From Knoellia subterranea KCTC 19937 (GTDB lineage Bacteria > Actinomycetota > Actinomycetes > Actinomycetales > Dermatophilaceae), in assembly GCF_000768685.1 (NCBI RefSeq), contig NZ_AVPK01000014.1, positions 1-44,539 on the forward strand: a stretch of 44,539 nt of DNA, read 5' to 3'. Shown piece after piece: positions 1 through 44,539 of this stretch. The translations under genes and the position numbers were made by a program. The notes below the pieces were generated by a model. It saw only the letters and a list, made by a program, of their open reading frames with translations, was not told where the DNA came from and made no database searches. Each line of letters opens with the position of its first letter. Positions within the stretch are counted from its first letter, which is position 1.

Positions 1-2
1 AC

Positions 3-176
3 AACGCCCTCCGCGGCCAGAGCCGCCGTGTCACCTACGCCTTCGACGGCACCCCCCTCCACGACGGCGACCAGCCCCGCATCGACCTCACAACCGCCCT
101 CGTCACCCCCGGACACGACCTCGTCGTCGCCTTCCCACCCCGACCCCCACGACCACCCGACCCCATCCCCTTCTGA
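3..176 (+). CDS. 3' end of an unidentified gene (partial)
   Basis: An open frame enters from the left edge and stops with TGA at 174-176, giving 57 residues of a truncated product. The visible part contains the strings RRVTYAFDGTPLHDGDQPR and LTTALVTPGHDLVVAF and ends in a short Pro/Arg-rich tail (PPRPPRPPDPIPF). C and G fill the third codon positions almost throughout, as in neighbouring genes, which supports it being coding. I do not recognise the family. It ends about 30 bases before the promoter of the next operon and is probably a separate transcription unit. Confidence 0.5.
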   Translation, partial: NALRGQSRRVTYAFDGTPLHDGDQPRIDLTTALVTPGHDLVVAFPPRPPRPPDPIPF

Positions 177-205
177 AATTTCCTGCTGGACTTTCGGCCA
201 CCCGC

Positions 206-232
206 TGTCGATCGGGGTGTGGTTCGCTCGTC
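206..232 (+). promoter_or_regulatory. ECF42-type sigma promoter of the DGPF operon
   Basis: A TGTCGA hexamer (206-211) is followed after 17 bases by CGTC (229-232). This matches the -35 TGTCGA and -10 CGA/TC elements reported for ECF42 sigma factors. Transcription would start near 239, about 43 bases before the first DGPF gene, implying that the sigma factor at the end of the operon activates its own transcription. A second TGTCGA at 259-264 is too close to the start codon to serve this gene. Confidence 0.55.
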
Positions 233-281
233 AGTGGAGTGAGGTCGCGTCCGCGACCTGTCGATACCGAAGGGGCACGAC

Positions 282-731
282 ATGAGCAATCAGGCCACGA
301 CCACCACGACCACGGCTCCCACGACCACGGCTCTCACGACCACAACCACGACGACGCCTGGCGGCGAGCCGAGGGAGTACGTCGTCCTCATCGTCGGGGA
401 CCCCGACCGCTGGTGGACCTCCATGACCGACGAGGAGCGCCAGAACGGGTATGCCGTCTACGGCCGATTCTCGGAGCAACTCGCCGAGCGCGGGCACACC
501 GTGACGGGCGGCGCCGAACTTCACGGTCGGGCCTCCGCCAAGTCCATCCCGACCGGTGGCGGGCCGGTCGTGGACGGGCCATTCGCGGAAAGCGTCGAGC
601 ATGTCGGCGGCTTCTACCAGATCGTGACCAGCGACCTCGACGACCTCCTCGACTGCTGTCAGCAACTGGCCGCCATCGGCGAGGGCATCGAGGTCCGCCC
701 GGTCGTCACGGACGAGGAGCGCCAGTCATGA
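282..731 (+). CDS. YCII/DGPF-domain protein 1 with Thr-rich N-terminus
   Basis: This 149-residue protein has a YCII-related (dimeric alpha-beta barrel) domain from about residue 33 (REYVVLIVGDPDRWW) to the end, including the hallmark VVDGPFAES. YCII proteins of this DGPF type accompany ECF42 sigma factors; their biochemical activity is unknown. The first 30 residues are almost all Thr/Ala, encoded by a CCACGA-type simple repeat, and are not part of the family domain. No start codon lies between the repeat and the domain, so the ATG at 282 (preceded by AAGGGG) is the only plausible start unless the repeat has slipped frame. The stop overlaps the next ATG by 4 bases (ATGA). Confidence 0.85.
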   Translation: MSNQATTTTTTAPTTTALTTTTTTTPGGEPREYVVLIVGDPDRWWTSMTDEERQNGYAVYGRFSEQLAERGHTVTGGAELHGRASAKSIPTGGGPVVDGPFAESVEHVGGFYQIVTSDLDDLLDCCQQLAAIGEGIEVRPVVTDEERQS

Positions 732-1117
732 CGCAGCGCTACCTCATCCTCCTGCCCGGGGACGAAGACGCGTGGGAGGCGCTGACTCGGGAGCAACGCG
801 ACACCGTCTATGCGCGACACGACGAGTTCGGCACCAAACTCCGCGCCAACGGTCACACGGTCCTCGGCGGCGCAGAGCTCACGCACTCGCGCGAGACCAA
901 GCTCGTGCGGGCCGACGCCGAGGGCAACGTCGTCGTCAGCGACGGGCCGTTCGCGGAAACGACTGAGCAGTTGACCGGCTACTACGACGTCGAGACCGAC
1001 AACCTGGACGATCTCCTGAGCCTCGTTGCGATCGTCGCCGGGCCCGACCACGCGTCGGCGGGAATGGGCGCCGTCGAGGTCCGCCGCGTCCCGACTGCCG
1101 AGGACCGAGAACCGTGA
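728..1117 (+). CDS. YCII/DGPF-domain protein 2
   Basis: A compact 129-residue YCII-domain protein of normal family length. It begins MTQRYLILLPGDEDAWE and carries VVVSDGPFAETTEQLTGYY in the middle, followed by DLDD-type and VEVRRV segments typical of the C-terminal strand. It overlaps the preceding gene by ATGA and the following one by GTGA, so the three YCII genes and the sigma factor are almost certainly translationally coupled. Residues of the DGPF signature are intact. Function unknown; the ECF42 link suggests a role in an ECF stress or signalling response. Confidence 0.88.
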   Translation: MTQRYLILLPGDEDAWEALTREQRDTVYARHDEFGTKLRANGHTVLGGAELTHSRETKLVRADAEGNVVVSDGPFAETTEQLTGYYDVETDNLDDLLSLVAIVAGPDHASAGMGAVEVRRVPTAEDREP

Positions 1118-1572
1118 GGCGCTACCTGTTTCTCATTGCCTACGAGCCCGGAGGCTGGGAATCGGCCACGCCGGAGGAGCGCCAGGTCTACGTCGACGGT
1201 CACGAAGCGTTCCACCGGTTCGTCGATGCGCGCGGCCGCCGCATCAGCGGCGCGCCTCTCGCCGACGCGGATACCGCGACGACCGTTCGGCACACGCGAG
1301 TGACTCAACACGGTGATGCTCCAGCCGACACTCACGCCGACGCACAGGCCGTCGAGCGCGCGGATGCACGCCCGGGCGAAGGAGCGCGTGGGCGAGTGGT
1401 CGTCAGCGACGGACCGTTCGCGGAGTCGGCGGAGATGATCGGCGGCTACTACGACGTGGAGCTTCCCGATCTCGACTCCGCCATCGCGGCCGCGTCCCTC
1501 CTCCCACCGGCGTATGCCGTGGAGATCCGTTCCGTGGTCGAGCTCGACGCGCGCGGTGAGCGAGTGGGATGA
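1114..1572 (+). CDS. YCII/DGPF-domain protein 3 with internal insertion
   Basis: Third YCII paralogue, 152 residues, starting at GTG 1114, which overlaps the previous stop. It has the family start (RRYLFLIAYEPGGWE) and the signature VVVSDGPFAESAEMIGGYY. Compared with its neighbour it carries about 25-30 extra residues (Asp/Ala/His-rich, near residues 62-92) just before the DGPF strand, between the putative substrate-side helix and the core sheet. It ends ATGA-coupled to the sigma factor gene. Three tandem paralogues suggest a hetero-oligomer or diversification after duplication; that is inference. Confidence 0.85.
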   Translation: MRRYLFLIAYEPGGWESATPEERQVYVDGHEAFHRFVDARGRRISGAPLADADTATTVRHTRVTQHGDAPADTHADAQAVERADARPGEGARGRVVVSDGPFAESAEMIGGYYDVELPDLDSAIAAASLLPPAYAVEIRSVVELDARGERVG

Positions 1573-2810
1573 CGACACTCGAACGGGTCGTGCGCGAGGA
1601 GTGGGGGCGCCTGGTGGCCCTCCTCCTCGCGCAGTTCCGTCGCCTCGATCTCGTCGAGGACGCGCTGGCTGACGCCGTCGAGGCTGCGCAGAAGCGGTGG
1701 CCCGACGACGGTGAGCCCGACAACCCCAGCGGATGGCTCGTCACCACGGCCCGTCGTCGCATCCTCGACCGATTGCGGGCCGAGGCGATGGCCGCCCGCA
1801 AGGAGCCACTGCTCACCGTCGAGGCCGAGCGCAGACCGAAGGAGGGGGTCATGGCCGACACCGGCGACGTCGTCGACGACGATCTCCTGCGCCTCGTCCT
1901 CATGTGCGCGCACCCTGCGCTGCCACCCGAGGGGGCGAGCGCACTCTCCCTGCGACTCGTCATGGGTATCTCGACGGCAGACATCGCCCGCCTCTTCCTC
2001 GTGAGCGAGTCGACGATGGCGGCCCGCATCACCCGCGCCAAGAAGAAGATCGTCACGGCCGGCATCCCGTTCGCCATCCCCGGGACCGAAGCGATCGGTG
2101 AGCGGCTCGACGTCGTGGGCCACACGGCATACCTCGCGTTCACGGCCGGCTACGCGCCCGGGAGCGGACCCGACCTCCTCCGCGCGGAACTCGCGGGCGA
2201 GGCGATCAGGCTCGCCCGCGTCGCGCACGCGCTGCGACCATCCGACACGCTCGCGCACCTCATCGCGCTCATGGCTCTGCAGCACTCCCGCCGCGACGCC
2301 CGGATCGGCGACGACGGCGAGCTCGTCCTCCTCCCGGACCAGGACCGCGGGCGGTGGCACCACGACGAGATCGCCGACGCTCTGAGCCTGCTGGAGGCCA
2401 CGGGGGCGGCGACGTCCGCGCTGTCCGAGAGCTATCGCCTCCAGGCGCACATTGCGGTGGAGCACGCCACGGCGCCCAGTGCCGCGGACACTCGATGGGA
2501 ACGCATCGCGGACCTCTACGCGGAGCTCGAGACGATCTCGCCCTCTCCCGCCGTGCGTGTGGCGCGAGCCGTGGCCGTCGCCGAGGCGGACGGGCCGGCG
2601 GCCGGCCTCGAGTTGCTCGACGGTGTCGAGATGGCGGGTCACCGAATCCTTGCCGTGCGTGGCGAACTCCTGGCTCGAGCAGGTGAGGCGGAGGCGGCAC
2701 GGATCGCGCTGCGGCAGGCCATTGCCGTGTGTGAGAACGACATCGAACGGCGCCACCTGGAGGTTCGCTGGGCCGATCTCGCCCCGGATGAACCCGCACA
2801 GGACACGTGA
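1569..2810 (+). CDS. ECF42-type RNA polymerase sigma factor with C-terminal extension
   Basis: A 413-residue sigma factor, about twice the length of an ordinary ECF sigma. Region 2 is at about residues 5-75 (DLVEDALADAVEAA, PSGWLVTTARRRILDRLR). The linker VVDDDLLRLVLMCAHPAL is typical of this group. Region 4 helix-turn-helix is near 133-160 (GISTADIARLFLVSESTMAARI). Residues from about 180 onward form a helical, TPR-like extension (AYLAFTAGYAPG, HLIALMALQHSRR) that ECF42 proteins carry and that probably replaces an anti-sigma factor in control; none is encoded nearby. It is the last gene of the DGPF operon and has the matching promoter upstream of that operon. Confidence 0.92.
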   Translation: MTTLERVVREEWGRLVALLLAQFRRLDLVEDALADAVEAAQKRWPDDGEPDNPSGWLVTTARRRILDRLRAEAMAARKEPLLTVEAERRPKEGVMADTGDVVDDDLLRLVLMCAHPALPPEGASALSLRLVMGISTADIARLFLVSESTMAARITRAKKKIVTAGIPFAIPGTEAIGERLDVVGHTAYLAFTAGYAPGSGPDLLRAELAGEAIRLARVAHALRPSDTLAHLIALMALQHSRRDARIGDDGELVLLPDQDRGRWHHDEIADALSLLEATGAATSALSESYRLQAHIAVEHATAPSAADTRWERIADLYAELETISPSPAVRVARAVAVAEADGPAAGLELLDGVEMAGHRILAVRGELLARAGEAEAARIALRQAIAVCENDIERRHLEVRWADLAPDEPAQDT

Positions 2811-2913
2811 TCGCAGTCACGCTTTGCCCCCAATAGCGCCCAATCCGCCCCGAATGCGGCGATCGCCTTCCGAGGATTCCTCGGCGACGGCGTCGTCTCC
2901 CGGGAGGTGAATC

Positions 2914-4155
2914 ATGCAGCTGAGTGTCCCGCGCTCGGTCCACGCATCCGCCGTGACGGTCGCGGTCGCCGCCGAGCGTGGCGTGCCCCGGGACGTCACG
3001 CTGCGCGGCACCGGCATCACCTCCGAGCTCCTCGTCGACCCCGACGGTGAGGTGGTCCTCGAGCAGGAGGTCACCCTCGTCTCCAACATCGTCCGCGAGC
3101 TGGGTCACGTGGTCGGTCTGGGCGCTCAGGTGGGCATCCAGTACCCGGTGAAGACATTCGGTGTGCGGGGCTACGCCCTCCTCACCAGCCCGAACGTCGG
3201 GAGCGCACTGCGCACCGCCACGCGGTTCCTCGACCTGAGCTTCGCGATGAGTTCGTTCTCCCTCCGCGTGGTGGGTGACGAGGCTCGCCTGTACTACGAC
3301 ACGTCCCAGCTGCCCGAGGAGATTCGGTCCTTCGTCCTCGAGCGGGACGGAATGGCCACGCGACGCATCGAACTCGAACTCCTCGGCTACCTCCTCGACC
3401 TGCGCTACATCGACACCCAGGAGCAGGGCACGCCCGAGGACCAGGCGCTGCTGGAAGCCTTCCTCGGTGCGCCGGTGCGCATGAACGCACCGACGACCTT
3501 CGGCGCCTTCGACGCGGCCCTGCTCGAGGCACCGCTGATGCATGCCGACCCCGTTCGGGCAGAGATTGCCATCCGGGAATGTCGCGAACTGCTCCAGAGC
3601 AAGCGCGCGAGAGTCGGGTATGCCGGCGCCGTCCGTTCCGCTCTCATCTCCGGTCCGCAGCAGTGGGGTGACATCGTCGCCATCGCGGCGGGGTTGCACA
3701 TCTCGGAGCGCACTCTGCAGCGTCGGCTCATCGAGGAAGGGACGTCCTTCTGCGACCTCGTCGCCAGCGTCCGGGAGGAGTTGGCGATGGAGCTCCTCGC
3801 GACCGGGATGCCGGTGGTCGACGTCGCCGAACGCCTCGGCTACGTCGAGGTGTCGAGCTTCTCCCAGGCTTTCCACCGGTGGCGCGGTGTGGCACCCAGT
3901 ACCTACCGCAGCAGCGTGGGTGCAGCGCCGTTGTCGCGGCGGCACGCGACCCGTGGACGGTCCGCATCGCCGGCCAAGCTGTCGTCTTCGAGTATGTCCA
4001 GCGCGCGCCTACTGGTCAGTAGCGTTCGATCACCACCCTTGCTGGACCACTCCTGGAGGAGCAATGACGCTCTCCGCCGAGGCGTCGGCGCGCACTCGAC
4101 AGACCGAGGCGGTCACCCCGCCCGGTCGCGTTCGGGCCGCCCGTCCCTGGCGTGA
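2914..4155 (+). CDS. AraC-family transcriptional regulator
   Basis: The start ATG has a good ribosome binding site (GGGAGGTG). Residues about 25-215 resemble the Arabinose_bd-type N-terminal ligand domain of OruR/ArgR-like AraC regulators. Residues 250-332 are the two-helix-turn-helix DNA-binding domain (GLHISERTLQRRLIEEGTSF and VVDVAERLGYVEVSSFSQAF, ending APSTYR). The family normally stops just after this point, but here the frame runs a further 80 low-complexity residues and overlaps the alkB start at 4064. The tail is probably read-through of the former promoter region, after a frameshift or lost stop. Position suggests it once controlled the adjacent alkane hydroxylase. Confidence 0.85.
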   Translation: MQLSVPRSVHASAVTVAVAAERGVPRDVTLRGTGITSELLVDPDGEVVLEQEVTLVSNIVRELGHVVGLGAQVGIQYPVKTFGVRGYALLTSPNVGSALRTATRFLDLSFAMSSFSLRVVGDEARLYYDTSQLPEEIRSFVLERDGMATRRIELELLGYLLDLRYIDTQEQGTPEDQALLEAFLGAPVRMNAPTTFGAFDAALLEAPLMHADPVRAEIAIRECRELLQSKRARVGYAGAVRSALISGPQQWGDIVAIAAGLHISERTLQRRLIEEGTSFCDLVASVREELAMELLATGMPVVDVAERLGYVEVSSFSQAFHRWRGVAPSTYRSSVGAAPLSRRHATRGRSASPAKLSSSSMSSARLLVSSVRSPPLLDHSWRSNDALRRGVGAHSTDRGGHPARSRSGRPSLA

Positions 4156-4411
4156 CAACAAGAAGCCCCTGTGGGTGCTTGGGCTCGTCATTCCCATCCT
4201 GCCGTTCGTCGGCTGGGGCCTCGTCACGGTCACTGGCCAGGGCATCTTCTGGTTTGCCCCGACAATCGTCGTCTTCGTCGTCATCCCGCTGATCGACCTC
4301 GTCGCGGGCCTTGACCCGAACAACCCGCCGGACCACGTCATCGAGGCCCTCGAAGAGGATCGCTGTGGGAGGAGCTCCGGATCGGTGTCGTCCCTGCCGG
4401 GGTCCTCGTGA
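4064..4411 (+). pseudogene. alkB: alkB remnant (alkane 1-monooxygenase N-terminal third)
   Basis: Starts at ATG 4064 behind TGGAGGAGC. Residues about 32-105 match the N-terminal part of membrane alkane hydroxylase AlkB: KKPLWVLGLVIPILPFVGWG, FWFAPTIVVFVVIPLIDLVAGLD, NPPDHVIEALEEDR. Intact AlkB (about 400 residues) continues with YYRW, four more membrane helices and the three di-iron His boxes. Here the similarity ends abruptly at EEDR (about 4362) and 15 unrelated residues lead to a stop. No His box remains, so it cannot be a working hydroxylase. The break coincides with the entry of another membrane-protein frame, which points to a deletion joining two genes. Confidence 0.8.
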
Positions 4412-4989
4412 CCGGAATGCTCGGCGTCTCGCTCGTGCACCGCGGCGACCTCGCCCTCGGTGGCGGCGACGTCATTGCCTTCGCCGTGGCCTGGGGCTGG
4501 CTGCTCGCCATGCTCGGACTCACCCTTTTCGTCGGTCTGGTCCTCGTGACTCAGCTACGCGAGCCGGGCTTCCCCCTCGCCGAGGTCGCGCCACTCCCCA
4601 AGCCCGTCGTCCCGCTCATCGCGCTGGAGGGTTCGGCGTTCCTCGGGCTCGGTCTCGGGCTCATCGTCCGGCCGGACTTCTGGGGAGAGCTCGTGCCGTG
4701 GTCGGTCTCGACCATCGACAGTCGTGCCCTTGGCGTCTGGTGTCTCACTCTGGGTGTCGCCCTCCTTCAGGCGCTCGTCGAGGCCGATCTGGACCGTGTT
4801 GGACCGGGACTGCTGGCGCTGACCTCGATCGGCACGCTCGGACTCATCGGCATGGCGTGGCACCACTCCGACATCGCGTGGGCGACGTGGACCGCCCCCA
4901 TCGCCGTCGGACTGCTCGTGGGGTTGCTGGCCACCGGGGTCGTCGGGTCCGTCCTCCTGAGGCGGGCGCGAGCGGCGACCACCGCCTGA
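4408..4989 (+). CDS. membrane protein of unknown function, probably a truncated C-terminal part
   Basis: 193 residues from GTG 4408 (overlapping the alkB remnant stop), with about five or six hydrophobic segments: FAVAWGWLLAMLGLTLFVGL, PLIALEGSAFLGLGLGLIV, ALGVWCLTLGVALLQALV, LLALTSIGTLGLIGMAW and a C-terminal helix. The stretch WGELVPWSVSTIDSRALGVW resembles a motif common in larger actinobacterial membrane proteins that I cannot name. The same frame is open upstream to about 4351 (LWEELRIGVVPAGVLVTG), as expected if this is the rear half of a longer protein whose front was lost with the rest of alkB. It may be non-functional. Confidence 0.55.
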   Translation: MTGMLGVSLVHRGDLALGGGDVIAFAVAWGWLLAMLGLTLFVGLVLVTQLREPGFPLAEVAPLPKPVVPLIALEGSAFLGLGLGLIVRPDFWGELVPWSVSTIDSRALGVWCLTLGVALLQALVEADLDRVGPGLLALTSIGTLGLIGMAWHHSDIAWATWTAPIAVGLLVGLLATGVVGSVLLRRARAATTA

Positions 4990-5012
4990 GGCGAGGTTGC
5001 TGACAGACGTGA

Positions 5013-5073
5013 GCGGACGGCATACACAGCCTCCCGGGCCGCCGGGGTCCGGGAGGCGGTGTATGCCGTCCGC
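5013..5073 (+). terminator. strong hairpin terminator built from an inverted pair of the GTATGCCG repeat
   Basis: Left arm 5013-5037 pairs with right arm 5049-5073: 25 positions with one mismatch (A5028/G5058) and an 11-base loop. There is no clear T-run. The outer 15 bases of each arm contain the GTATGCCGTCCGC repeat in opposite orientations. It follows the membrane-protein stop (4989) and precedes the lipoprotein gene (5158), the expected place for a terminator. Confidence 0.75.
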
Positions 5074-5157
5074 GCGCCGTCGGCGCGGCTGTCCCGGGGC
5101 GAGAGTGTCTTCCTGAATCCGGGAGGCACCCCGCACGCGCCGTGCCACACTGCGGAC

Positions 5158-6153
5158 ATGGTGGGGTATCGGCGAATTGCCGCGGGGGTTGCAGCCGTCC
5201 TCATGCTCTCTGGTCTGACGGGCTGCACGGATGAGCCCGCAACCACGGCCGGCCACACGACGTCGGCATCGCCGGCCGCCCGGTCGGAGATCGAGCCCGT
5301 CCGCGTGTGGGAGCGCAGTGCCTTCCTGGCACAGGCCAACCTGGTCGGGGCGACATCGTGGATCTCGACCACCGACACCCCTGTGACACGCGCTGGCGCG
5401 TCCGTGCCGGGGCCGATGATCGCCTACGACGCCGCGACCGGTGAGCAGTCGTGGTCGACGCGGCCCCTGGGGGAGACCCCGATCTGTGCGATCTCTCCCA
5501 GGTACGACGGCGCGGCCGTCGTGGGCGTCCTGGGCGGCAAGGGGTGCGCAACGCTCGCCGGAGTCAATGTCGCAACGGGCGCGCTCCAGTGGTCGCGCCC
5601 CGTGAGTGATGGCGACAGGACGCTCCGGACGGGTGCTGGCGCGATCGTGCTCGGGGGTGGCGGCTCACTCGGGCAAGGGGATGGACCCCTCACATGCTTC
5701 GCCTCTGCCGACGGCTCGCCGGTGGCGGCTGGCTCTTCGGCGTGCACTGCGGCGGCGGCCGAACTGGAGTTGGTGCGCAGCGACGGAAAACCGGTGGTGC
5801 ACAACGACTTCCGGGAGTTGGCTCGCCATGACGGCGTCGTTCTGGGGTGGCTCGCAACGGAGAGCGCGAGCCAGCTCTTCGCGTTCGACGAGAAGTCCGG
5901 AAGGCAGCTCTGGCAGCGGGCGCGGGTCAACGGCGAGACCGTCTTCGCCGACGACCGCGGGTTCGTCCGGGTGCTTCCCGAGGGCGCTGCGATGGCCCTC
6001 ACCCGAGTCGACGGTCGCACGTGGTCTCCCGAAGGCACGCCGGGATCGGTGCCGGCGATCGAGTTCGTGGCGAGGTTCGACAACGTGGTCGTGTTCCTGC
6101 GTCCGGACTCAACCACGCAGGTTGGCTGGCTGACCGGCTACCGCCTCGACTGA
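5158..6153 (+). CDS. lipoprotein with PQQ-like beta-propeller repeats
   Basis: 331 residues from ATG 5158. A short basic start and hydrophobic stretch lead to a lipobox (LSGLTGC, Cys at about residue 22), so the mature protein should be lipid-anchored on the outer face of the membrane. The rest has the repeated pattern of PQQ-type propeller blades: MIAYDAATGEQSWSTRP, VNVATGALQWSRP, FAFDEKSGRQLWQRA. The motif aD..tG...W is structural; substrate and partner are unknown. A CACACT hexamer ends 6 bases before the ATG, suggesting a leaderless mRNA. The open frame extends upstream to 5059 but through the terminator arm, so 5158 is preferred. Confidence 0.85.
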   Translation: MVGYRRIAAGVAAVLMLSGLTGCTDEPATTAGHTTSASPAARSEIEPVRVWERSAFLAQANLVGATSWISTTDTPVTRAGASVPGPMIAYDAATGEQSWSTRPLGETPICAISPRYDGAAVVGVLGGKGCATLAGVNVATGALQWSRPVSDGDRTLRTGAGAIVLGGGGSLGQGDGPLTCFASADGSPVAAGSSACTAAAAELELVRSDGKPVVHNDFRELARHDGVVLGWLATESASQLFAFDEKSGRQLWQRARVNGETVFADDRGFVRVLPEGAAMALTRVDGRTWSPEGTPGSVPAIEFVARFDNVVVFLRPDSTTQVGWLTGYRLD

Positions 6154-6328
6154 GGGCAGTCGCGGCAGCCGTCGCGACTTCGGTCGAGTCGTGAGAGACC
6201 ATCGTGTCGACGATCATGGCCGAGGCGGAGCAGCGCAGGAGTGCTCTGCCTGCACTCGTGCAAGGACGCGCCGGTTGCCGCCGGCGCCGCCCGCTGATCG
6301 AACCGTGACCACCACCCGAGGAGCCACC

Positions 6329-7228
6329 GTGGACTTCACCACCCTCAGCCACACCGTCGACGAGGGGGTCCTCACGGTCACCCTCGACCGGCCGGAGCAG
6401 CTCAACTCATTCACGACGACGATGGCCGACGAGCTCGAACGCACGTTCCGCGACGCCAACGAGCGCGACGACGTGCGCGGCATCATCGTCACCGGCGCCG
6501 GTCGGGCCTTCTGCGCCGGCATGGACCTGACGGCCGGCGGCAACGTCTTCGGACTCGACGCCAGCCTGCGTCCGGGATTCGACGACCTCGCGGACCTCGA
6601 CGGCGAGTCCGCCCGAGCCGTCCGCGACACCGGCGGCCGCGTCACCCTGGCGATCCACGACTGCCGCAAGCCCGTCGTGGCGGCGATCAACGGCGCCGCC
6701 GTGGGAATTGGCGCGACGATGACCCTCGCGATGGACGCGCGTCTCGCCTCGGAGAAGGCCCGCATCGGCTTCGTCTTCGGCCGTCTCGGCATCGTCCCGG
6801 AGGCGTGCTCGTCCTTCTTCCTTCCACGCATCGTCGGTCTCGACAAGGCCCTCGATCTCATCCTGACCGCCGACATCCTCGACGCCCACGCAGCGCTGGA
6901 CGTCGGGCTCGTGCGTGCCGTCCACGCGCCCGAAGACCTGCTTGCCCAGGCCCGAGCTCTCATCGACACCTGGACGCTCGGGCGCTCACCCGTGGGCGTC
7001 GCCCTCGCCCGCCAGCTCATCCTGCGCAACGCAGCAGCGTCGAGTCCGCTCGAGGCCCACTTCGCCGACTCGCTCGCAATGTTCTGGACGAGCATCGGCG
7101 ACGGAGACGAAGGCGTGCACGCCTTCCTCGAGAAGCGTTCGCCGAACTACGGCTCCCGCGCCAGCGAGATGCCTCCGTTCTACGACGACTGGATCGCCCG
7201 CAGCAGCGCGCGACGCCTCAGCGACTGA
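6329..7228 (+). CDS. enoyl-CoA hydratase/isomerase (crotonase) family protein
   Basis: 299 residues. The start chosen is GTG 6329, which has GAGGAG six bases upstream; longer starts give a low-complexity lead. The crotonase core is complete: LTVTLDRPEQLNSF, the first oxyanion-hole strand GAGRAFCAGMDL, the second oxyanion-hole turn INGAAVGIGATMTLAMDARLA, and GRLGIVPEACSSFFLP, which holds one acidic catalytic position (Glu). The GGG turn of classical hydratases is GIGA here, so isomerase or another acyl-CoA activity is possible. It stands alone between a lipoprotein and purA, with no other beta-oxidation genes nearby, so the substrate cannot be inferred. Confidence 0.9.
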   Translation: MDFTTLSHTVDEGVLTVTLDRPEQLNSFTTTMADELERTFRDANERDDVRGIIVTGAGRAFCAGMDLTAGGNVFGLDASLRPGFDDLADLDGESARAVRDTGGRVTLAIHDCRKPVVAAINGAAVGIGATMTLAMDARLASEKARIGFVFGRLGIVPEACSSFFLPRIVGLDKALDLILTADILDAHAALDVGLVRAVHAPEDLLAQARALIDTWTLGRSPVGVALARQLILRNAAASSPLEAHFADSLAMFWTSIGDGDEGVHAFLEKRSPNYGSRASEMPPFYDDWIARSSARRLSD

Positions 7229-7267
7229 CGCCTCACAGCTTCGGGCTCGGTCGCTGGGCGACCTGCG

Positions 7268-9465
<2,198 letters not shown>

Positions 9466-9487
9466 GACGACTCCAGAGCAAGAGAAC

Positions 9488-9503
9488 TGGCAGGTTGCTG
9501 CCA
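9488..9503. promoter_or_regulatory. inverted repeat upstream of LuxR-type regulator A, possible operator
   Basis: Perfect TGGCAG-GTTG-CTGCCA inverted repeat 22-38 bases before the regulator's start codon. The position fits an autoregulatory operator. I see no second copy elsewhere in the window, so the assignment rests on position and symmetry alone. Confidence 0.35.
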
Positions 9504-9568
9504 ATGGCATCTAAGTGTCTCAGAATTCGTTGTGCAGAGTGCATCATGGAGCCACGTTCATCCAGAGG

Positions 9569-9630
9569 TGGCAGGGGACACGCCTGGATGGGCAGCGCGC
9601 TTCGGCGCGGCGCTCCCTGGCAGGGGACAC
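9569..9630 (+). repeat. direct repeat TGGCAGGGGACAC (two copies) in a structured gap
   Basis: Identical 13-base copies at 9569-9581 and 9618-9630, with a CGCGC-TTCG-GCGCG mini-hairpin between them and the ATCCAG/CTGGAT arms around the first copy. The gap 9466-9700 holds no convincing gene. The second copy abuts the terminator hairpin at 9631. This could be a small structured RNA or an operator pair. Confidence 0.4.
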
Positions 9631-9664
9631 AGAAGGGCTCGGACCACCTGGTCCGAGCCCTTCT
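9631..9664 (-). terminator. hairpin terminator downstream of the DUF3151 gene
   Basis: A perfect 16-base inverted repeat (AGAAGGGCTCGGACCA with its complement) separated by only 2 bases, so effectively a 15-pair stem with a 4-base loop. It lies 37 bases beyond the stop of the DUF3151 gene. No strong T-run follows on either strand, which is common in high-GC genomes; it may act in both directions. Confidence 0.8.
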
Positions 9665-9700
9665 CGCTGTGCTGTGCCGCCGCTGCGGTGGGTGTGGGTG

Positions 9701-10105
9701 CTAGAGCCCCAGTTCGCGGGCGCCGGTCGTCGACGAGTCGCGCAGGAAGTCGGCGCAGCGCCGCTCCTCGTCGGTCTCACCGATCGCCCCGGCCGCGCGC
9801 GACAGTGCCGCGAGGGCGCGCAGGAAGCCGCGGTTGGGCTCGTGCTCCCACGGCACCGGCCCCTGACCGCGCCAGCCGTTGCGGCGCAGCGCGTCGAGGG
9901 CACGGTGGTAGCCCGTGCGGGCGAAGGCGTAGCCCTCGATCGTCCGGCCGTCCTCGAGGGCGTCCTCGGCGAGGGTCGCCCACGCGATCGGAGAAGCCGG
10001 GTATGCCGCCGCCACCTGGTCCGCGGCCACGCCGGCTTCCAGCCGGGCCGCCGCGGGATCCTCGGGCAGCTTCGTCTCGGGGATGCCGAGCAGGTTGTCA
10101 CTCAC
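9701..10105 (-). CDS. DUF3151 family protein
   Basis: 134 residues. It contains AYPASPIAWATLAEDALEDG, EGYAFARTGYHRALDALRRNGWRG and PVPWEHEPNRGFLRALAALSRAA, which fit the actinobacterial DUF3151 family (helical, tetratricopeptide-like pattern, function unknown). The full family length is present. It is 37 bases downstream of fba on the same strand and followed by a strong hairpin terminator, so it is probably co-transcribed with fba; the same neighbours occur in mycobacteria. No signal peptide or membrane segment is visible. Confidence 0.88.
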   Translation of the reverse strand: MSDNLLGIPETKLPEDPAAARLEAGVAADQVAAAYPASPIAWATLAEDALEDGRTIEGYAFARTGYHRALDALRRNGWRGQGPVPWEHEPNRGFLRALAALSRAAGAIGETDEERRCADFLRDSSTTGARELGL

Positions 10106-10142
10106 TGTGCTGGTCCGTTCGCTCGTCGCCGGTGAGGGTTCG

Positions 10143-11171
10143 TCAGGCGTGGGTGCCGGCGGAGCGGAGGTTCTCGCAGGCCTCGACGACGCGACGGGCC
10201 ATGGCCGCCTCGGCCTCCTTGCCCCAGGCGCGCGGGTCGTACTGCTTCTTGTTGCCGACCTCGCCGTCGATCTTGAGGACGCCGTCGAAGTTGCGCATCA
10301 TCCACTCGGCGACCGGGCGGGTGAAGGCGTACTGGGTGTCCGTGTCGACGTTCATCTTGATGACGCCGTAGTCGACGGCGGCCGCGATCTCCTCGGCCGT
10401 CGAGCCCGAACCGCCGTGGAAGACGAGGTCGAACGGGCGTGCGTCGGCGCCCAGGCCAAGGGCCTCCGCCGCGGCCTCCTGGGCTGTCTTGAGGATCTCG
10501 GGGCGGAGCTTGACGTTGCCCGGCTTGTAGACGCCATGGACGTTGCCGAAGGTGAGAGCCGTCAGGTAGCGACCGTTCTCGCCCGCACCGAGGGCCTTGA
10601 CCGTGGCCACCGCGTCCTCGGGAGTCGTGTAGAGCTGCTCGTTGATCTCGTTGTCGACACCGTCCTCCTCGCCGCCGACGACGCCGACCTCGATCTCGAG
10701 GATGACGTTCGCCTCCTTGCACAGGGCGAGGAGCTCCTCGGCGATCCGGAGGTTCTCGTCGAGCGGCACGGCCGAGCCGTCCCACATGTGCGACTGGAAG
10801 ATCGGGAGACCGCCGGCCTTGACCCGCTCGGCGCTCGCGGCGAGGAGGGGGCGGACGAAGCCGTCGAGCTTGTCCTTGGGGCAGTGGTCCGTGTGGAGCG
10901 CGATGTTGACCGGGTAGTTCTTCGCGACCTCCTCGGCGTAGGCGGCCAGCGCCTTGGCGCCGGTGACCATGTCCTTGATCGTCGAGCCCGAGGCGTACTC
11001 GCCACCGCCCGTGGAGACCTGGATGATGCCGTCACTGCCGGCCTCGGCGAAACCGCGGATCGCGGCGGTCACGGTCTGGCTGGACGTGATGTTGATGGCC
11101 GGGTAGGCGAACGAGCCGTTCTTGGCCCGGTCGAGCATGTCGGCGTAGATCTCGGGGGTTGCGATGGGCAT
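10143..11171 (-). CDS. fba: class II fructose-bisphosphate aldolase
   Basis: 342 residues from ATG 11171 (MPIATPEIYADMLDRAKNG), with AAAGGAG upstream; the longer frame to 11225 lacks a binding site. The enzyme cleaves fructose-1,6-bisphosphate in glycolysis using Zn. Metal-site histidines are visible in IALHTDHCPKDKLDGF, in GNVHGVYKPGNVKLRPEIL and in LVFHGGSGSTAEEI; the substrate-binding segment YGVIKMNVDTDTQYAF follows. Length and motifs are normal for the class IIA enzymes of actinobacteria. It is the first gene of a probable fba-DUF3151 operon. Confidence 0.97.
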   Translation of the reverse strand: MPIATPEIYADMLDRAKNGSFAYPAINITSSQTVTAAIRGFAEAGSDGIIQVSTGGGEYASGSTIKDMVTGAKALAAYAEEVAKNYPVNIALHTDHCPKDKLDGFVRPLLAASAERVKAGGLPIFQSHMWDGSAVPLDENLRIAEELLALCKEANVILEIEVGVVGGEEDGVDNEINEQLYTTPEDAVATVKALGAGENGRYLTALTFGNVHGVYKPGNVKLRPEILKTAQEAAAEALGLGADARPFDLVFHGGSGSTAEEIAAAVDYGVIKMNVDTDTQYAFTRPVAEWMMRNFDGVLKIDGEVGNKKQYDPRAWGKEAEAAMARRVVEACENLRSAGTHA

Positions 11172-11316
11172 GGGGTCTCCTTTGACGGGCGAGCCGGATC
11201 GTTGCCGATCCTTCCACGGCGCCACGTGGTGGCAACACCGTGCCCAACTACCGGCCAGTCACCCAGGGTCGCGGGGATGGTCGGCCGCGCAACGGCAGCG
11301 TGGACGCGCCGACGCG

Positions 11317-11499
11317 GTGACGCCACGTCGAGGCGACGCGGACAATCAGGCCGATGCCGCCGCGGCCGACTCGCGAGCAACCGCTGCTGCGGCGTGGACC
11401 CCGCACTCCGAGGCCGAGATCGAGAAGCACAACACGAAGGAACTGCGTCGCCTCTCCCGCAAGCGGGCAGCGCGCCTCGCCAAGAGTCAGGCCGCCTGA
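11317..11499 (+). CDS. possible small basic protein
   Basis: A frame ending in TGA 11497-11499 encodes a highly charged helix at its C-terminus (SEAEIEKHNTKELRRLSRKR then AARLAKSQAA) that looks like real coding sequence, with G/C-rich third positions. The upstream part is Ala/Asp-rich and less convincing. The start is uncertain: GTG 11317 would give 60 residues, but I see no ribosome binding site. A hairpin terminator begins 26 bases after the stop, which supports a transcription unit reading this way. Family unknown. Confidence 0.4.
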   Translation: MTPRRGDADNQADAAAADSRATAAAAWTPHSEAEIEKHNTKELRRLSRKRAARLAKSQAA

Positions 11500-11524
11500 G
11501 CGCACCAGCGCCACTGCGGTTCCT

Positions 11525-11585
11525 GCGGCGCCGTCCGAGTGTTCGGGCGGCGCCGCTGCATGCCACCGCGCCGGAGTCGCTCCGG
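11525..11585. terminator. tandem hairpins between convergent genes
   Basis: First hairpin: 11525-11537 pairs with 11544-11556 (13 positions with one G.T pair, 6-base loop). Second hairpin: CCGGAG-TCG-CTCCGG at 11571-11585. They lie between the small + strand frame (stop 11499) and the minus-strand helD-like gene (stop 11606), so together they probably stop transcription from both sides. Confidence 0.65.
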
Positions 11586-11605
11586 TGGTGTCACGCCCGC
11601 GAGGA

Positions 11606-13819
11606 TCAGTTCGGGCGGAGCACCGTCATCCGGTGGGCTGCTCGGGTGAGCACGACGTAGAGCACTCGCACCCCACCGGGTGACTCCTCGACGATCGCAT
11701 CCGGGTCGACGACGACGGTCGCGTCCCACTCGAGACCCTTGGTGGACAGCGGGTCGATGACCTGGACGCGGCCCTCGCCGGCGCCGTCGAGGTGCTGGAG
11801 CCGGTCGGCCCATCGGGCCGGCGTGATGACCGCGATCGATCCCTCGACATCGCCGAGCAGTTCGAGCACAGCATCGTCGGTCGCCGATGCGGGACTGTCC
11901 TCGAAGCCCCGGTCCACCGGCGCCACGCCGGTCTCTCGCACGGCCTCCGGGATGTCCGCGTCGGGCACGAGGGGGAGGATGACGTCGCGGGCGTAGTCGA
12001 AGATCTCGCGCGCGTTGCGGTAGTTCGTGTCCATGTGGAACTCGCGCAGCTGCTGGCTGCCATAGGCCTCGCGGCGCGCCGAGCGGGCCTCCTCGAGGTC
12101 GCCCCACGACGCCTGCGCCGCGTCACCGACGACGGTCCACGAGGCGTTGCGGCCCCGACGCGCGAGCATCCGCCACTGCATCGGTGAGAGGTCCTGGGCC
12201 TCATCGACGAGGACGTGGGCACTGCTCGACGATCGCTCGATCCGGCCGTGGAGCAGTCGCTCGCGGGCCGTGCTCGGTGTCACCACGCTCGTGGTGGAGG
12301 TCGCACCGTCACGTCGGTCGACGCCGGCGCGCACGTCGAGAACTCCATAGGACGAGAGGTCGTCGAATTCCTCGATCTCATAGAACCCGCGCTCCTCGGC
12401 CTCCGGCTGCTGGACCGGTCCGAGTCGCGCCGAGACGTCATCGATGAGGGCGACGTCGGCGACCGACCAGGTGCCGAGTTCGATGGCCTCACGCATCGAC
12501 TGCGCGAGTGCGGCCGACTCCTCGTGGTTGAGGACACCCCGGGCCAGCCCGAGGACGTGGTCGGTGTCGGCGAGGGTCAGCAGCACTTCGCGCGGATCGA
12601 CCTGGCGCCACCAGGACTGGACGAAGGCGTCGATGTCGCGCGAGGAGTCGAAGGCGTCGAAGAACTGGTCACGGTCGCCCTGGCGCACGGACTTCCAGGC
12701 GGCCTGGGCCAGCTCCTCGCGGGCCTGCTTCGCGGCGAGGTTGTGCTGGCTGGATCGCAGGATGTGGCGCCGGATGCCGCTGAGGACACCGGAATCGAGC
12801 CGGACTGCGTGCCCGTTGATGAACGCGCGCAACTCGGACGGGGCACCCTCGGGAGGCCGAGAGGCGGCGCGGGACAGCACGCGACGGATCCGCAGCGAAC
12901 CCTTGATCGCCGCGACCTCGGGGGAGTCGAGCCGGACGGCGGTCACACCGTCGACGAGGTCGCCGAGGGCTCGCAGGGCGACGCTGTCCTCGCCGAGCGA
13001 GGGCAGGACGCGTTCGATGTAGGCGGTGTAGGCGGCCGACGGGCCGACGACGAGGATGCCGCCGGACTCGAAGCGACGCCGTTCCGAATAGAGCAGGTAT
13101 GCCGCACGGTGCAGTGCGACGACCGTCTTCCCCGTTCCGGGTCCACCAGTGATCTCGGTGATCCCTCGTGAGGGGGCCCGGATCGCTTCGTCCTGGTGGC
13201 GCTGGATCGTGGCGACGATGTCGCGCATCTGGCGTCCACGGCTGCGCGTCAGCGCGGCGATGAGCGCGCCGTCGCCGACCACGACGATGTCGTCGGGGGC
13301 CTCGGGGACCATGAGGTCGTCCTCGACACCGACGACGGTCGACCCGCTGCAGCGCAGGACGCGCCGGCGCAGGACCCCCATGGGGTCGACCGGGGTGGCG
13401 CGATAGAACGCGGCAGCCGCAGGCGCGCGCCAGTCGACGACGAGCGGCTCGTAGTCGTCGTCGCGCACCCCGAGCCGGCCGATGTGGCGGATCTCCCGGT
13501 CCGCTGCCGGCGTCGAGACCTCGCCGAGGTCGAGGCGGCCGAAGACGAGCCCTTCGTACTGCTTCTCGATCGCGGAACGGCGCTTCGCGGCGGCATACAC
13601 GAGGGCATCGCGCTCGAAGAGCCCGGTGAGTTCCTCGTCGCGGACATCGCCGGTGCGGCTCGTCCGGCCGCGGGCGAGGCCGTCGGCCTCGACATCGGCG
13701 GCACGTCCGGACGCCTTCTCGAGCTCGGCGTAGACGCGGTCGACGTGCGCCTGTTCCAACTCGATCTCACGAGCGACGTCAGCCGAGGTGTCAGTGGCAC
13801 CGGGGCGCGTGGTCGTCAC
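11606..13819 (-). CDS. helD: HelD-like RNA polymerase-associated ATPase (UvrD/Rep superfamily 1)
   Basis: About 737 residues from GTG 13819, chosen because AGGGAGGG lies 8 bases upstream; a longer frame to 13867 has no clear site. Motifs of a superfamily 1 helicase-type ATPase are complete: Q-region and Walker A ITGGPGTGKTVVALHRAAYL, Walker B HVLVDEAQDLSPMQW, motif III VVGDAAQASW, motif V PLSTKGLEWDATVVVD and motif VI LYVVLTRAAHRMTVL. The N-terminal 80 residues are a long charged coiled coil, as in HelD, which reaches into RNA polymerase channels to release it from stalled complexes. HelD is the best fit; related HelR proteins give rifamycin tolerance, but no rifamycin-associated element is evident upstream. 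Confidence 0.9.
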   Translation of the reverse strand: MTTTRPGATDTSADVAREIELEQAHVDRVYAELEKASGRAADVEADGLARGRTSRTGDVRDEELTGLFERDALVYAAAKRRSAIEKQYEGLVFGRLDLGEVSTPAADREIRHIGRLGVRDDDYEPLVVDWRAPAAAAFYRATPVDPMGVLRRRVLRCSGSTVVGVEDDLMVPEAPDDIVVVGDGALIAALTRSRGRQMRDIVATIQRHQDEAIRAPSRGITEITGGPGTGKTVVALHRAAYLLYSERRRFESGGILVVGPSAAYTAYIERVLPSLGEDSVALRALGDLVDGVTAVRLDSPEVAAIKGSLRIRRVLSRAASRPPEGAPSELRAFINGHAVRLDSGVLSGIRRHILRSSQHNLAAKQAREELAQAAWKSVRQGDRDQFFDAFDSSRDIDAFVQSWWRQVDPREVLLTLADTDHVLGLARGVLNHEESAALAQSMREAIELGTWSVADVALIDDVSARLGPVQQPEAEERGFYEIEEFDDLSSYGVLDVRAGVDRRDGATSTTSVVTPSTARERLLHGRIERSSSSAHVLVDEAQDLSPMQWRMLARRGRNASWTVVGDAAQASWGDLEEARSARREAYGSQQLREFHMDTNYRNAREIFDYARDVILPLVPDADIPEAVRETGVAPVDRGFEDSPASATDDAVLELLGDVEGSIAVITPARWADRLQHLDGAGEGRVQVIDPLSTKGLEWDATVVVDPDAIVEESPGGVRVLYVVLTRAAHRMTVLRPN

Positions 13820-13936
13820 GGGCGAGGCCCTCCCTGCAGAGCTGCGAGTGTGCGCGGTCAAAAGCACACGGAAGCGGAAAGTCTACGCGGCGCGACCGCG
13901 CAGGACGGACGGAGTTCGCGCAACCGCGCGCCTCCG

Positions 13937-14929
13937 TCAGAGGAAGCCTCGCCGCACGGCATTCGTGCCCGCCTGGAACCGGGTGGTCGCCCCGAGTTCG
14001 TCCATGATCATGCGCACGCGACGCTCGACCGTGCGCTGGGAGATCGTGAGCTGGCGGGCGATCGTCAGGTCACTCGCACCGGCGGCGAGCAGGGCGAGGA
14101 TCTGACCGTCGCGCTCGGTGAGGCGACGCAGGGCCGGGCCGCTCGGGGTGCGGGGCAGAGGGGTGCTCAGGGCGTAGAGGCCGATGCACATGTCCATGAG
14201 GGCGCTCGCGAGTTGCCGCTGCTGGACATAGAGGGATCCGCCGCCCCCGGGTTCGAGGTGGCTGATGTCGATGACCGCGACGGATCGGTCGACCGCAAGC
14301 ACGGAGAACGCCAGGTGTGGTGTGAGGCGCACGTCGATCCCGTCGGCGCGCATCGTCTCCAGCGCGCTGAAGGCACCCTCGACCTCGAGAATCGACTGCT
14401 CGAAGACGACGAGACGCTCCAGGTTGCGGGGCGTCGTCGTGGGGCGGTCCGCGAGGATCGACTCCGCGTGCCGGATGACGACCCGGTCCATGCGTTCGCT
14501 GCGCGCGATGAGTCGCACGATCCGGCTCTCGGCCCGGGCGCCGGCGCGGAAGAACGCCGATTCGATCTCGTCGACGGTGTCGAGCAGCGAGACCTCGGGG
14601 CTGGTCCGAACGCCCGACTCGCCGCTGCGCGCCTCGTAATACATGTGCGCCAAACCGTCGATCGCCGACCGTGTCGCCCGCGCCTGTCGGTCGAGTTCGG
14701 CGGCGTAGGCCGGCAGCGTCGCGTCGGGCGGGAAGACCTCGATGACCTCGCGGCGGCTCGCGTCGACCATGCCGCGGCGCTGGAGGCTGGCCAGCGCCGA
14801 CGCGACCTCGCTCTCGGTGAAGCCCTCGTGCAGGAGCGCGGCCCGTCGCGGGTTCGGCATGCGCAGGAGGAGGAGATAGATGCGTGTCGTGAGTTCGTCG
14901 CCCAAGGGGCGGGGGTTGGCCTCCGTCAC
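13937..14929 (-). CDS. LuxR-type helix-turn-helix regulator B
   Basis: About 330 residues. It opens with a TrmB-like winged helix (TTRIYLLLLRMPNPRRAALL, ESEVASALASLQRRGMVD), continues with a helical linker (DRQARATRSAIDGLAHMYYE) and a phospholipase-D-like sensor region (MDRVVIRHAESILAD, VRLTPHLAFSVLAVDRSVAV), and ends in a LuxR HTH (LTERDGQILALLAAGASDLT, then ISQRTVERRVRMIMDELGA). GTG 14929 is chosen over GTG 14935 because a CTGACA/TAGTGT promoter places the transcription start at 14929, making it leaderless. It is divergent from purD across a structured gap. Ligand unknown. Confidence 0.85.
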   Translation of the reverse strand: MTEANPRPLGDELTTRIYLLLLRMPNPRRAALLHEGFTESEVASALASLQRRGMVDASRREVIEVFPPDATLPAYAAELDRQARATRSAIDGLAHMYYEARSGESGVRTSPEVSLLDTVDEIESAFFRAGARAESRIVRLIARSERMDRVVIRHAESILADRPTTTPRNLERLVVFEQSILEVEGAFSALETMRADGIDVRLTPHLAFSVLAVDRSVAVIDISHLEPGGGGSLYVQQRQLASALMDMCIGLYALSTPLPRTPSGPALRRLTERDGQILALLAAGASDLTIARQLTISQRTVERRVRMIMDELGATTRFQAGTNAVRRGFL

Positions 14930-14935
14930 GCGCAC

Positions 14936-14964
14936 ACACTATGGCGGAAAAGCGACATTGTCAG
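14936..14964 (-). promoter_or_regulatory. sigma-70-type promoter of LuxR-type regulator B
   Basis: Reading the minus strand, CTGACA (14964-14959) is separated by 17 bases from TAGTGT (14941-14936). The expected transcription start, 7 bases on, is the G of the GTG at 14929. The complement of the -35 overlaps a TTGTCA that could serve divergent transcription toward purD. Confidence 0.5.
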
Positions 14965-14994
14965 GAACCCGCCGCCATTCGGTTTGAATGAACC

Positions 14995-15041
14995 GTGAAC
15001 GACGTGTCATGGTGGGACACGTCGACCTCGTCGACGTTCAC
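14995..15041 (+). repeat. three-way-junction inverted repeat upstream of purD
   Basis: Outer stem GTGAACG (14995-15001) pairs with CGTTCAC (15035-15041). Inside it sit two hairpins: ACGTGTC/GACACGT (15002-15008 with 15016-15022, 7-base loop) and CGAC/GTCG (15023-15026 with 15030-15033, 3-base loop). All three stems are perfect and only A15034 is unpaired at the junction. Such nesting is unlikely by chance in 47 bases and suggests a folded RNA or a protein-bound DNA site. Confidence 0.5.
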
Positions 15042-15069
15042 GCAGAGCACCGGTTCCCCCCAACCGTGA
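14995..15069 (+). CDS. possible 24-residue leader-type peptide with tandem Trp codons
   Basis: GTG 14995 to TGA 15067-15069 encodes 24 residues, beginning VNDVSWWDTSTSSTFTQ: two consecutive Trp codons, then a Ser/Thr-rich run. A terminator-quality hairpin starts 11 bases after the stop. This is the order of an attenuation leader (short peptide, then terminator), or it may be a tiny independent gene. The same bases form a branched inverted-repeat structure. No Shine-Dalgarno sequence is present. The next gene is purD, for which a Trp-sensing leader has no known rationale, so the function is open. Confidence 0.3.
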   Translation: MNDVSWWDTSTSSTFTQSTGSPQP

Positions 15070-15080
15070 GCCGCGTGGAC

Positions 15081-15138
15081 GGGCGCGGTGCACCCGGGGG
15101 TACCCCCCTGCTCCCCGGGCGCACCGCGCCCACCCTTT
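15081..15138 (+). terminator. strong intrinsic terminator between the leader region and purD
   Basis: A 19-base arm beginning GGGCGCGGTG (15081-15099) pairs with 15113-15131 with a single mismatch around a 13-base loop, and TTTT follows at 15135-15138. It is oriented to stop transcription running toward purD, yet no ordinary + strand gene lies upstream, so it must terminate either the short leader ORF transcript or an attenuated purD transcript. Confidence 0.7.
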
Positions 15139-15281
15139 TGTGCCAGGGATTCTGGTCCGCCCGTTGTGGTGGGCTGGCGCAGCACCTCGCGATCCGCGGT
15201 CGGACCGGCCGACCAGCATCGCGTATGCCGTCCGCGGACTGCCGTCGGCGGCCCGACTCCGCGCCCCTAGGCTTGGCGCCC

Positions 15282-16562
15282 ATGAAGGTCCTCGTCATCG
15301 GATCCGGTGCCCGCGAGCACGCCATCGTCCGCAGCCTCACCCGGGACCAGGCCGTCGATGCCGTCGTGGCCGCCCCGGGCAACCCGGGCATCGACACCCT
15401 TGCCCTGTGCGAACCCCTGGCGGACGTCACCGACGGTGCAGCCGTCGTGGCCATCGCGCAGCGGCACGAGGTCGACCTCGTCGTCATCGGCCCCGAGGTT
15501 CCCCTCGTCGCCGGTGTCGCGGATGCGTTGCGGGACAGCGGTTTCGACGTCTTCGGGCCGTCTGCCGACGCCGCTCGGCTTGAGGGCAGCAAGGCCTTCG
15601 CCAAGGAGGTCATGTCGGCTGCGGAGGTTCCCACTGGTTTGGCGCACCTCGCCACGACACTCGATGAGGTCGCCGACTCGATGGACGCGCTGGGGGCACC
15701 GTTCGTCATCAAGGACGACGGGCTCGCTGCCGGCAAGGGCGTCGTCGTCACCGATGACCGTGACGCCGCGTTGGCGCACGCCGAGGCCTGCCTCGCCAAG
15801 GACGGCGGCCGGGTCGTCGTCGAGGAGTTCCTCGACGGTCCCGAGGTGTCGCTCTTCGTGCTCAGTGACGGGGTCACCGTGCTGCCGCTCTCCCCGGCCC
15901 AGGACTTCAAGCGGGTGGCCGATGACGACGCCGGGCCCAACACCGGCGGTATGGGTGCCTACTGCCCGTTGGGCTGGGCGCCGGAGGACCTGACCGACGA
16001 GCTCGTCCGCCGGGTCGCGCAGCCGACGATCGACGAGATGCGGCGCCGCGGGACCCCGTTCGTCGGCGTCCTCTTCATCGGCCTCGCCATCACGTCGCGC
16101 GGGCCGCGGGTCATCGAGTTCAACGCCCGCTTCGGCGACCCCGAGACCCAGGTCGTCCTCGCCCGTCTGCTCACGCCCCTCGGTGGACTCCTCAAGGCGG
16201 CGGCAACGGGCCGGCTGGACGACTACGACGCGCTGCGTTGGTCCGACGACCATGCCGTCACCGTCGTCGTGGCCTCGGAGAACTACCCGGGCACGCCGCG
16301 CACGGGTGACCCCATCGTCGGTCTCGACCGCATCGACAGCGTGCCCACGGCATACGCGCTCCACGCCGGAACGGCGCTCGATGGTGACGGCGCTCTGGTC
16401 TCTGCGGGTGGGCGCGTGCTGTCGGTCGTGGCGACCGGCGCTGACCTTGCCGAGGCGCGCGAACGCGCCTATGCCGCAGTGGAACTCGTCGAACTCGACG
16501 GGTCGCACCACCGCAGCGACATCGCGCTCCGGGCGGCGCGCGACGAGATCAGCGTCGGCTGA
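15282..16562 (+). CDS. purD: phosphoribosylamine-glycine ligase (GAR synthetase)
   Basis: 426 residues from ATG 15282. It joins phosphoribosylamine, glycine and ATP to form GAR, the second step of de novo purine synthesis. ATP-grasp and end motifs are intact: VLVIGSGAREHAI at the N-terminus, VIKDDGLAAGKGVVVTDD, VEEFLDGPEVSLFVLSDG, QDFKRVADDDAGPNTGGMGA, and RVIEFNARFGDPETQVVLAR. A TAGGCT hexamer (15268-15273) ends 8 bases before the ATG and there is no ribosome binding site, so transcription probably starts at or next to the start codon (leaderless). The 346-base gap upstream contains the structured elements listed separately. Confidence 0.98.
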   Translation: MKVLVIGSGAREHAIVRSLTRDQAVDAVVAAPGNPGIDTLALCEPLADVTDGAAVVAIAQRHEVDLVVIGPEVPLVAGVADALRDSGFDVFGPSADAARLEGSKAFAKEVMSAAEVPTGLAHLATTLDEVADSMDALGAPFVIKDDGLAAGKGVVVTDDRDAALAHAEACLAKDGGRVVVEEFLDGPEVSLFVLSDGVTVLPLSPAQDFKRVADDDAGPNTGGMGAYCPLGWAPEDLTDELVRRVAQPTIDEMRRRGTPFVGVLFIGLAITSRGPRVIEFNARFGDPETQVVLARLLTPLGGLLKAAATGRLDDYDALRWSDDHAVTVVVASENYPGTPRTGDPIVGLDRIDSVPTAYALHAGTALDGDGALVSAGGRVLSVVATGADLAEARERAYAAVELVELDGSHHRSDIALRAARDEISVG

Positions 16563-16585
16563 CCCGACGCCGCCTCCCCGCCGCC

Positions 16586-17515
16586 TCAGCCGAGCTGGGG
16601 CAGCACGTCCGCGGCGAAGTCCTCGAGGTGGTCGAGGTCGGCGAGGTCGAGCACCTGGAGATAGACGCGGGTCGCACCGACCTCGGCGAAGCGGCCGAGT
16701 TTGTCGACGATCTCGTCCGTCGATCCCGCGAGGCCGTTGGCGCGGAGCTCATCGACGTCACGGGAGATCGCGGCGGCCCGGCGGCGGAGCGTCGTCTCGT
16801 CGTTGCCGACACAGAGCACCTGCGCCACCGACAGGACGAGCTCGTCGGGGTCCCGACGGTGCTCCTCGCAGGCGCCGTGCACGCGCGCGAACAGCTCACC
16901 ACTCGTCTCGACGGAGTCAAAGGCGGCGTTGAACTCGTCGGCGTAGCGGGCCGCGAGTGAGGGTGTGCGGCGCTTCCCGCTGCCGCCGATGATGATCGGC
17001 ACGCCACCCGGCTGCGCCGCCGCAACGAGTCCGGGGGCGTCGACGATCGGGTAGTGGGAGCCGTCGTGGCTGAAGGTCTCGTTGCGCGGCGTGGTCCAGA
17101 GGCCGGTGATCACTGCCAGCTGTTCTTCGAGCCGGTCGAACCGTTCCCGGACGTCCGGGAAGTCGATTCCGTATGCCGCGTGCTCGGCTTCGAACCATCC
17201 CGCACCGATGCCCAACTCGACTCGACCACCCGACATCTGGTCGACGCCGGCAACGGCCACGGCAAGTGGTCCGGGCAGGCGGAACGTCGCTGCCGTCACG
17301 AGCGTCCCGAGACGCAGGCGCTGGGTGTCCCGGGCCAGCCCGGCGAGCGTGATCCAGGCGTCCGTGGGGCCGGGGGCACCATCGCCACTCATGTGGAGGT
17401 AGTGGTCGGACCGGAAGAACCCGTCGTACCCGGCGTCCTCGGCTGCACGCGCCACCGCGAGGAGGTCGTCGTAGGTCGCGCCCTGCTGCGGTTCGGTGAA
17501 GATCCGGAAGTCCAT
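16586..17515 (-). CDS. LLM-class F420-dependent oxidoreductase A
   Basis: 309 residues from ATG 17515 (MDFRIFTEPQQGATYDDLLA). It has the TIM-barrel pattern of luciferase-like monooxygenases that use F420: DAGYDGFFRSDHYLHM, RLRLGTLVTAATFRLPGPLA, QMSGGRVELGIGAGWFEAEH, VPIIIGGSGKRRTPSLAARY. F420 use is characteristic of actinobacterial members, but the substrate cannot be read from sequence. The gene ends 23 bases after purD, converging on it, and its start is 71 bases from the divergent VOC gene. A longer open frame upstream overlaps the VOC promoter and is not used. Confidence 0.88.
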   Translation of the reverse strand: MDFRIFTEPQQGATYDDLLAVARAAEDAGYDGFFRSDHYLHMSGDGAPGPTDAWITLAGLARDTQRLRLGTLVTAATFRLPGPLAVAVAGVDQMSGGRVELGIGAGWFEAEHAAYGIDFPDVRERFDRLEEQLAVITGLWTTPRNETFSHDGSHYPIVDAPGLVAAAQPGGVPIIIGGSGKRRTPSLAARYADEFNAAFDSVETSGELFARVHGACEEHRRDPDELVLSVAQVLCVGNDETTLRRRAAAISRDVDELRANGLAGSTDEIVDKLGRFAEVGATRVYLQVLDLADLDHLEDFAADVLPQLG

Positions 17516-17586
17516 GGACCCCAGACTAGGAGGGGACGGTGGGGGAGCGCCTGCCCTGTCGGTGCCCGACCGTAGGTTCAGGCACC

Positions 17587-18030
17587 ATGGATGAGGCACT
17601 GGTTCTGGGGATCACGTGCGACTGCGCCGACGCCCAGGTGGTGTCCCGGTTCTGGGCCCGGGCGCTGGGTTGGGTGGAGGCGCCACCGCCCGAGGGGTGG
17701 GACGACTGGCCGACGTTCCTGCGGGATCACGAGGTGCCCGAGGAGGAGTGGGGTGACGGCGCGGCGATCCGACCGGCCGCTGGCGACGGGCCGACGATCA
17801 GCTTCCTCAAGGTGCCCGAGGCCAAGACCGTCAAGAACCGCGTGCACCTCGACGTCAAGGTCAGCGGGGGCCGTCACCTCGACCAGGAGTTGCGGCTCTC
17901 ACGCATGTGCGCCAAGGAAGCCGACCTCGTGGCACACGGCGCGACGACCCTGCGGGAGGACGTCGTCGACGGCCACCTGGACCACTTGGTGATGCTCGAC
18001 CCCGAGGGCAACGAGTTCTGCATCGGGTGA
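17587..18030 (+). CDS. VOC (glyoxalase-like) family protein
   Basis: 147 residues from ATG 17587. It has the Glyoxalase_6-type pattern of the vicinal-oxygen-chelate fold: LVLGITCDCADAQVVSRFWA, ALGWVEAPPPEGWDDWPTFL, ISFLKVPEAKTVKNRVHLDV and HLVMLDPEGNEFCIG. Potential metal residues are His in the KNRVHLD strand and Glu in the last strand. The reaction is unknown. TAGGTT (17573-17578) lies 8 bases before the ATG, consistent with a leaderless mRNA. It is convergent with the DUF2971 gene, with only 12 bases between the stops. Confidence 0.87.
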   Translation: MDEALVLGITCDCADAQVVSRFWARALGWVEAPPPEGWDDWPTFLRDHEVPEEEWGDGAAIRPAAGDGPTISFLKVPEAKTVKNRVHLDVKVSGGRHLDQELRLSRMCAKEADLVAHGATTLREDVVDGHLDHLVMLDPEGNEFCIG

Positions 18031-18042
18031 GGGCAGCTCCGG

Positions 18043-19113
18043 TCAGCCGCGGAAGGGGATGACGGATCGGAGGACGGGCGTCCCGGCATACCCGCGCGAG
18101 GCCAGTAGACCGCGCAGCGACTCGGTGGCTTCCGGGCCGTTCGGTGACGGCGAGATGGCCACGGCGCGGATGGGCAGGGGAGAGGGGTGCCGCGCCACCG
18201 GGTGGTCGTCGGATGCTCCGGTCAGTTCGACGTAGGGGGCCATGCCGTAGGCCGTGGATCGGTAGCGGATGAGCCGGGCCGCGGACTCGCGCGCCGCCTC
18301 CGACTCGTCGGACCAGAGCACGATCGCCTTGCGCACTTCGCGTTCGTCGACGAAGCCGCGGTGCTTGATGAGCAGCAGCGCCTGTTCGAGGTCGTCGCGG
18401 GTCTGCCCGAACTCGGCCTCCAGGTCGGCAGGCAGTTCCGGACGGGCGGCCGGGCGCTCGCCCGGATCGATGGTGGAGCCGGGACCGCCGACGAACTCGT
18501 GGACGTGGTCACGCAGCCGCCGCATCTGGCCTGGAAGGTCGTCCAGGACGGCGTCGACGAGGGCGAGCTGGTCGGACTCGGTGTAGCGCACCGGCTCCCA
18601 CGCAGTCCGACGGATCGCCACCCCACCCGGCGACCAGCCGTAGGCCGTGGGGTCGATCTCGGGATCCCCGAGGACCTGGAGGGGCGCAGACGCGTCAAGG
18701 CCGATCGCATAGGACTCCCGGCTGCCGCCGTAATTGCGCCACATGACGAGGCTGTCCCACGTGCGGGAGGCGCTGAGGATGTGGAAGGCCGCCGCGCTGG
18801 GGCCGTGCCCGTCCCGCAGGCCCTCGCGAACGCGCGCCGCCATCTCGACGTAGACCTCGTCGGCGTCCGACCCCTGGGCGAGCTCGTCCAGCCGGCGGAC
18901 GATGAGGTCACCCCCCAGGGCCACTTCCTGCTGGTCGTTGAGGAACGGCGCAGCGGTGGCCCAGAGGCAGTGCCGATCGAGGATCGAGAGGAGGCCGGGC
19001 CCGTTGGTGTGGTGCCAGACCACCTCGCCCTCGGTGAACGCGACGTCGTCGCCGCCGAGATGTGCGGCCCCGTGCGCCCGGTCCGCAGGTGTCGAGGCCA
19101 CGTCGGAGTGCAT
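18043..19113 (-). CDS. DUF2971 domain-containing protein
   Basis: 356 residues. The N-terminal half has the DUF2971 signature: EVVWHHTNGPGLLSILDRHC, LWATAAPFLNDQQEVALGGD, then FHILSASRTWDSLVMWRNYG and RESYAIGLD. The C-terminal half carries an extra helical region (DLEAEFGQTRDDLEQALLLI) and ends PVLRSVIPFRG. DUF2971 proteins are scattered among bacteria, often as isolated cargo genes, and have no established biochemical role. No membrane segment or signal peptide is present. The gene is bracketed by a convergent VOC gene and by the biotin transporter cluster on its own strand. Confidence 0.85.
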   Translation of the reverse strand: MHSDVASTPADRAHGAAHLGGDDVAFTEGEVVWHHTNGPGLLSILDRHCLWATAAPFLNDQQEVALGGDLIVRRLDELAQGSDADEVYVEMAARVREGLRDGHGPSAAAFHILSASRTWDSLVMWRNYGGSRESYAIGLDASAPLQVLGDPEIDPTAYGWSPGGVAIRRTAWEPVRYTESDQLALVDAVLDDLPGQMRRLRDHVHEFVGGPGSTIDPGERPAARPELPADLEAEFGQTRDDLEQALLLIKHRGFVDEREVRKAIVLWSDESEAARESAARLIRYRSTAYGMAPYVELTGASDDHPVARHPSPLPIRAVAISPSPNGPEATESLRGLLASRGYAGTPVLRSVIPFRG

Positions 19114-19187
19114 GTTCGGAACCTACGCGAGTGGGTCATCGGGGCGAGCGGCCCGTCGCCGTCGAAGCGTGAGGTCGCAGCGCAGTG

Positions 19188-19793
19188 TCAGTCGTCGACG
19201 CCGCGCGCGGTCAGGGCCTCGCCGAGGCGGTCGGCGTGGCGGAGGGAGCGCACGATGAGAGGCACGGCGAAGGCCCGCGGACTCGCTCGGAGCCCACGGG
19301 CGTACTGCGCCTCGCGGACCTCCTCGGCCAGCCCGAGGACGACGTGCACCGACCGGATGCCGAGGGCGAGCATGAGCCCGACACGCTCCGGGTCGACGCC
19401 GAGGCGGCGCAGCCATCCGGCGGCCCGGACGACAACGTCGATCATCGCCGTGGTGCGCGTCGTGAGGGTCACGAGCCCGGCGAGCAGGACGAGCGTCACG
19501 AACGATCCGACCACCCCGACGCCGATCTCCCACGAGGCGAAGATCCACTGAATCACCAACAACGGCACCGCGATCCACGCCAACGAGACCACCTGGCGGA
19601 GGAGGGTTCGCAGCGGAAGGCGCGCCACGGCATACCCGAAGAGCACGAGCGCGAGGGCGACTCCGACCTGCCAGGGGGACCGCCACAGCGCCAGGGCGAC
19701 ACCGGCGGTGAGCAGCACGAGCAACTTGGTCCCGGCGCCGAGTCGATGGACGACGGAGTCGCCGGGCAGATAGAGCGGGACGGGGTTGGGCAT
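19188..19793 (-). CDS. bioN: ECF transporter transmembrane T component (biotin)
   Basis: 201 residues with five or so membrane helices (KLLVLLTAGVALALW, VSLAWIAVPLLVIQWIFA, IGVGVVGSFVTLVLLAGLVTL). Its cytoplasmic coupling helices end in the two Ala-Arg-Gly signatures of T components (EAQYARGLRAS and EALTARGVDD), which dock on the ATPases. It overlaps the preceding ATPase gene by one base (TGATG) and follows bioY, so it completes a three-gene energy-coupling-factor importer. It is shorter than the 260-residue T components of the shared group II systems, as expected for dedicated BioMNY systems. Confidence 0.9.
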   Translation of the reverse strand: MPNPVPLYLPGDSVVHRLGAGTKLLVLLTAGVALALWRSPWQVGVALALVLFGYAVARLPLRTLLRQVVSLAWIAVPLLVIQWIFASWEIGVGVVGSFVTLVLLAGLVTLTTRTTAMIDVVVRAAGWLRRLGVDPERVGLMLALGIRSVHVVLGLAEEVREAQYARGLRASPRAFAVPLIVRSLRHADRLGEALTARGVDD

Positions 19794-20488
19794 CAGCCGG
19801 CCGCGAGGGCTCGATAGGCAGAGACGGCCTCGGCGGGCCCCGCGTCGTGAACGATCCGACCGTCGTCGAAGACGAGGACGCGGTCGAAGCCGTCGAGCAA
19901 GTCGAGGTGGTGGGTGACGAGGACGACCTGCTGGGGGAGGCCGTCGACGACCCGACGGACCATCGCTGCGTTGCGCAGGTCGAGCAGCGTGGTGGGCTCG
20001 TCGAGGACGAGCAGGTCGGGTTCGGTGACGAGGACGCTGGCCAGCGCGAGGAGCTGCTTCTGGCCGCCGGAGAGGAGGTGCGCCGGGTGGTCGGCGTGAC
20101 CGTCGAGCCCGTATGCCGTGAGTGCGGCCCGGGTGCGCTCCTCGCGTTCGGCTCGGCTCAGGTCGCGTCGCCGCAAACCGAACGCGATGTCCTCGGCGAC
20201 GGTGGGCATGACGATCTGGGCGTCGGGGTCGGTGAAGCAGAAGCCGACTCGGCGGCGGACCTCACGACCGTCCTTGACCGTGTCCCGACCGTCAACCGTG
20301 ACCGTCCCCGCATCGGGTCGGATGAGTCCGTTGAGGAGCCGGACGAACGTCGACTTGCCGGACCCGTTCGCGCCGACGATGCCGATGCGGTGCTCGGTGA
20401 GGACGACGTCGACGTCCCGGAGAACCGGTCGCCGCGCCGCCCCGTCGCCGAAGGAGTGGCTGACGGAGGCGACGCGGATCTCGGGCAC
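19793..20488 (-). CDS. bioM: ECF transporter ATPase (biotin)
   Basis: 231 residues from GTG 20488, 11 bases after bioY. The ABC ATPase motifs are complete: Walker A GIVGANGSGKSTFVRLL, Q-loop RVGFCFTDPDAQIVMPTVAE, signature HLLSGGQKQLLALASVLV, Walker B LLVLDEPTTLLDLRN and H-loop VVLVTHHLDLLD. The FxDPDxQ Q-loop is typical of ECF A components. A single ATPase gene implies a homodimer, as in BioMNY. The open frame continues upstream through bioY in another register, which is shadow sequence. Confidence 0.93.
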   Translation of the reverse strand: MPEIRVASVSHSFGDGAARRPVLRDVDVVLTEHRIGIVGANGSGKSTFVRLLNGLIRPDAGTVTVDGRDTVKDGREVRRRVGFCFTDPDAQIVMPTVAEDIAFGLRRRDLSRAEREERTRAALTAYGLDGHADHPAHLLSGGQKQLLALASVLVTEPDLLVLDEPTTLLDLRNAAMVRRVVDGLPQQVVLVTHHLDLLDGFDRVLVFDDGRIVHDAGPAEAVSAYRALAAG

Positions 20489-20499
20489 GAGAGCGGCGC

Positions 20500-21090
20500 T
20501 CAGACGGAGACGCGCTCGCCCTTGGCGACGTTGCGCTCGGCGCGGGCCGGAATGAGTCCCGGGTAGGCGGCGTGGACGCCGGCAGCGACGAACGCGGTGA
20601 GGACGGCCTTGATGAGGTCGCCCGGCATGAACGCGGCGGCGAGGGTGGTCGCCTTGATGAGGCTGACCTCGAGGACGATCGCCATGCCGACGATGCCGAT
20701 GGCGTTGAGGGCGATGACGCCGCCGAGGATGTTGGCCATGGTGCCGAGGGTCAGCCTGTAGGGCCGGCCGACGCGCTCGGTGAGCAGGCCGACCAAGAAG
20801 GCCGCGACGGGGAAGCCGATGAGGTAGCCGACGCTCGGGCCCGCGAAGACGCCGAGGCCACCGCGGCCGCCCGAGAGGAGAGGCAGGCCGATCGCGACGA
20901 GGGCGAGGAAGAGGAGGACCGACAGTGCGCCGCGCTTCGAGCCGAGGATGGCGCCGGCGAGCATGATGCCCATCGACTGCGCGGTGATGGGCACTGCACC
21001 GCCGAACGGCGAGATGGCCGGGATGAGGCCGAGGGCGGCGATGATGCCGGTGAAGATGGCGATGAGCGCGAGGTCGCGGGACTTGAGCAT
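20500..21090 (-). CDS. bioY: biotin transporter substrate-binding S component
   Basis: 196 residues from ATG 21090 (MLKSRDLALIAIFTGIIAAL). It is a six-helix BioY protein with family segments AVPITAQSMGIMLAGAILGS, GGRGGLGVFAGPSVGYLIGF and GDLIKAVLTAFVAAGVHAAYP. BioY binds biotin and works with BioM and BioN, which follow immediately. No Shine-Dalgarno sequence precedes the ATG, where the leader is pyrimidine-rich, so it may be leaderless. No BirA gene or biotin biosynthesis gene is present in the window, so the cell may depend on uptake, but that needs the rest of the genome. Confidence 0.93.
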   Translation of the reverse strand: MLKSRDLALIAIFTGIIAALGLIPAISPFGGAVPITAQSMGIMLAGAILGSKRGALSVLLFLALVAIGLPLLSGGRGGLGVFAGPSVGYLIGFPVAAFLVGLLTERVGRPYRLTLGTMANILGGVIALNAIGIVGMAIVLEVSLIKATTLAAAFMPGDLIKAVLTAFVAAGVHAAYPGLIPARAERNVAKGERVSV

Positions 21091-21133
21091 GGGAGGGAGT
21101 GTGCCAGTCCGCCAAGGGGTTGCGGCACCCACC

Positions 21134-22600
21134 TCAATGTCCGGAAATCGTCTCCGGACGCATCCTGTGCGTGACCGTGAGGGCAATCACGGCGGTGGCG
21201 ATGGAGATACCCATGAGTAGTGCGAAGACGCCGCCATCGAGGGTGTCGTGACGAGCGGCGATGAGCGCTCCACCGCCGGCCGTCGTGAGCGCGGAGCCGA
21301 GGCTGGCGCCGATCTGCGACGCCGCGGTGGCCTGGCCCTGTTCGCGCTCCGGCGCCAGGGTGAAGATCTCGGTCGCGAGGCTCGGTGACGACAGACCCAT
21401 ACCGGTGGCGGCGACAGCCCAGCCGGTCAGGCCGGGGACGAGGCCGATGACGTCGAGCGAGAGGAGGACCGGGCCGACTCCACCGAGGGCGATGAGGGTC
21501 AGGCCGAGGCGCACCCGGGCTGCGGCGTCGAGGCGGCGCTGCACGGGGTCCAGGCCGTGGATGGCCGAACCCGCGGCCCAGAAGACCCCTGTCACGCTCA
21601 GGCTGATGCCCGCGAGGGCCGGGCCCACGTCGTGGGTCACGTCGAGCATGAGTGGGAGATAGCCACCGATGCCGCCGAACGCGATGACGAGGAGGGTGCG
21701 CAGCGCGACGACAGCGGGTATGCCGTGCGCCGCCCGGAGCGTGCCCGCCGGCAGTGCCGCTCGGATCGTGACCACGAGCAGAGCCGAACCGATCACGAGA
21801 CTGGTGAGACCGGCATACCGGTGGGGTCCGCCGTCGAAGGCGAGCGGGCCGCCGACGCTGAGGAGCGCGACCGCGGTGGCGAGTCCCAGTGCCGGGAGGA
21901 GCGGCCCGGACGTGCCGTGGGCCGGGTCGGATGGCGTGGGGGCCGAGGCGTCGCGCCGAGGAGAGACGCGACGCAGGCCGGGGAGGATCAGCAGGACGGC
22001 CGGGACGAGGAGGACGCTCGGGAGGAGGAAGACGAGCCTCCACCCGATGAGCGCCTCTGCGGCGCCGGCAGCTCCCGGTCCGACGAGGCTCGGCAGGATC
22101 CACGCGGCGGCGAACGTCGCGAACACCTTGGCGCGCAGGTGTTCGGGGAGGGCGCGAGCGGCGAAGACGAGGGTGGACACGTCGATGAGACCCTCGGCGA
22201 CGCCCGAGATGCCGCGGCCGGCGATGAAGACCGTCATCGAGGGTGCGCTCGCCGTGACGACCTGGGCGACGGCGAACGTGGCGAGCCCGCTCAGCAGGAC
22301 GGTGCGGGAGCCGACCCGGTCCACCCACCGGCCGCCCACGGCCACGGCCACCATGAACGTCACCATCGACGCAGCGTTGGCCGGTCCGAACCACGCCAGT
22401 CCGTCGAGGGCGCGGGCCGCCGTCGGCATGATGCTGATCGTCGCCCGGTTCTCGAAGGCGCCGAGCGTGACGAGGGCGACGATGCCGAGGGCGACGGGGA
22501 AGTGACGGGCGCTGAACAGCCGCTCGGGAGTGGGGAAGTCGCCGGTCGTCGCTGTCGGCACTCGGGTCGTCGCTGTCGGCACTCGGGTCGTCGAAGTCAT
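21134..22600 (-). CDS. MFS transporter, probably SoxR-controlled efflux
   Basis: 488 residues from ATG 22600 with 12-14 membrane helices. MFS features include VGGRWVDRVGSRTVLLSGLA (loop 2-3 motif A), RGISGVAEGLIDVSTLV and APEREQGQATAASQIGASLG. Overall it looks like a DHA-type drug or metabolite exporter. A duplicated TRVPTAT heptapeptide precedes the first helix and is encoded by a 21-base tandem repeat. Start 22600 is preferred over ATG 22615, because a TATGAC -10 hexamer overlaps the latter. The gene is divergent from soxR, and a perfect SoxR box sits in the 64-base gap, so redox-cycling compounds probably induce it. Confidence 0.88.
   Translation of the reverse strand: MTSTTRVPTATTRVPTATTGDFPTPERLFSARHFPVALGIVALVTLGAFENRATISIMPTAARALDGLAWFGPANAASMVTFMVAVAVGGRWVDRVGSRTVLLSGLATFAVAQVVTASAPSMTVFIAGRGISGVAEGLIDVSTLVFAARALPEHLRAKVFATFAAAWILPSLVGPGAAGAAEALIGWRLVFLLPSVLLVPAVLLILPGLRRVSPRRDASAPTPSDPAHGTSGPLLPALGLATAVALLSVGGPLAFDGGPHRYAGLTSLVIGSALLVVTIRAALPAGTLRAAHGIPAVVALRTLLVIAFGGIGGYLPLMLDVTHDVGPALAGISLSVTGVFWAAGSAIHGLDPVQRRLDAAARVRLGLTLIALGGVGPVLLSLDVIGLVPGLTGWAVAATGMGLSSPSLATEIFTLAPEREQGQATAASQIGASLGSALTTAGGGALIAARHDTLDGGVFALLMGISIATAVIALTVTHRMRPETISGH
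22544..22593 (-). repeat. 21-base tandem repeat at the start of the MFS gene
   Basis: The unit GGTCGTCGCTGTCGGCACTCG occurs at 22544-22564 and 22565-22585, followed by a partial third copy (GGTCGTCG). It encodes TRVPTAT twice in the disordered N-terminus. Twenty-one bases keep the frame, so copy-number change would lengthen or shorten the tail without breaking the gene. Confidence 0.85.
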
Positions 22601-22615
22601 GCCGAGGAGTGTCAT

Positions 22616-22635
22616 ATCTCAAGTGCGCTTGAGAT
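22616..22635. promoter_or_regulatory. SoxR box between soxR and the MFS gene
   Basis: ATCTCAAG-TGCG-CTTGAGAT is a perfect inverted repeat with the CTCAAG/CTTGAG half-sites of known SoxR operators. On the minus strand it lies between a TTGATC -35 and a TATGAC -10 (22615-22610), the spacer position from which MerR-type activators act. Confidence 0.85.
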
Positions 22636-22664
22636 CAACTGCGTCTCCCTGACAGGGTGACGAC

Positions 22665-23126
22665 ATGGACAAGCGCGACCTCCTGCCCATCGGTGACGTG
22701 GCCGCCCGTAGTGGCGTCTCCGTCCCGACCGTGCGGTTCTACGAGGACCGCGGACTCATCCACAGCGAAAGGAATGCCGGCAACCACCGCCGCTACGGAC
22801 GGCATACGCTGCGCCGCATTGCGGTCATCCGCGCGGGGCAACGCTTCGGACTGAGCCTCGCCGAGATCGGTGAGGCGCTCGCGACCCTGCCCGACGACCA
22901 CCCGCCGACGAAGCGTGACTGGGCGCGACTGTCGCGGGTGTGGCACGACGCGCTCACCGAGCGGATCGAAGCCCTGACCCGGGTGCGTGACGGACTGACC
23001 GACTGCATCGGCTGCGGATGCCTGTCGATGGCGACGTGCCCGATCTACAACGCGGAGGACGTGCACGCCGCCGACGGGCCGGGCGCGCAGCGTTGGCCCG
23101 TCGCGGCCCGGGCGGTCCAGGAGTGA
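22665..23126 (+). CDS. soxR: redox-sensing MerR-family activator SoxR
   Basis: 153 residues. The N-terminal MerR winged helix (LLPIGDVAARSGVSVPTVRF, YEDRGLIHSERNAGNHRRY) is followed by a dimerisation helix (SRVWHDALTERIEALTRVRD). The C-terminal cluster CIGCGCLSMATC has the four cysteines that hold the [2Fe-2S] sensor of SoxR, in the exact C-x2-C-x-C-x5-C spacing. Oxidation of the cluster by redox-active compounds switches on target promoters. The divergent MFS gene with a SoxR box between them is the obvious target. It is followed 23 bases later by purC. Confidence 0.96.
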   Translation: MDKRDLLPIGDVAARSGVSVPTVRFYEDRGLIHSERNAGNHRRYGRHTLRRIAVIRAGQRFGLSLAEIGEALATLPDDHPPTKRDWARLSRVWHDALTERIEALTRVRDGLTDCIGCGCLSMATCPIYNAEDVHAADGPGAQRWPVAARAVQE

Positions 23127-23149
23127 GCGCGGCTGCCAGAATCAGCGGC

Positions 23150-24022
23150 ATGGCGCTTGAGATCCCCGGCTTCACCCACGTCTATTCGGGCAAGGTGCGT
23201 GACCTTTACGCGCCGGACGGGCGCGACGACCAGTTGCTGCTCGTGGCGTCGGACCGCATCTCGGCGTTCGACTTCATTCTCGACCCGCCGATCCCGGACA
23301 AGGGTGCAGTCCTCACGCAGCTGTCCCTGTGGTGGTTCGAGCAGCTCGCCGACATCGTGCCGAACCACGTGGTGTCGACCGACGTGCCCTCGGTGGTGGC
23401 GGGACGCGCGGTCTTGGTGCAGCGCCTCGAGATGGTGCCGGTGGAGTGCGTGGCCCGGGCCTATCTCACGGGCGGTGGGCTGCGGGAGTACCGCGCCGAC
23501 GGGACGGTCAGTGGCATTGCCCTGCCCGAGGGACTGGTCGACGGGGACCGTTTCGATGTCCCGATCTTCACGCCCTCGACCAAGGCGCCGATGGGGGAGC
23601 ACGACGAGCCCATGTCGTACGACGCCGTCGTCGGGGCCGTGGGCGACGCCCGAGCCGCGGAACTGCGCGACCTCACGACGCGAATTCTCGCTCGGGGCAA
23701 CGAGATTGCCGCCGAGCGGGGCATCCTCATTGCCGACACCAAGGTCGAGTTCGGGGTTGGCCCGGACGGCGAGCTGGTGCTGGCCGACGAGGTCCTCACG
23801 CCCGACTCGTCCCGTTTCTGGCCCGCCGACCAGTGGGAGCCGGGGCACACGCAGCCGAGCTTCGACAAGGAGTTCGTGCGTGAGTGGCTGCTCTCAACGG
23901 CGAGTGGCTGGGACAAGGCGTCGGGTGAGGCTCCGCCGGCGCTGCCCGCCGACGTGGTCGAGCGGACGCGGGCGAAGTACGTCGAGGCATTTGAGCGGCT
24001 GACTGGGCGCACGTTCGCCTGA
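23150..24022 (+). CDS. purC: SAICAR synthetase
   Basis: 290 residues from ATG 23150 (MALEIPGFTHVYSGKVRDLY). It joins CAIR with aspartate using ATP, in the later part of de novo purine synthesis. Motifs: SGKVRDLYAPDGRDDQLLLV, ASDRISAFDFILDPPIPDKG, VECVARAYLTGGGLREY, ADTKVEFGVGPDGELVLADE and VLTPDSSRFWPADQW. Length fits the family's actinobacterial form. A CAGAAT hexamer (23137-23142) ends 7 bases before the ATG and no ribosome binding site is visible, so it is probably leaderless with its own promoter inside the short gap after soxR. Confidence 0.98.
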   Translation: MALEIPGFTHVYSGKVRDLYAPDGRDDQLLLVASDRISAFDFILDPPIPDKGAVLTQLSLWWFEQLADIVPNHVVSTDVPSVVAGRAVLVQRLEMVPVECVARAYLTGGGLREYRADGTVSGIALPEGLVDGDRFDVPIFTPSTKAPMGEHDEPMSYDAVVGAVGDARAAELRDLTTRILARGNEIAAERGILIADTKVEFGVGPDGELVLADEVLTPDSSRFWPADQWEPGHTQPSFDKEFVREWLLSTASGWDKASGEAPPALPADVVERTRAKYVEAFERLTGRTFA

Positions 24023-24103
24023 GGAGAATCCGCCCCACGGTGCCTCAGGTGCCCTACGATGAGTGGGATTCACTCTGTCACCCATGAGGCGTAACGTCGG
24101 AGC

Positions 24104-24337
24104 ATGAGCACGCAGATCTCCGTTCGCCTCAGCGATGGACTTGTCGCCCAACTCGACGCCCTCGTGTCATCGGGGGGAGCCCGCAGCCGTGCCGCCATCA
24201 TCGAGTCGGCGCTGGAACGTGAATTGCGTGCACGCATCTACGCGCGCGAAGCGGAAGTCCTCGCGGCGGCACCCCGGGACCCTGAGCTCGATGAGTGGGT
24301 CAGCGCTGCTGCCTCCACCGTCACCTGGGACGACTGA
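24104..24337 (+). CDS. ribbon-helix-helix antitoxin (MazE3-like)
   Basis: 77 residues. The first 45 form a ribbon-helix-helix DNA-binding domain ([20 protein letters not shown] then [17 protein letters not shown]). The C-terminal 30, acidic and aromatic ([20 protein letters not shown]), would be the segment that wraps the toxin. CGGAG lies just before the ATG. A small GAGTG-GGATT-CACTC hairpin upstream (about 24063-24077) is a candidate self-binding operator. The toxin gene begins 3 bases after the stop. The pair is inserted between purC and purL and is likely mobile cargo. Confidence 0.85.
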
Positions 24338-24340
24338 GGA

Positions 24341-24646
24341 GTGCGCGCGATCCATCTCGTGCGACATGGTGGAAAGTCACGACCTTGCGTCATCCTCACT
24401 CGCGAAACAGCTCAGGTGTTCCTCACGAAGGTGACAGTGGCGCCGGTGACCTCGACGATCCTGGGCATCCCCACGGAGGTGCGCCTGGGCCCCGAGAACG
24501 GGCTGGATCACGAATGCGTGGTGAACTGCGACAACATCCTCACCTTGGACGCCGGGCAGGTGGGGCGCCGCGTGGGGTCGTTGCTGCCGAGTCAGGAGCG
24601 CTCGCTCACCAGGGCGATCGTTCTGGCCTTCGAGCTTCAGGGCTGA
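24341..24646 (+). CDS. mazF: MazF-family endoribonuclease toxin (MazF3-like)
   Basis: 101 residues from GTG 24341. It resembles MazF3 of Mycobacterium tuberculosis in its short N-terminus and core: [58 protein letters not shown] and the end RAIVLAFEL. The catalytic Arg-Pro and Thr of MazF folds correspond to SRPCVILTR and the VAPVTST strand. Such toxins cleave RNA at short sites; the target here cannot be predicted from sequence. Coupled to the ribbon-helix-helix antitoxin upstream. The next gene, purL, starts about 78 bases later with its own signals. Confidence 0.9.
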
Positions 24647-24723
24647 GGTGCCCTTCGTCGGCACATCCGTCCGGGCCAGTAGCCTGTGACCCGGCCCCGC
24701 CGCACCTCCCCCGGAGTAGCCCA

Positions 24724-27700
24724 GTGACTGTCACGACGCATGACCTCGCCCTGACGACCGTCGAGGGAGGTTCTGCGCTCTCGCCCTTCCGGGCCCGAGC
24801 CCTCCTCACCCGGCTCCAGGCGGTCGAACCCGGCATCACCGCAGTCACCGCCCGTTTCGTGCACTGGGTCGCGAGCGAGACACCACTCACCGAGGGTGCA
24901 GCGGCGCAGCTCGAGCAGATCCTCACCTACGGCGAGGCGTATGCCGGTGAGTCGCCTTCCGAGGCTCCGCGGACTCTCGTCGTGGTCGGGCCCCGTCTGG
25001 GCACCATCTCCCCCTGGGCGAGCAAGGCCACCGACATCGTCCACAACTGCGGCATCGACATCCGCCGGGTCGAACGCGTCACCGAGTACGCCCTCGAGGG
25101 CATCGACGCAGACACGATCGGCAGCGACCAGTGGGGCGCGCTCGCTGCTGTCCTCCACGACCGGATGACCGAGACGGCGCTCCCGTCGCGTGAGGCCTCG
25201 GCCGCCCTGTTCGAGGAGCGCGACGCCGAGCCGATGGAGCACGTCGACGTCCTCGCCGGAGGGCGCGCCGCGCTGGAAGGTGCGAACACGGCATACGGGC
25301 TTGCTCTGTCCGAGGACGAGATCGACTACCTCGTCGCCGCGTTCACGGGACTCGGCCGCAACCCCACGGACGTCGAGCTGATGATGTTCGCGCAGGCCAA
25401 CTCCGAGCACTGCCGCCACAAGATCTTCAACGCCGACTTCATCGTCGACGGGGAGCCGCAGACCAAGAGTCTCTTCGGGATGATCCGGCACACCGAGGCC
25501 GTCGCCGGCGCGGGCACGATCGTCGCCTACAAGGACAACGCGTCCGTCATGGAGGGCGGGCGCATCGAGCGTTGGCAGCCCGAGCGCGGCGACGGCCCGA
25601 CGCGCTACGTCGCGACCGAGCAGGACGTCCACGTCCTCATGAAGGTCGAGACGCACAACCACCCGACCGCGATCTCGCCGTTCCCCGGGGCCGCGACCGG
25701 CGCTGGTGGCGAGATCCGCGATGAGGGCGCGACGGGTCGTGGCTCGACGCCCAAGGCGGGGCTCACCGGGTTCGTCGTCTCGAACCTCCACCTCCCCGGG
25801 ACGGACGAGCCGTGGGAGGCCGACCCCTACGGCGCGCCCGACCACATCGCGACGCCGCTCGACATCATGGTCGAGGGTCCGATCGGGGCAGCAGCGTTCA
25901 ACAACGAGTTCGGGCGTCCGGGCATCGGCGGCTTCTTCCGCGTCTACGAGCAGACGGTCGACGGCGTGCGCCGCGGCTACCACAAGCCGATCATGAGCGC
26001 CGGCGGCCTCGGCTCGATCGATGCAGACCAGACCGAGAAGGTGCGCTTCCCCGCGGGCACGCTGCTCATCCAGATCGGTGGGCCGGGCATGCGGATCGGC
26101 ATGGGCGGCGGCGCGGCCTCTTCGATGGCCGCAGGTGCCAATGCGGCCGACCTCGACTTCGACTCCGTGCAGCGCGGCAACCCCGAGATGGAGCGGCGCG
26201 CGCAGGAGGTCATCAACCACTGCTGGCGCCTCGGTGCCGACAACCCCATCCTCGCGATCCACGACGTCGGCGCCGGCGGCCTCTCCAACGCCTTCCCCGA
26301 GCTCGTCGACGACGCCGGTCTCGGTGCCCGCTTCGACCTCTCGGCGGTGCCGCTCGAGGAGTCGGGGCTCGCGCCCAAGGAGATCTGGGTCAACGAGAGC
26401 CAGGAGCGCTACGTCCTCGCCGTCGCGCCCGAGTCGCTCGAGCTGCTGGAGTCGTTCGCCGCGCGCGAGCGGTGCCCGCTGTCTGTCATCGGTGTCGCCG
26501 CGGACGACGCGCAGCTCTTCGTTGCCGGCGAGTCCGACGAAGCCGACGAGGTCCCGATCGACATGCCGATGGAGGTTCTCCTCGGCAAGCCGCCGCGCAT
26601 GACGCGCGACGTCAGCCGCGTGTCGTGGTCCGGGGACTCGCTCGACGTGAGCCGAATTGCATTGCGGGACACGGCATACGCGGTCCTTCGGCACCCCACG
26701 GTCGCGAGCAAGCGGTTCCTCATCACCATCGGAGACCGCACGGTCGGCGGGTTCACCCACCGCGACCAGATGGTCGGTCCGTGGCAGGTTCCTGTCGCCG
26801 ACGTCGCGGTCACCCTGGCGGACCACGCCGGTTTCGCGGGTGAGGCGATGACGTCGGGGGAGCGTATGCCGCTCGCGTCCGTTGACGCTCCCGCCTCCGG
26901 TCGCATGGCGGTCGGCGAGGCCCTGACGAACCTTCTCGCCGCGCCGATCGCATCGCTGTCGTCGGTGAAGCTGTCGTGCAACTGGATGGCTGCCGCGGGG
27001 GAGACGGGTGAGGACGCGGCGCTCTACGACACGGTGCAGGCCGTCGCGATGGAGTTGTGCCCGGCGCTCGGTATCTCGGTCCCGGTCGGCAAGGACTCGA
27101 TGTCGATGCGGACCAAGTGGACCGACGCGGAGTCGGGCGAGGCGCGTCAGGTGACGTCGCCCGTGTCGCTCGTCGTGTCCGCGTTCGCCGCGCTGCCCGA
27201 CGTGCGCGGGACCCTCACACCGCAGCTCGCACCCGAGTCGGCACTCGTTCTCGTGGACCTCGGCGCCGGCCGCAACCGTCTCGGTGGCTCGATGCTCGCC
27301 CAGGTGTCGGGTGCTTTCGGCGGCGAGGTCCCCGACCTCGACGACCCGGCGCGACTCGTGGCTCTGGCCGAGGCGGTGCGCGAATTGCGTTCTCGTGGGC
27401 TGGTTTCGGCTTATCACGACCGCTCCGACGGTGGTCTCTGGGCGACCGTGTGCGAGATGGCCTTTGCCTCCGGACTTGGTGTCGAGATTGCGGTGGACTC
27501 GGTCGAGGCGTTGTTCGCCGAGGAACTCGGAGCCGTGCTCGGCGTCCGTGCCGACTCGGTCACCGAGGTCATCGAGGTGTTGGTCGCGGCCGGCGTCGGA
27601 GATCTCGCGTCCGTCATCGGTGGGACGCACCCGGAGCGGCGCGTCCAGGTCTCGGTCGATGGTGCGGCTGTCGTCGACGAGTCGCTGCGCGACCTGGCCC

Positions 27701-28629
27701 AGGCGTGGGACGAGGTGTCGTGGCGCATCTCCGCGCTGCGCGACAACCCCGAGTGCGCCGACGAGGAGCACGCGGCGTTCGGTGCCGACGACGACCCGGG
27801 CCTGCACGTGTCGACGACGTTCGAGCCGACCGACGACATTGCGGCACCGTTCCTCAACGTCGGTGCCCGACCGCGCGTCGCCATCCTGCGTGAGCAGGGC
27901 GTGAACTCCCACGTCGAGACGGCCTACGCCTTCCACCGTGCCGGCTTCGAGACGCTCGACGTGCACATGACCGACCTCCAGACCGGTCGCGCGTCGCTCG
28001 CCGACGTCGTCGGTCTCGTGGCCTGTGGTGGCTTCTCCTACGGCGACACCCTCGGCGCCGGTGAGGGCTGGGCCCGCTCGGTGCTCTTCAACTCCGCCCT
28101 GACGGACCAATTCCACGAGTTCTTTCATCGCGGCGACACGTTCGGTCTCGGCATCTGCAACGGCTGCCAGATGTTCGCCGCTCTCGCCGACCTGATCCCG
28201 GGCGCCGAGGCGTGGCCGCGGTTCACCCGCAACGTGTCCGAGCAGTACGAAGCCCGCCTCTCGCTCGTCGAGGTCCTCGAGTCGCCGTCGATCTTCACCT
28301 CGGGCATGGCCGGCTCCCGCATCCCGATCGCCGTCGCGCACGGTGAGGGCTTCGCGAACTTCGCCGCCCGCGGCGACTCGGGCGCGGTGCAGCGGGTTGC
28401 TCGCTATGTCCACAACGATGGTGGCGTCGCGACGGCCTACCCGTTCAACCCCAACGGCTCCCCGGATGGGCTCACCGCGGTGACCACGACGGACGGCCGG
28501 TTCACGGCGATGATGCCGCACCCCGAGCGGGTGCAGCGGAACGCCCAGATGTCGTGGACGGACGGACGCATCGAGGACGTCTCGCCATGGATGCGGATGT
28601 TCCGCAACGCCCGCACCTTCATCGGCTGA
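24724..28629 (+). CDS. purL: phosphoribosylformylglycinamidine synthase, large single-chain form
   Basis: 1301 residues from GTG 24724 (GGAG nine bases upstream). It converts FGAR to FGAM using glutamine and ATP. The order is N-terminal PurS-like domain (residues 1-150), linker ([20 protein letters not shown]), synthetase core ([52 protein letters not shown]) and a class I glutaminase domain from about 1050 ([20 protein letters not shown]). The nucleophile Cys is in [10 protein letters not shown] near residue 1145; [10 protein letters not shown] and MPHPERV supply His and Glu. Most actinobacteria instead use separate PurS, PurQ and small PurL, so this fused form is unusual for the group. Confidence 0.97.
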
Positions 28630-28633
28630 CGGC

Positions 28634-28705
28634 CACGAGACGACCACTTCTGCGTGAGACGACCAGTTCGAACTGGTCGTCTCACTCAGAAGTGGTCGTC
28701 TCGTG
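28634..28705. repeat. 72-base near-perfect palindrome after purL
   Basis: The 36-base arms match with one mismatch; the centre is AGTT-CG-AACT with no loop. Each arm itself contains two related copies of GAGACGACCA(C/G)TT, so the unit is a palindrome of direct repeats. It starts 5 bases after the purL stop and presumably terminates its transcript, but it is far longer than a terminator needs to be, and long loop-free palindromes are normally unstable. It could be a REP/MITE-like element. Confidence 0.9.
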
Positions 28706-28771
28706 CTCGGTGGATGAAGCGGAGGCTCGACGACGCACGCGCCGTGAGCGGCCGAGCCGTACGCTCACCTC

Positions 28772-29515
28772 GTGACCGAAGAGCCTGCACGGACGCGGCT
28801 GACGGGGCGGTTGCTCGCCGGGGCTGCGGCGCTGACCGCCCTCGCAGTGCTGTCCGATCTCAGATTCACCTGGAACCAGAGCAGCCACGCCTACGGGCCC
28901 GATGGCCAGTCCATCGGCGATCCCGTGCCGTTCGGCCAGAGGCTGGTGAGGCTCGCCCTCGACCTCTCCTACCGGCCGCACGGTGTCACCCTCCTCGTCG
29001 CATGCCTGCTCCTGCTCGCGGCGACGGTGCTCCTCCGCCGCCTCTCCACGTGGAAGCAGGCAGGGTGGCCCCGATGGGAGGTACTCATTGCCGGGGTCCT
29101 CGTGGCGCTCCCCGTCGTGGGGCTGACGCTGGCCGACCTCTACGTCGTGACCGGAGGCGACGGTGGCGAGGGTTTCACTGACATCTTCGGTCCCCCGCCG
29201 ATGACCGAGCTGGCGATGTCGAGCCTCTTCACGCTCTGCGCCTGCCTCGTCATCCTGGTCGTCACTGGTCTCTGGTGGCGGCACCCCGACGACGCCTCGA
29301 ACGCGTCGGACCCGGCCGAGGACGAGGACGCCGTGGCCCGCGACGCACCGGAGGGCACACCCGAGCACCCTGAGGACGTGGACGCTGAGGAGGCCACGAC
29401 GAGCGAGGCAGCGCCAGTGCGCGCGTCCGCCATGGCCTCGGGCCGACCGAACCAGGACTCTGACGCGGACCACTCACAGGAGTGGTCTCCGGAGGACTTC
29501 CGACGTCCGAGCTGA
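28772..29515 (+). CDS. membrane protein of unknown function with acidic tail
   Basis: 247 residues from GTG 28772. There are four hydrophobic segments: LLAGAAALTALAVLSDL, HGVTLLVACLLLLAATVLLR, WEVLIAGVLVALPVVGLTL and LAMSSLFTLCACLVILVVTG. The last 75 residues are a strongly acidic, Pro/Ala-rich, probably disordered tail (DPAEDEDAVARD, EHPEDVDAEEATTS). I do not recognise the family. It is convergent with the spermidine-synthase-like gene, 23 bases between stops, and stands alone after the palindrome. Confidence 0.7.
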   Translation: MTEEPARTRLTGRLLAGAAALTALAVLSDLRFTWNQSSHAYGPDGQSIGDPVPFGQRLVRLALDLSYRPHGVTLLVACLLLLAATVLLRRLSTWKQAGWPRWEVLIAGVLVALPVVGLTLADLYVVTGGDGGEGFTDIFGPPPMTELAMSSLFTLCACLVILVVTGLWWRHPDDASNASDPAEDEDAVARDAPEGTPEHPEDVDAEEATTSEAAPVRASAMASGRPNQDSDADHSQEWSPEDFRRPS

Positions 29516-29538
29516 GTCGTCTCATGCCTGCCGACGGG

Positions 29539-30402
29539 TCAGTCTGGCGGCGCCGGGGACCACGCGGTGTCGCCGGTGGCCTCGCTGAACGGCTGCGCTC
29601 CGGCACCACGCGACAGCACCTCGTCCGGGCCCACGACACCGGTCGGCAGCGGCAGCCGTGCGGTCGCGCGCCGCATCTCAAAGAGAGGCAGTGGCCCACG
29701 CGACGCAGCGAGGACGACGTTGCCGTAGCCCTTCCCCTTGAGGACGTGGTGCAAACCCACGTATGCCGTCCGCGCACCTTCCCTGCGACCCGCGACCTCC
29801 TCGCGACTCCCGTCCGCCCTGTCATCCCCGTTCGGACCCAGTGCGGCGCGGGCACCCGAGGCCACGCGAGCGGAGTACTTCAGCCCGGGCCGATCCCCGA
29901 GGTTCGCCAAGAACAGCCCGCCCGGTGCGAGGACTCGCGCGACCTCACCCAGCCACTCGACCGTGGTGAGCGAGGCTGGGACGCGCCCGCCGGCATACGC
30001 ATCAAGAATGACGAGATCCGCACTGCCGGAAGCCAATCCGGCCACCCCGGCCTCACCCGTCAACGGGCGCACCCGGATTCGGTGACCGCGCGGCAGCGGC
30101 AGTTCACGTCGCACGGCCTCGGTCAGCGCAACGTCCGGCTCGAGCACGATCTGCGGCGAACCCGGTCGGGTCGCGTGGATCCAGCGCGCCAGCGTGAGGC
30201 CAGCGCCACCGATGTGCGTCACTCGCAACGGCGCCGGCCGCGCGAACACCGCGTCGATGCAGAGGGCGAGCGACTGGACGTACTCGAAAACGAGCAGCTC
30301 CGGATCGGCCAGCGACACCGCCGACTGCGCGTGCTCCCCGATGCGGATCCACGTGACGTCGCCGTCCTGCTCGAAGACGGGCGCGTCGGACGCTTCACTC
30401 AC
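29539..30402 (-). CDS. spermidine-synthase-fold methyltransferase-like protein
   Basis: 287 residues. The Rossmann core has a SAM/decarboxylated-SAM-type pocket: LRVTHIGGAGLTLARWIHAT, PQIVLEPDVALTEAVRRE, SADLVILDAYAGGRVPASLT and VLAPGGLFLANLGDRPGLKY. The usual GGGDG motif is GGAGLT here, so true spermidine synthase activity is doubtful; a related unassigned actinobacterial family is more likely. Between about residues 195 and 222 there is an Arg/Asp/Glu-rich insertion (GDDRADGSREEVAGRRE) ending in ARTAY, which is a copy of the GTATGCCGTCCGCGC repeat read on the other strand. The start ATG 30402 lies just past the terminator of the next gene. Confidence 0.8.
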   Translation of the reverse strand: MSEASDAPVFEQDGDVTWIRIGEHAQSAVSLADPELLVFEYVQSLALCIDAVFARPAPLRVTHIGGAGLTLARWIHATRPGSPQIVLEPDVALTEAVRRELPLPRGHRIRVRPLTGEAGVAGLASGSADLVILDAYAGGRVPASLTTVEWLGEVARVLAPGGLFLANLGDRPGLKYSARVASGARAALGPNGDDRADGSREEVAGRREGARTAYVGLHHVLKGKGYGNVVLAASRGPLPLFEMRRATARLPLPTGVVGPDEVLSRGAGAQPFSEATGDTAWSPAPPD

Positions 30403-30414
30403 GGCACACAGCCA

Positions 30415-30449
30415 AGCACCCCCTGCGCCGCGAGGACGCAGGGGGTGCT
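30415..30449 (-). terminator. hairpin terminator of the 5'-nucleotidase gene
   Basis: AGCACCCCCTGCG (30415-30427) pairs perfectly with 30437-30449 around a 9-base loop. It is 47 bases beyond the nucleotidase stop and just upstream of the next minus-strand gene, separating the two transcripts. Confidence 0.85.
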
Positions 30450-30496
30450 GGTGAAACCGGGTCGTGCTGGGTGCTGCCGTGAACCACTCGGTCCGG

Positions 30497-32257
30497 TCAG
30501 AGACCGTCGACGCGGCTCGCCGGAGCGATCAGGCCCGGGTTGGCGCCGAAGTAGGCCACGAGGTTCGCGAGGTCCTCCGGACCACCGACACGGTTCGTGC
30601 CGCCCTTGAAGGCCGTGAACAGGTCGCCACCATCGGCGAGGAAGTTCAGCGTGCCGACGCGGTAGGTCTCGGTCATGCTGATCGCCGTGCCGTTGAGGGC
30701 CATCGTGCCGTTGACGACGCGCGAGCCCTGCGGCTGCGAGGCGTCCCAGGCGTAGGTGAAGCCCTTGGACACGCCGAGCGCGAGCATCGGGCGCGAGCCA
30801 CGGGCGGCCACCGGCTGGTACTGCTGCTCGAGGACCTGGCGGATCTGGTCACCGGTCAGGTCAACGCTCACGAGGATGTTGTTGAACGGCGCGATGTCGA
30901 AGGCCTCGGCGTAGGTGATCTGGCCGGGAGCCTCGGCGTACTTCGGTGCCATCGGCAGGTCCTCACGGACACCACCGACGTTCATGAAGGCGATCTCGGC
31001 GCCACCCTCGTCAGCACCGTCGGTACCGGCCAGGATCGCGTCGGCGACGACGTCCGCCATCGGGGTCTCGATGCCGCGGTTGCCGCTCGAGTCGCCGAGG
31101 ATGTCCTCGGAGTGGGTGCCGACGATCTGCGCCTTGAGCGGACCGGCGAGGGTGTTCCACTTGCTGATGATGCTCGTGATGGCCGGGTCCTTCGGCGCCG
31201 TCTGGGCGACGAGGCGGTTGACCGCGGTCGACCGGTCACGCATGACCTCACCGCTCTTGGTGTTGATCACGAGGCTGGTGTCGGTGACGGTGCGGCCGTA
31301 GTCGTGGGCGCTCGTCACGAGGCGCGGGTTGCCGGCCGGGTCCGGGAGGGAGCAGATGTAGCCCTGGTGCGTGTGGCCGGTGATGATCTGGTCGACCTCG
31401 GGCGAGATCTGGGCCGCGATCTGGGCGATCGGCGCGGAGATGCCGTTGCACTGGTTGATGTTGCCGGTCTGGTAGCCGCCCTCGTGCAGGAGCACGACGA
31501 TGGACTTGACGCCCTGCTTCTTGAGCGCCGCAGCCTGTGCGTTGGCCGTCTCGACCTCGTCGAGGAAGTTGACCGACGAGACGCCGGCCGGGCTGACCAG
31601 GGTCGGGGTGGCCTTGAGCGTCATGCCGATGAAGCCGATCTTGACGCCGTTGACGGTCTTGACGGAGGTCCCCGGGAGGAGCGGCTTGCCCGTGTCCTTC
31701 TTGACCACGTTGGCCGAGAGCCACTGGAAGTCGGCGCCGGCGTACGGCTGGTCGGGGAAGTAGCAACCGTCGGTCGGGTGGCAGCCACCGTTCTGCATGC
31801 GGAGCAGCTCGTCGGTGCCCTCGTCGAACTCGTGGTTGCCGACCGAGCTGACGTCGAGCTTCATCGCGTTGAGCGACTCGACGGACGGCTCGTCGTGGAA
31901 CATGCCGGACAGGAACGGCGATCCACCGATGAGGTCACCGGCGGCAACGGTCAGGCTGCCGTCGTGACCCGGGGCGTTGCGGAGCGCCTGGAGCGTCGAC
32001 GACAGGTACTCGGCGCCACCGACGGCCGTCTGGCTCGGGTCCTCGACCGGCGTGAGCTTCGGGTCGGTCGCCTCGAGGTGGCCGTGGTAGTCGTTGAACG
32101 ACAGCAGCTGCACCGTCGTGAGGTTGGGGTTGCCCTTGGTGGTGGGCTTGCCCTTGTCGGCGGGGCGGTCGGCCAGGGCCGGCGCGGCGGCGAGGGTGAC
32201 TGCACAGGCGGCAGCCAGGAGGGACGCACTCAGGGTGCGCGGGGTCAAGATCGTCAT
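30497..32257 (-). CDS. secreted bifunctional metallophosphatase/5'-nucleotidase (UshA-like)
   Basis: 586 residues from ATG 32257 with AGGAG upstream. A Sec signal peptide (residues 1-29, ending PALA-DRPAD) exports it. The N-terminal metallophosphatase domain keeps the dinuclear metal motifs: LLSFNDYHGHLEA, TVAAGDLIGGSP, SSVGNHEFDEG, VVLLHEGG and QIITGHTHQGY. The C-terminal 5'-nucleotidase domain, from about residue 350, has IAFMNVGGVREDLP, AFDIAPFNNILVSVDLTG and ETYRVGTLNFLADGGDLF, which bind the nucleotide base. It probably scavenges phosphate and nucleosides outside the cell, a functional complement to the purine genes. No LPxTG anchor is visible. A TTGACA (32403-32398, minus strand) may be its -35. 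Confidence 0.95.
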   Translation of the reverse strand: MTILTPRTLSASLLAAACAVTLAAAPALADRPADKGKPTTKGNPNLTTVQLLSFNDYHGHLEATDPKLTPVEDPSQTAVGGAEYLSSTLQALRNAPGHDGSLTVAAGDLIGGSPFLSGMFHDEPSVESLNAMKLDVSSVGNHEFDEGTDELLRMQNGGCHPTDGCYFPDQPYAGADFQWLSANVVKKDTGKPLLPGTSVKTVNGVKIGFIGMTLKATPTLVSPAGVSSVNFLDEVETANAQAAALKKQGVKSIVVLLHEGGYQTGNINQCNGISAPIAQIAAQISPEVDQIITGHTHQGYICSLPDPAGNPRLVTSAHDYGRTVTDTSLVINTKSGEVMRDRSTAVNRLVAQTAPKDPAITSIISKWNTLAGPLKAQIVGTHSEDILGDSSGNRGIETPMADVVADAILAGTDGADEGGAEIAFMNVGGVREDLPMAPKYAEAPGQITYAEAFDIAPFNNILVSVDLTGDQIRQVLEQQYQPVAARGSRPMLALGVSKGFTYAWDASQPQGSRVVNGTMALNGTAISMTETYRVGTLNFLADGGDLFTAFKGGTNRVGGPEDLANLVAYFGANPGLIAPASRVDGL

Positions 32258-32461
32258 GCCTACTCCTGTTCGGCCTGATGGCCGGGGTGGGTGCGCGCGG
32301 TGTCACAGGGGTGACGACAGGGAGCCCGCAACGCTGGTGTGTGCCCGCCCATGCTGCCGGACGAAACGTGCGGATGCAGTAGGACCGCATAACTATTTGT
32401 CAACTGGGCATGAAGAATGTCCCCTCGCGGAGCGCTCGCCGCGCCGAACTACCATCCCGGT

Positions 32462-32842
32462 ATGCCGTCCCGTCGCCGTGTGCCTGTCGCGGCCGGTCGC
32501 GCTGCACTCACCTCCTGGATGGCCGCCCCGGGTGAGGTCGATCGGACGACCACAGCCACCGCGGTGCGATTCACGCTCGAGGAACTCGGCGAACGGGCGC
32601 CCGGCCGCAGCGTCGAGGTGCGCGTGCCGCCGTTCGGAGTGGTGCAGTGCATCGAGGGCCTCCAGCACCGGCGCGGCACCCCACCCAACGTCGTCGAGAC
32701 CGATGCCGCGACCTGGCTCGCCCTCGCCGTCGGGCACCTCGAGCCCGCCGAGGCCGAGGCCCAGGGGCGCCTGCGGGTGTCGGGCACCCGAGCCGACCTC
32801 ACGGCATACCTGCCGCTCTTCCCCGACCATGACGAGAACTGA
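32462..32842 (+). CDS. sterol carrier family protein (SCP_3-like)
   Basis: 126 residues from ATG 32462 (MPSRRRVPVAAGRAALTSWM). It matches the small actinobacterial sterol-carrier-like family: TATAVRFTLEELGERAPGRS, VEVRVPPFGVVQCIEGLQHR, RGTPPNVVETDAATWLALAV and RVSGTRADLTAYLPL. A hydrophobic lipid-binding role is inferred from the fold; the ligand is unknown. In many actinobacteria this gene is close to pur genes. The ATG lies inside a copy of the GTATGCCG repeat. TACCAT (32450-32455) six bases upstream suggests a leaderless mRNA. The next gene starts 6 bases after the stop. Confidence 0.85.
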   Translation: MPSRRRVPVAAGRAALTSWMAAPGEVDRTTTATAVRFTLEELGERAPGRSVEVRVPPFGVVQCIEGLQHRRGTPPNVVETDAATWLALAVGHLEPAEAEAQGRLRVSGTRADLTAYLPLFPDHDEN

Positions 32843-32848
32843 GCCCAC

Positions 32849-33748
32849 ATGACCGAGCTGCGACACGGAATCTCGATCCTTCCCGACCTGCCCTGGCGCG
32901 AGGCGGGGTCGCGGTGGCGCGCGGTCGAGGAGATGGGGTTTGCGCACGCGTGGGTCTATGACCACCTCGTGTGGGGTGGGCTGCCGGACTCGACGTGGTT
33001 CCCGGCGGTGCCGACGCTTGCGGCAGCGGCGGGCGTGACGTCGACCATCGGGCTCGGCACGTTCGTGACGTCGCCGAACTTCCGGCACCCCTATGTCTTC
33101 GCGCGCGACGTGTTCGCGCTCGACGATCTGTCCGCCGGCCGGTTCATCTGCGGGCTCGGCACGGGCGGTGATCTCGACTCGGCAGTGCTCGGGGAGTCGC
33201 ACACGGTCAAGGCGCGCGTCGACAGGTTCCACGAGTACGTGCCGTTGCTGGATCGGCTGCTGCGCGAGGACCATGTCGACCACGAAGGAGACTGGTATGC
33301 CGTCCGCGACGCCCGCACGCTCCCCGGCCCCGTGCGCGATCGGGTGCCTTTCATCATTGCGGCGAACGGGCCGCGGTCGTTGCGGTTGGCCGCGCGCTTC
33401 GGACAGGGGTGGGTGACGACGGGGCCGGGTGGCGTCGAGACGCTCGACGAGTGGTGGTCCGGTGTCGCAGGGTTGGCATCACGGCTGAGTGACCTGCCCG
33501 GGACGGACTCGATGGACCGCTATCTGTTGCTCGACGCGTCGCCGCAGTTCTCGCTGGAGTCCGTGGGCGTCTATGAGGAGATGACCGGGCGCGCGGCGGA
33601 GTTGGGCTTCACCGACACGATCACGCACTGGCCGCGTTCGGGATCCCCGTATGCCGGGTCGGAGGCGACGCTCGACGAGGTCGCCTCACGCTTCGTGAGC
33701 GGGGGAGACACCGGCACCGGCGGCGGCTGTGCACCGGAGGCGAAGTAG
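32849..33748 (+). CDS. LLM-class F420-dependent oxidoreductase B
   Basis: 299 residues, second luciferase-like protein of the window and only distantly similar to the first. Family strings: EEMGFAHAWVYDHLVWGG, STIGLGTFVTSPNFRHPYVF, ALDDLSAGRFICGLGTGG, VPFIIAANGPRSLRLAARFG. It follows the sterol-carrier gene by 6 bases and is likely co-transcribed with it. The C-terminus ends in a Gly-rich tail that is not part of the barrel. F420 dependence is the usual property of actinobacterial members of this class; substrate unknown. Confidence 0.88.
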   Translation: MTELRHGISILPDLPWREAGSRWRAVEEMGFAHAWVYDHLVWGGLPDSTWFPAVPTLAAAAGVTSTIGLGTFVTSPNFRHPYVFARDVFALDDLSAGRFICGLGTGGDLDSAVLGESHTVKARVDRFHEYVPLLDRLLREDHVDHEGDWYAVRDARTLPGPVRDRVPFIIAANGPRSLRLAARFGQGWVTTGPGGVETLDEWWSGVAGLASRLSDLPGTDSMDRYLLLDASPQFSLESVGVYEEMTGRAAELGFTDTITHWPRSGSPYAGSEATLDEVASRFVSGGDTGTGGGCAPEAK

Positions 33749-33758
33749 CGTGGACTCC

Positions 33759-34004
33759 GTGAACGCGCCCCGCCACCCCAACCACCTGCGAATCCTCATC
33801 GTCGGGGCCGCCGTCGGCTTCGCCGTGGGCGGGTTCCTCGGGGTCTACCGCGGGCTCGAGACGAACTCGACGGCGGTGCAGGGCGAGTACTCCACGGCGT
33901 CGGCCGTCGGCTACCTCGGGCTGCTCGGCGCGCTCGTCGTCGGCCTGCTCGCGGCCGGGGTGTCGGTGCTCATCGAGTCGATCTCCGAGCGCCGCAACCG
34001 CTGA
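33759..34004 (+). CDS. small membrane protein of unknown function
   Basis: 81 residues if started at GTG 33759, where a TAGCGT hexamer (33746-33751) ends 7 bases upstream in the pattern of a leaderless start; GTG 33750 is the alternative. Two membrane helices (HLRILIVGAAVGFAVGGFLG and LLGALVVGLLAAGVSVLIE) flank a short polar loop containing YRGLETNSTAVQGEYS, leaving a basic C-terminus (RRNR). The family is not recognised. It lies just after the second LLM gene and converges with the SDR gene. Confidence 0.75.
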   Translation: MNAPRHPNHLRILIVGAAVGFAVGGFLGVYRGLETNSTAVQGEYSTASAVGYLGLLGALVVGLLAAGVSVLIESISERRNR

Positions 34005-34044
34005 CGCGCCCGAGCCCTGGCCGGATGCCCGGCACCGCGTGGCT

Positions 34045-35007
34045 TCAGTTGCGCAGGGCGGCGACCGTGTCGGCGAGGCCCTCGTCGAGGGAGCGGCATT
34101 CCCAGCCGAGTTCCCGCTCGGCCTTGGCCCGCGTGCCGACGTAGCTCGACAGGGCGGCGCGCAGTGACTCCGGGTGGTACGTCGGCGGCACGGGCAGCGC
34201 GGCCGCGACGGGGGTCATGAGCTTCTCGCCGACGCGCAGCGCCACGTCGGGGACGAGCAGCGGTCCCTTGCCGCCGGCGATCCGGGCCACGCGCTGGAGC
34301 AGCCCGGCCAGGGACGACGGCTCACCCGAGAGCATGTAGGCCTCGCCGGGAGTCCCGCGCTCCATGGCGACGACATGGCCGCGGGCGACGTCGGACACGT
34401 GCGTCCACACGAGGGTTCCGCCGCCGCGTGGGGCGATCGGTCGCCCGCCCCGGGCCGCCAGGGCGATGAGTTCGCCGACCTGCGAGGTGTCGCCGGGGCC
34501 ATAGATCCCGCCGGGCATCACGGTCACGACCGGCAGGCCGCGCTCGACGAACTCCTCGGCGATGCGGTGCGCGTCGGCCTTCGTGCGGTCGTACTCCGTC
34601 AGATGCGATCCGGTATGCCGGTAGCTCTCGTCCCGCACAGCGCCTCCGGTGTCGCTGTTGACGGCAAGCGTGCTCGTGTAGACGACCTTGGCCGTGCCGG
34701 CACTCAGTGCTGCGGTCAGCACGTTGCGGGTGCCGTCGACGTTGACCCGCTGGCCGGGCGATCGGTCGCGCTCGCCGAGCTTGTACCAACCGGCCACATG
34801 GAAGAGCCCGTCCGCGCCGTCGACCAGCGTGTCCAGCGCGGTCAGGTCGTCGAGGTCGCCCTGCACGAGGGTGGCCCCGAGGTCGGAGAGGGATCCGGCT
34901 CGGCCGGGGTTGCGGACGAGGGCAACGACGTCGTGTCCGTCGGCAACCAGCTGGCGGGCGAGTTCGCCCCCGACGAATCCGGTCGCCCCGGTGAGTGCGT
35001 AGCGCAT
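34045..35007 (-). CDS. extended SDR (NAD-dependent epimerase/dehydratase)
   Basis: 320 residues. It starts with the nucleotide-binding TGATGFVGGELARQLVADG, then ATLVQGDLDD, a Ser/Thr near VVYTSTLAVNS and the catalytic Tyr-x3-Lys in TEYDRTKADAHRIAEE, followed by VMPGGIYGPGDTS. These are the features of atypical or extended short-chain dehydrogenases resembling dihydroflavonol-4-reductase-like proteins. The substrate is unknown; such proteins act on sugars, sterols or flavonoid-like ketones. It is the next gene beyond the rskA terminator on the same strand and is probably transcribed on its own. Confidence 0.88.
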   Translation of the reverse strand: MRYALTGATGFVGGELARQLVADGHDVVALVRNPGRAGSLSDLGATLVQGDLDDLTALDTLVDGADGLFHVAGWYKLGERDRSPGQRVNVDGTRNVLTAALSAGTAKVVYTSTLAVNSDTGGAVRDESYRHTGSHLTEYDRTKADAHRIAEEFVERGLPVVTVMPGGIYGPGDTSQVGELIALAARGGRPIAPRGGGTLVWTHVSDVARGHVVAMERGTPGEAYMLSGEPSSLAGLLQRVARIAGGKGPLLVPDVALRVGEKLMTPVAAALPVPPTYHPESLRAALSSYVGTRAKAERELGWECRSLDEGLADTVAALRN

Positions 35008-35023
35008 GGGTGAAGTATTGACC

Positions 35024-35049
35024 CGTCCCGGACCCGTTGGTCCGGGACG
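35024..35049 (-). terminator. hairpin terminator after rskA
   Basis: CGTCCCGGACC (35024-35034) pairs with GGTCCGGGACG (35039-35049): 11 perfect pairs with a CGTT loop. It begins 2 bases after the rskA stop on the minus strand and ends the sigK operon before the SDR gene. Confidence 0.85.
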
Positions 35050-35051
35050 CG

Positions 35052-35846
35052 TCAGGTGAAGGCGAAGAGGGCGACGGGGTCGCTCGTCGGCTGGGTCGAG
35101 CCCGCAGCCGGTTCGAGCGTGATGCCCGCCCCTGTGGCAGCCGTCGCGTCACCGGTGAGCATCACCGTGACCGAGGAACCGGCGGTCGGGATCATTCCGG
35201 CGCTGACCATGCCCTTGCCGGGCAGGTCGAGCCAGAGCTGGTACGCCTTGCCGGCCGGTGCCGCCGGCATGTCGTCCGCGACGAACACGGCCTGCCGCTT
35301 CGCAGGGCTGCGGACGATGGTGATCTCCGAGCCGTCCATCGGCAGCGAGACCCGCTCGGCGTCGGGAGCCCGGAGGATCTGATCCGTTGCGGTGATCTGG
35401 GCGGGGGCGTCGTCCCAGGGCTGCCAGACCACGGCGCCGAACGCGAGGACAGCAGCCGCAACCGCCGCGGCGAGCCAGGGGCGCCACGAAGTGCGGCGGG
35501 CAGCAAGTTCGTCGGTCTGCCCGACCGCGTCGGCTTCCTGTGCCTCGGTGTCCTGCTCGTCACTCGAGGCGGAGGCATCGGTGGGCGCGGACGCCGAGGA
35601 GCCGCCGTCCGTGATGGGCGAGAGCTGACGGGTCCGGGAGATGGCGGACAGGACGGAGCCGCGCAGGGCCGGGGGTGGCGTGAGTTCGGTGTCTGCGGCC
35701 AGGGCGGCTGCCGTGGCTCGGAGCTCAGCCACCTCGGCGCGGCAGTCCGCACACTCCTCGAGGTGCAGTTCGAAGGACCGGCGCTCCTCGTCGGTCACGG
35801 CATCGACGGCATGCGCGCCGGCCAGGGCGTGGGTATCGGGATTCAT
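35052..35846 (-). CDS. rskA: anti-sigma-K factor RskA-like
   Basis: 264 residues from ATG 35846, which overlaps the sigK stop (ATGA). The N-terminal cytoplasmic domain has an incomplete zinc anti-sigma motif (FELHLEECADCRAEVAELR: H-x3-C-x2-C). One membrane helix follows (WLAAAVAAAVLAFGAVVW, near residues 125-145). The extracytoplasmic RskA domain is at residues 150-264 (QAVFVADDMPAAPAGKAYQL, LWLDLPGKGMVSAGMI). It would hold SigK inactive at the membrane until proteolysis or redox change frees it. A Ser/Asp-rich linker lies between the first domain and the helix. Confidence 0.92.
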   Translation of the reverse strand: MNPDTHALAGAHAVDAVTDEERRSFELHLEECADCRAEVAELRATAAALAADTELTPPPALRGSVLSAISRTRQLSPITDGGSSASAPTDASASSDEQDTEAQEADAVGQTDELAARRTSWRPWLAAAVAAAVLAFGAVVWQPWDDAPAQITATDQILRAPDAERVSLPMDGSEITIVRSPAKRQAVFVADDMPAAPAGKAYQLWLDLPGKGMVSAGMIPTAGSSVTVMLTGDATAATGAGITLEPAAGSTQPTSDPVALFAFT

Positions 35847-36442
35847 GCCGTCACCTCCAAGGTGTCTCGCAGTCTGATGAGGCCGTCCCGGATGCGGGTC
35901 TTGGCCGTGCCGAGGGGGATGCCGAGAAGGGCAGCAACCTCGGTGTGCGTGTGGCCGCCGAAGTAGGCGAGCTCGACGGCTCCGCGCTGGGTCTCCGTGA
36001 GCGTGGCGAGTGCACGCCGGACTCGCTGCTGGTCGAGTCGGACCTCGACCTCCTCGAGGGTGCGGTCGTGGTCGCGCTCTGCGGATTTCACTTCCCAGGT
36101 GATCTCCCGTGCCCTCGCGGCCTCGGCGGACCGGACCCTGTCGACGGCCCGGCGGTGGGCGATGGTGAGCATCCACGAGAGGGGCGATCCCTTGGCAGGG
36201 TCGAAGCGGGTGCACTGGCGCCAGATCTCGAGGAAGACCTCTTGGGTCACTTCCTCGCTCTGGGCCGGATCCCGGACGACGCGGACGACGAGCCCGTGCA
36301 CCCGGGCCGCCGTGGCGTCGTAGAGGGCCGCGAAGGCCTGCTCGTTGCCACGAGCGGACCGGGCGAGGAGGTCGGCAAGGTCAGTGCCGACGGCAGGACT
36401 GGGCACGGAATCGCCCCGTCCGAATGCCGCCATGTCACCCAT
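35843..36442 (-). CDS. sigK: ECF sigma factor SigK-like
   Basis: 199 residues from ATG 36442 with GAGGGAG upstream. Region 2: AFAALYDATAARVHGLVVRV, VTQEVFLEIWRQCTRFDP, SPLSWMLTIAHRRAVDRVR. Region 4: TETQRGAVELAYFGGHTHTE and LGIPLGTAKTRIRDGLIRLR. The close link to an RskA protein, a fasciclin-domain gene and two promoters of the SigK type (CCATCC-16-CGAAC) identifies it as SigK, the regulator of the MPT70/MPT83 fasciclin proteins in mycobacteria. Only 30 bases separate its start from the fasciclin stop, so it is probably transcribed from the SigK promoter upstream of that gene, giving positive feedback. Confidence 0.93.
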   Translation of the reverse strand: MGDMAAFGRGDSVPSPAVGTDLADLLARSARGNEQAFAALYDATAARVHGLVVRVVRDPAQSEEVTQEVFLEIWRQCTRFDPAKGSPLSWMLTIAHRRAVDRVRSAEAARAREITWEVKSAERDHDRTLEEVEVRLDQQRVRRALATLTETQRGAVELAYFGGHTHTEVAALLGIPLGTAKTRIRDGLIRLRDTLEVTA

Positions 36443-36472
36443 GCTCCCTCATTCCTCCTCGCCCGTCCCGGT

Positions 36473-37117
36473 TCACGACGCGGGCAGCAGGACGCCGTCG
36501 ATGATGTAGACGGTGGCGTTCGCCGTCTGGACGTTGCCGCAGACCACCTTGGCCTGGCCGACGGTGAAGTCCTCTCCGCTGCCGGAGACGGTGATCGTCC
36601 CGCCACCGAGGGTCTTGTGCTCGCCGGCGATCTTGTCCGGCGCGATCTTGCCGGCGACCACGTGGTTGGTCAGGACCTTCGTGAGCAGGCCCTTCGGGTC
36701 TGCCATGGCTGCGTCGAGGGTGGCCTTGGGCACGGCGGCGAAGGCGTCGTTCGTCGGTGCGAACACCGTGAGCTCCGGTGCGCCGTTGAGGGTGTCGACG
36801 AGACCGGCCTCCTTCACGGCCGTCACGAGGGTCGACAGCAGCGGGTTCGCGCTGGCAGCCGTGGCGACGGGCGCCGTCATCATGCCGTCGAACGAACCGG
36901 CGCCGGTGGTCGGCACCTGGCCGCAGGCGGCGCCGAACGGTGCGCCGGACATGGAGTCGCTCATCGACTCGGACGGTGACGTGGATGGGGAGGGCGTGGT
37001 CGAGTCGCTCATGGACGAGCCGGTGTCGGCGTTGTCATCCGAGCTGCCACAGGCGGCGAGCCCGAGGGGCAGGACGAGCGCCAGGCCGAGTGCTGCGGTG
37101 CGGTGCGTGAGGATCAT
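36473..37117 (-). CDS. fasciclin (FAS1) domain lipoprotein, MPT70/MPT83-like
   Basis: 214 residues from ATG 37117 (AAGGAG upstream). The signal peptide ends in the lipobox LGLAAC (Cys near residue 23), so it is a surface lipoprotein. A Ser/Thr/Met-rich linker with repeated SMSDS comes next. The FAS1 domain spans about residues 75-214: ANPLLSTLVTAVKEAGLVD, LTVFAPTNDAFAAVP, VLTNHVVAGKIAPDKIAG, TATVYIIDGVLLP. FAS1 domains mediate adhesion. A consensus SigK promoter lies 36-63 bases upstream, and sigK-rskA follow on the same strand, exactly as expected of a SigK target. Confidence 0.95.
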   Translation of the reverse strand: MILTHRTAALGLALVLPLGLAACGSSDDNADTGSSMSDSTTPSPSTSPSESMSDSMSGAPFGAACGQVPTTGAGSFDGMMTAPVATAASANPLLSTLVTAVKEAGLVDTLNGAPELTVFAPTNDAFAAVPKATLDAAMADPKGLLTKVLTNHVVAGKIAPDKIAGEHKTLGGGTITVSGSGEDFTVGQAKVVCGNVQTANATVYIIDGVLLPAS

Positions 37118-37152
37118 GGTCGTTCTCCTTGAGAGGATGTGTAGATACAAGG

Positions 37153-37180
37153 AGTTCGTCGCCGTGCTGGCTCCGGATGG
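37153..37180 (-). promoter_or_regulatory. SigK-type promoter of the fasciclin gene
   Basis: On the minus strand CCATCC (37180-37175), a 16-base spacer, then CGAACT (37158-37153). This matches the mycobacterial SigK consensus (CCATCC about 16-17 bases from CGAAT-like). It is 36 bases from the start codon. Confidence 0.75.
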
Positions 37181-37218
37181 GCTGTGCCGCAGCCTTTTTC
37201 GCTGAGTTGCAGCGGCGG

Positions 37219-38796
37219 TCATCCGACGGTGACGGGGATGGTGTGCCACCCGGTGGCACCCCGCGGGAACGGCTCGGCTCGCTGCTCGGTCTGGACGGCG
37301 CCGGTGCGGTCGGTCGCGCGGACCGACAGTTCGTGGTTGCCCGACGGCGCGTCCCACTCGAGGTACCACTGGCTCCAGTAGTCGATGCCACCGTCCGGTC
37401 CCAGCGTGGCTTCCAGCCACGGACCGTCGTCGATGCGCACCTCCACCTTCTGTATGCCGCGACCCTGGGCCCACGCGACCCCACCGATGACGTTCGTTCC
37501 GGTCTTCAGGCGGGCGAGTCCGCGGGGCGTGTCGATGCGGGACTGCGTGAGGATGCGGCCGTCGATGGCCCAACCGCGCTGGGTCCAGTAGGCCTCCTCG
37601 GAGTCGTAGGTCGTGGCGGTGAGACGCTCGACCCACTTGGTCGACCCGACGAACCCGTAGAGGCCGGGCGTCACGAGCCGCACTGGGTAGCCGTGGCGCC
37701 GGGGGAGCGGTTCTCCGTTCATGCCGATCGCGAGCAGGGCGTCGCGGTCGTCCATGAGCGCCTGCACCGGTGTCGAGATCGTCATGCCGTCGACCGATCG
37801 GCTGAGGATCTGGTCGGCGCTGGCGCGAACTCCCGCTCGGGACAACAGTTCTCGCACCGGCACGCCGAGCCAGCGAGCACCACCGATGTAGCCGCCGCCG
37901 ACCTCGTTGCTGACGCAGCACATCGTGATGTCCTTCTCCACGAGCGGCATCGCGACCAGTTCCGAGTAGCTGACTTCGAAGGGCGAGTCGACCTCTCCGT
38001 CGATGCTCAGTCGCCACTCGTCGACGTCGACGCGGGGGATGACCAGGGCGGTGTCGATCCGGTAGAAGTCGGCGTTGGGCGTCCGCCAGGGCTCGAGTCC
38101 CTTGACCCGCGACTCCAGGCCGGTCGGCAGGGGCGCCAACGCGGTCGACGGCGCCGGGAGCGTCAGGGTCGAGGGGGCCACGGCATCGACGGTGAGCTTC
38201 TGCCCGAGGGCTCCGATGCCCACCGCGCCGACAGTCGCCCCTCCCGCACCGAGGAGGAAGGCACGCCGCCCGGTCGGACTGGGTTCTCCGGTGGCGCGGG
38301 CGTTGTGATCGGTCGGACTCTCGGGGCCGACGGCGCACTCAGCACTCGCGGAGGGCAGGAGGCCGAGGAGCCAGCCGAGGACGAGGACGCCGACGAGTCC
38401 CGTCACGAGTCCGGGGAGGACATCGAGCTGCCCGGCAGCGGGCCGCAGCACGGCCGCCGCCGTGGCGAGCATCGCCAGCCCGACGAGGATGAGCCGACCG
38501 GCCGTCGGACGACGTCGTGCGACCACGCCAGCGAGGGCCGCCGCCAGCAGGGTGACGACGGTGACGCTGCCGATCAGGACGGGCTTGTCGGCCGTGCCCA
38601 TCGTTCGGACGGCCCACTCCTTCACCGGGGTCGGTGTGGCATCGATGACCTGCGACCCCACGGCCAGAACGGGCGAGGCTTCCGGAGCGACGAACGCCGC
38701 CACCAAGTGGCCCACAGCGGCACCGGCGGCCGCGGCGAGAAGCCCGCTCACGGCATACGGGAAGCTTCTTCGCCACGCGGAAACAGAAACGTCCAT
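37219..38796 (-). CDS. membrane molybdopterin oxidoreductase, sulfite-oxidase-like
   Basis: 525 residues from ATG 38796. Five N-terminal hydrophobic segments (PYAVSGLLAAAAGAAVGHLV, LIGSVTVVTLLAAALAGVV and others, up to about residue 150) precede a Tat-like RRAFLLGAGGATVG near residue 170. The catalytic molybdopterin domain follows: DFYRIDTALVIPRVDVDEWR, the Mo-binding Cys in KDITMCCVSNEVGGGYIGGA, and GYPVRLVTPGLYGFVGSTKW. A C-terminal dimerisation domain has VEVRIDDGPWLEATLG. It probably reduces or oxidises sulfur compounds outside the membrane. Its own SigK promoter leaves only about 7 bases between -10 and ATG, so the mRNA should be leaderless. Confidence 0.92.
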   Translation of the reverse strand: MDVSVSAWRRSFPYAVSGLLAAAAGAAVGHLVAAFVAPEASPVLAVGSQVIDATPTPVKEWAVRTMGTADKPVLIGSVTVVTLLAAALAGVVARRRPTAGRLILVGLAMLATAAAVLRPAAGQLDVLPGLVTGLVGVLVLGWLLGLLPSASAECAVGPESPTDHNARATGEPSPTGRRAFLLGAGGATVGAVGIGALGQKLTVDAVAPSTLTLPAPSTALAPLPTGLESRVKGLEPWRTPNADFYRIDTALVIPRVDVDEWRLSIDGEVDSPFEVSYSELVAMPLVEKDITMCCVSNEVGGGYIGGARWLGVPVRELLSRAGVRASADQILSRSVDGMTISTPVQALMDDRDALLAIGMNGEPLPRRHGYPVRLVTPGLYGFVGSTKWVERLTATTYDSEEAYWTQRGWAIDGRILTQSRIDTPRGLARLKTGTNVIGGVAWAQGRGIQKVEVRIDDGPWLEATLGPDGGIDYWSQWYLEWDAPSGNHELSVRATDRTGAVQTEQRAEPFPRGATGWHTIPVTVG

Positions 38797-38803
38797 GACA
38801 AGC

Positions 38804-38831
38804 CGTTCGGAGCGATCCGCACACCGGATGG
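38804..38831 (-). promoter_or_regulatory. SigK-type promoter of the molybdoenzyme gene
   Basis: On the minus strand CCATCC (38831-38826), a 16-base spacer, then CGAACG (38809-38804), the same arrangement as the fasciclin promoter. The start codon at 38796 follows after 7 bases. Confidence 0.75.
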
Positions 38832-38872
38832 GTGTGCACGGGTGTCCCGCGGACTCGTGGGACACTGGGAGT

Positions 38873-40447
38873 GTGGCACGCGGAGATGGACGACTCACGC
38901 ACGATCTGATGCCGGGCGAGAAGGGGCCGCAGGACGCCTGCGGCGTCTTCGGTGTCTGGGCCCCCGGCGAGGACGTCGCCAAGCTGACCTATTACGGGCT
39001 CTACGCGCTCCAGCACCGCGGCCAGGAATCCGCGGGTATCGCCGCGAGCAACGGCCGCCGCCTGCTCGTCTACAAGGACATGGGCCTCGTGTCGCAGGTC
39101 TTCGACGAGCGCTCGCTCGGGTCGCTGACGGGGCACCTCGCGATCGGCCACTGTCGCTACTCCACGACCGGCGGCTCGACCTGGGAGAACGCCCAGCCGA
39201 CGCTCGGCGGCCACGACGGGGGCACCCTCGCCCTCGCCCACAACGGCAACCTCATCAACTCCGCCGAGCTGCGCGACCTCGTCGGCGAGGCCAACGGCGA
39301 CGGCCGTCACCGCGGCGAGATCGGTCGCGGCAACACCACCGACACCGCGCTCGTCACCGCGCTGCTCACCGCCGACCCGGACCGCACGGTCGAGGACGCC
39401 GCCAAGGACGTCCTCCCGCGCCTGCGTGGTGCGTTCTGCTTCGTCTTCATGAACGAACACACCCTGTATGCCGCCCGCGACCCTCAGGGGATTCGTCCCC
39501 TCGTCCTGGGGCGCCTCGAGCGCGGCTGGGTCGTCGCGTCCGAGACGGCCGCGCTCGACATCGTCGGTGCGTCCTTCATCCGCGAGGTCGAGCCGGGCGA
39601 ACTCATCGCCATCGACGAGGACGGGCTGCGGTCCGAGCGGTTCGCCGAGCCCGACCGCAAGGGGTGTGTGTTCGAGTACGTCTACCTCGCCCGCCCCGAC
39701 ACCACGATCAACGGCCGGGTCGTCCACGAGTCCCGGGTCGAGATGGGCCGGGCGCTCGCGCGCGAGCACCCGGTCGAGGCCGACCTCGTCATGCCGACGC
39801 CGGAGTCGGGCACGCCCGCTGCGATCGGTTATGCGCAGGAGTCGGGCATCCCCTACGGGCAGGGTCTGGTCAAGAACGCCTACGTGGGGCGCACGTTCAT
39901 CGCACCGTCGCAGACGATTCGCCAGCTCGGCATCCGGCTCAAGCTCAACCCGCTCAAGGAAGTCATCAAGGGCAAACGGCTCGTCGTGGTCGACGACTCG
40001 ATCGTGCGCGGCAACACGCAGCGCGCGCTCGTCCGGATGCTCCGGGAGGCGGGCGCGGCCGAGGTGCACGTCCGGATCTCGTCGCCGCCGGTGCGCTGGC
40101 CCTGTTTCTACGGCATCGATTTCGCGACGCGGGCGGAGCTCATCGCGACCGGCATCGGGGTCGAGGAGGTCTGCAACTCCATCGGGGCCGACTCGCTCGG
40201 CTACATCTCCCAGGACGGCATGATCGCCGCGACCGAGCAGCCGCGCGAGCGTCTCTGCACGGCGTGCTTCACGGGTGAGTACCCGCTGGAGCTGCCGTCG
40301 GCCGATCGGCTCGGCAAGGGTTTGCTCGAGTTGGAGTTCCCCGTCGCCGAGGGCGAGGCGAACGCGACCGATGCGGGCACGCTCGACGTCGAGCGCGTCT
40401 CCGTCACGGCGTCGGGTGGGGCGGCCGAGGCCGTCCGTCGGCCATGA
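38873..40447 (+). CDS. purF: amidophosphoribosyltransferase
   Basis: 524 residues from GTG 38873 (VARGDGRLTHDLMPGEKG). It makes phosphoribosylamine from PRPP and glutamine, the first step of purine synthesis. A 22-residue propeptide precedes the nucleophile Cys (PQDACGVFGVWAPGED). Glutaminase residues follow in ALQHRGQESAGIA, GHCRYSTTGG and ALAHNGNL. The PRPP loop is VVVDDSIVRGNT. Four cysteines (KGCVFEYVY, PCFYGIDF and LCTACF) match the [4Fe-4S] ligands of Bacillus-type PurF. GACACT ends 6 bases before the GTG, so it is probably leaderless. purM follows, and the molybdoenzyme gene diverges 76 bases away. Confidence 0.97.
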   Translation: MARGDGRLTHDLMPGEKGPQDACGVFGVWAPGEDVAKLTYYGLYALQHRGQESAGIAASNGRRLLVYKDMGLVSQVFDERSLGSLTGHLAIGHCRYSTTGGSTWENAQPTLGGHDGGTLALAHNGNLINSAELRDLVGEANGDGRHRGEIGRGNTTDTALVTALLTADPDRTVEDAAKDVLPRLRGAFCFVFMNEHTLYAARDPQGIRPLVLGRLERGWVVASETAALDIVGASFIREVEPGELIAIDEDGLRSERFAEPDRKGCVFEYVYLARPDTTINGRVVHESRVEMGRALAREHPVEADLVMPTPESGTPAAIGYAQESGIPYGQGLVKNAYVGRTFIAPSQTIRQLGIRLKLNPLKEVIKGKRLVVVDDSIVRGNTQRALVRMLREAGAAEVHVRISSPPVRWPCFYGIDFATRAELIATGIGVEEVCNSIGADSLGYISQDGMIAATEQPRERLCTACFTGEYPLELPSADRLGKGLLELEFPVAEGEANATDAGTLDVERVSVTASGGAAEAVRRP

Positions 40448-40472
40448 TCGCCCGCTGACTAGGCTGACCCGC

Positions 40473-41603
40473 GTGAGTGACCAGGGCACCTCGGGCGAAC
40501 AGATCACGTATGCCGCGGCAGGCGTCGATGTCGAGGCGGGTGACAAGGCCGTCGAGTTGATGAAGGCCGACGTCCGCCGGGCGACCCGTCCGGAGGTCCT
40601 GGGTGGTCTCGGTGGCTTCGCAGGCATGTTCGACGCGAGTGCGCTGGCGCGCATGGACCGTCCCGTTCTCGCGACGTCGACGGACGGGGTGGGCACCAAG
40701 GTGGCCATCGCGCAGGCCCTCGACATCCACGACACCATCGGCTTCGATCTCGTCGGCATGGTGGTCGACGACATCGTCGTCTGCGGCGCCGAGCCGCTCT
40801 TCATGACCGACTACATCGCCACCGGCAAGGTCGTGCCGGAGCGCATCGCCGCTATCGTCGGCGGCATCGCCCGGGCGTGCGAGCAGGCCGGCGTCGCCCT
40901 CGTGGGCGGCGAGACCGCCGAGCACCCGGGGCTCTTGGAGCCGGACGAGTACGACGTCGCGGGTGCCGCGACCGGCGTTGTGGAGTATGCCGGTGTGCTG
41001 GGTCCGCAGCGCGTCCGACCCGGAGACGTCGTGCTGGGTCTCGCATCGTCGGGTCTGCACTCGAACGGCTATTCGCTGGTGCGCAAGGTCGTGGCGAGCT
41101 CCGGCTGGGAGCTCGACCGGCACGTCGACGAGTTCGGGCGCACGCTGGGTGAGGAGCTGCTGGTGCCGACGCGCGTCTATTCGCGTGACCTGCTCGAGCT
41201 CATCCGGACCGACGGGCTCGATGTGCACGCCCTGTCGCACGTGACCGGGGGCGGCCTCGCGGCCAACCTGGCGCGGGTGCTGCCGTCGGACGCCTTCGCC
41301 CGCGTCGACCGCTCGACGTGGACGCCGCCGGCTGTGTTCTCCACCGTCCAGGCGCTGGGTCGGGTGCCGCAGGCCGACATCGAACGCACCCTCAACATGG
41401 GGGTCGGTTTCGTCGCCATGCTTCCTGCCGAACAGGCCGACCTGGCTGTCGCGACGCTCGCCGCACGGGGCATCGACACCTGGGTTATGGGTGAGGTTTC
41501 CGCGCTCGAGGACGCCCAGGTCGCGGACGGTGTCGAGGTCGTGCGTGGCGCCAAGGGCGTCGACGGTGGCTCGGTGCAGGTCGTCGGCACGCATCCTGCC
41601 TGA
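40473..41603 (+). CDS. purM: AIR synthetase
   Basis: 376 residues from GTG 40473. It closes FGAM to AIR with ATP. Motifs: ITYAAAGVDVEAGDKAVELM, PVLATSTDGVGTKVAIAQAL, DLVGMVVDDIVVCGAEPLFM, ALVGGETAEHPG, ASSGLHSNGYSLVRKV, SHVTGGGLAANLARVLP and NMGVGFVAMLP. TAGGCT (40460-40465) ends 7 bases before the GTG, so although it is 25 bases downstream of purF it appears to have its own leaderless promoter as well as any read-through from purF. Confidence 0.97.
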   Translation: MSDQGTSGEQITYAAAGVDVEAGDKAVELMKADVRRATRPEVLGGLGGFAGMFDASALARMDRPVLATSTDGVGTKVAIAQALDIHDTIGFDLVGMVVDDIVVCGAEPLFMTDYIATGKVVPERIAAIVGGIARACEQAGVALVGGETAEHPGLLEPDEYDVAGAATGVVEYAGVLGPQRVRPGDVVLGLASSGLHSNGYSLVRKVVASSGWELDRHVDEFGRTLGEELLVPTRVYSRDLLELIRTDGLDVHALSHVTGGGLAANLARVLPSDAFARVDRSTWTPPAVFSTVQALGRVPQADIERTLNMGVGFVAMLPAEQADLAVATLAARGIDTWVMGEVSALEDAQVADGVEVVRGAKGVDGGSVQVVGTHPA

Positions 41604-41806
41604 CGCGAGTTCTGCTCTGTCCCAACGTGATTGGGCTTGTCCAGGGTTTTGCGATCGCGACTCTCGTTGGATTCTGACGCGGCGTGGACGCTGTCCGGGG
41701 AATGGTCTTTGCCAAATCTTGGGGATAGCTGCGCCCCATTCCATGGCTGACGCCGAGTAACTTCCGAATCGTTCGGGCCGCCGGGCCCGGTGAAACGAGA
41801 GGCGTC
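41604..41806 (+). other. intergenic region upstream of the OmpA/BON operon
   Basis: A 203-base gap, noticeably richer in A and T than its surroundings (for example 41690-41730). It ends with GAGAGG six bases before the ATG of the next gene and holds the small hairpin CCGAA-TCG-TTCGG (about 41765-41777). I find no convincing -35/-10 pair and no terminator after purM. Confidence 0.5.
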
Positions 41807-42934
41807 ATGGACACACCAGAGAACCGCCCCATCACCAACTCCGACAGCGAGTCTGCCCGCGGCGCCCTTGGCGCTGACGGCACCTTCGGCAGCACCGTCA
41901 GAGAGACGACGACGACCGAGTGGGACACGGTCACGCGAAGGTACAGGCGCGGGCTCGGCGGACCCTGGTGGCTCGCCCTCATCGGCGTCCCGGCCATCCT
42001 CGCGGCCGTGGGACTTGGCATCAACGGCGACGACAACGACACCGACGGTGCGGCGGGTGGATCGACGTCCTCCCAGACCACGGATGGTTCAGGCGGCGCC
42101 TCATCGGCCAGCCCGAGCGACGCGTCGAGTGCCAACGCCTCGGCCACGCCGTTCTCGCTCCAGCGAGTGGGCAACGACCTCACGGTCAAGGGCGTCGTTC
42201 CTGATGACGCTGCGAAGACGGCGTTGCTCGACGACATCAAGGCCAAGGTTCCCGGAGTCAACATCGTCGACCAGGTCACGGTGACCGCGGGAGCGGCGGC
42301 AGCGCCCACCGCTGCGCTGGGAGCCCTGGCCGATGCGGCCGCGGCAGGTGGCGACTTCTCGTTCGACTTCGACGGCAACGCGCTCGTCCTCAAGGGTGTG
42401 GCTGCCACCGAGGAGGCCAAGGCCGCCGCTGAGGCCGCCGCGAAGTCCGCCTTCCCCGACGCCACGATCGACAACCAGCTCACGGTCGGATCCGGTGCGG
42501 CGACGCCGACTCCGTCGGCCAGCCCGTCCGCATCCGCCTCAGGTGGTGCAGACGCAGCCGGGACTGCTGGGTGCGCGACGCTCGGTGCCGACATCAAGGC
42601 GATCACCGACGCGTCCAAGCTCACCTTCGCCAACAACGGCACCACGCTTGCCGCGTCGTCCCAGGCGACGGTCAAGGCGGTCGCGGAGAAGTGGAAGGGC
42701 TGCACCACCGCGAAGTTGGTGGTGACCGGCTACACGAGCAGCCCGGGTTCCACCGCCACCAACCTGCGCATCAGCGCCGCCCGCGCAGCCGCTGTCAAGA
42801 AGGCCCTGGAGGCCAACGGCGTGACCGCGGCCAACGTGGCGTCCGCCGGCAAGGGCGAGGCCAACCCCATTGCGTCCAATGCGACGACCGCTGGCCAGAA
42901 CGCCAACCGTCGCGTCGAGATCACGGTCGGCTGA
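41807..42934 (+). CDS. OmpA-domain protein with BON-type repeats (ArfA-like)
   Basis: 375 residues. One membrane helix (PWWLALIGVPAILAAVGLGI, about residues 53-72) anchors an extracytoplasmic part: a Ser/Gly/Thr linker, two BON-like repeats (LQRVGNDLTVKGVVPDDAAK and FDFDGNALVLKGVAATEEAK), a Pro/Ser linker, and a C-terminal OmpA domain (LTFANNGTTLAASSQATVKA, LVVTGYTSSPGSTATNLRIS, ARAAAVKKALEANGV, NRRVEITVG) that would bind peptidoglycan. Architecture and gene order match ArfA (Rv0899) of Mycobacterium tuberculosis, whose arfABC operon is linked to acid adaptation and ammonia release. The next gene begins 10 bases on. Confidence 0.9.
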   Translation: MDTPENRPITNSDSESARGALGADGTFGSTVRETTTTEWDTVTRRYRRGLGGPWWLALIGVPAILAAVGLGINGDDNDTDGAAGGSTSSQTTDGSGGASSASPSDASSANASATPFSLQRVGNDLTVKGVVPDDAAKTALLDDIKAKVPGVNIVDQVTVTAGAAAAPTAALGALADAAAAGGDFSFDFDGNALVLKGVAATEEAKAAAEAAAKSAFPDATIDNQLTVGSGAATPTPSASPSASASGGADAAGTAGCATLGADIKAITDASKLTFANNGTTLAASSQATVKAVAEKWKGCTTAKLVVTGYTSSPGSTATNLRISAARAAAVKKALEANGVTAANVASAGKGEANPIASNATTAGQNANRRVEITVG

Positions 42935-42944
42935 GGAGGCCAAC

Positions 42945-43100
42945 ATGACTGAGTTCCTGATCCAGTGGTTCTGGTACCTCATCGCCTTCGCGGTGGGTGC
43001 ACTCGTCGCCTGGTTCGCTGCGCGCAGCATCGAGCCGACCGATGAGGACGAAGCCTTTGCGGATCTTCCGCAGGCTCGAGTGATCGGAGAGAACCGATGA
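42945..43100 (+). CDS. 51-residue membrane protein (ArfB-like)
   Basis: From ATG 42945, with a strong GAGGAGG site, to TGA 43100. A single membrane helix (FLIQWFWYLIAFAVGALVAW) is followed by an acidic tail (PTDEDEAFADLPQAR). Size, single helix at the start and position between an OmpA/BON protein and a long helix-anchored protein match ArfB (Rv0900). It overlaps the next gene by ATGA, so the two are translationally coupled. Confidence 0.88.
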   Translation: MTEFLIQWFWYLIAFAVGALVAWFAARSIEPTDEDEAFADLPQARVIGENR

Positions 43101-44539
43101 GTGACGTCAACTGGTGGCTCATGCTCCTGTCGTTCCTGCTCGGCGCGATCATCACGTGGTTCTGGATGGTGCGCCGTGCGACGCGGGAGGTTCCCCGCAC
43201 GGTGGTCGACCGTGACCGAGACTTCTCCGTCAGCGGCAAGGCGGCGGGTGTCGGCGCCGGTGTCGCGGGCGCGGCTGCTGTTGGGGCCGCGGCCCTGCGC
43301 GACCGGGACGTCGAAGCCGATGTCGACCTCGACGCCGATGCGGATCTCACGACCCGACGGGCCGACCTCGACGTCGACACCCCGGCGACGGAGGTCTACG
43401 ACCGCACCATCGACGAGCCGACGCCGTCCTGGGATGCCCCCGAGGCGAACCTCCCCGACGTCGACGCTCCCGAGATCGACGCTCCCGACCTCGCTGTCCC
43501 GGACGTCGAGGCACCGGATGTCGATGTTCCCGCATTCGATGCTGCGGGATTCGATGCCCCGGATGTCGAGGCGCCGACGGTTCAACGTTCGAGCCTGGAC
43601 CTGCCGGACGTCGACGCCCCCGATGTCGACCTTCCCGACGTGGAGACTCCCGACGTGGCTGGGGGCGTCGGGGGTATGGCTGCCGGTGCGACCGGGCTGG
43701 CTGCGGCTTCGTGGGCCTCGCGCAGTGACGACGTTGACGTCCCCGACGCCGACGCCGACGCCGAGTTCGAGGCAACGGAGCCGGCCCGTTTCACGGGCGG
43801 AGCCACCGAGGTCGAGCCCATCGACGAGCCGGGCTTCAGCGCTCCGGGTCGCCCGGGCGACACCTCGGTCATGCCGATGCGCGACGCGGGCGATCTCGAA
43901 GCCGCCCAGGAGGCAGCGGTCGAAGAGCCCGTCCTCGAGGAGCCTGTCGTCGAGGAACCCCTGGCCACGGAGACGGTCGCCGAGGAGCCGGTGGTCGAGG
44001 AGCCCGTGCTCGAACTGAGCGACGACGGTGGTGACATCGCCACGGCCGACGCCGACCTCGATGCAGGTTCTGGTGCTGGTGGCGGCCTGGCCGCGGCTGG
44101 CGCTGGTGCCGCTGGTGTGGGTGCAGCGGTGGCTGCGGGCAAGTTCGGCAAGGGATCCGCGGACCCGGCCGAGGACGGCTCCGGGCCCGACGGCTGGATC
44201 ATCAAGGGCAACGAGGACTCGATGCTCTTCCACACTCAGGACAGCCCCTATTACGGCCGGACCAAGGCCGAGGTGTGGTTCGACACCGAGGAGTCCGCTC
44301 GCGGTGCCGGCTTCGTCCGCTGGGACGAGAAGGACCGCTCCGGTGGTTCGGCTGGTTCGGGTGGAGCCGCGAAGCTCGTCGCCATTCCCGAGGGCAAGTT
44401 CGGCAAGGGTTCGGCTGACCCGGCCGAGGATGGTTCGGGCCCCGATGGCTGGACCATCAAGGGCAACGAGGACTCGAACCTCTACCACACCGAAGAGAGC
44501 CCCTACTACGGCCGGACCAAGGCGGAGATCTGGTTCGAC
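43097..44539 (+). CDS. membrane-anchored protein with sunset-type repeats (ArfC-like, 3' end outside window)
   Basis: ATG 43097 opens a frame that stays open to the window edge: 481 codons, incomplete. One N-terminal helix (VNWWLMLLSFLLGAIITWFW) anchors it. Residues about 75-190 are an acidic repeat built on PDVDAPD-like units (at least ten degenerate copies). A second acidic block has repeated VEEPV motifs (about 275-305). From about 350 come at least two copies of a sunset-type domain: GKFGKGSADPAEDGSGPDGW, then IKGNEDSMLFHTQDSPYYGR and TKAEVWFDTEESARGAGF; the second starts at about 435 and is cut off. The C-terminal domain resembles that of mycobacterial ArfC (Rv0901), which has only one. 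Confidence 0.85.
   Translation, partial: MSDVNWWLMLLSFLLGAIITWFWMVRRATREVPRTVVDRDRDFSVSGKAAGVGAGVAGAAAVGAAALRDRDVEADVDLDADADLTTRRADLDVDTPATEVYDRTIDEPTPSWDAPEANLPDVDAPEIDAPDLAVPDVEAPDVDVPAFDAAGFDAPDVEAPTVQRSSLDLPDVDAPDVDLPDVETPDVAGGVGGMAAGATGLAAASWASRSDDVDVPDADADAEFEATEPARFTGGATEVEPIDEPGFSAPGRPGDTSVMPMRDAGDLEAAQEAAVEEPVLEEPVVEEPLATETVAEEPVVEEPVLELSDDGGDIATADADLDAGSGAGGGLAAAGAGAAGVGAAVAAGKFGKGSADPAEDGSGPDGWIIKGNEDSMLFHTQDSPYYGRTKAEVWFDTEESARGAGFVRWDEKDRSGGSAGSGGAAKLVAIPEGKFGKGSADPAEDGSGPDGWTIKGNEDSNLYHTEESPYYGRTKAEIWFD

Follow-up and report, generated by a model that had tools for sequence, protein, structure and literature searches.

The octamer GTATGCCG, together with weak flanking sequence, probably serves Knoellia and many other members of the Dermatophilaceae as a signal by which self DNA is recognised in natural transformation. 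It came to attention in what we call the window, the whole 44,539-nucleotide stretch of Knoellia subterranea DNA analysed here. Among the roles that an earlier note on this DNA had listed for the octamer, an uptake or self-recognition signal fits best, on the strength of its abundance, its maintenance at the DNA level, its footprint, its dialect, and the competence genes of its host. New here are a degenerate footprint of about 30 bp, a dialect (GGATGCCG) in two sister genera, a low number of copies in sampled inserts, and the mutual avoidance of same-strand, but not of opposite-strand, copies within about 1 kb. In the literature we found no experiment on uptake or transformation that used a word of this kind, and among the matches listed for the bare octamer, none looked related.

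An abundant octamer in Knoellia and its family

The window contains 36 exact copies of GTATGCCG between 449 and 40992, 22 on the plus strand and 14 on the minus strand, whereas dinucleotide shuffles yield a mean of 0.47 (maximum 4) and a third-order Markov model expects 1.85; in the Markov ranking no other octamer of the window is as strongly over-represented. The word is not a palindrome. The earlier note had counted about 36 copies in large excess, seven of them extended, and both counts hold, the longer form GTATGCCGTCCG occurring 7 times.

Copies on the plus strand run sense to called genes at 449..456, 1512..1519, 3618..3625, 24939..24946, 32460..32467, 33295..33302, 33649..33656, 39466..39473, 40508..40515 and 40985..40992, and those on the minus strand do so at 7975..7982, 13591..13598, 18084..18091, 19628..19635, 21811..21818 and 29991..29998. 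Antisense copies in called genes are found at 10001..10008, 13097..13104, 17171..17178 and 29761..29768 on the plus strand and at 2125..2132, 25289..25296, 26672..26679 and 32802..32809 on the minus strand, with a further minus-strand copy (16348..16355) antisense to a purD-like gene with GARS domains. The unusual reading frames had been assigned correctly: Arg-His-Thr at 8669..8676 (plus), 22800..22807 (minus) and 34613..34620 (plus), all antisense; Arg-Met-Pro at 26864..26871 (plus, sense); and Gly-Ile with the ATA codon at 21718..21725 and 37452..37459 (both plus, antisense). Outside called genes lie 15223..15230 (plus, within a longer open reading frame at 14988-16562), 20111..20118 (plus), 38751..38758 (minus) and 5018..5025 (minus). 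The last is the left arm of an inverted pair (5012..5074) whose right arm, 5061..5068 on the plus strand, coincides with the beginning of a called gene; as single-stranded DNA, 5010-5080 forms a hairpin of -37.3 kcal/mol (z -8.4).

Across the 3.57 Mb genome of the same organism there are 2,444 copies (1,233 and 1,211 by strand), against 54 of a reversed-word control. A 378 kb sample, window included, holds 252 copies where the third-order Markov model expects 11.6, a roughly 20-fold excess by the measure that the earlier note had proposed as a check. Sequence-specific uptake has been described for Neisseriaceae and Pasteurellaceae, whose signals, DUS and USS, are likewise non-palindromic words in large genome-wide excess; the genomic count of GTATGCCG is of the same order as the 1,965 DUS and 1,471 USS copies quoted in PMC1939737, which supports reading it as an uptake signal.

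The word is abundant well beyond Knoellia. At least 800 copies occur in 103 of 186 Dermatophilaceae genomes, representing 30 of 53 genera, and these 103 genomes hold 100,024 forward and 100,329 reverse copies in all. Three genomes from two sister genera (G033, G024 and G071) carry just 40-272 copies of GTATGCCG and instead 3,949, 3,816 and 3,838 copies, respectively, of GGATGCCG, a clade-wise dialect of the kind seen in DUS and USS. GGATGCCG is also in excess in Microbacterium, judging from five loci that measure 12-21 kb and include one labelled only as a Micrococcales MAG. GTACGCCG, a candidate dialect of G030 and G031, was not counted as one because it is common in Kribbella loci too. GTATGCCG has been lost in single species of three genera, and some 5-kb stretches of normal G+C contain no copy.

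Around the core extends a degenerate footprint of about 30 bp with weak flanks, A-rich upstream at -12 to -5 and, 3' of the core at +8 to +18, reading T, C/G, C, G, C, T, C, A, C, C, T. This is alike in kind to the extended USS, which is given as 17 bp (PMC12616744). Single-mismatch forms of GTATGCCG show no clear excess.

Arrangement on the two strands

Copies on the same strand avoid one another within about 1 kb, whereas copies on opposite strands do not. We examined this spacing in our own sample, in G003, G015 and G033, and in small samples from G055 and of Microbacterium type. Knoellia and G015 show it, as does the dialect of G033, and it was not seen in the small mixed Microbacterium-type sample (52/114) or in G055 (37/82); other octamers lack it, in a control set that includes GTATGCCG itself and words overlapping it. 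A word bound as double-stranded DNA either way round would be expected to be spaced without regard to orientation, and GTATGCCG is not. Pairs within 60 bp are opposite-strand in 35 cases and same-strand in 3; inverted pairs are also described as a habit of DUS (PMC3630211). At 200-1000 bp, convergent and divergent pairs number 82 and 78. Simple directional uptake of double-stranded DNA predicts a difference between the two, and it is therefore disfavoured.

Along the single-contig Knoellia genome G003, whose replichores were not assigned, 19 stretches show no strand bias (139 forward, 151 reverse, the most uneven 4/8), and none is strongly one-sided. These stretches thus display neither the bias towards one replication strand that marks Chi nor the strong origin-to-terminus polarity that marks KOPS, and a KOPS-type or replication-strand signal is disfavoured.

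The main rival to an uptake signal is a Chi-like signal, in which an end-processing helicase-nuclease, not RecBCD but perhaps AdnAB, would read one strand of the word and switch to RecA loading. Like Chi, GTATGCCG is a non-palindromic octamer whose strand matters, and a motor arriving from one side would heed copies of one orientation only, so that the strand-wise avoidance and the equality of convergent and divergent pairs would both follow without added assumptions; the scarcity of copies in sampled inserts, described below, fits as well. We nevertheless consider this explanation unlikely. A RecC match is missing from 9 of 9 Knoellia and from 10 of 13 motif-rich genera among 58 relatives, which disfavours a RecBCD Chi, and AdnAB is not known to have a Chi. 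Chi of E. coli is biased along the chromosome strands, unlike the word in G003. A footprint of some 30 bp is unexpected for a word read inside an enzyme, and both the change of dialect in sister genera and the loss from single species of three genera would be odd for a housekeeping signal.

A strand mark would likewise predict that the two strands are spaced separately. Here a site-specific enzyme would modify one strand of the word, and each strand would need such a mark every 1 kb or thereabouts, perhaps to tell the strands apart during repair or to label self and non-self in a restriction-like manner. Known methyltransferases, however, do not as a rule have recognition sites that are over-represented 20-fold, and these sites are unlike GTATGCCG with its long degenerate flanks, so that we give a strand mark only a slender chance.

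Constraint on the DNA

Genes were called with a simple codon model made for this analysis. They contain 375 of 554 copies, 201 sense and 174 antisense, numbers that led us to reject a transcription-linked signal. The density of copies is 2.6 times higher outside called genes and, as in DUS and USS, this goes along with some inverted pairs. When synonymous codons are shuffled, the same genes hold a mean of 39 copies (the largest of 30 shuffles giving 55), about a tenth of what is observed; frame labels in the antisense rows of this comparison are permuted, with the totals unaffected. A protein-level cause of the excess is rejected by this result. The earlier note had held that confinement to one codon frame would speak against its view: coding copies span all six combinations of strand and frame, although two of these, Tyr-Ala and Ala-Tyr, account for 299 of the 375.

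Position is conserved as well. Across alignments of Knoellia segments that share 79% identity, 73 of 89 copies of our genome are intact (82%), compared with 28% for 8-mers of equal A+T; the alignments overlap in part, Knoellia remsis being present under two sources, so the 89 sites are not all independent. Together, the excess over shuffled genes and this conservation imply that something acts on the DNA, and they support selection or drive on the DNA and not on the protein, the earlier note having suggested selection.

These counts also bear on the idea of a nucleoid, segregation or transcription-ending element. Inverted pairs, the one strong hairpin of the window and the higher density outside called genes would suit such an element; yet the majority of copies sit inside called genes in nearly equal sense and antisense numbers, G003 shows no chromosomal strand bias, and strand-wise spacing has no role in such models, all of which makes it very improbable. 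Least credible of all is an origin of the excess in mutation, repair or codon bias without any function, which the predominance of Tyr-Ala and Ala-Tyr contexts would favour but which is contradicted by the synonymous shuffles, by the conservation of sites and by the lack of strand-wise spacing in other octamers.

Competence genes and their interruption

An uptake signal presupposes a means of uptake, and the check for competence genes that the earlier note had suggested found comEA, comEC and a Tad cluster that includes a DUF4244 pilin in the same genome; judged from these genes, the host would possess machinery for natural transformation. The Flp protein of Micrococcus luteus belongs to the same DUF4244 family as the Knoellia pilin (E 4.3e-12), and the tad genes of M. 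luteus are reported to be required for transformation (PMC4322843). None of 9 Knoellia carries the type IVa gene pilM; a type IVa pilus with a ComP-type receptor, as in Neisseriaceae, is thus lacking as judged by pilM alone, and a receptor of the ComP/PpdA type is not expected.

In two Knoellia genomes, G003 and G001, the DUF4244 pilin gene is split, and a large serine recombinase adjoins its right-hand half. Between the halves of the two interrupted genes we sampled 45.8 kb, which contain 5 copies of GTATGCCG where about 35 would be expected. Disruption of competence genes by such elements has been described, with the pseudopilin gene comYC among the targets (PMC4774983). Candidate interrupted pilins occur in 6 of 96 motif-rich and 0 of 61 motif-poor genomes, a difference that is not significant (P 0.08), and both halves were found in just 3 of the 6 (G001, G003 and G143).

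No tested gene separates motif-rich from motif-poor genomes. Neither comEC (57 of 58 relatives) nor Tad-type ATPase matches (58 of 58, 57 over the cut-off) follow the motif, and the same is true of the pilin, which is missing from 7 of the 103 motif-rich genomes and from 6 of the 67 that are motif-poor, the two groups lying on either side of 16 intermediate genomes that have 180-799 copies. Among gene families present in at least 4 loci, none lying up to 10 kb from comEC tracks the motif (19 motif-rich and 7 motif-poor loci), and a comparison by eye of pilins and of TadE and TadF showed no obvious protein sequence following the dialect.

Discussion

Why would each strand need its own set of copies? 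We propose that the Tad/Flp competence pilus captures DNA released by kin and that a single strand is then passed through ComEA and ComEC, the strand bearing the word being preferentially taken up, kept or recombined. Since either strand may enter, each would require a copy of its own at intervals of roughly 1-3 kb. Reading of the word on single strands is an assumption added to the proposal, because strand-wise avoidance would not arise from binding of double-stranded DNA without regard to orientation. Against it, uptake by H. influenzae is reported to be unaffected by orientation (PMC1939737). That transformation is where the word is read at all we infer from the evidence above. Transformation would spread the word into relatives and restore mutated copies, a drive that could produce thousands of maintained copies and that, more than selection at the level of the cell, may be what keeps the word in place. 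A change in the recognising protein would then yield a dialect, and loss of recognition would lead to loss of the word. The fuller picture, an uptake-sequence system that arose independently in bacteria with a single membrane, with a Tad/Flp pilus, single-strand reading, an evenly spaced set of tags on each strand, dialects, and serine-recombinase elements that oppose it by insertion into the competence pilin gene, seems to us evenly poised between right and wrong.

An uptake signal of this kind would resemble known systems in part. With the DUS of Neisseriaceae, GTATGCCG shares thousands of non-palindromic copies, the lack of chromosomal orientation bias, greater density outside genes, inverted hairpin pairs and dialects. 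By contrast, Knoellia belongs to another phylum, is without type IVa pilM and has no known ComP, and its word is spaced strand by strand. The extended Knoellia form contains ATGCCGTC, the first eight letters of AT-DUS, which is quoted as ATGCCGTCTGAA (PMC12061091); we take this match to be chance unless shown otherwise. With the USS of Pasteurellaceae it shares a short core embedded in a longer, degenerate site that is A-rich on one flank, and an even spacing, for which PMC1939737 names Karlin et al. in the case of USS. It differs in the core itself, in the A-rich part lying upstream of it, in the type of pilus, and in the lack of a clear excess of single-mismatch forms; unlike both DUS and USS, the Knoellia case is known from sequence alone. 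Chi is set apart by the absence of RecC from Knoellia and by the long footprint, dialect, species-level loss and lack of strand bias (in G003) of GTATGCCG. HIP1 of cyanobacteria is also a very abundant octamer confined to some genera, its role debated, but it is palindromic, as GTATGCCG is not, and so cannot have strand-wise spacing.

If GTATGCCG is indeed a self-recognition signal, sequence-specific uptake would have had a separate origin in an actinobacterial family, in 30 of its 53 sampled genera. Its separate spacing on each strand is a pointer to the step that reads the word. Close relatives that have kept, changed or lost the word form a panel for finding the recognising protein, and the same panel offers a test between drive and mate-choice ideas. 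Many Dermatophilaceae may then be naturally transformable, including the wastewater lineages formerly named Tetrasphaera (PMC9123174).

Abundance and maintenance of the octamer

The octamer GTATGCCG occurs in 36 exact copies in the window, 22 on the forward strand and 14 on the reverse, where dinucleotide shuffles give 0.47 and a third-order Markov model predicts 1.85, and it ranks first among octamers. The source genome (3,566,056 bases in 33 contigs, one of which is the window in full) has 2,444 copies, while the reversed word occurs 54 times, and a 378-kb sample holds 252 where 11.6 are expected. The earlier note had counted about 36 copies of a non-palindromic octamer, far over expectation, and both the count and the excess stand, the latter genome-wide.

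Is the word kept for its protein or for its DNA? Across roughly 773 kb taken from the source genome and from G003, a Knoellia genome in a single contig, 375 of 554 copies lie inside called genes, whereas synonymous-codon shuffles within genes give a mean of 39 and a maximum of 55 (30 shuffles); the coding copies are nearly balanced between sense (201) and antisense (174), and density is 2.6 times greater outside called genes than inside. Of 89 copies covered by partly redundant alignments to other Knoellia (79% identity), 73 are unchanged; for 8-mers with the same A+T content the share is 28%. Selection acts on DNA, as the earlier note had proposed, and its frame examples for coding copies were correct on re-inspection. 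Because single-mismatch variants reach at most about twice their Markov value, which the copies themselves inflate, and several fall under it, mutated copies seem to be quickly removed or restored. That single sites stay so well conserved although they are redundant with one another points, in our view, to a per-site force such as drive by transformation.

Footprint and strand-wise spacing

In the 169 copies that lie outside called genes, the octamer is the core of a degenerate footprint spanning some 30 bp. Between -12 and -5 the upstream flank is rich in A (41% at -8 versus 14% in far flanks), an enrichment that recurs in a relative's genome, G015, and more weakly in G033; the downstream flank from +8 to +18 reads T, C/G, C, G, C, T, C, A, C, C, T. 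Pairs at most 60 bp apart are on opposite strands in 35 cases versus 3 on the same strand, and one inverted pair, at window positions 5018/5061, is predicted to fold, when single-stranded, into a hairpin with an energy of -37.3 kcal/mol (z -8.4). The extended form of the octamer, at 5018-5072 and genome-wide, includes ATGCCGTC, the eight letters that open the Neisseria AT-DUS as given in an excerpt of PMC12061091, a match that may reflect chance or convergence.

The result least expected is the strand-wise spacing. Neighbouring copies mostly switch strand, only 173 of 522 successive pairs being same-strand (P 1e-14), against a mean same-strand fraction of 0.505-0.522 for control octamers of like abundance, in sets of 40, 13 and 113 words that take in the motif and words overlapping it. 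Same-strand copies stand at 0.17-0.63 of uniform expectation in every distance bin to 1 kb, and opposite-strand copies at 0.67-1.21 from 120 bp to 1 kb. The switching recurs in G015 (128/359 same-strand) and in G033, which uses another dialect (113/337); it was not seen in small samples of G055 (37/82) or of Microbacterium-type loci (52/114). Convergent and divergent pairs at 200-1000 bp did not differ (82 versus 78), and no chromosomal strand bias appeared along G003 (139 forward and 151 reverse in 19 stretches, the most lopsided 4 to 8). Each strand would, it appears, require its own copy within about 1 kb. Such spacing is expected where the reader acts on single strands or is a one-way motor, and unexpected of a double-stranded DNA receptor blind to orientation.

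Distribution and dialects

Within the Dermatophilaceae (Intrasporangiaceae in older usage), at least 800 copies of GTATGCCG are present in 103 of 186 genomes and 30 of 53 genera, 180-799 in 16 genomes, and fewer than 180 in 67. Single motif-poor species occur in genera g68 (50 copies versus 394-1,901), g52 (37 versus 1,251-1,660) and g25 (19 versus 1,062 and 3,681). No such excess was seen in 22 genomes from 19 other families of the order. Among named loci, mostly of 10-21 kb, the word is present in Knoellia remsis, Terrabacter, Terracoccus, Humibacillus, Phycicoccus sp. Soil802, P. elongatus, Ornithinimicrobium, Intrasporangium oryzae, Flexivirga and Arsenicicoccus; loci of three Janibacter, Dermacoccus abyssi, Phycicoccus jejuensis and Intrasporangium flavum have none.

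A dialect word, GGATGCCG, reaches 3,949, 3,816 and 3,838 copies in G033, G024 and G071 (genera g26 and g17); among 73 other genomes tested it numbers 1,038-1,548 in G055, G009, G181 and G114 and 241-949 in 69. A 20.8-kb Phycicoccus MAG locus (L127) carries GAATGCCG 13 times and GTATGCCG 8 times, and its genome perhaps stands between two dialects. Microbacterium-type loci (L173, L180, L191, L194, L200) hold 119 GGATGCCG in 95 kb against 19.5 expected, with strand-wise spacing absent. G055, from another family of the order, has a longer related word, CGGATGCCTCG, 35 times in 100 kb against 0.5 expected (L241-L243, L085, L086); G037 has ACGACGCCG 21 times in 40 kb against 2.2 (L071, L072); and two Propionibacteriaceae-type loci, L163 and L187, have 33 and 42 GGCGTCCG against 6.7 and 8.5. 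In G022 (L061/L062), GTTTCACGTG, which we take to be part of a parS-type site, occurs 6 times in 40 kb.

Competence genes and foreign DNA

The source genome encodes both comEA and comEC, together with a Tad cluster in which an ATPase, a TadB/C-like gene and a DUF4244 pilin are accompanied by a gene weakly matching TadE. Within this cluster two sortase-domain genes precede the pilin (L204:8311-9636); the G003 counterpart (L206:9440-10700), judged by eye, has a TetR-like regulator along with two small transporters. In Micrococcus luteus, tad gene deletion abolished or sharply lowered transformation (excerpt of PMC4322843), and the M. luteus Flp fragment printed in PMC6370729 matches DUF4244 (E 4.3e-12). 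A simple link between competence and motif is weakened because comEC, Tad ATPases and pilin are near-universal and none follows motif presence, nor does any gene family near comEC.

Three 5-kb low-G+C stretches (0.56-0.63) sampled from the source genome lack GTATGCCG, as do some of normal G+C. In two Knoellia the DUF4244 Flp pilin gene is split at a comparable position, with halves 161 kb apart in G003 (L206/L296) and 73 kb apart in G001 (L299/L297). In both genomes a gene for a large serine recombinase (Resolvase domain, E 1.9e-36 and 1.1e-36) adjoins the right half. The 45.8 kb sampled from the intervening DNA contain 5 copies, where about 35 would be expected at G003 density, and we infer that everything between the halves belongs to a single inserted element. 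G143, from another genus, has a third split pilin with its halves 24 kb apart, and G134, G137 and G193 show weak multiple pilin matches. Disruption of competence genes, comYC among them, by elements is described in an excerpt of PMC4774983. The between-halves DNA (L294:184-6989, L299:959-3673) bears its own Tad-like genes: both genomes have SAF-domain proteins there, and G003 also has a T2SSE ATPase plus a small protein that weakly matches DUF4244; these are perhaps a mobile pilus locus.

An uptake sequence or a Chi-like signal?

A Chi-like signal read in one orientation explains the strand-wise spacing with the fewest assumptions, but it accounts less well for the footprint, the dialect and the lack of strand bias, and none of 9 Knoellia genomes has a RecC match. 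The word shares with uptake sequences its abundance, balanced orientation and denser occurrence outside genes, along with paired hairpins, extended flanks, a dialect and few copies in the inserts sampled. DUS-type systems do know strand asymmetry, yet it is not their main mode, since in Neisseria single-stranded DUS of one strand transforms to some degree compared with the other and double-stranded DNA is preferred (excerpt of PMC12061091, the former citing Duffin and Seifert 2012). None of the listed hits examined in an open-access library describes such a sequence in Actinobacteria. Enhanced uptake is the decisive feature of an uptake sequence; judged by its sequence features, GTATGCCG is a candidate signal, which would tag self-DNA for natural transformation via the Tad/Flp pilus and ComEA/ComEC.
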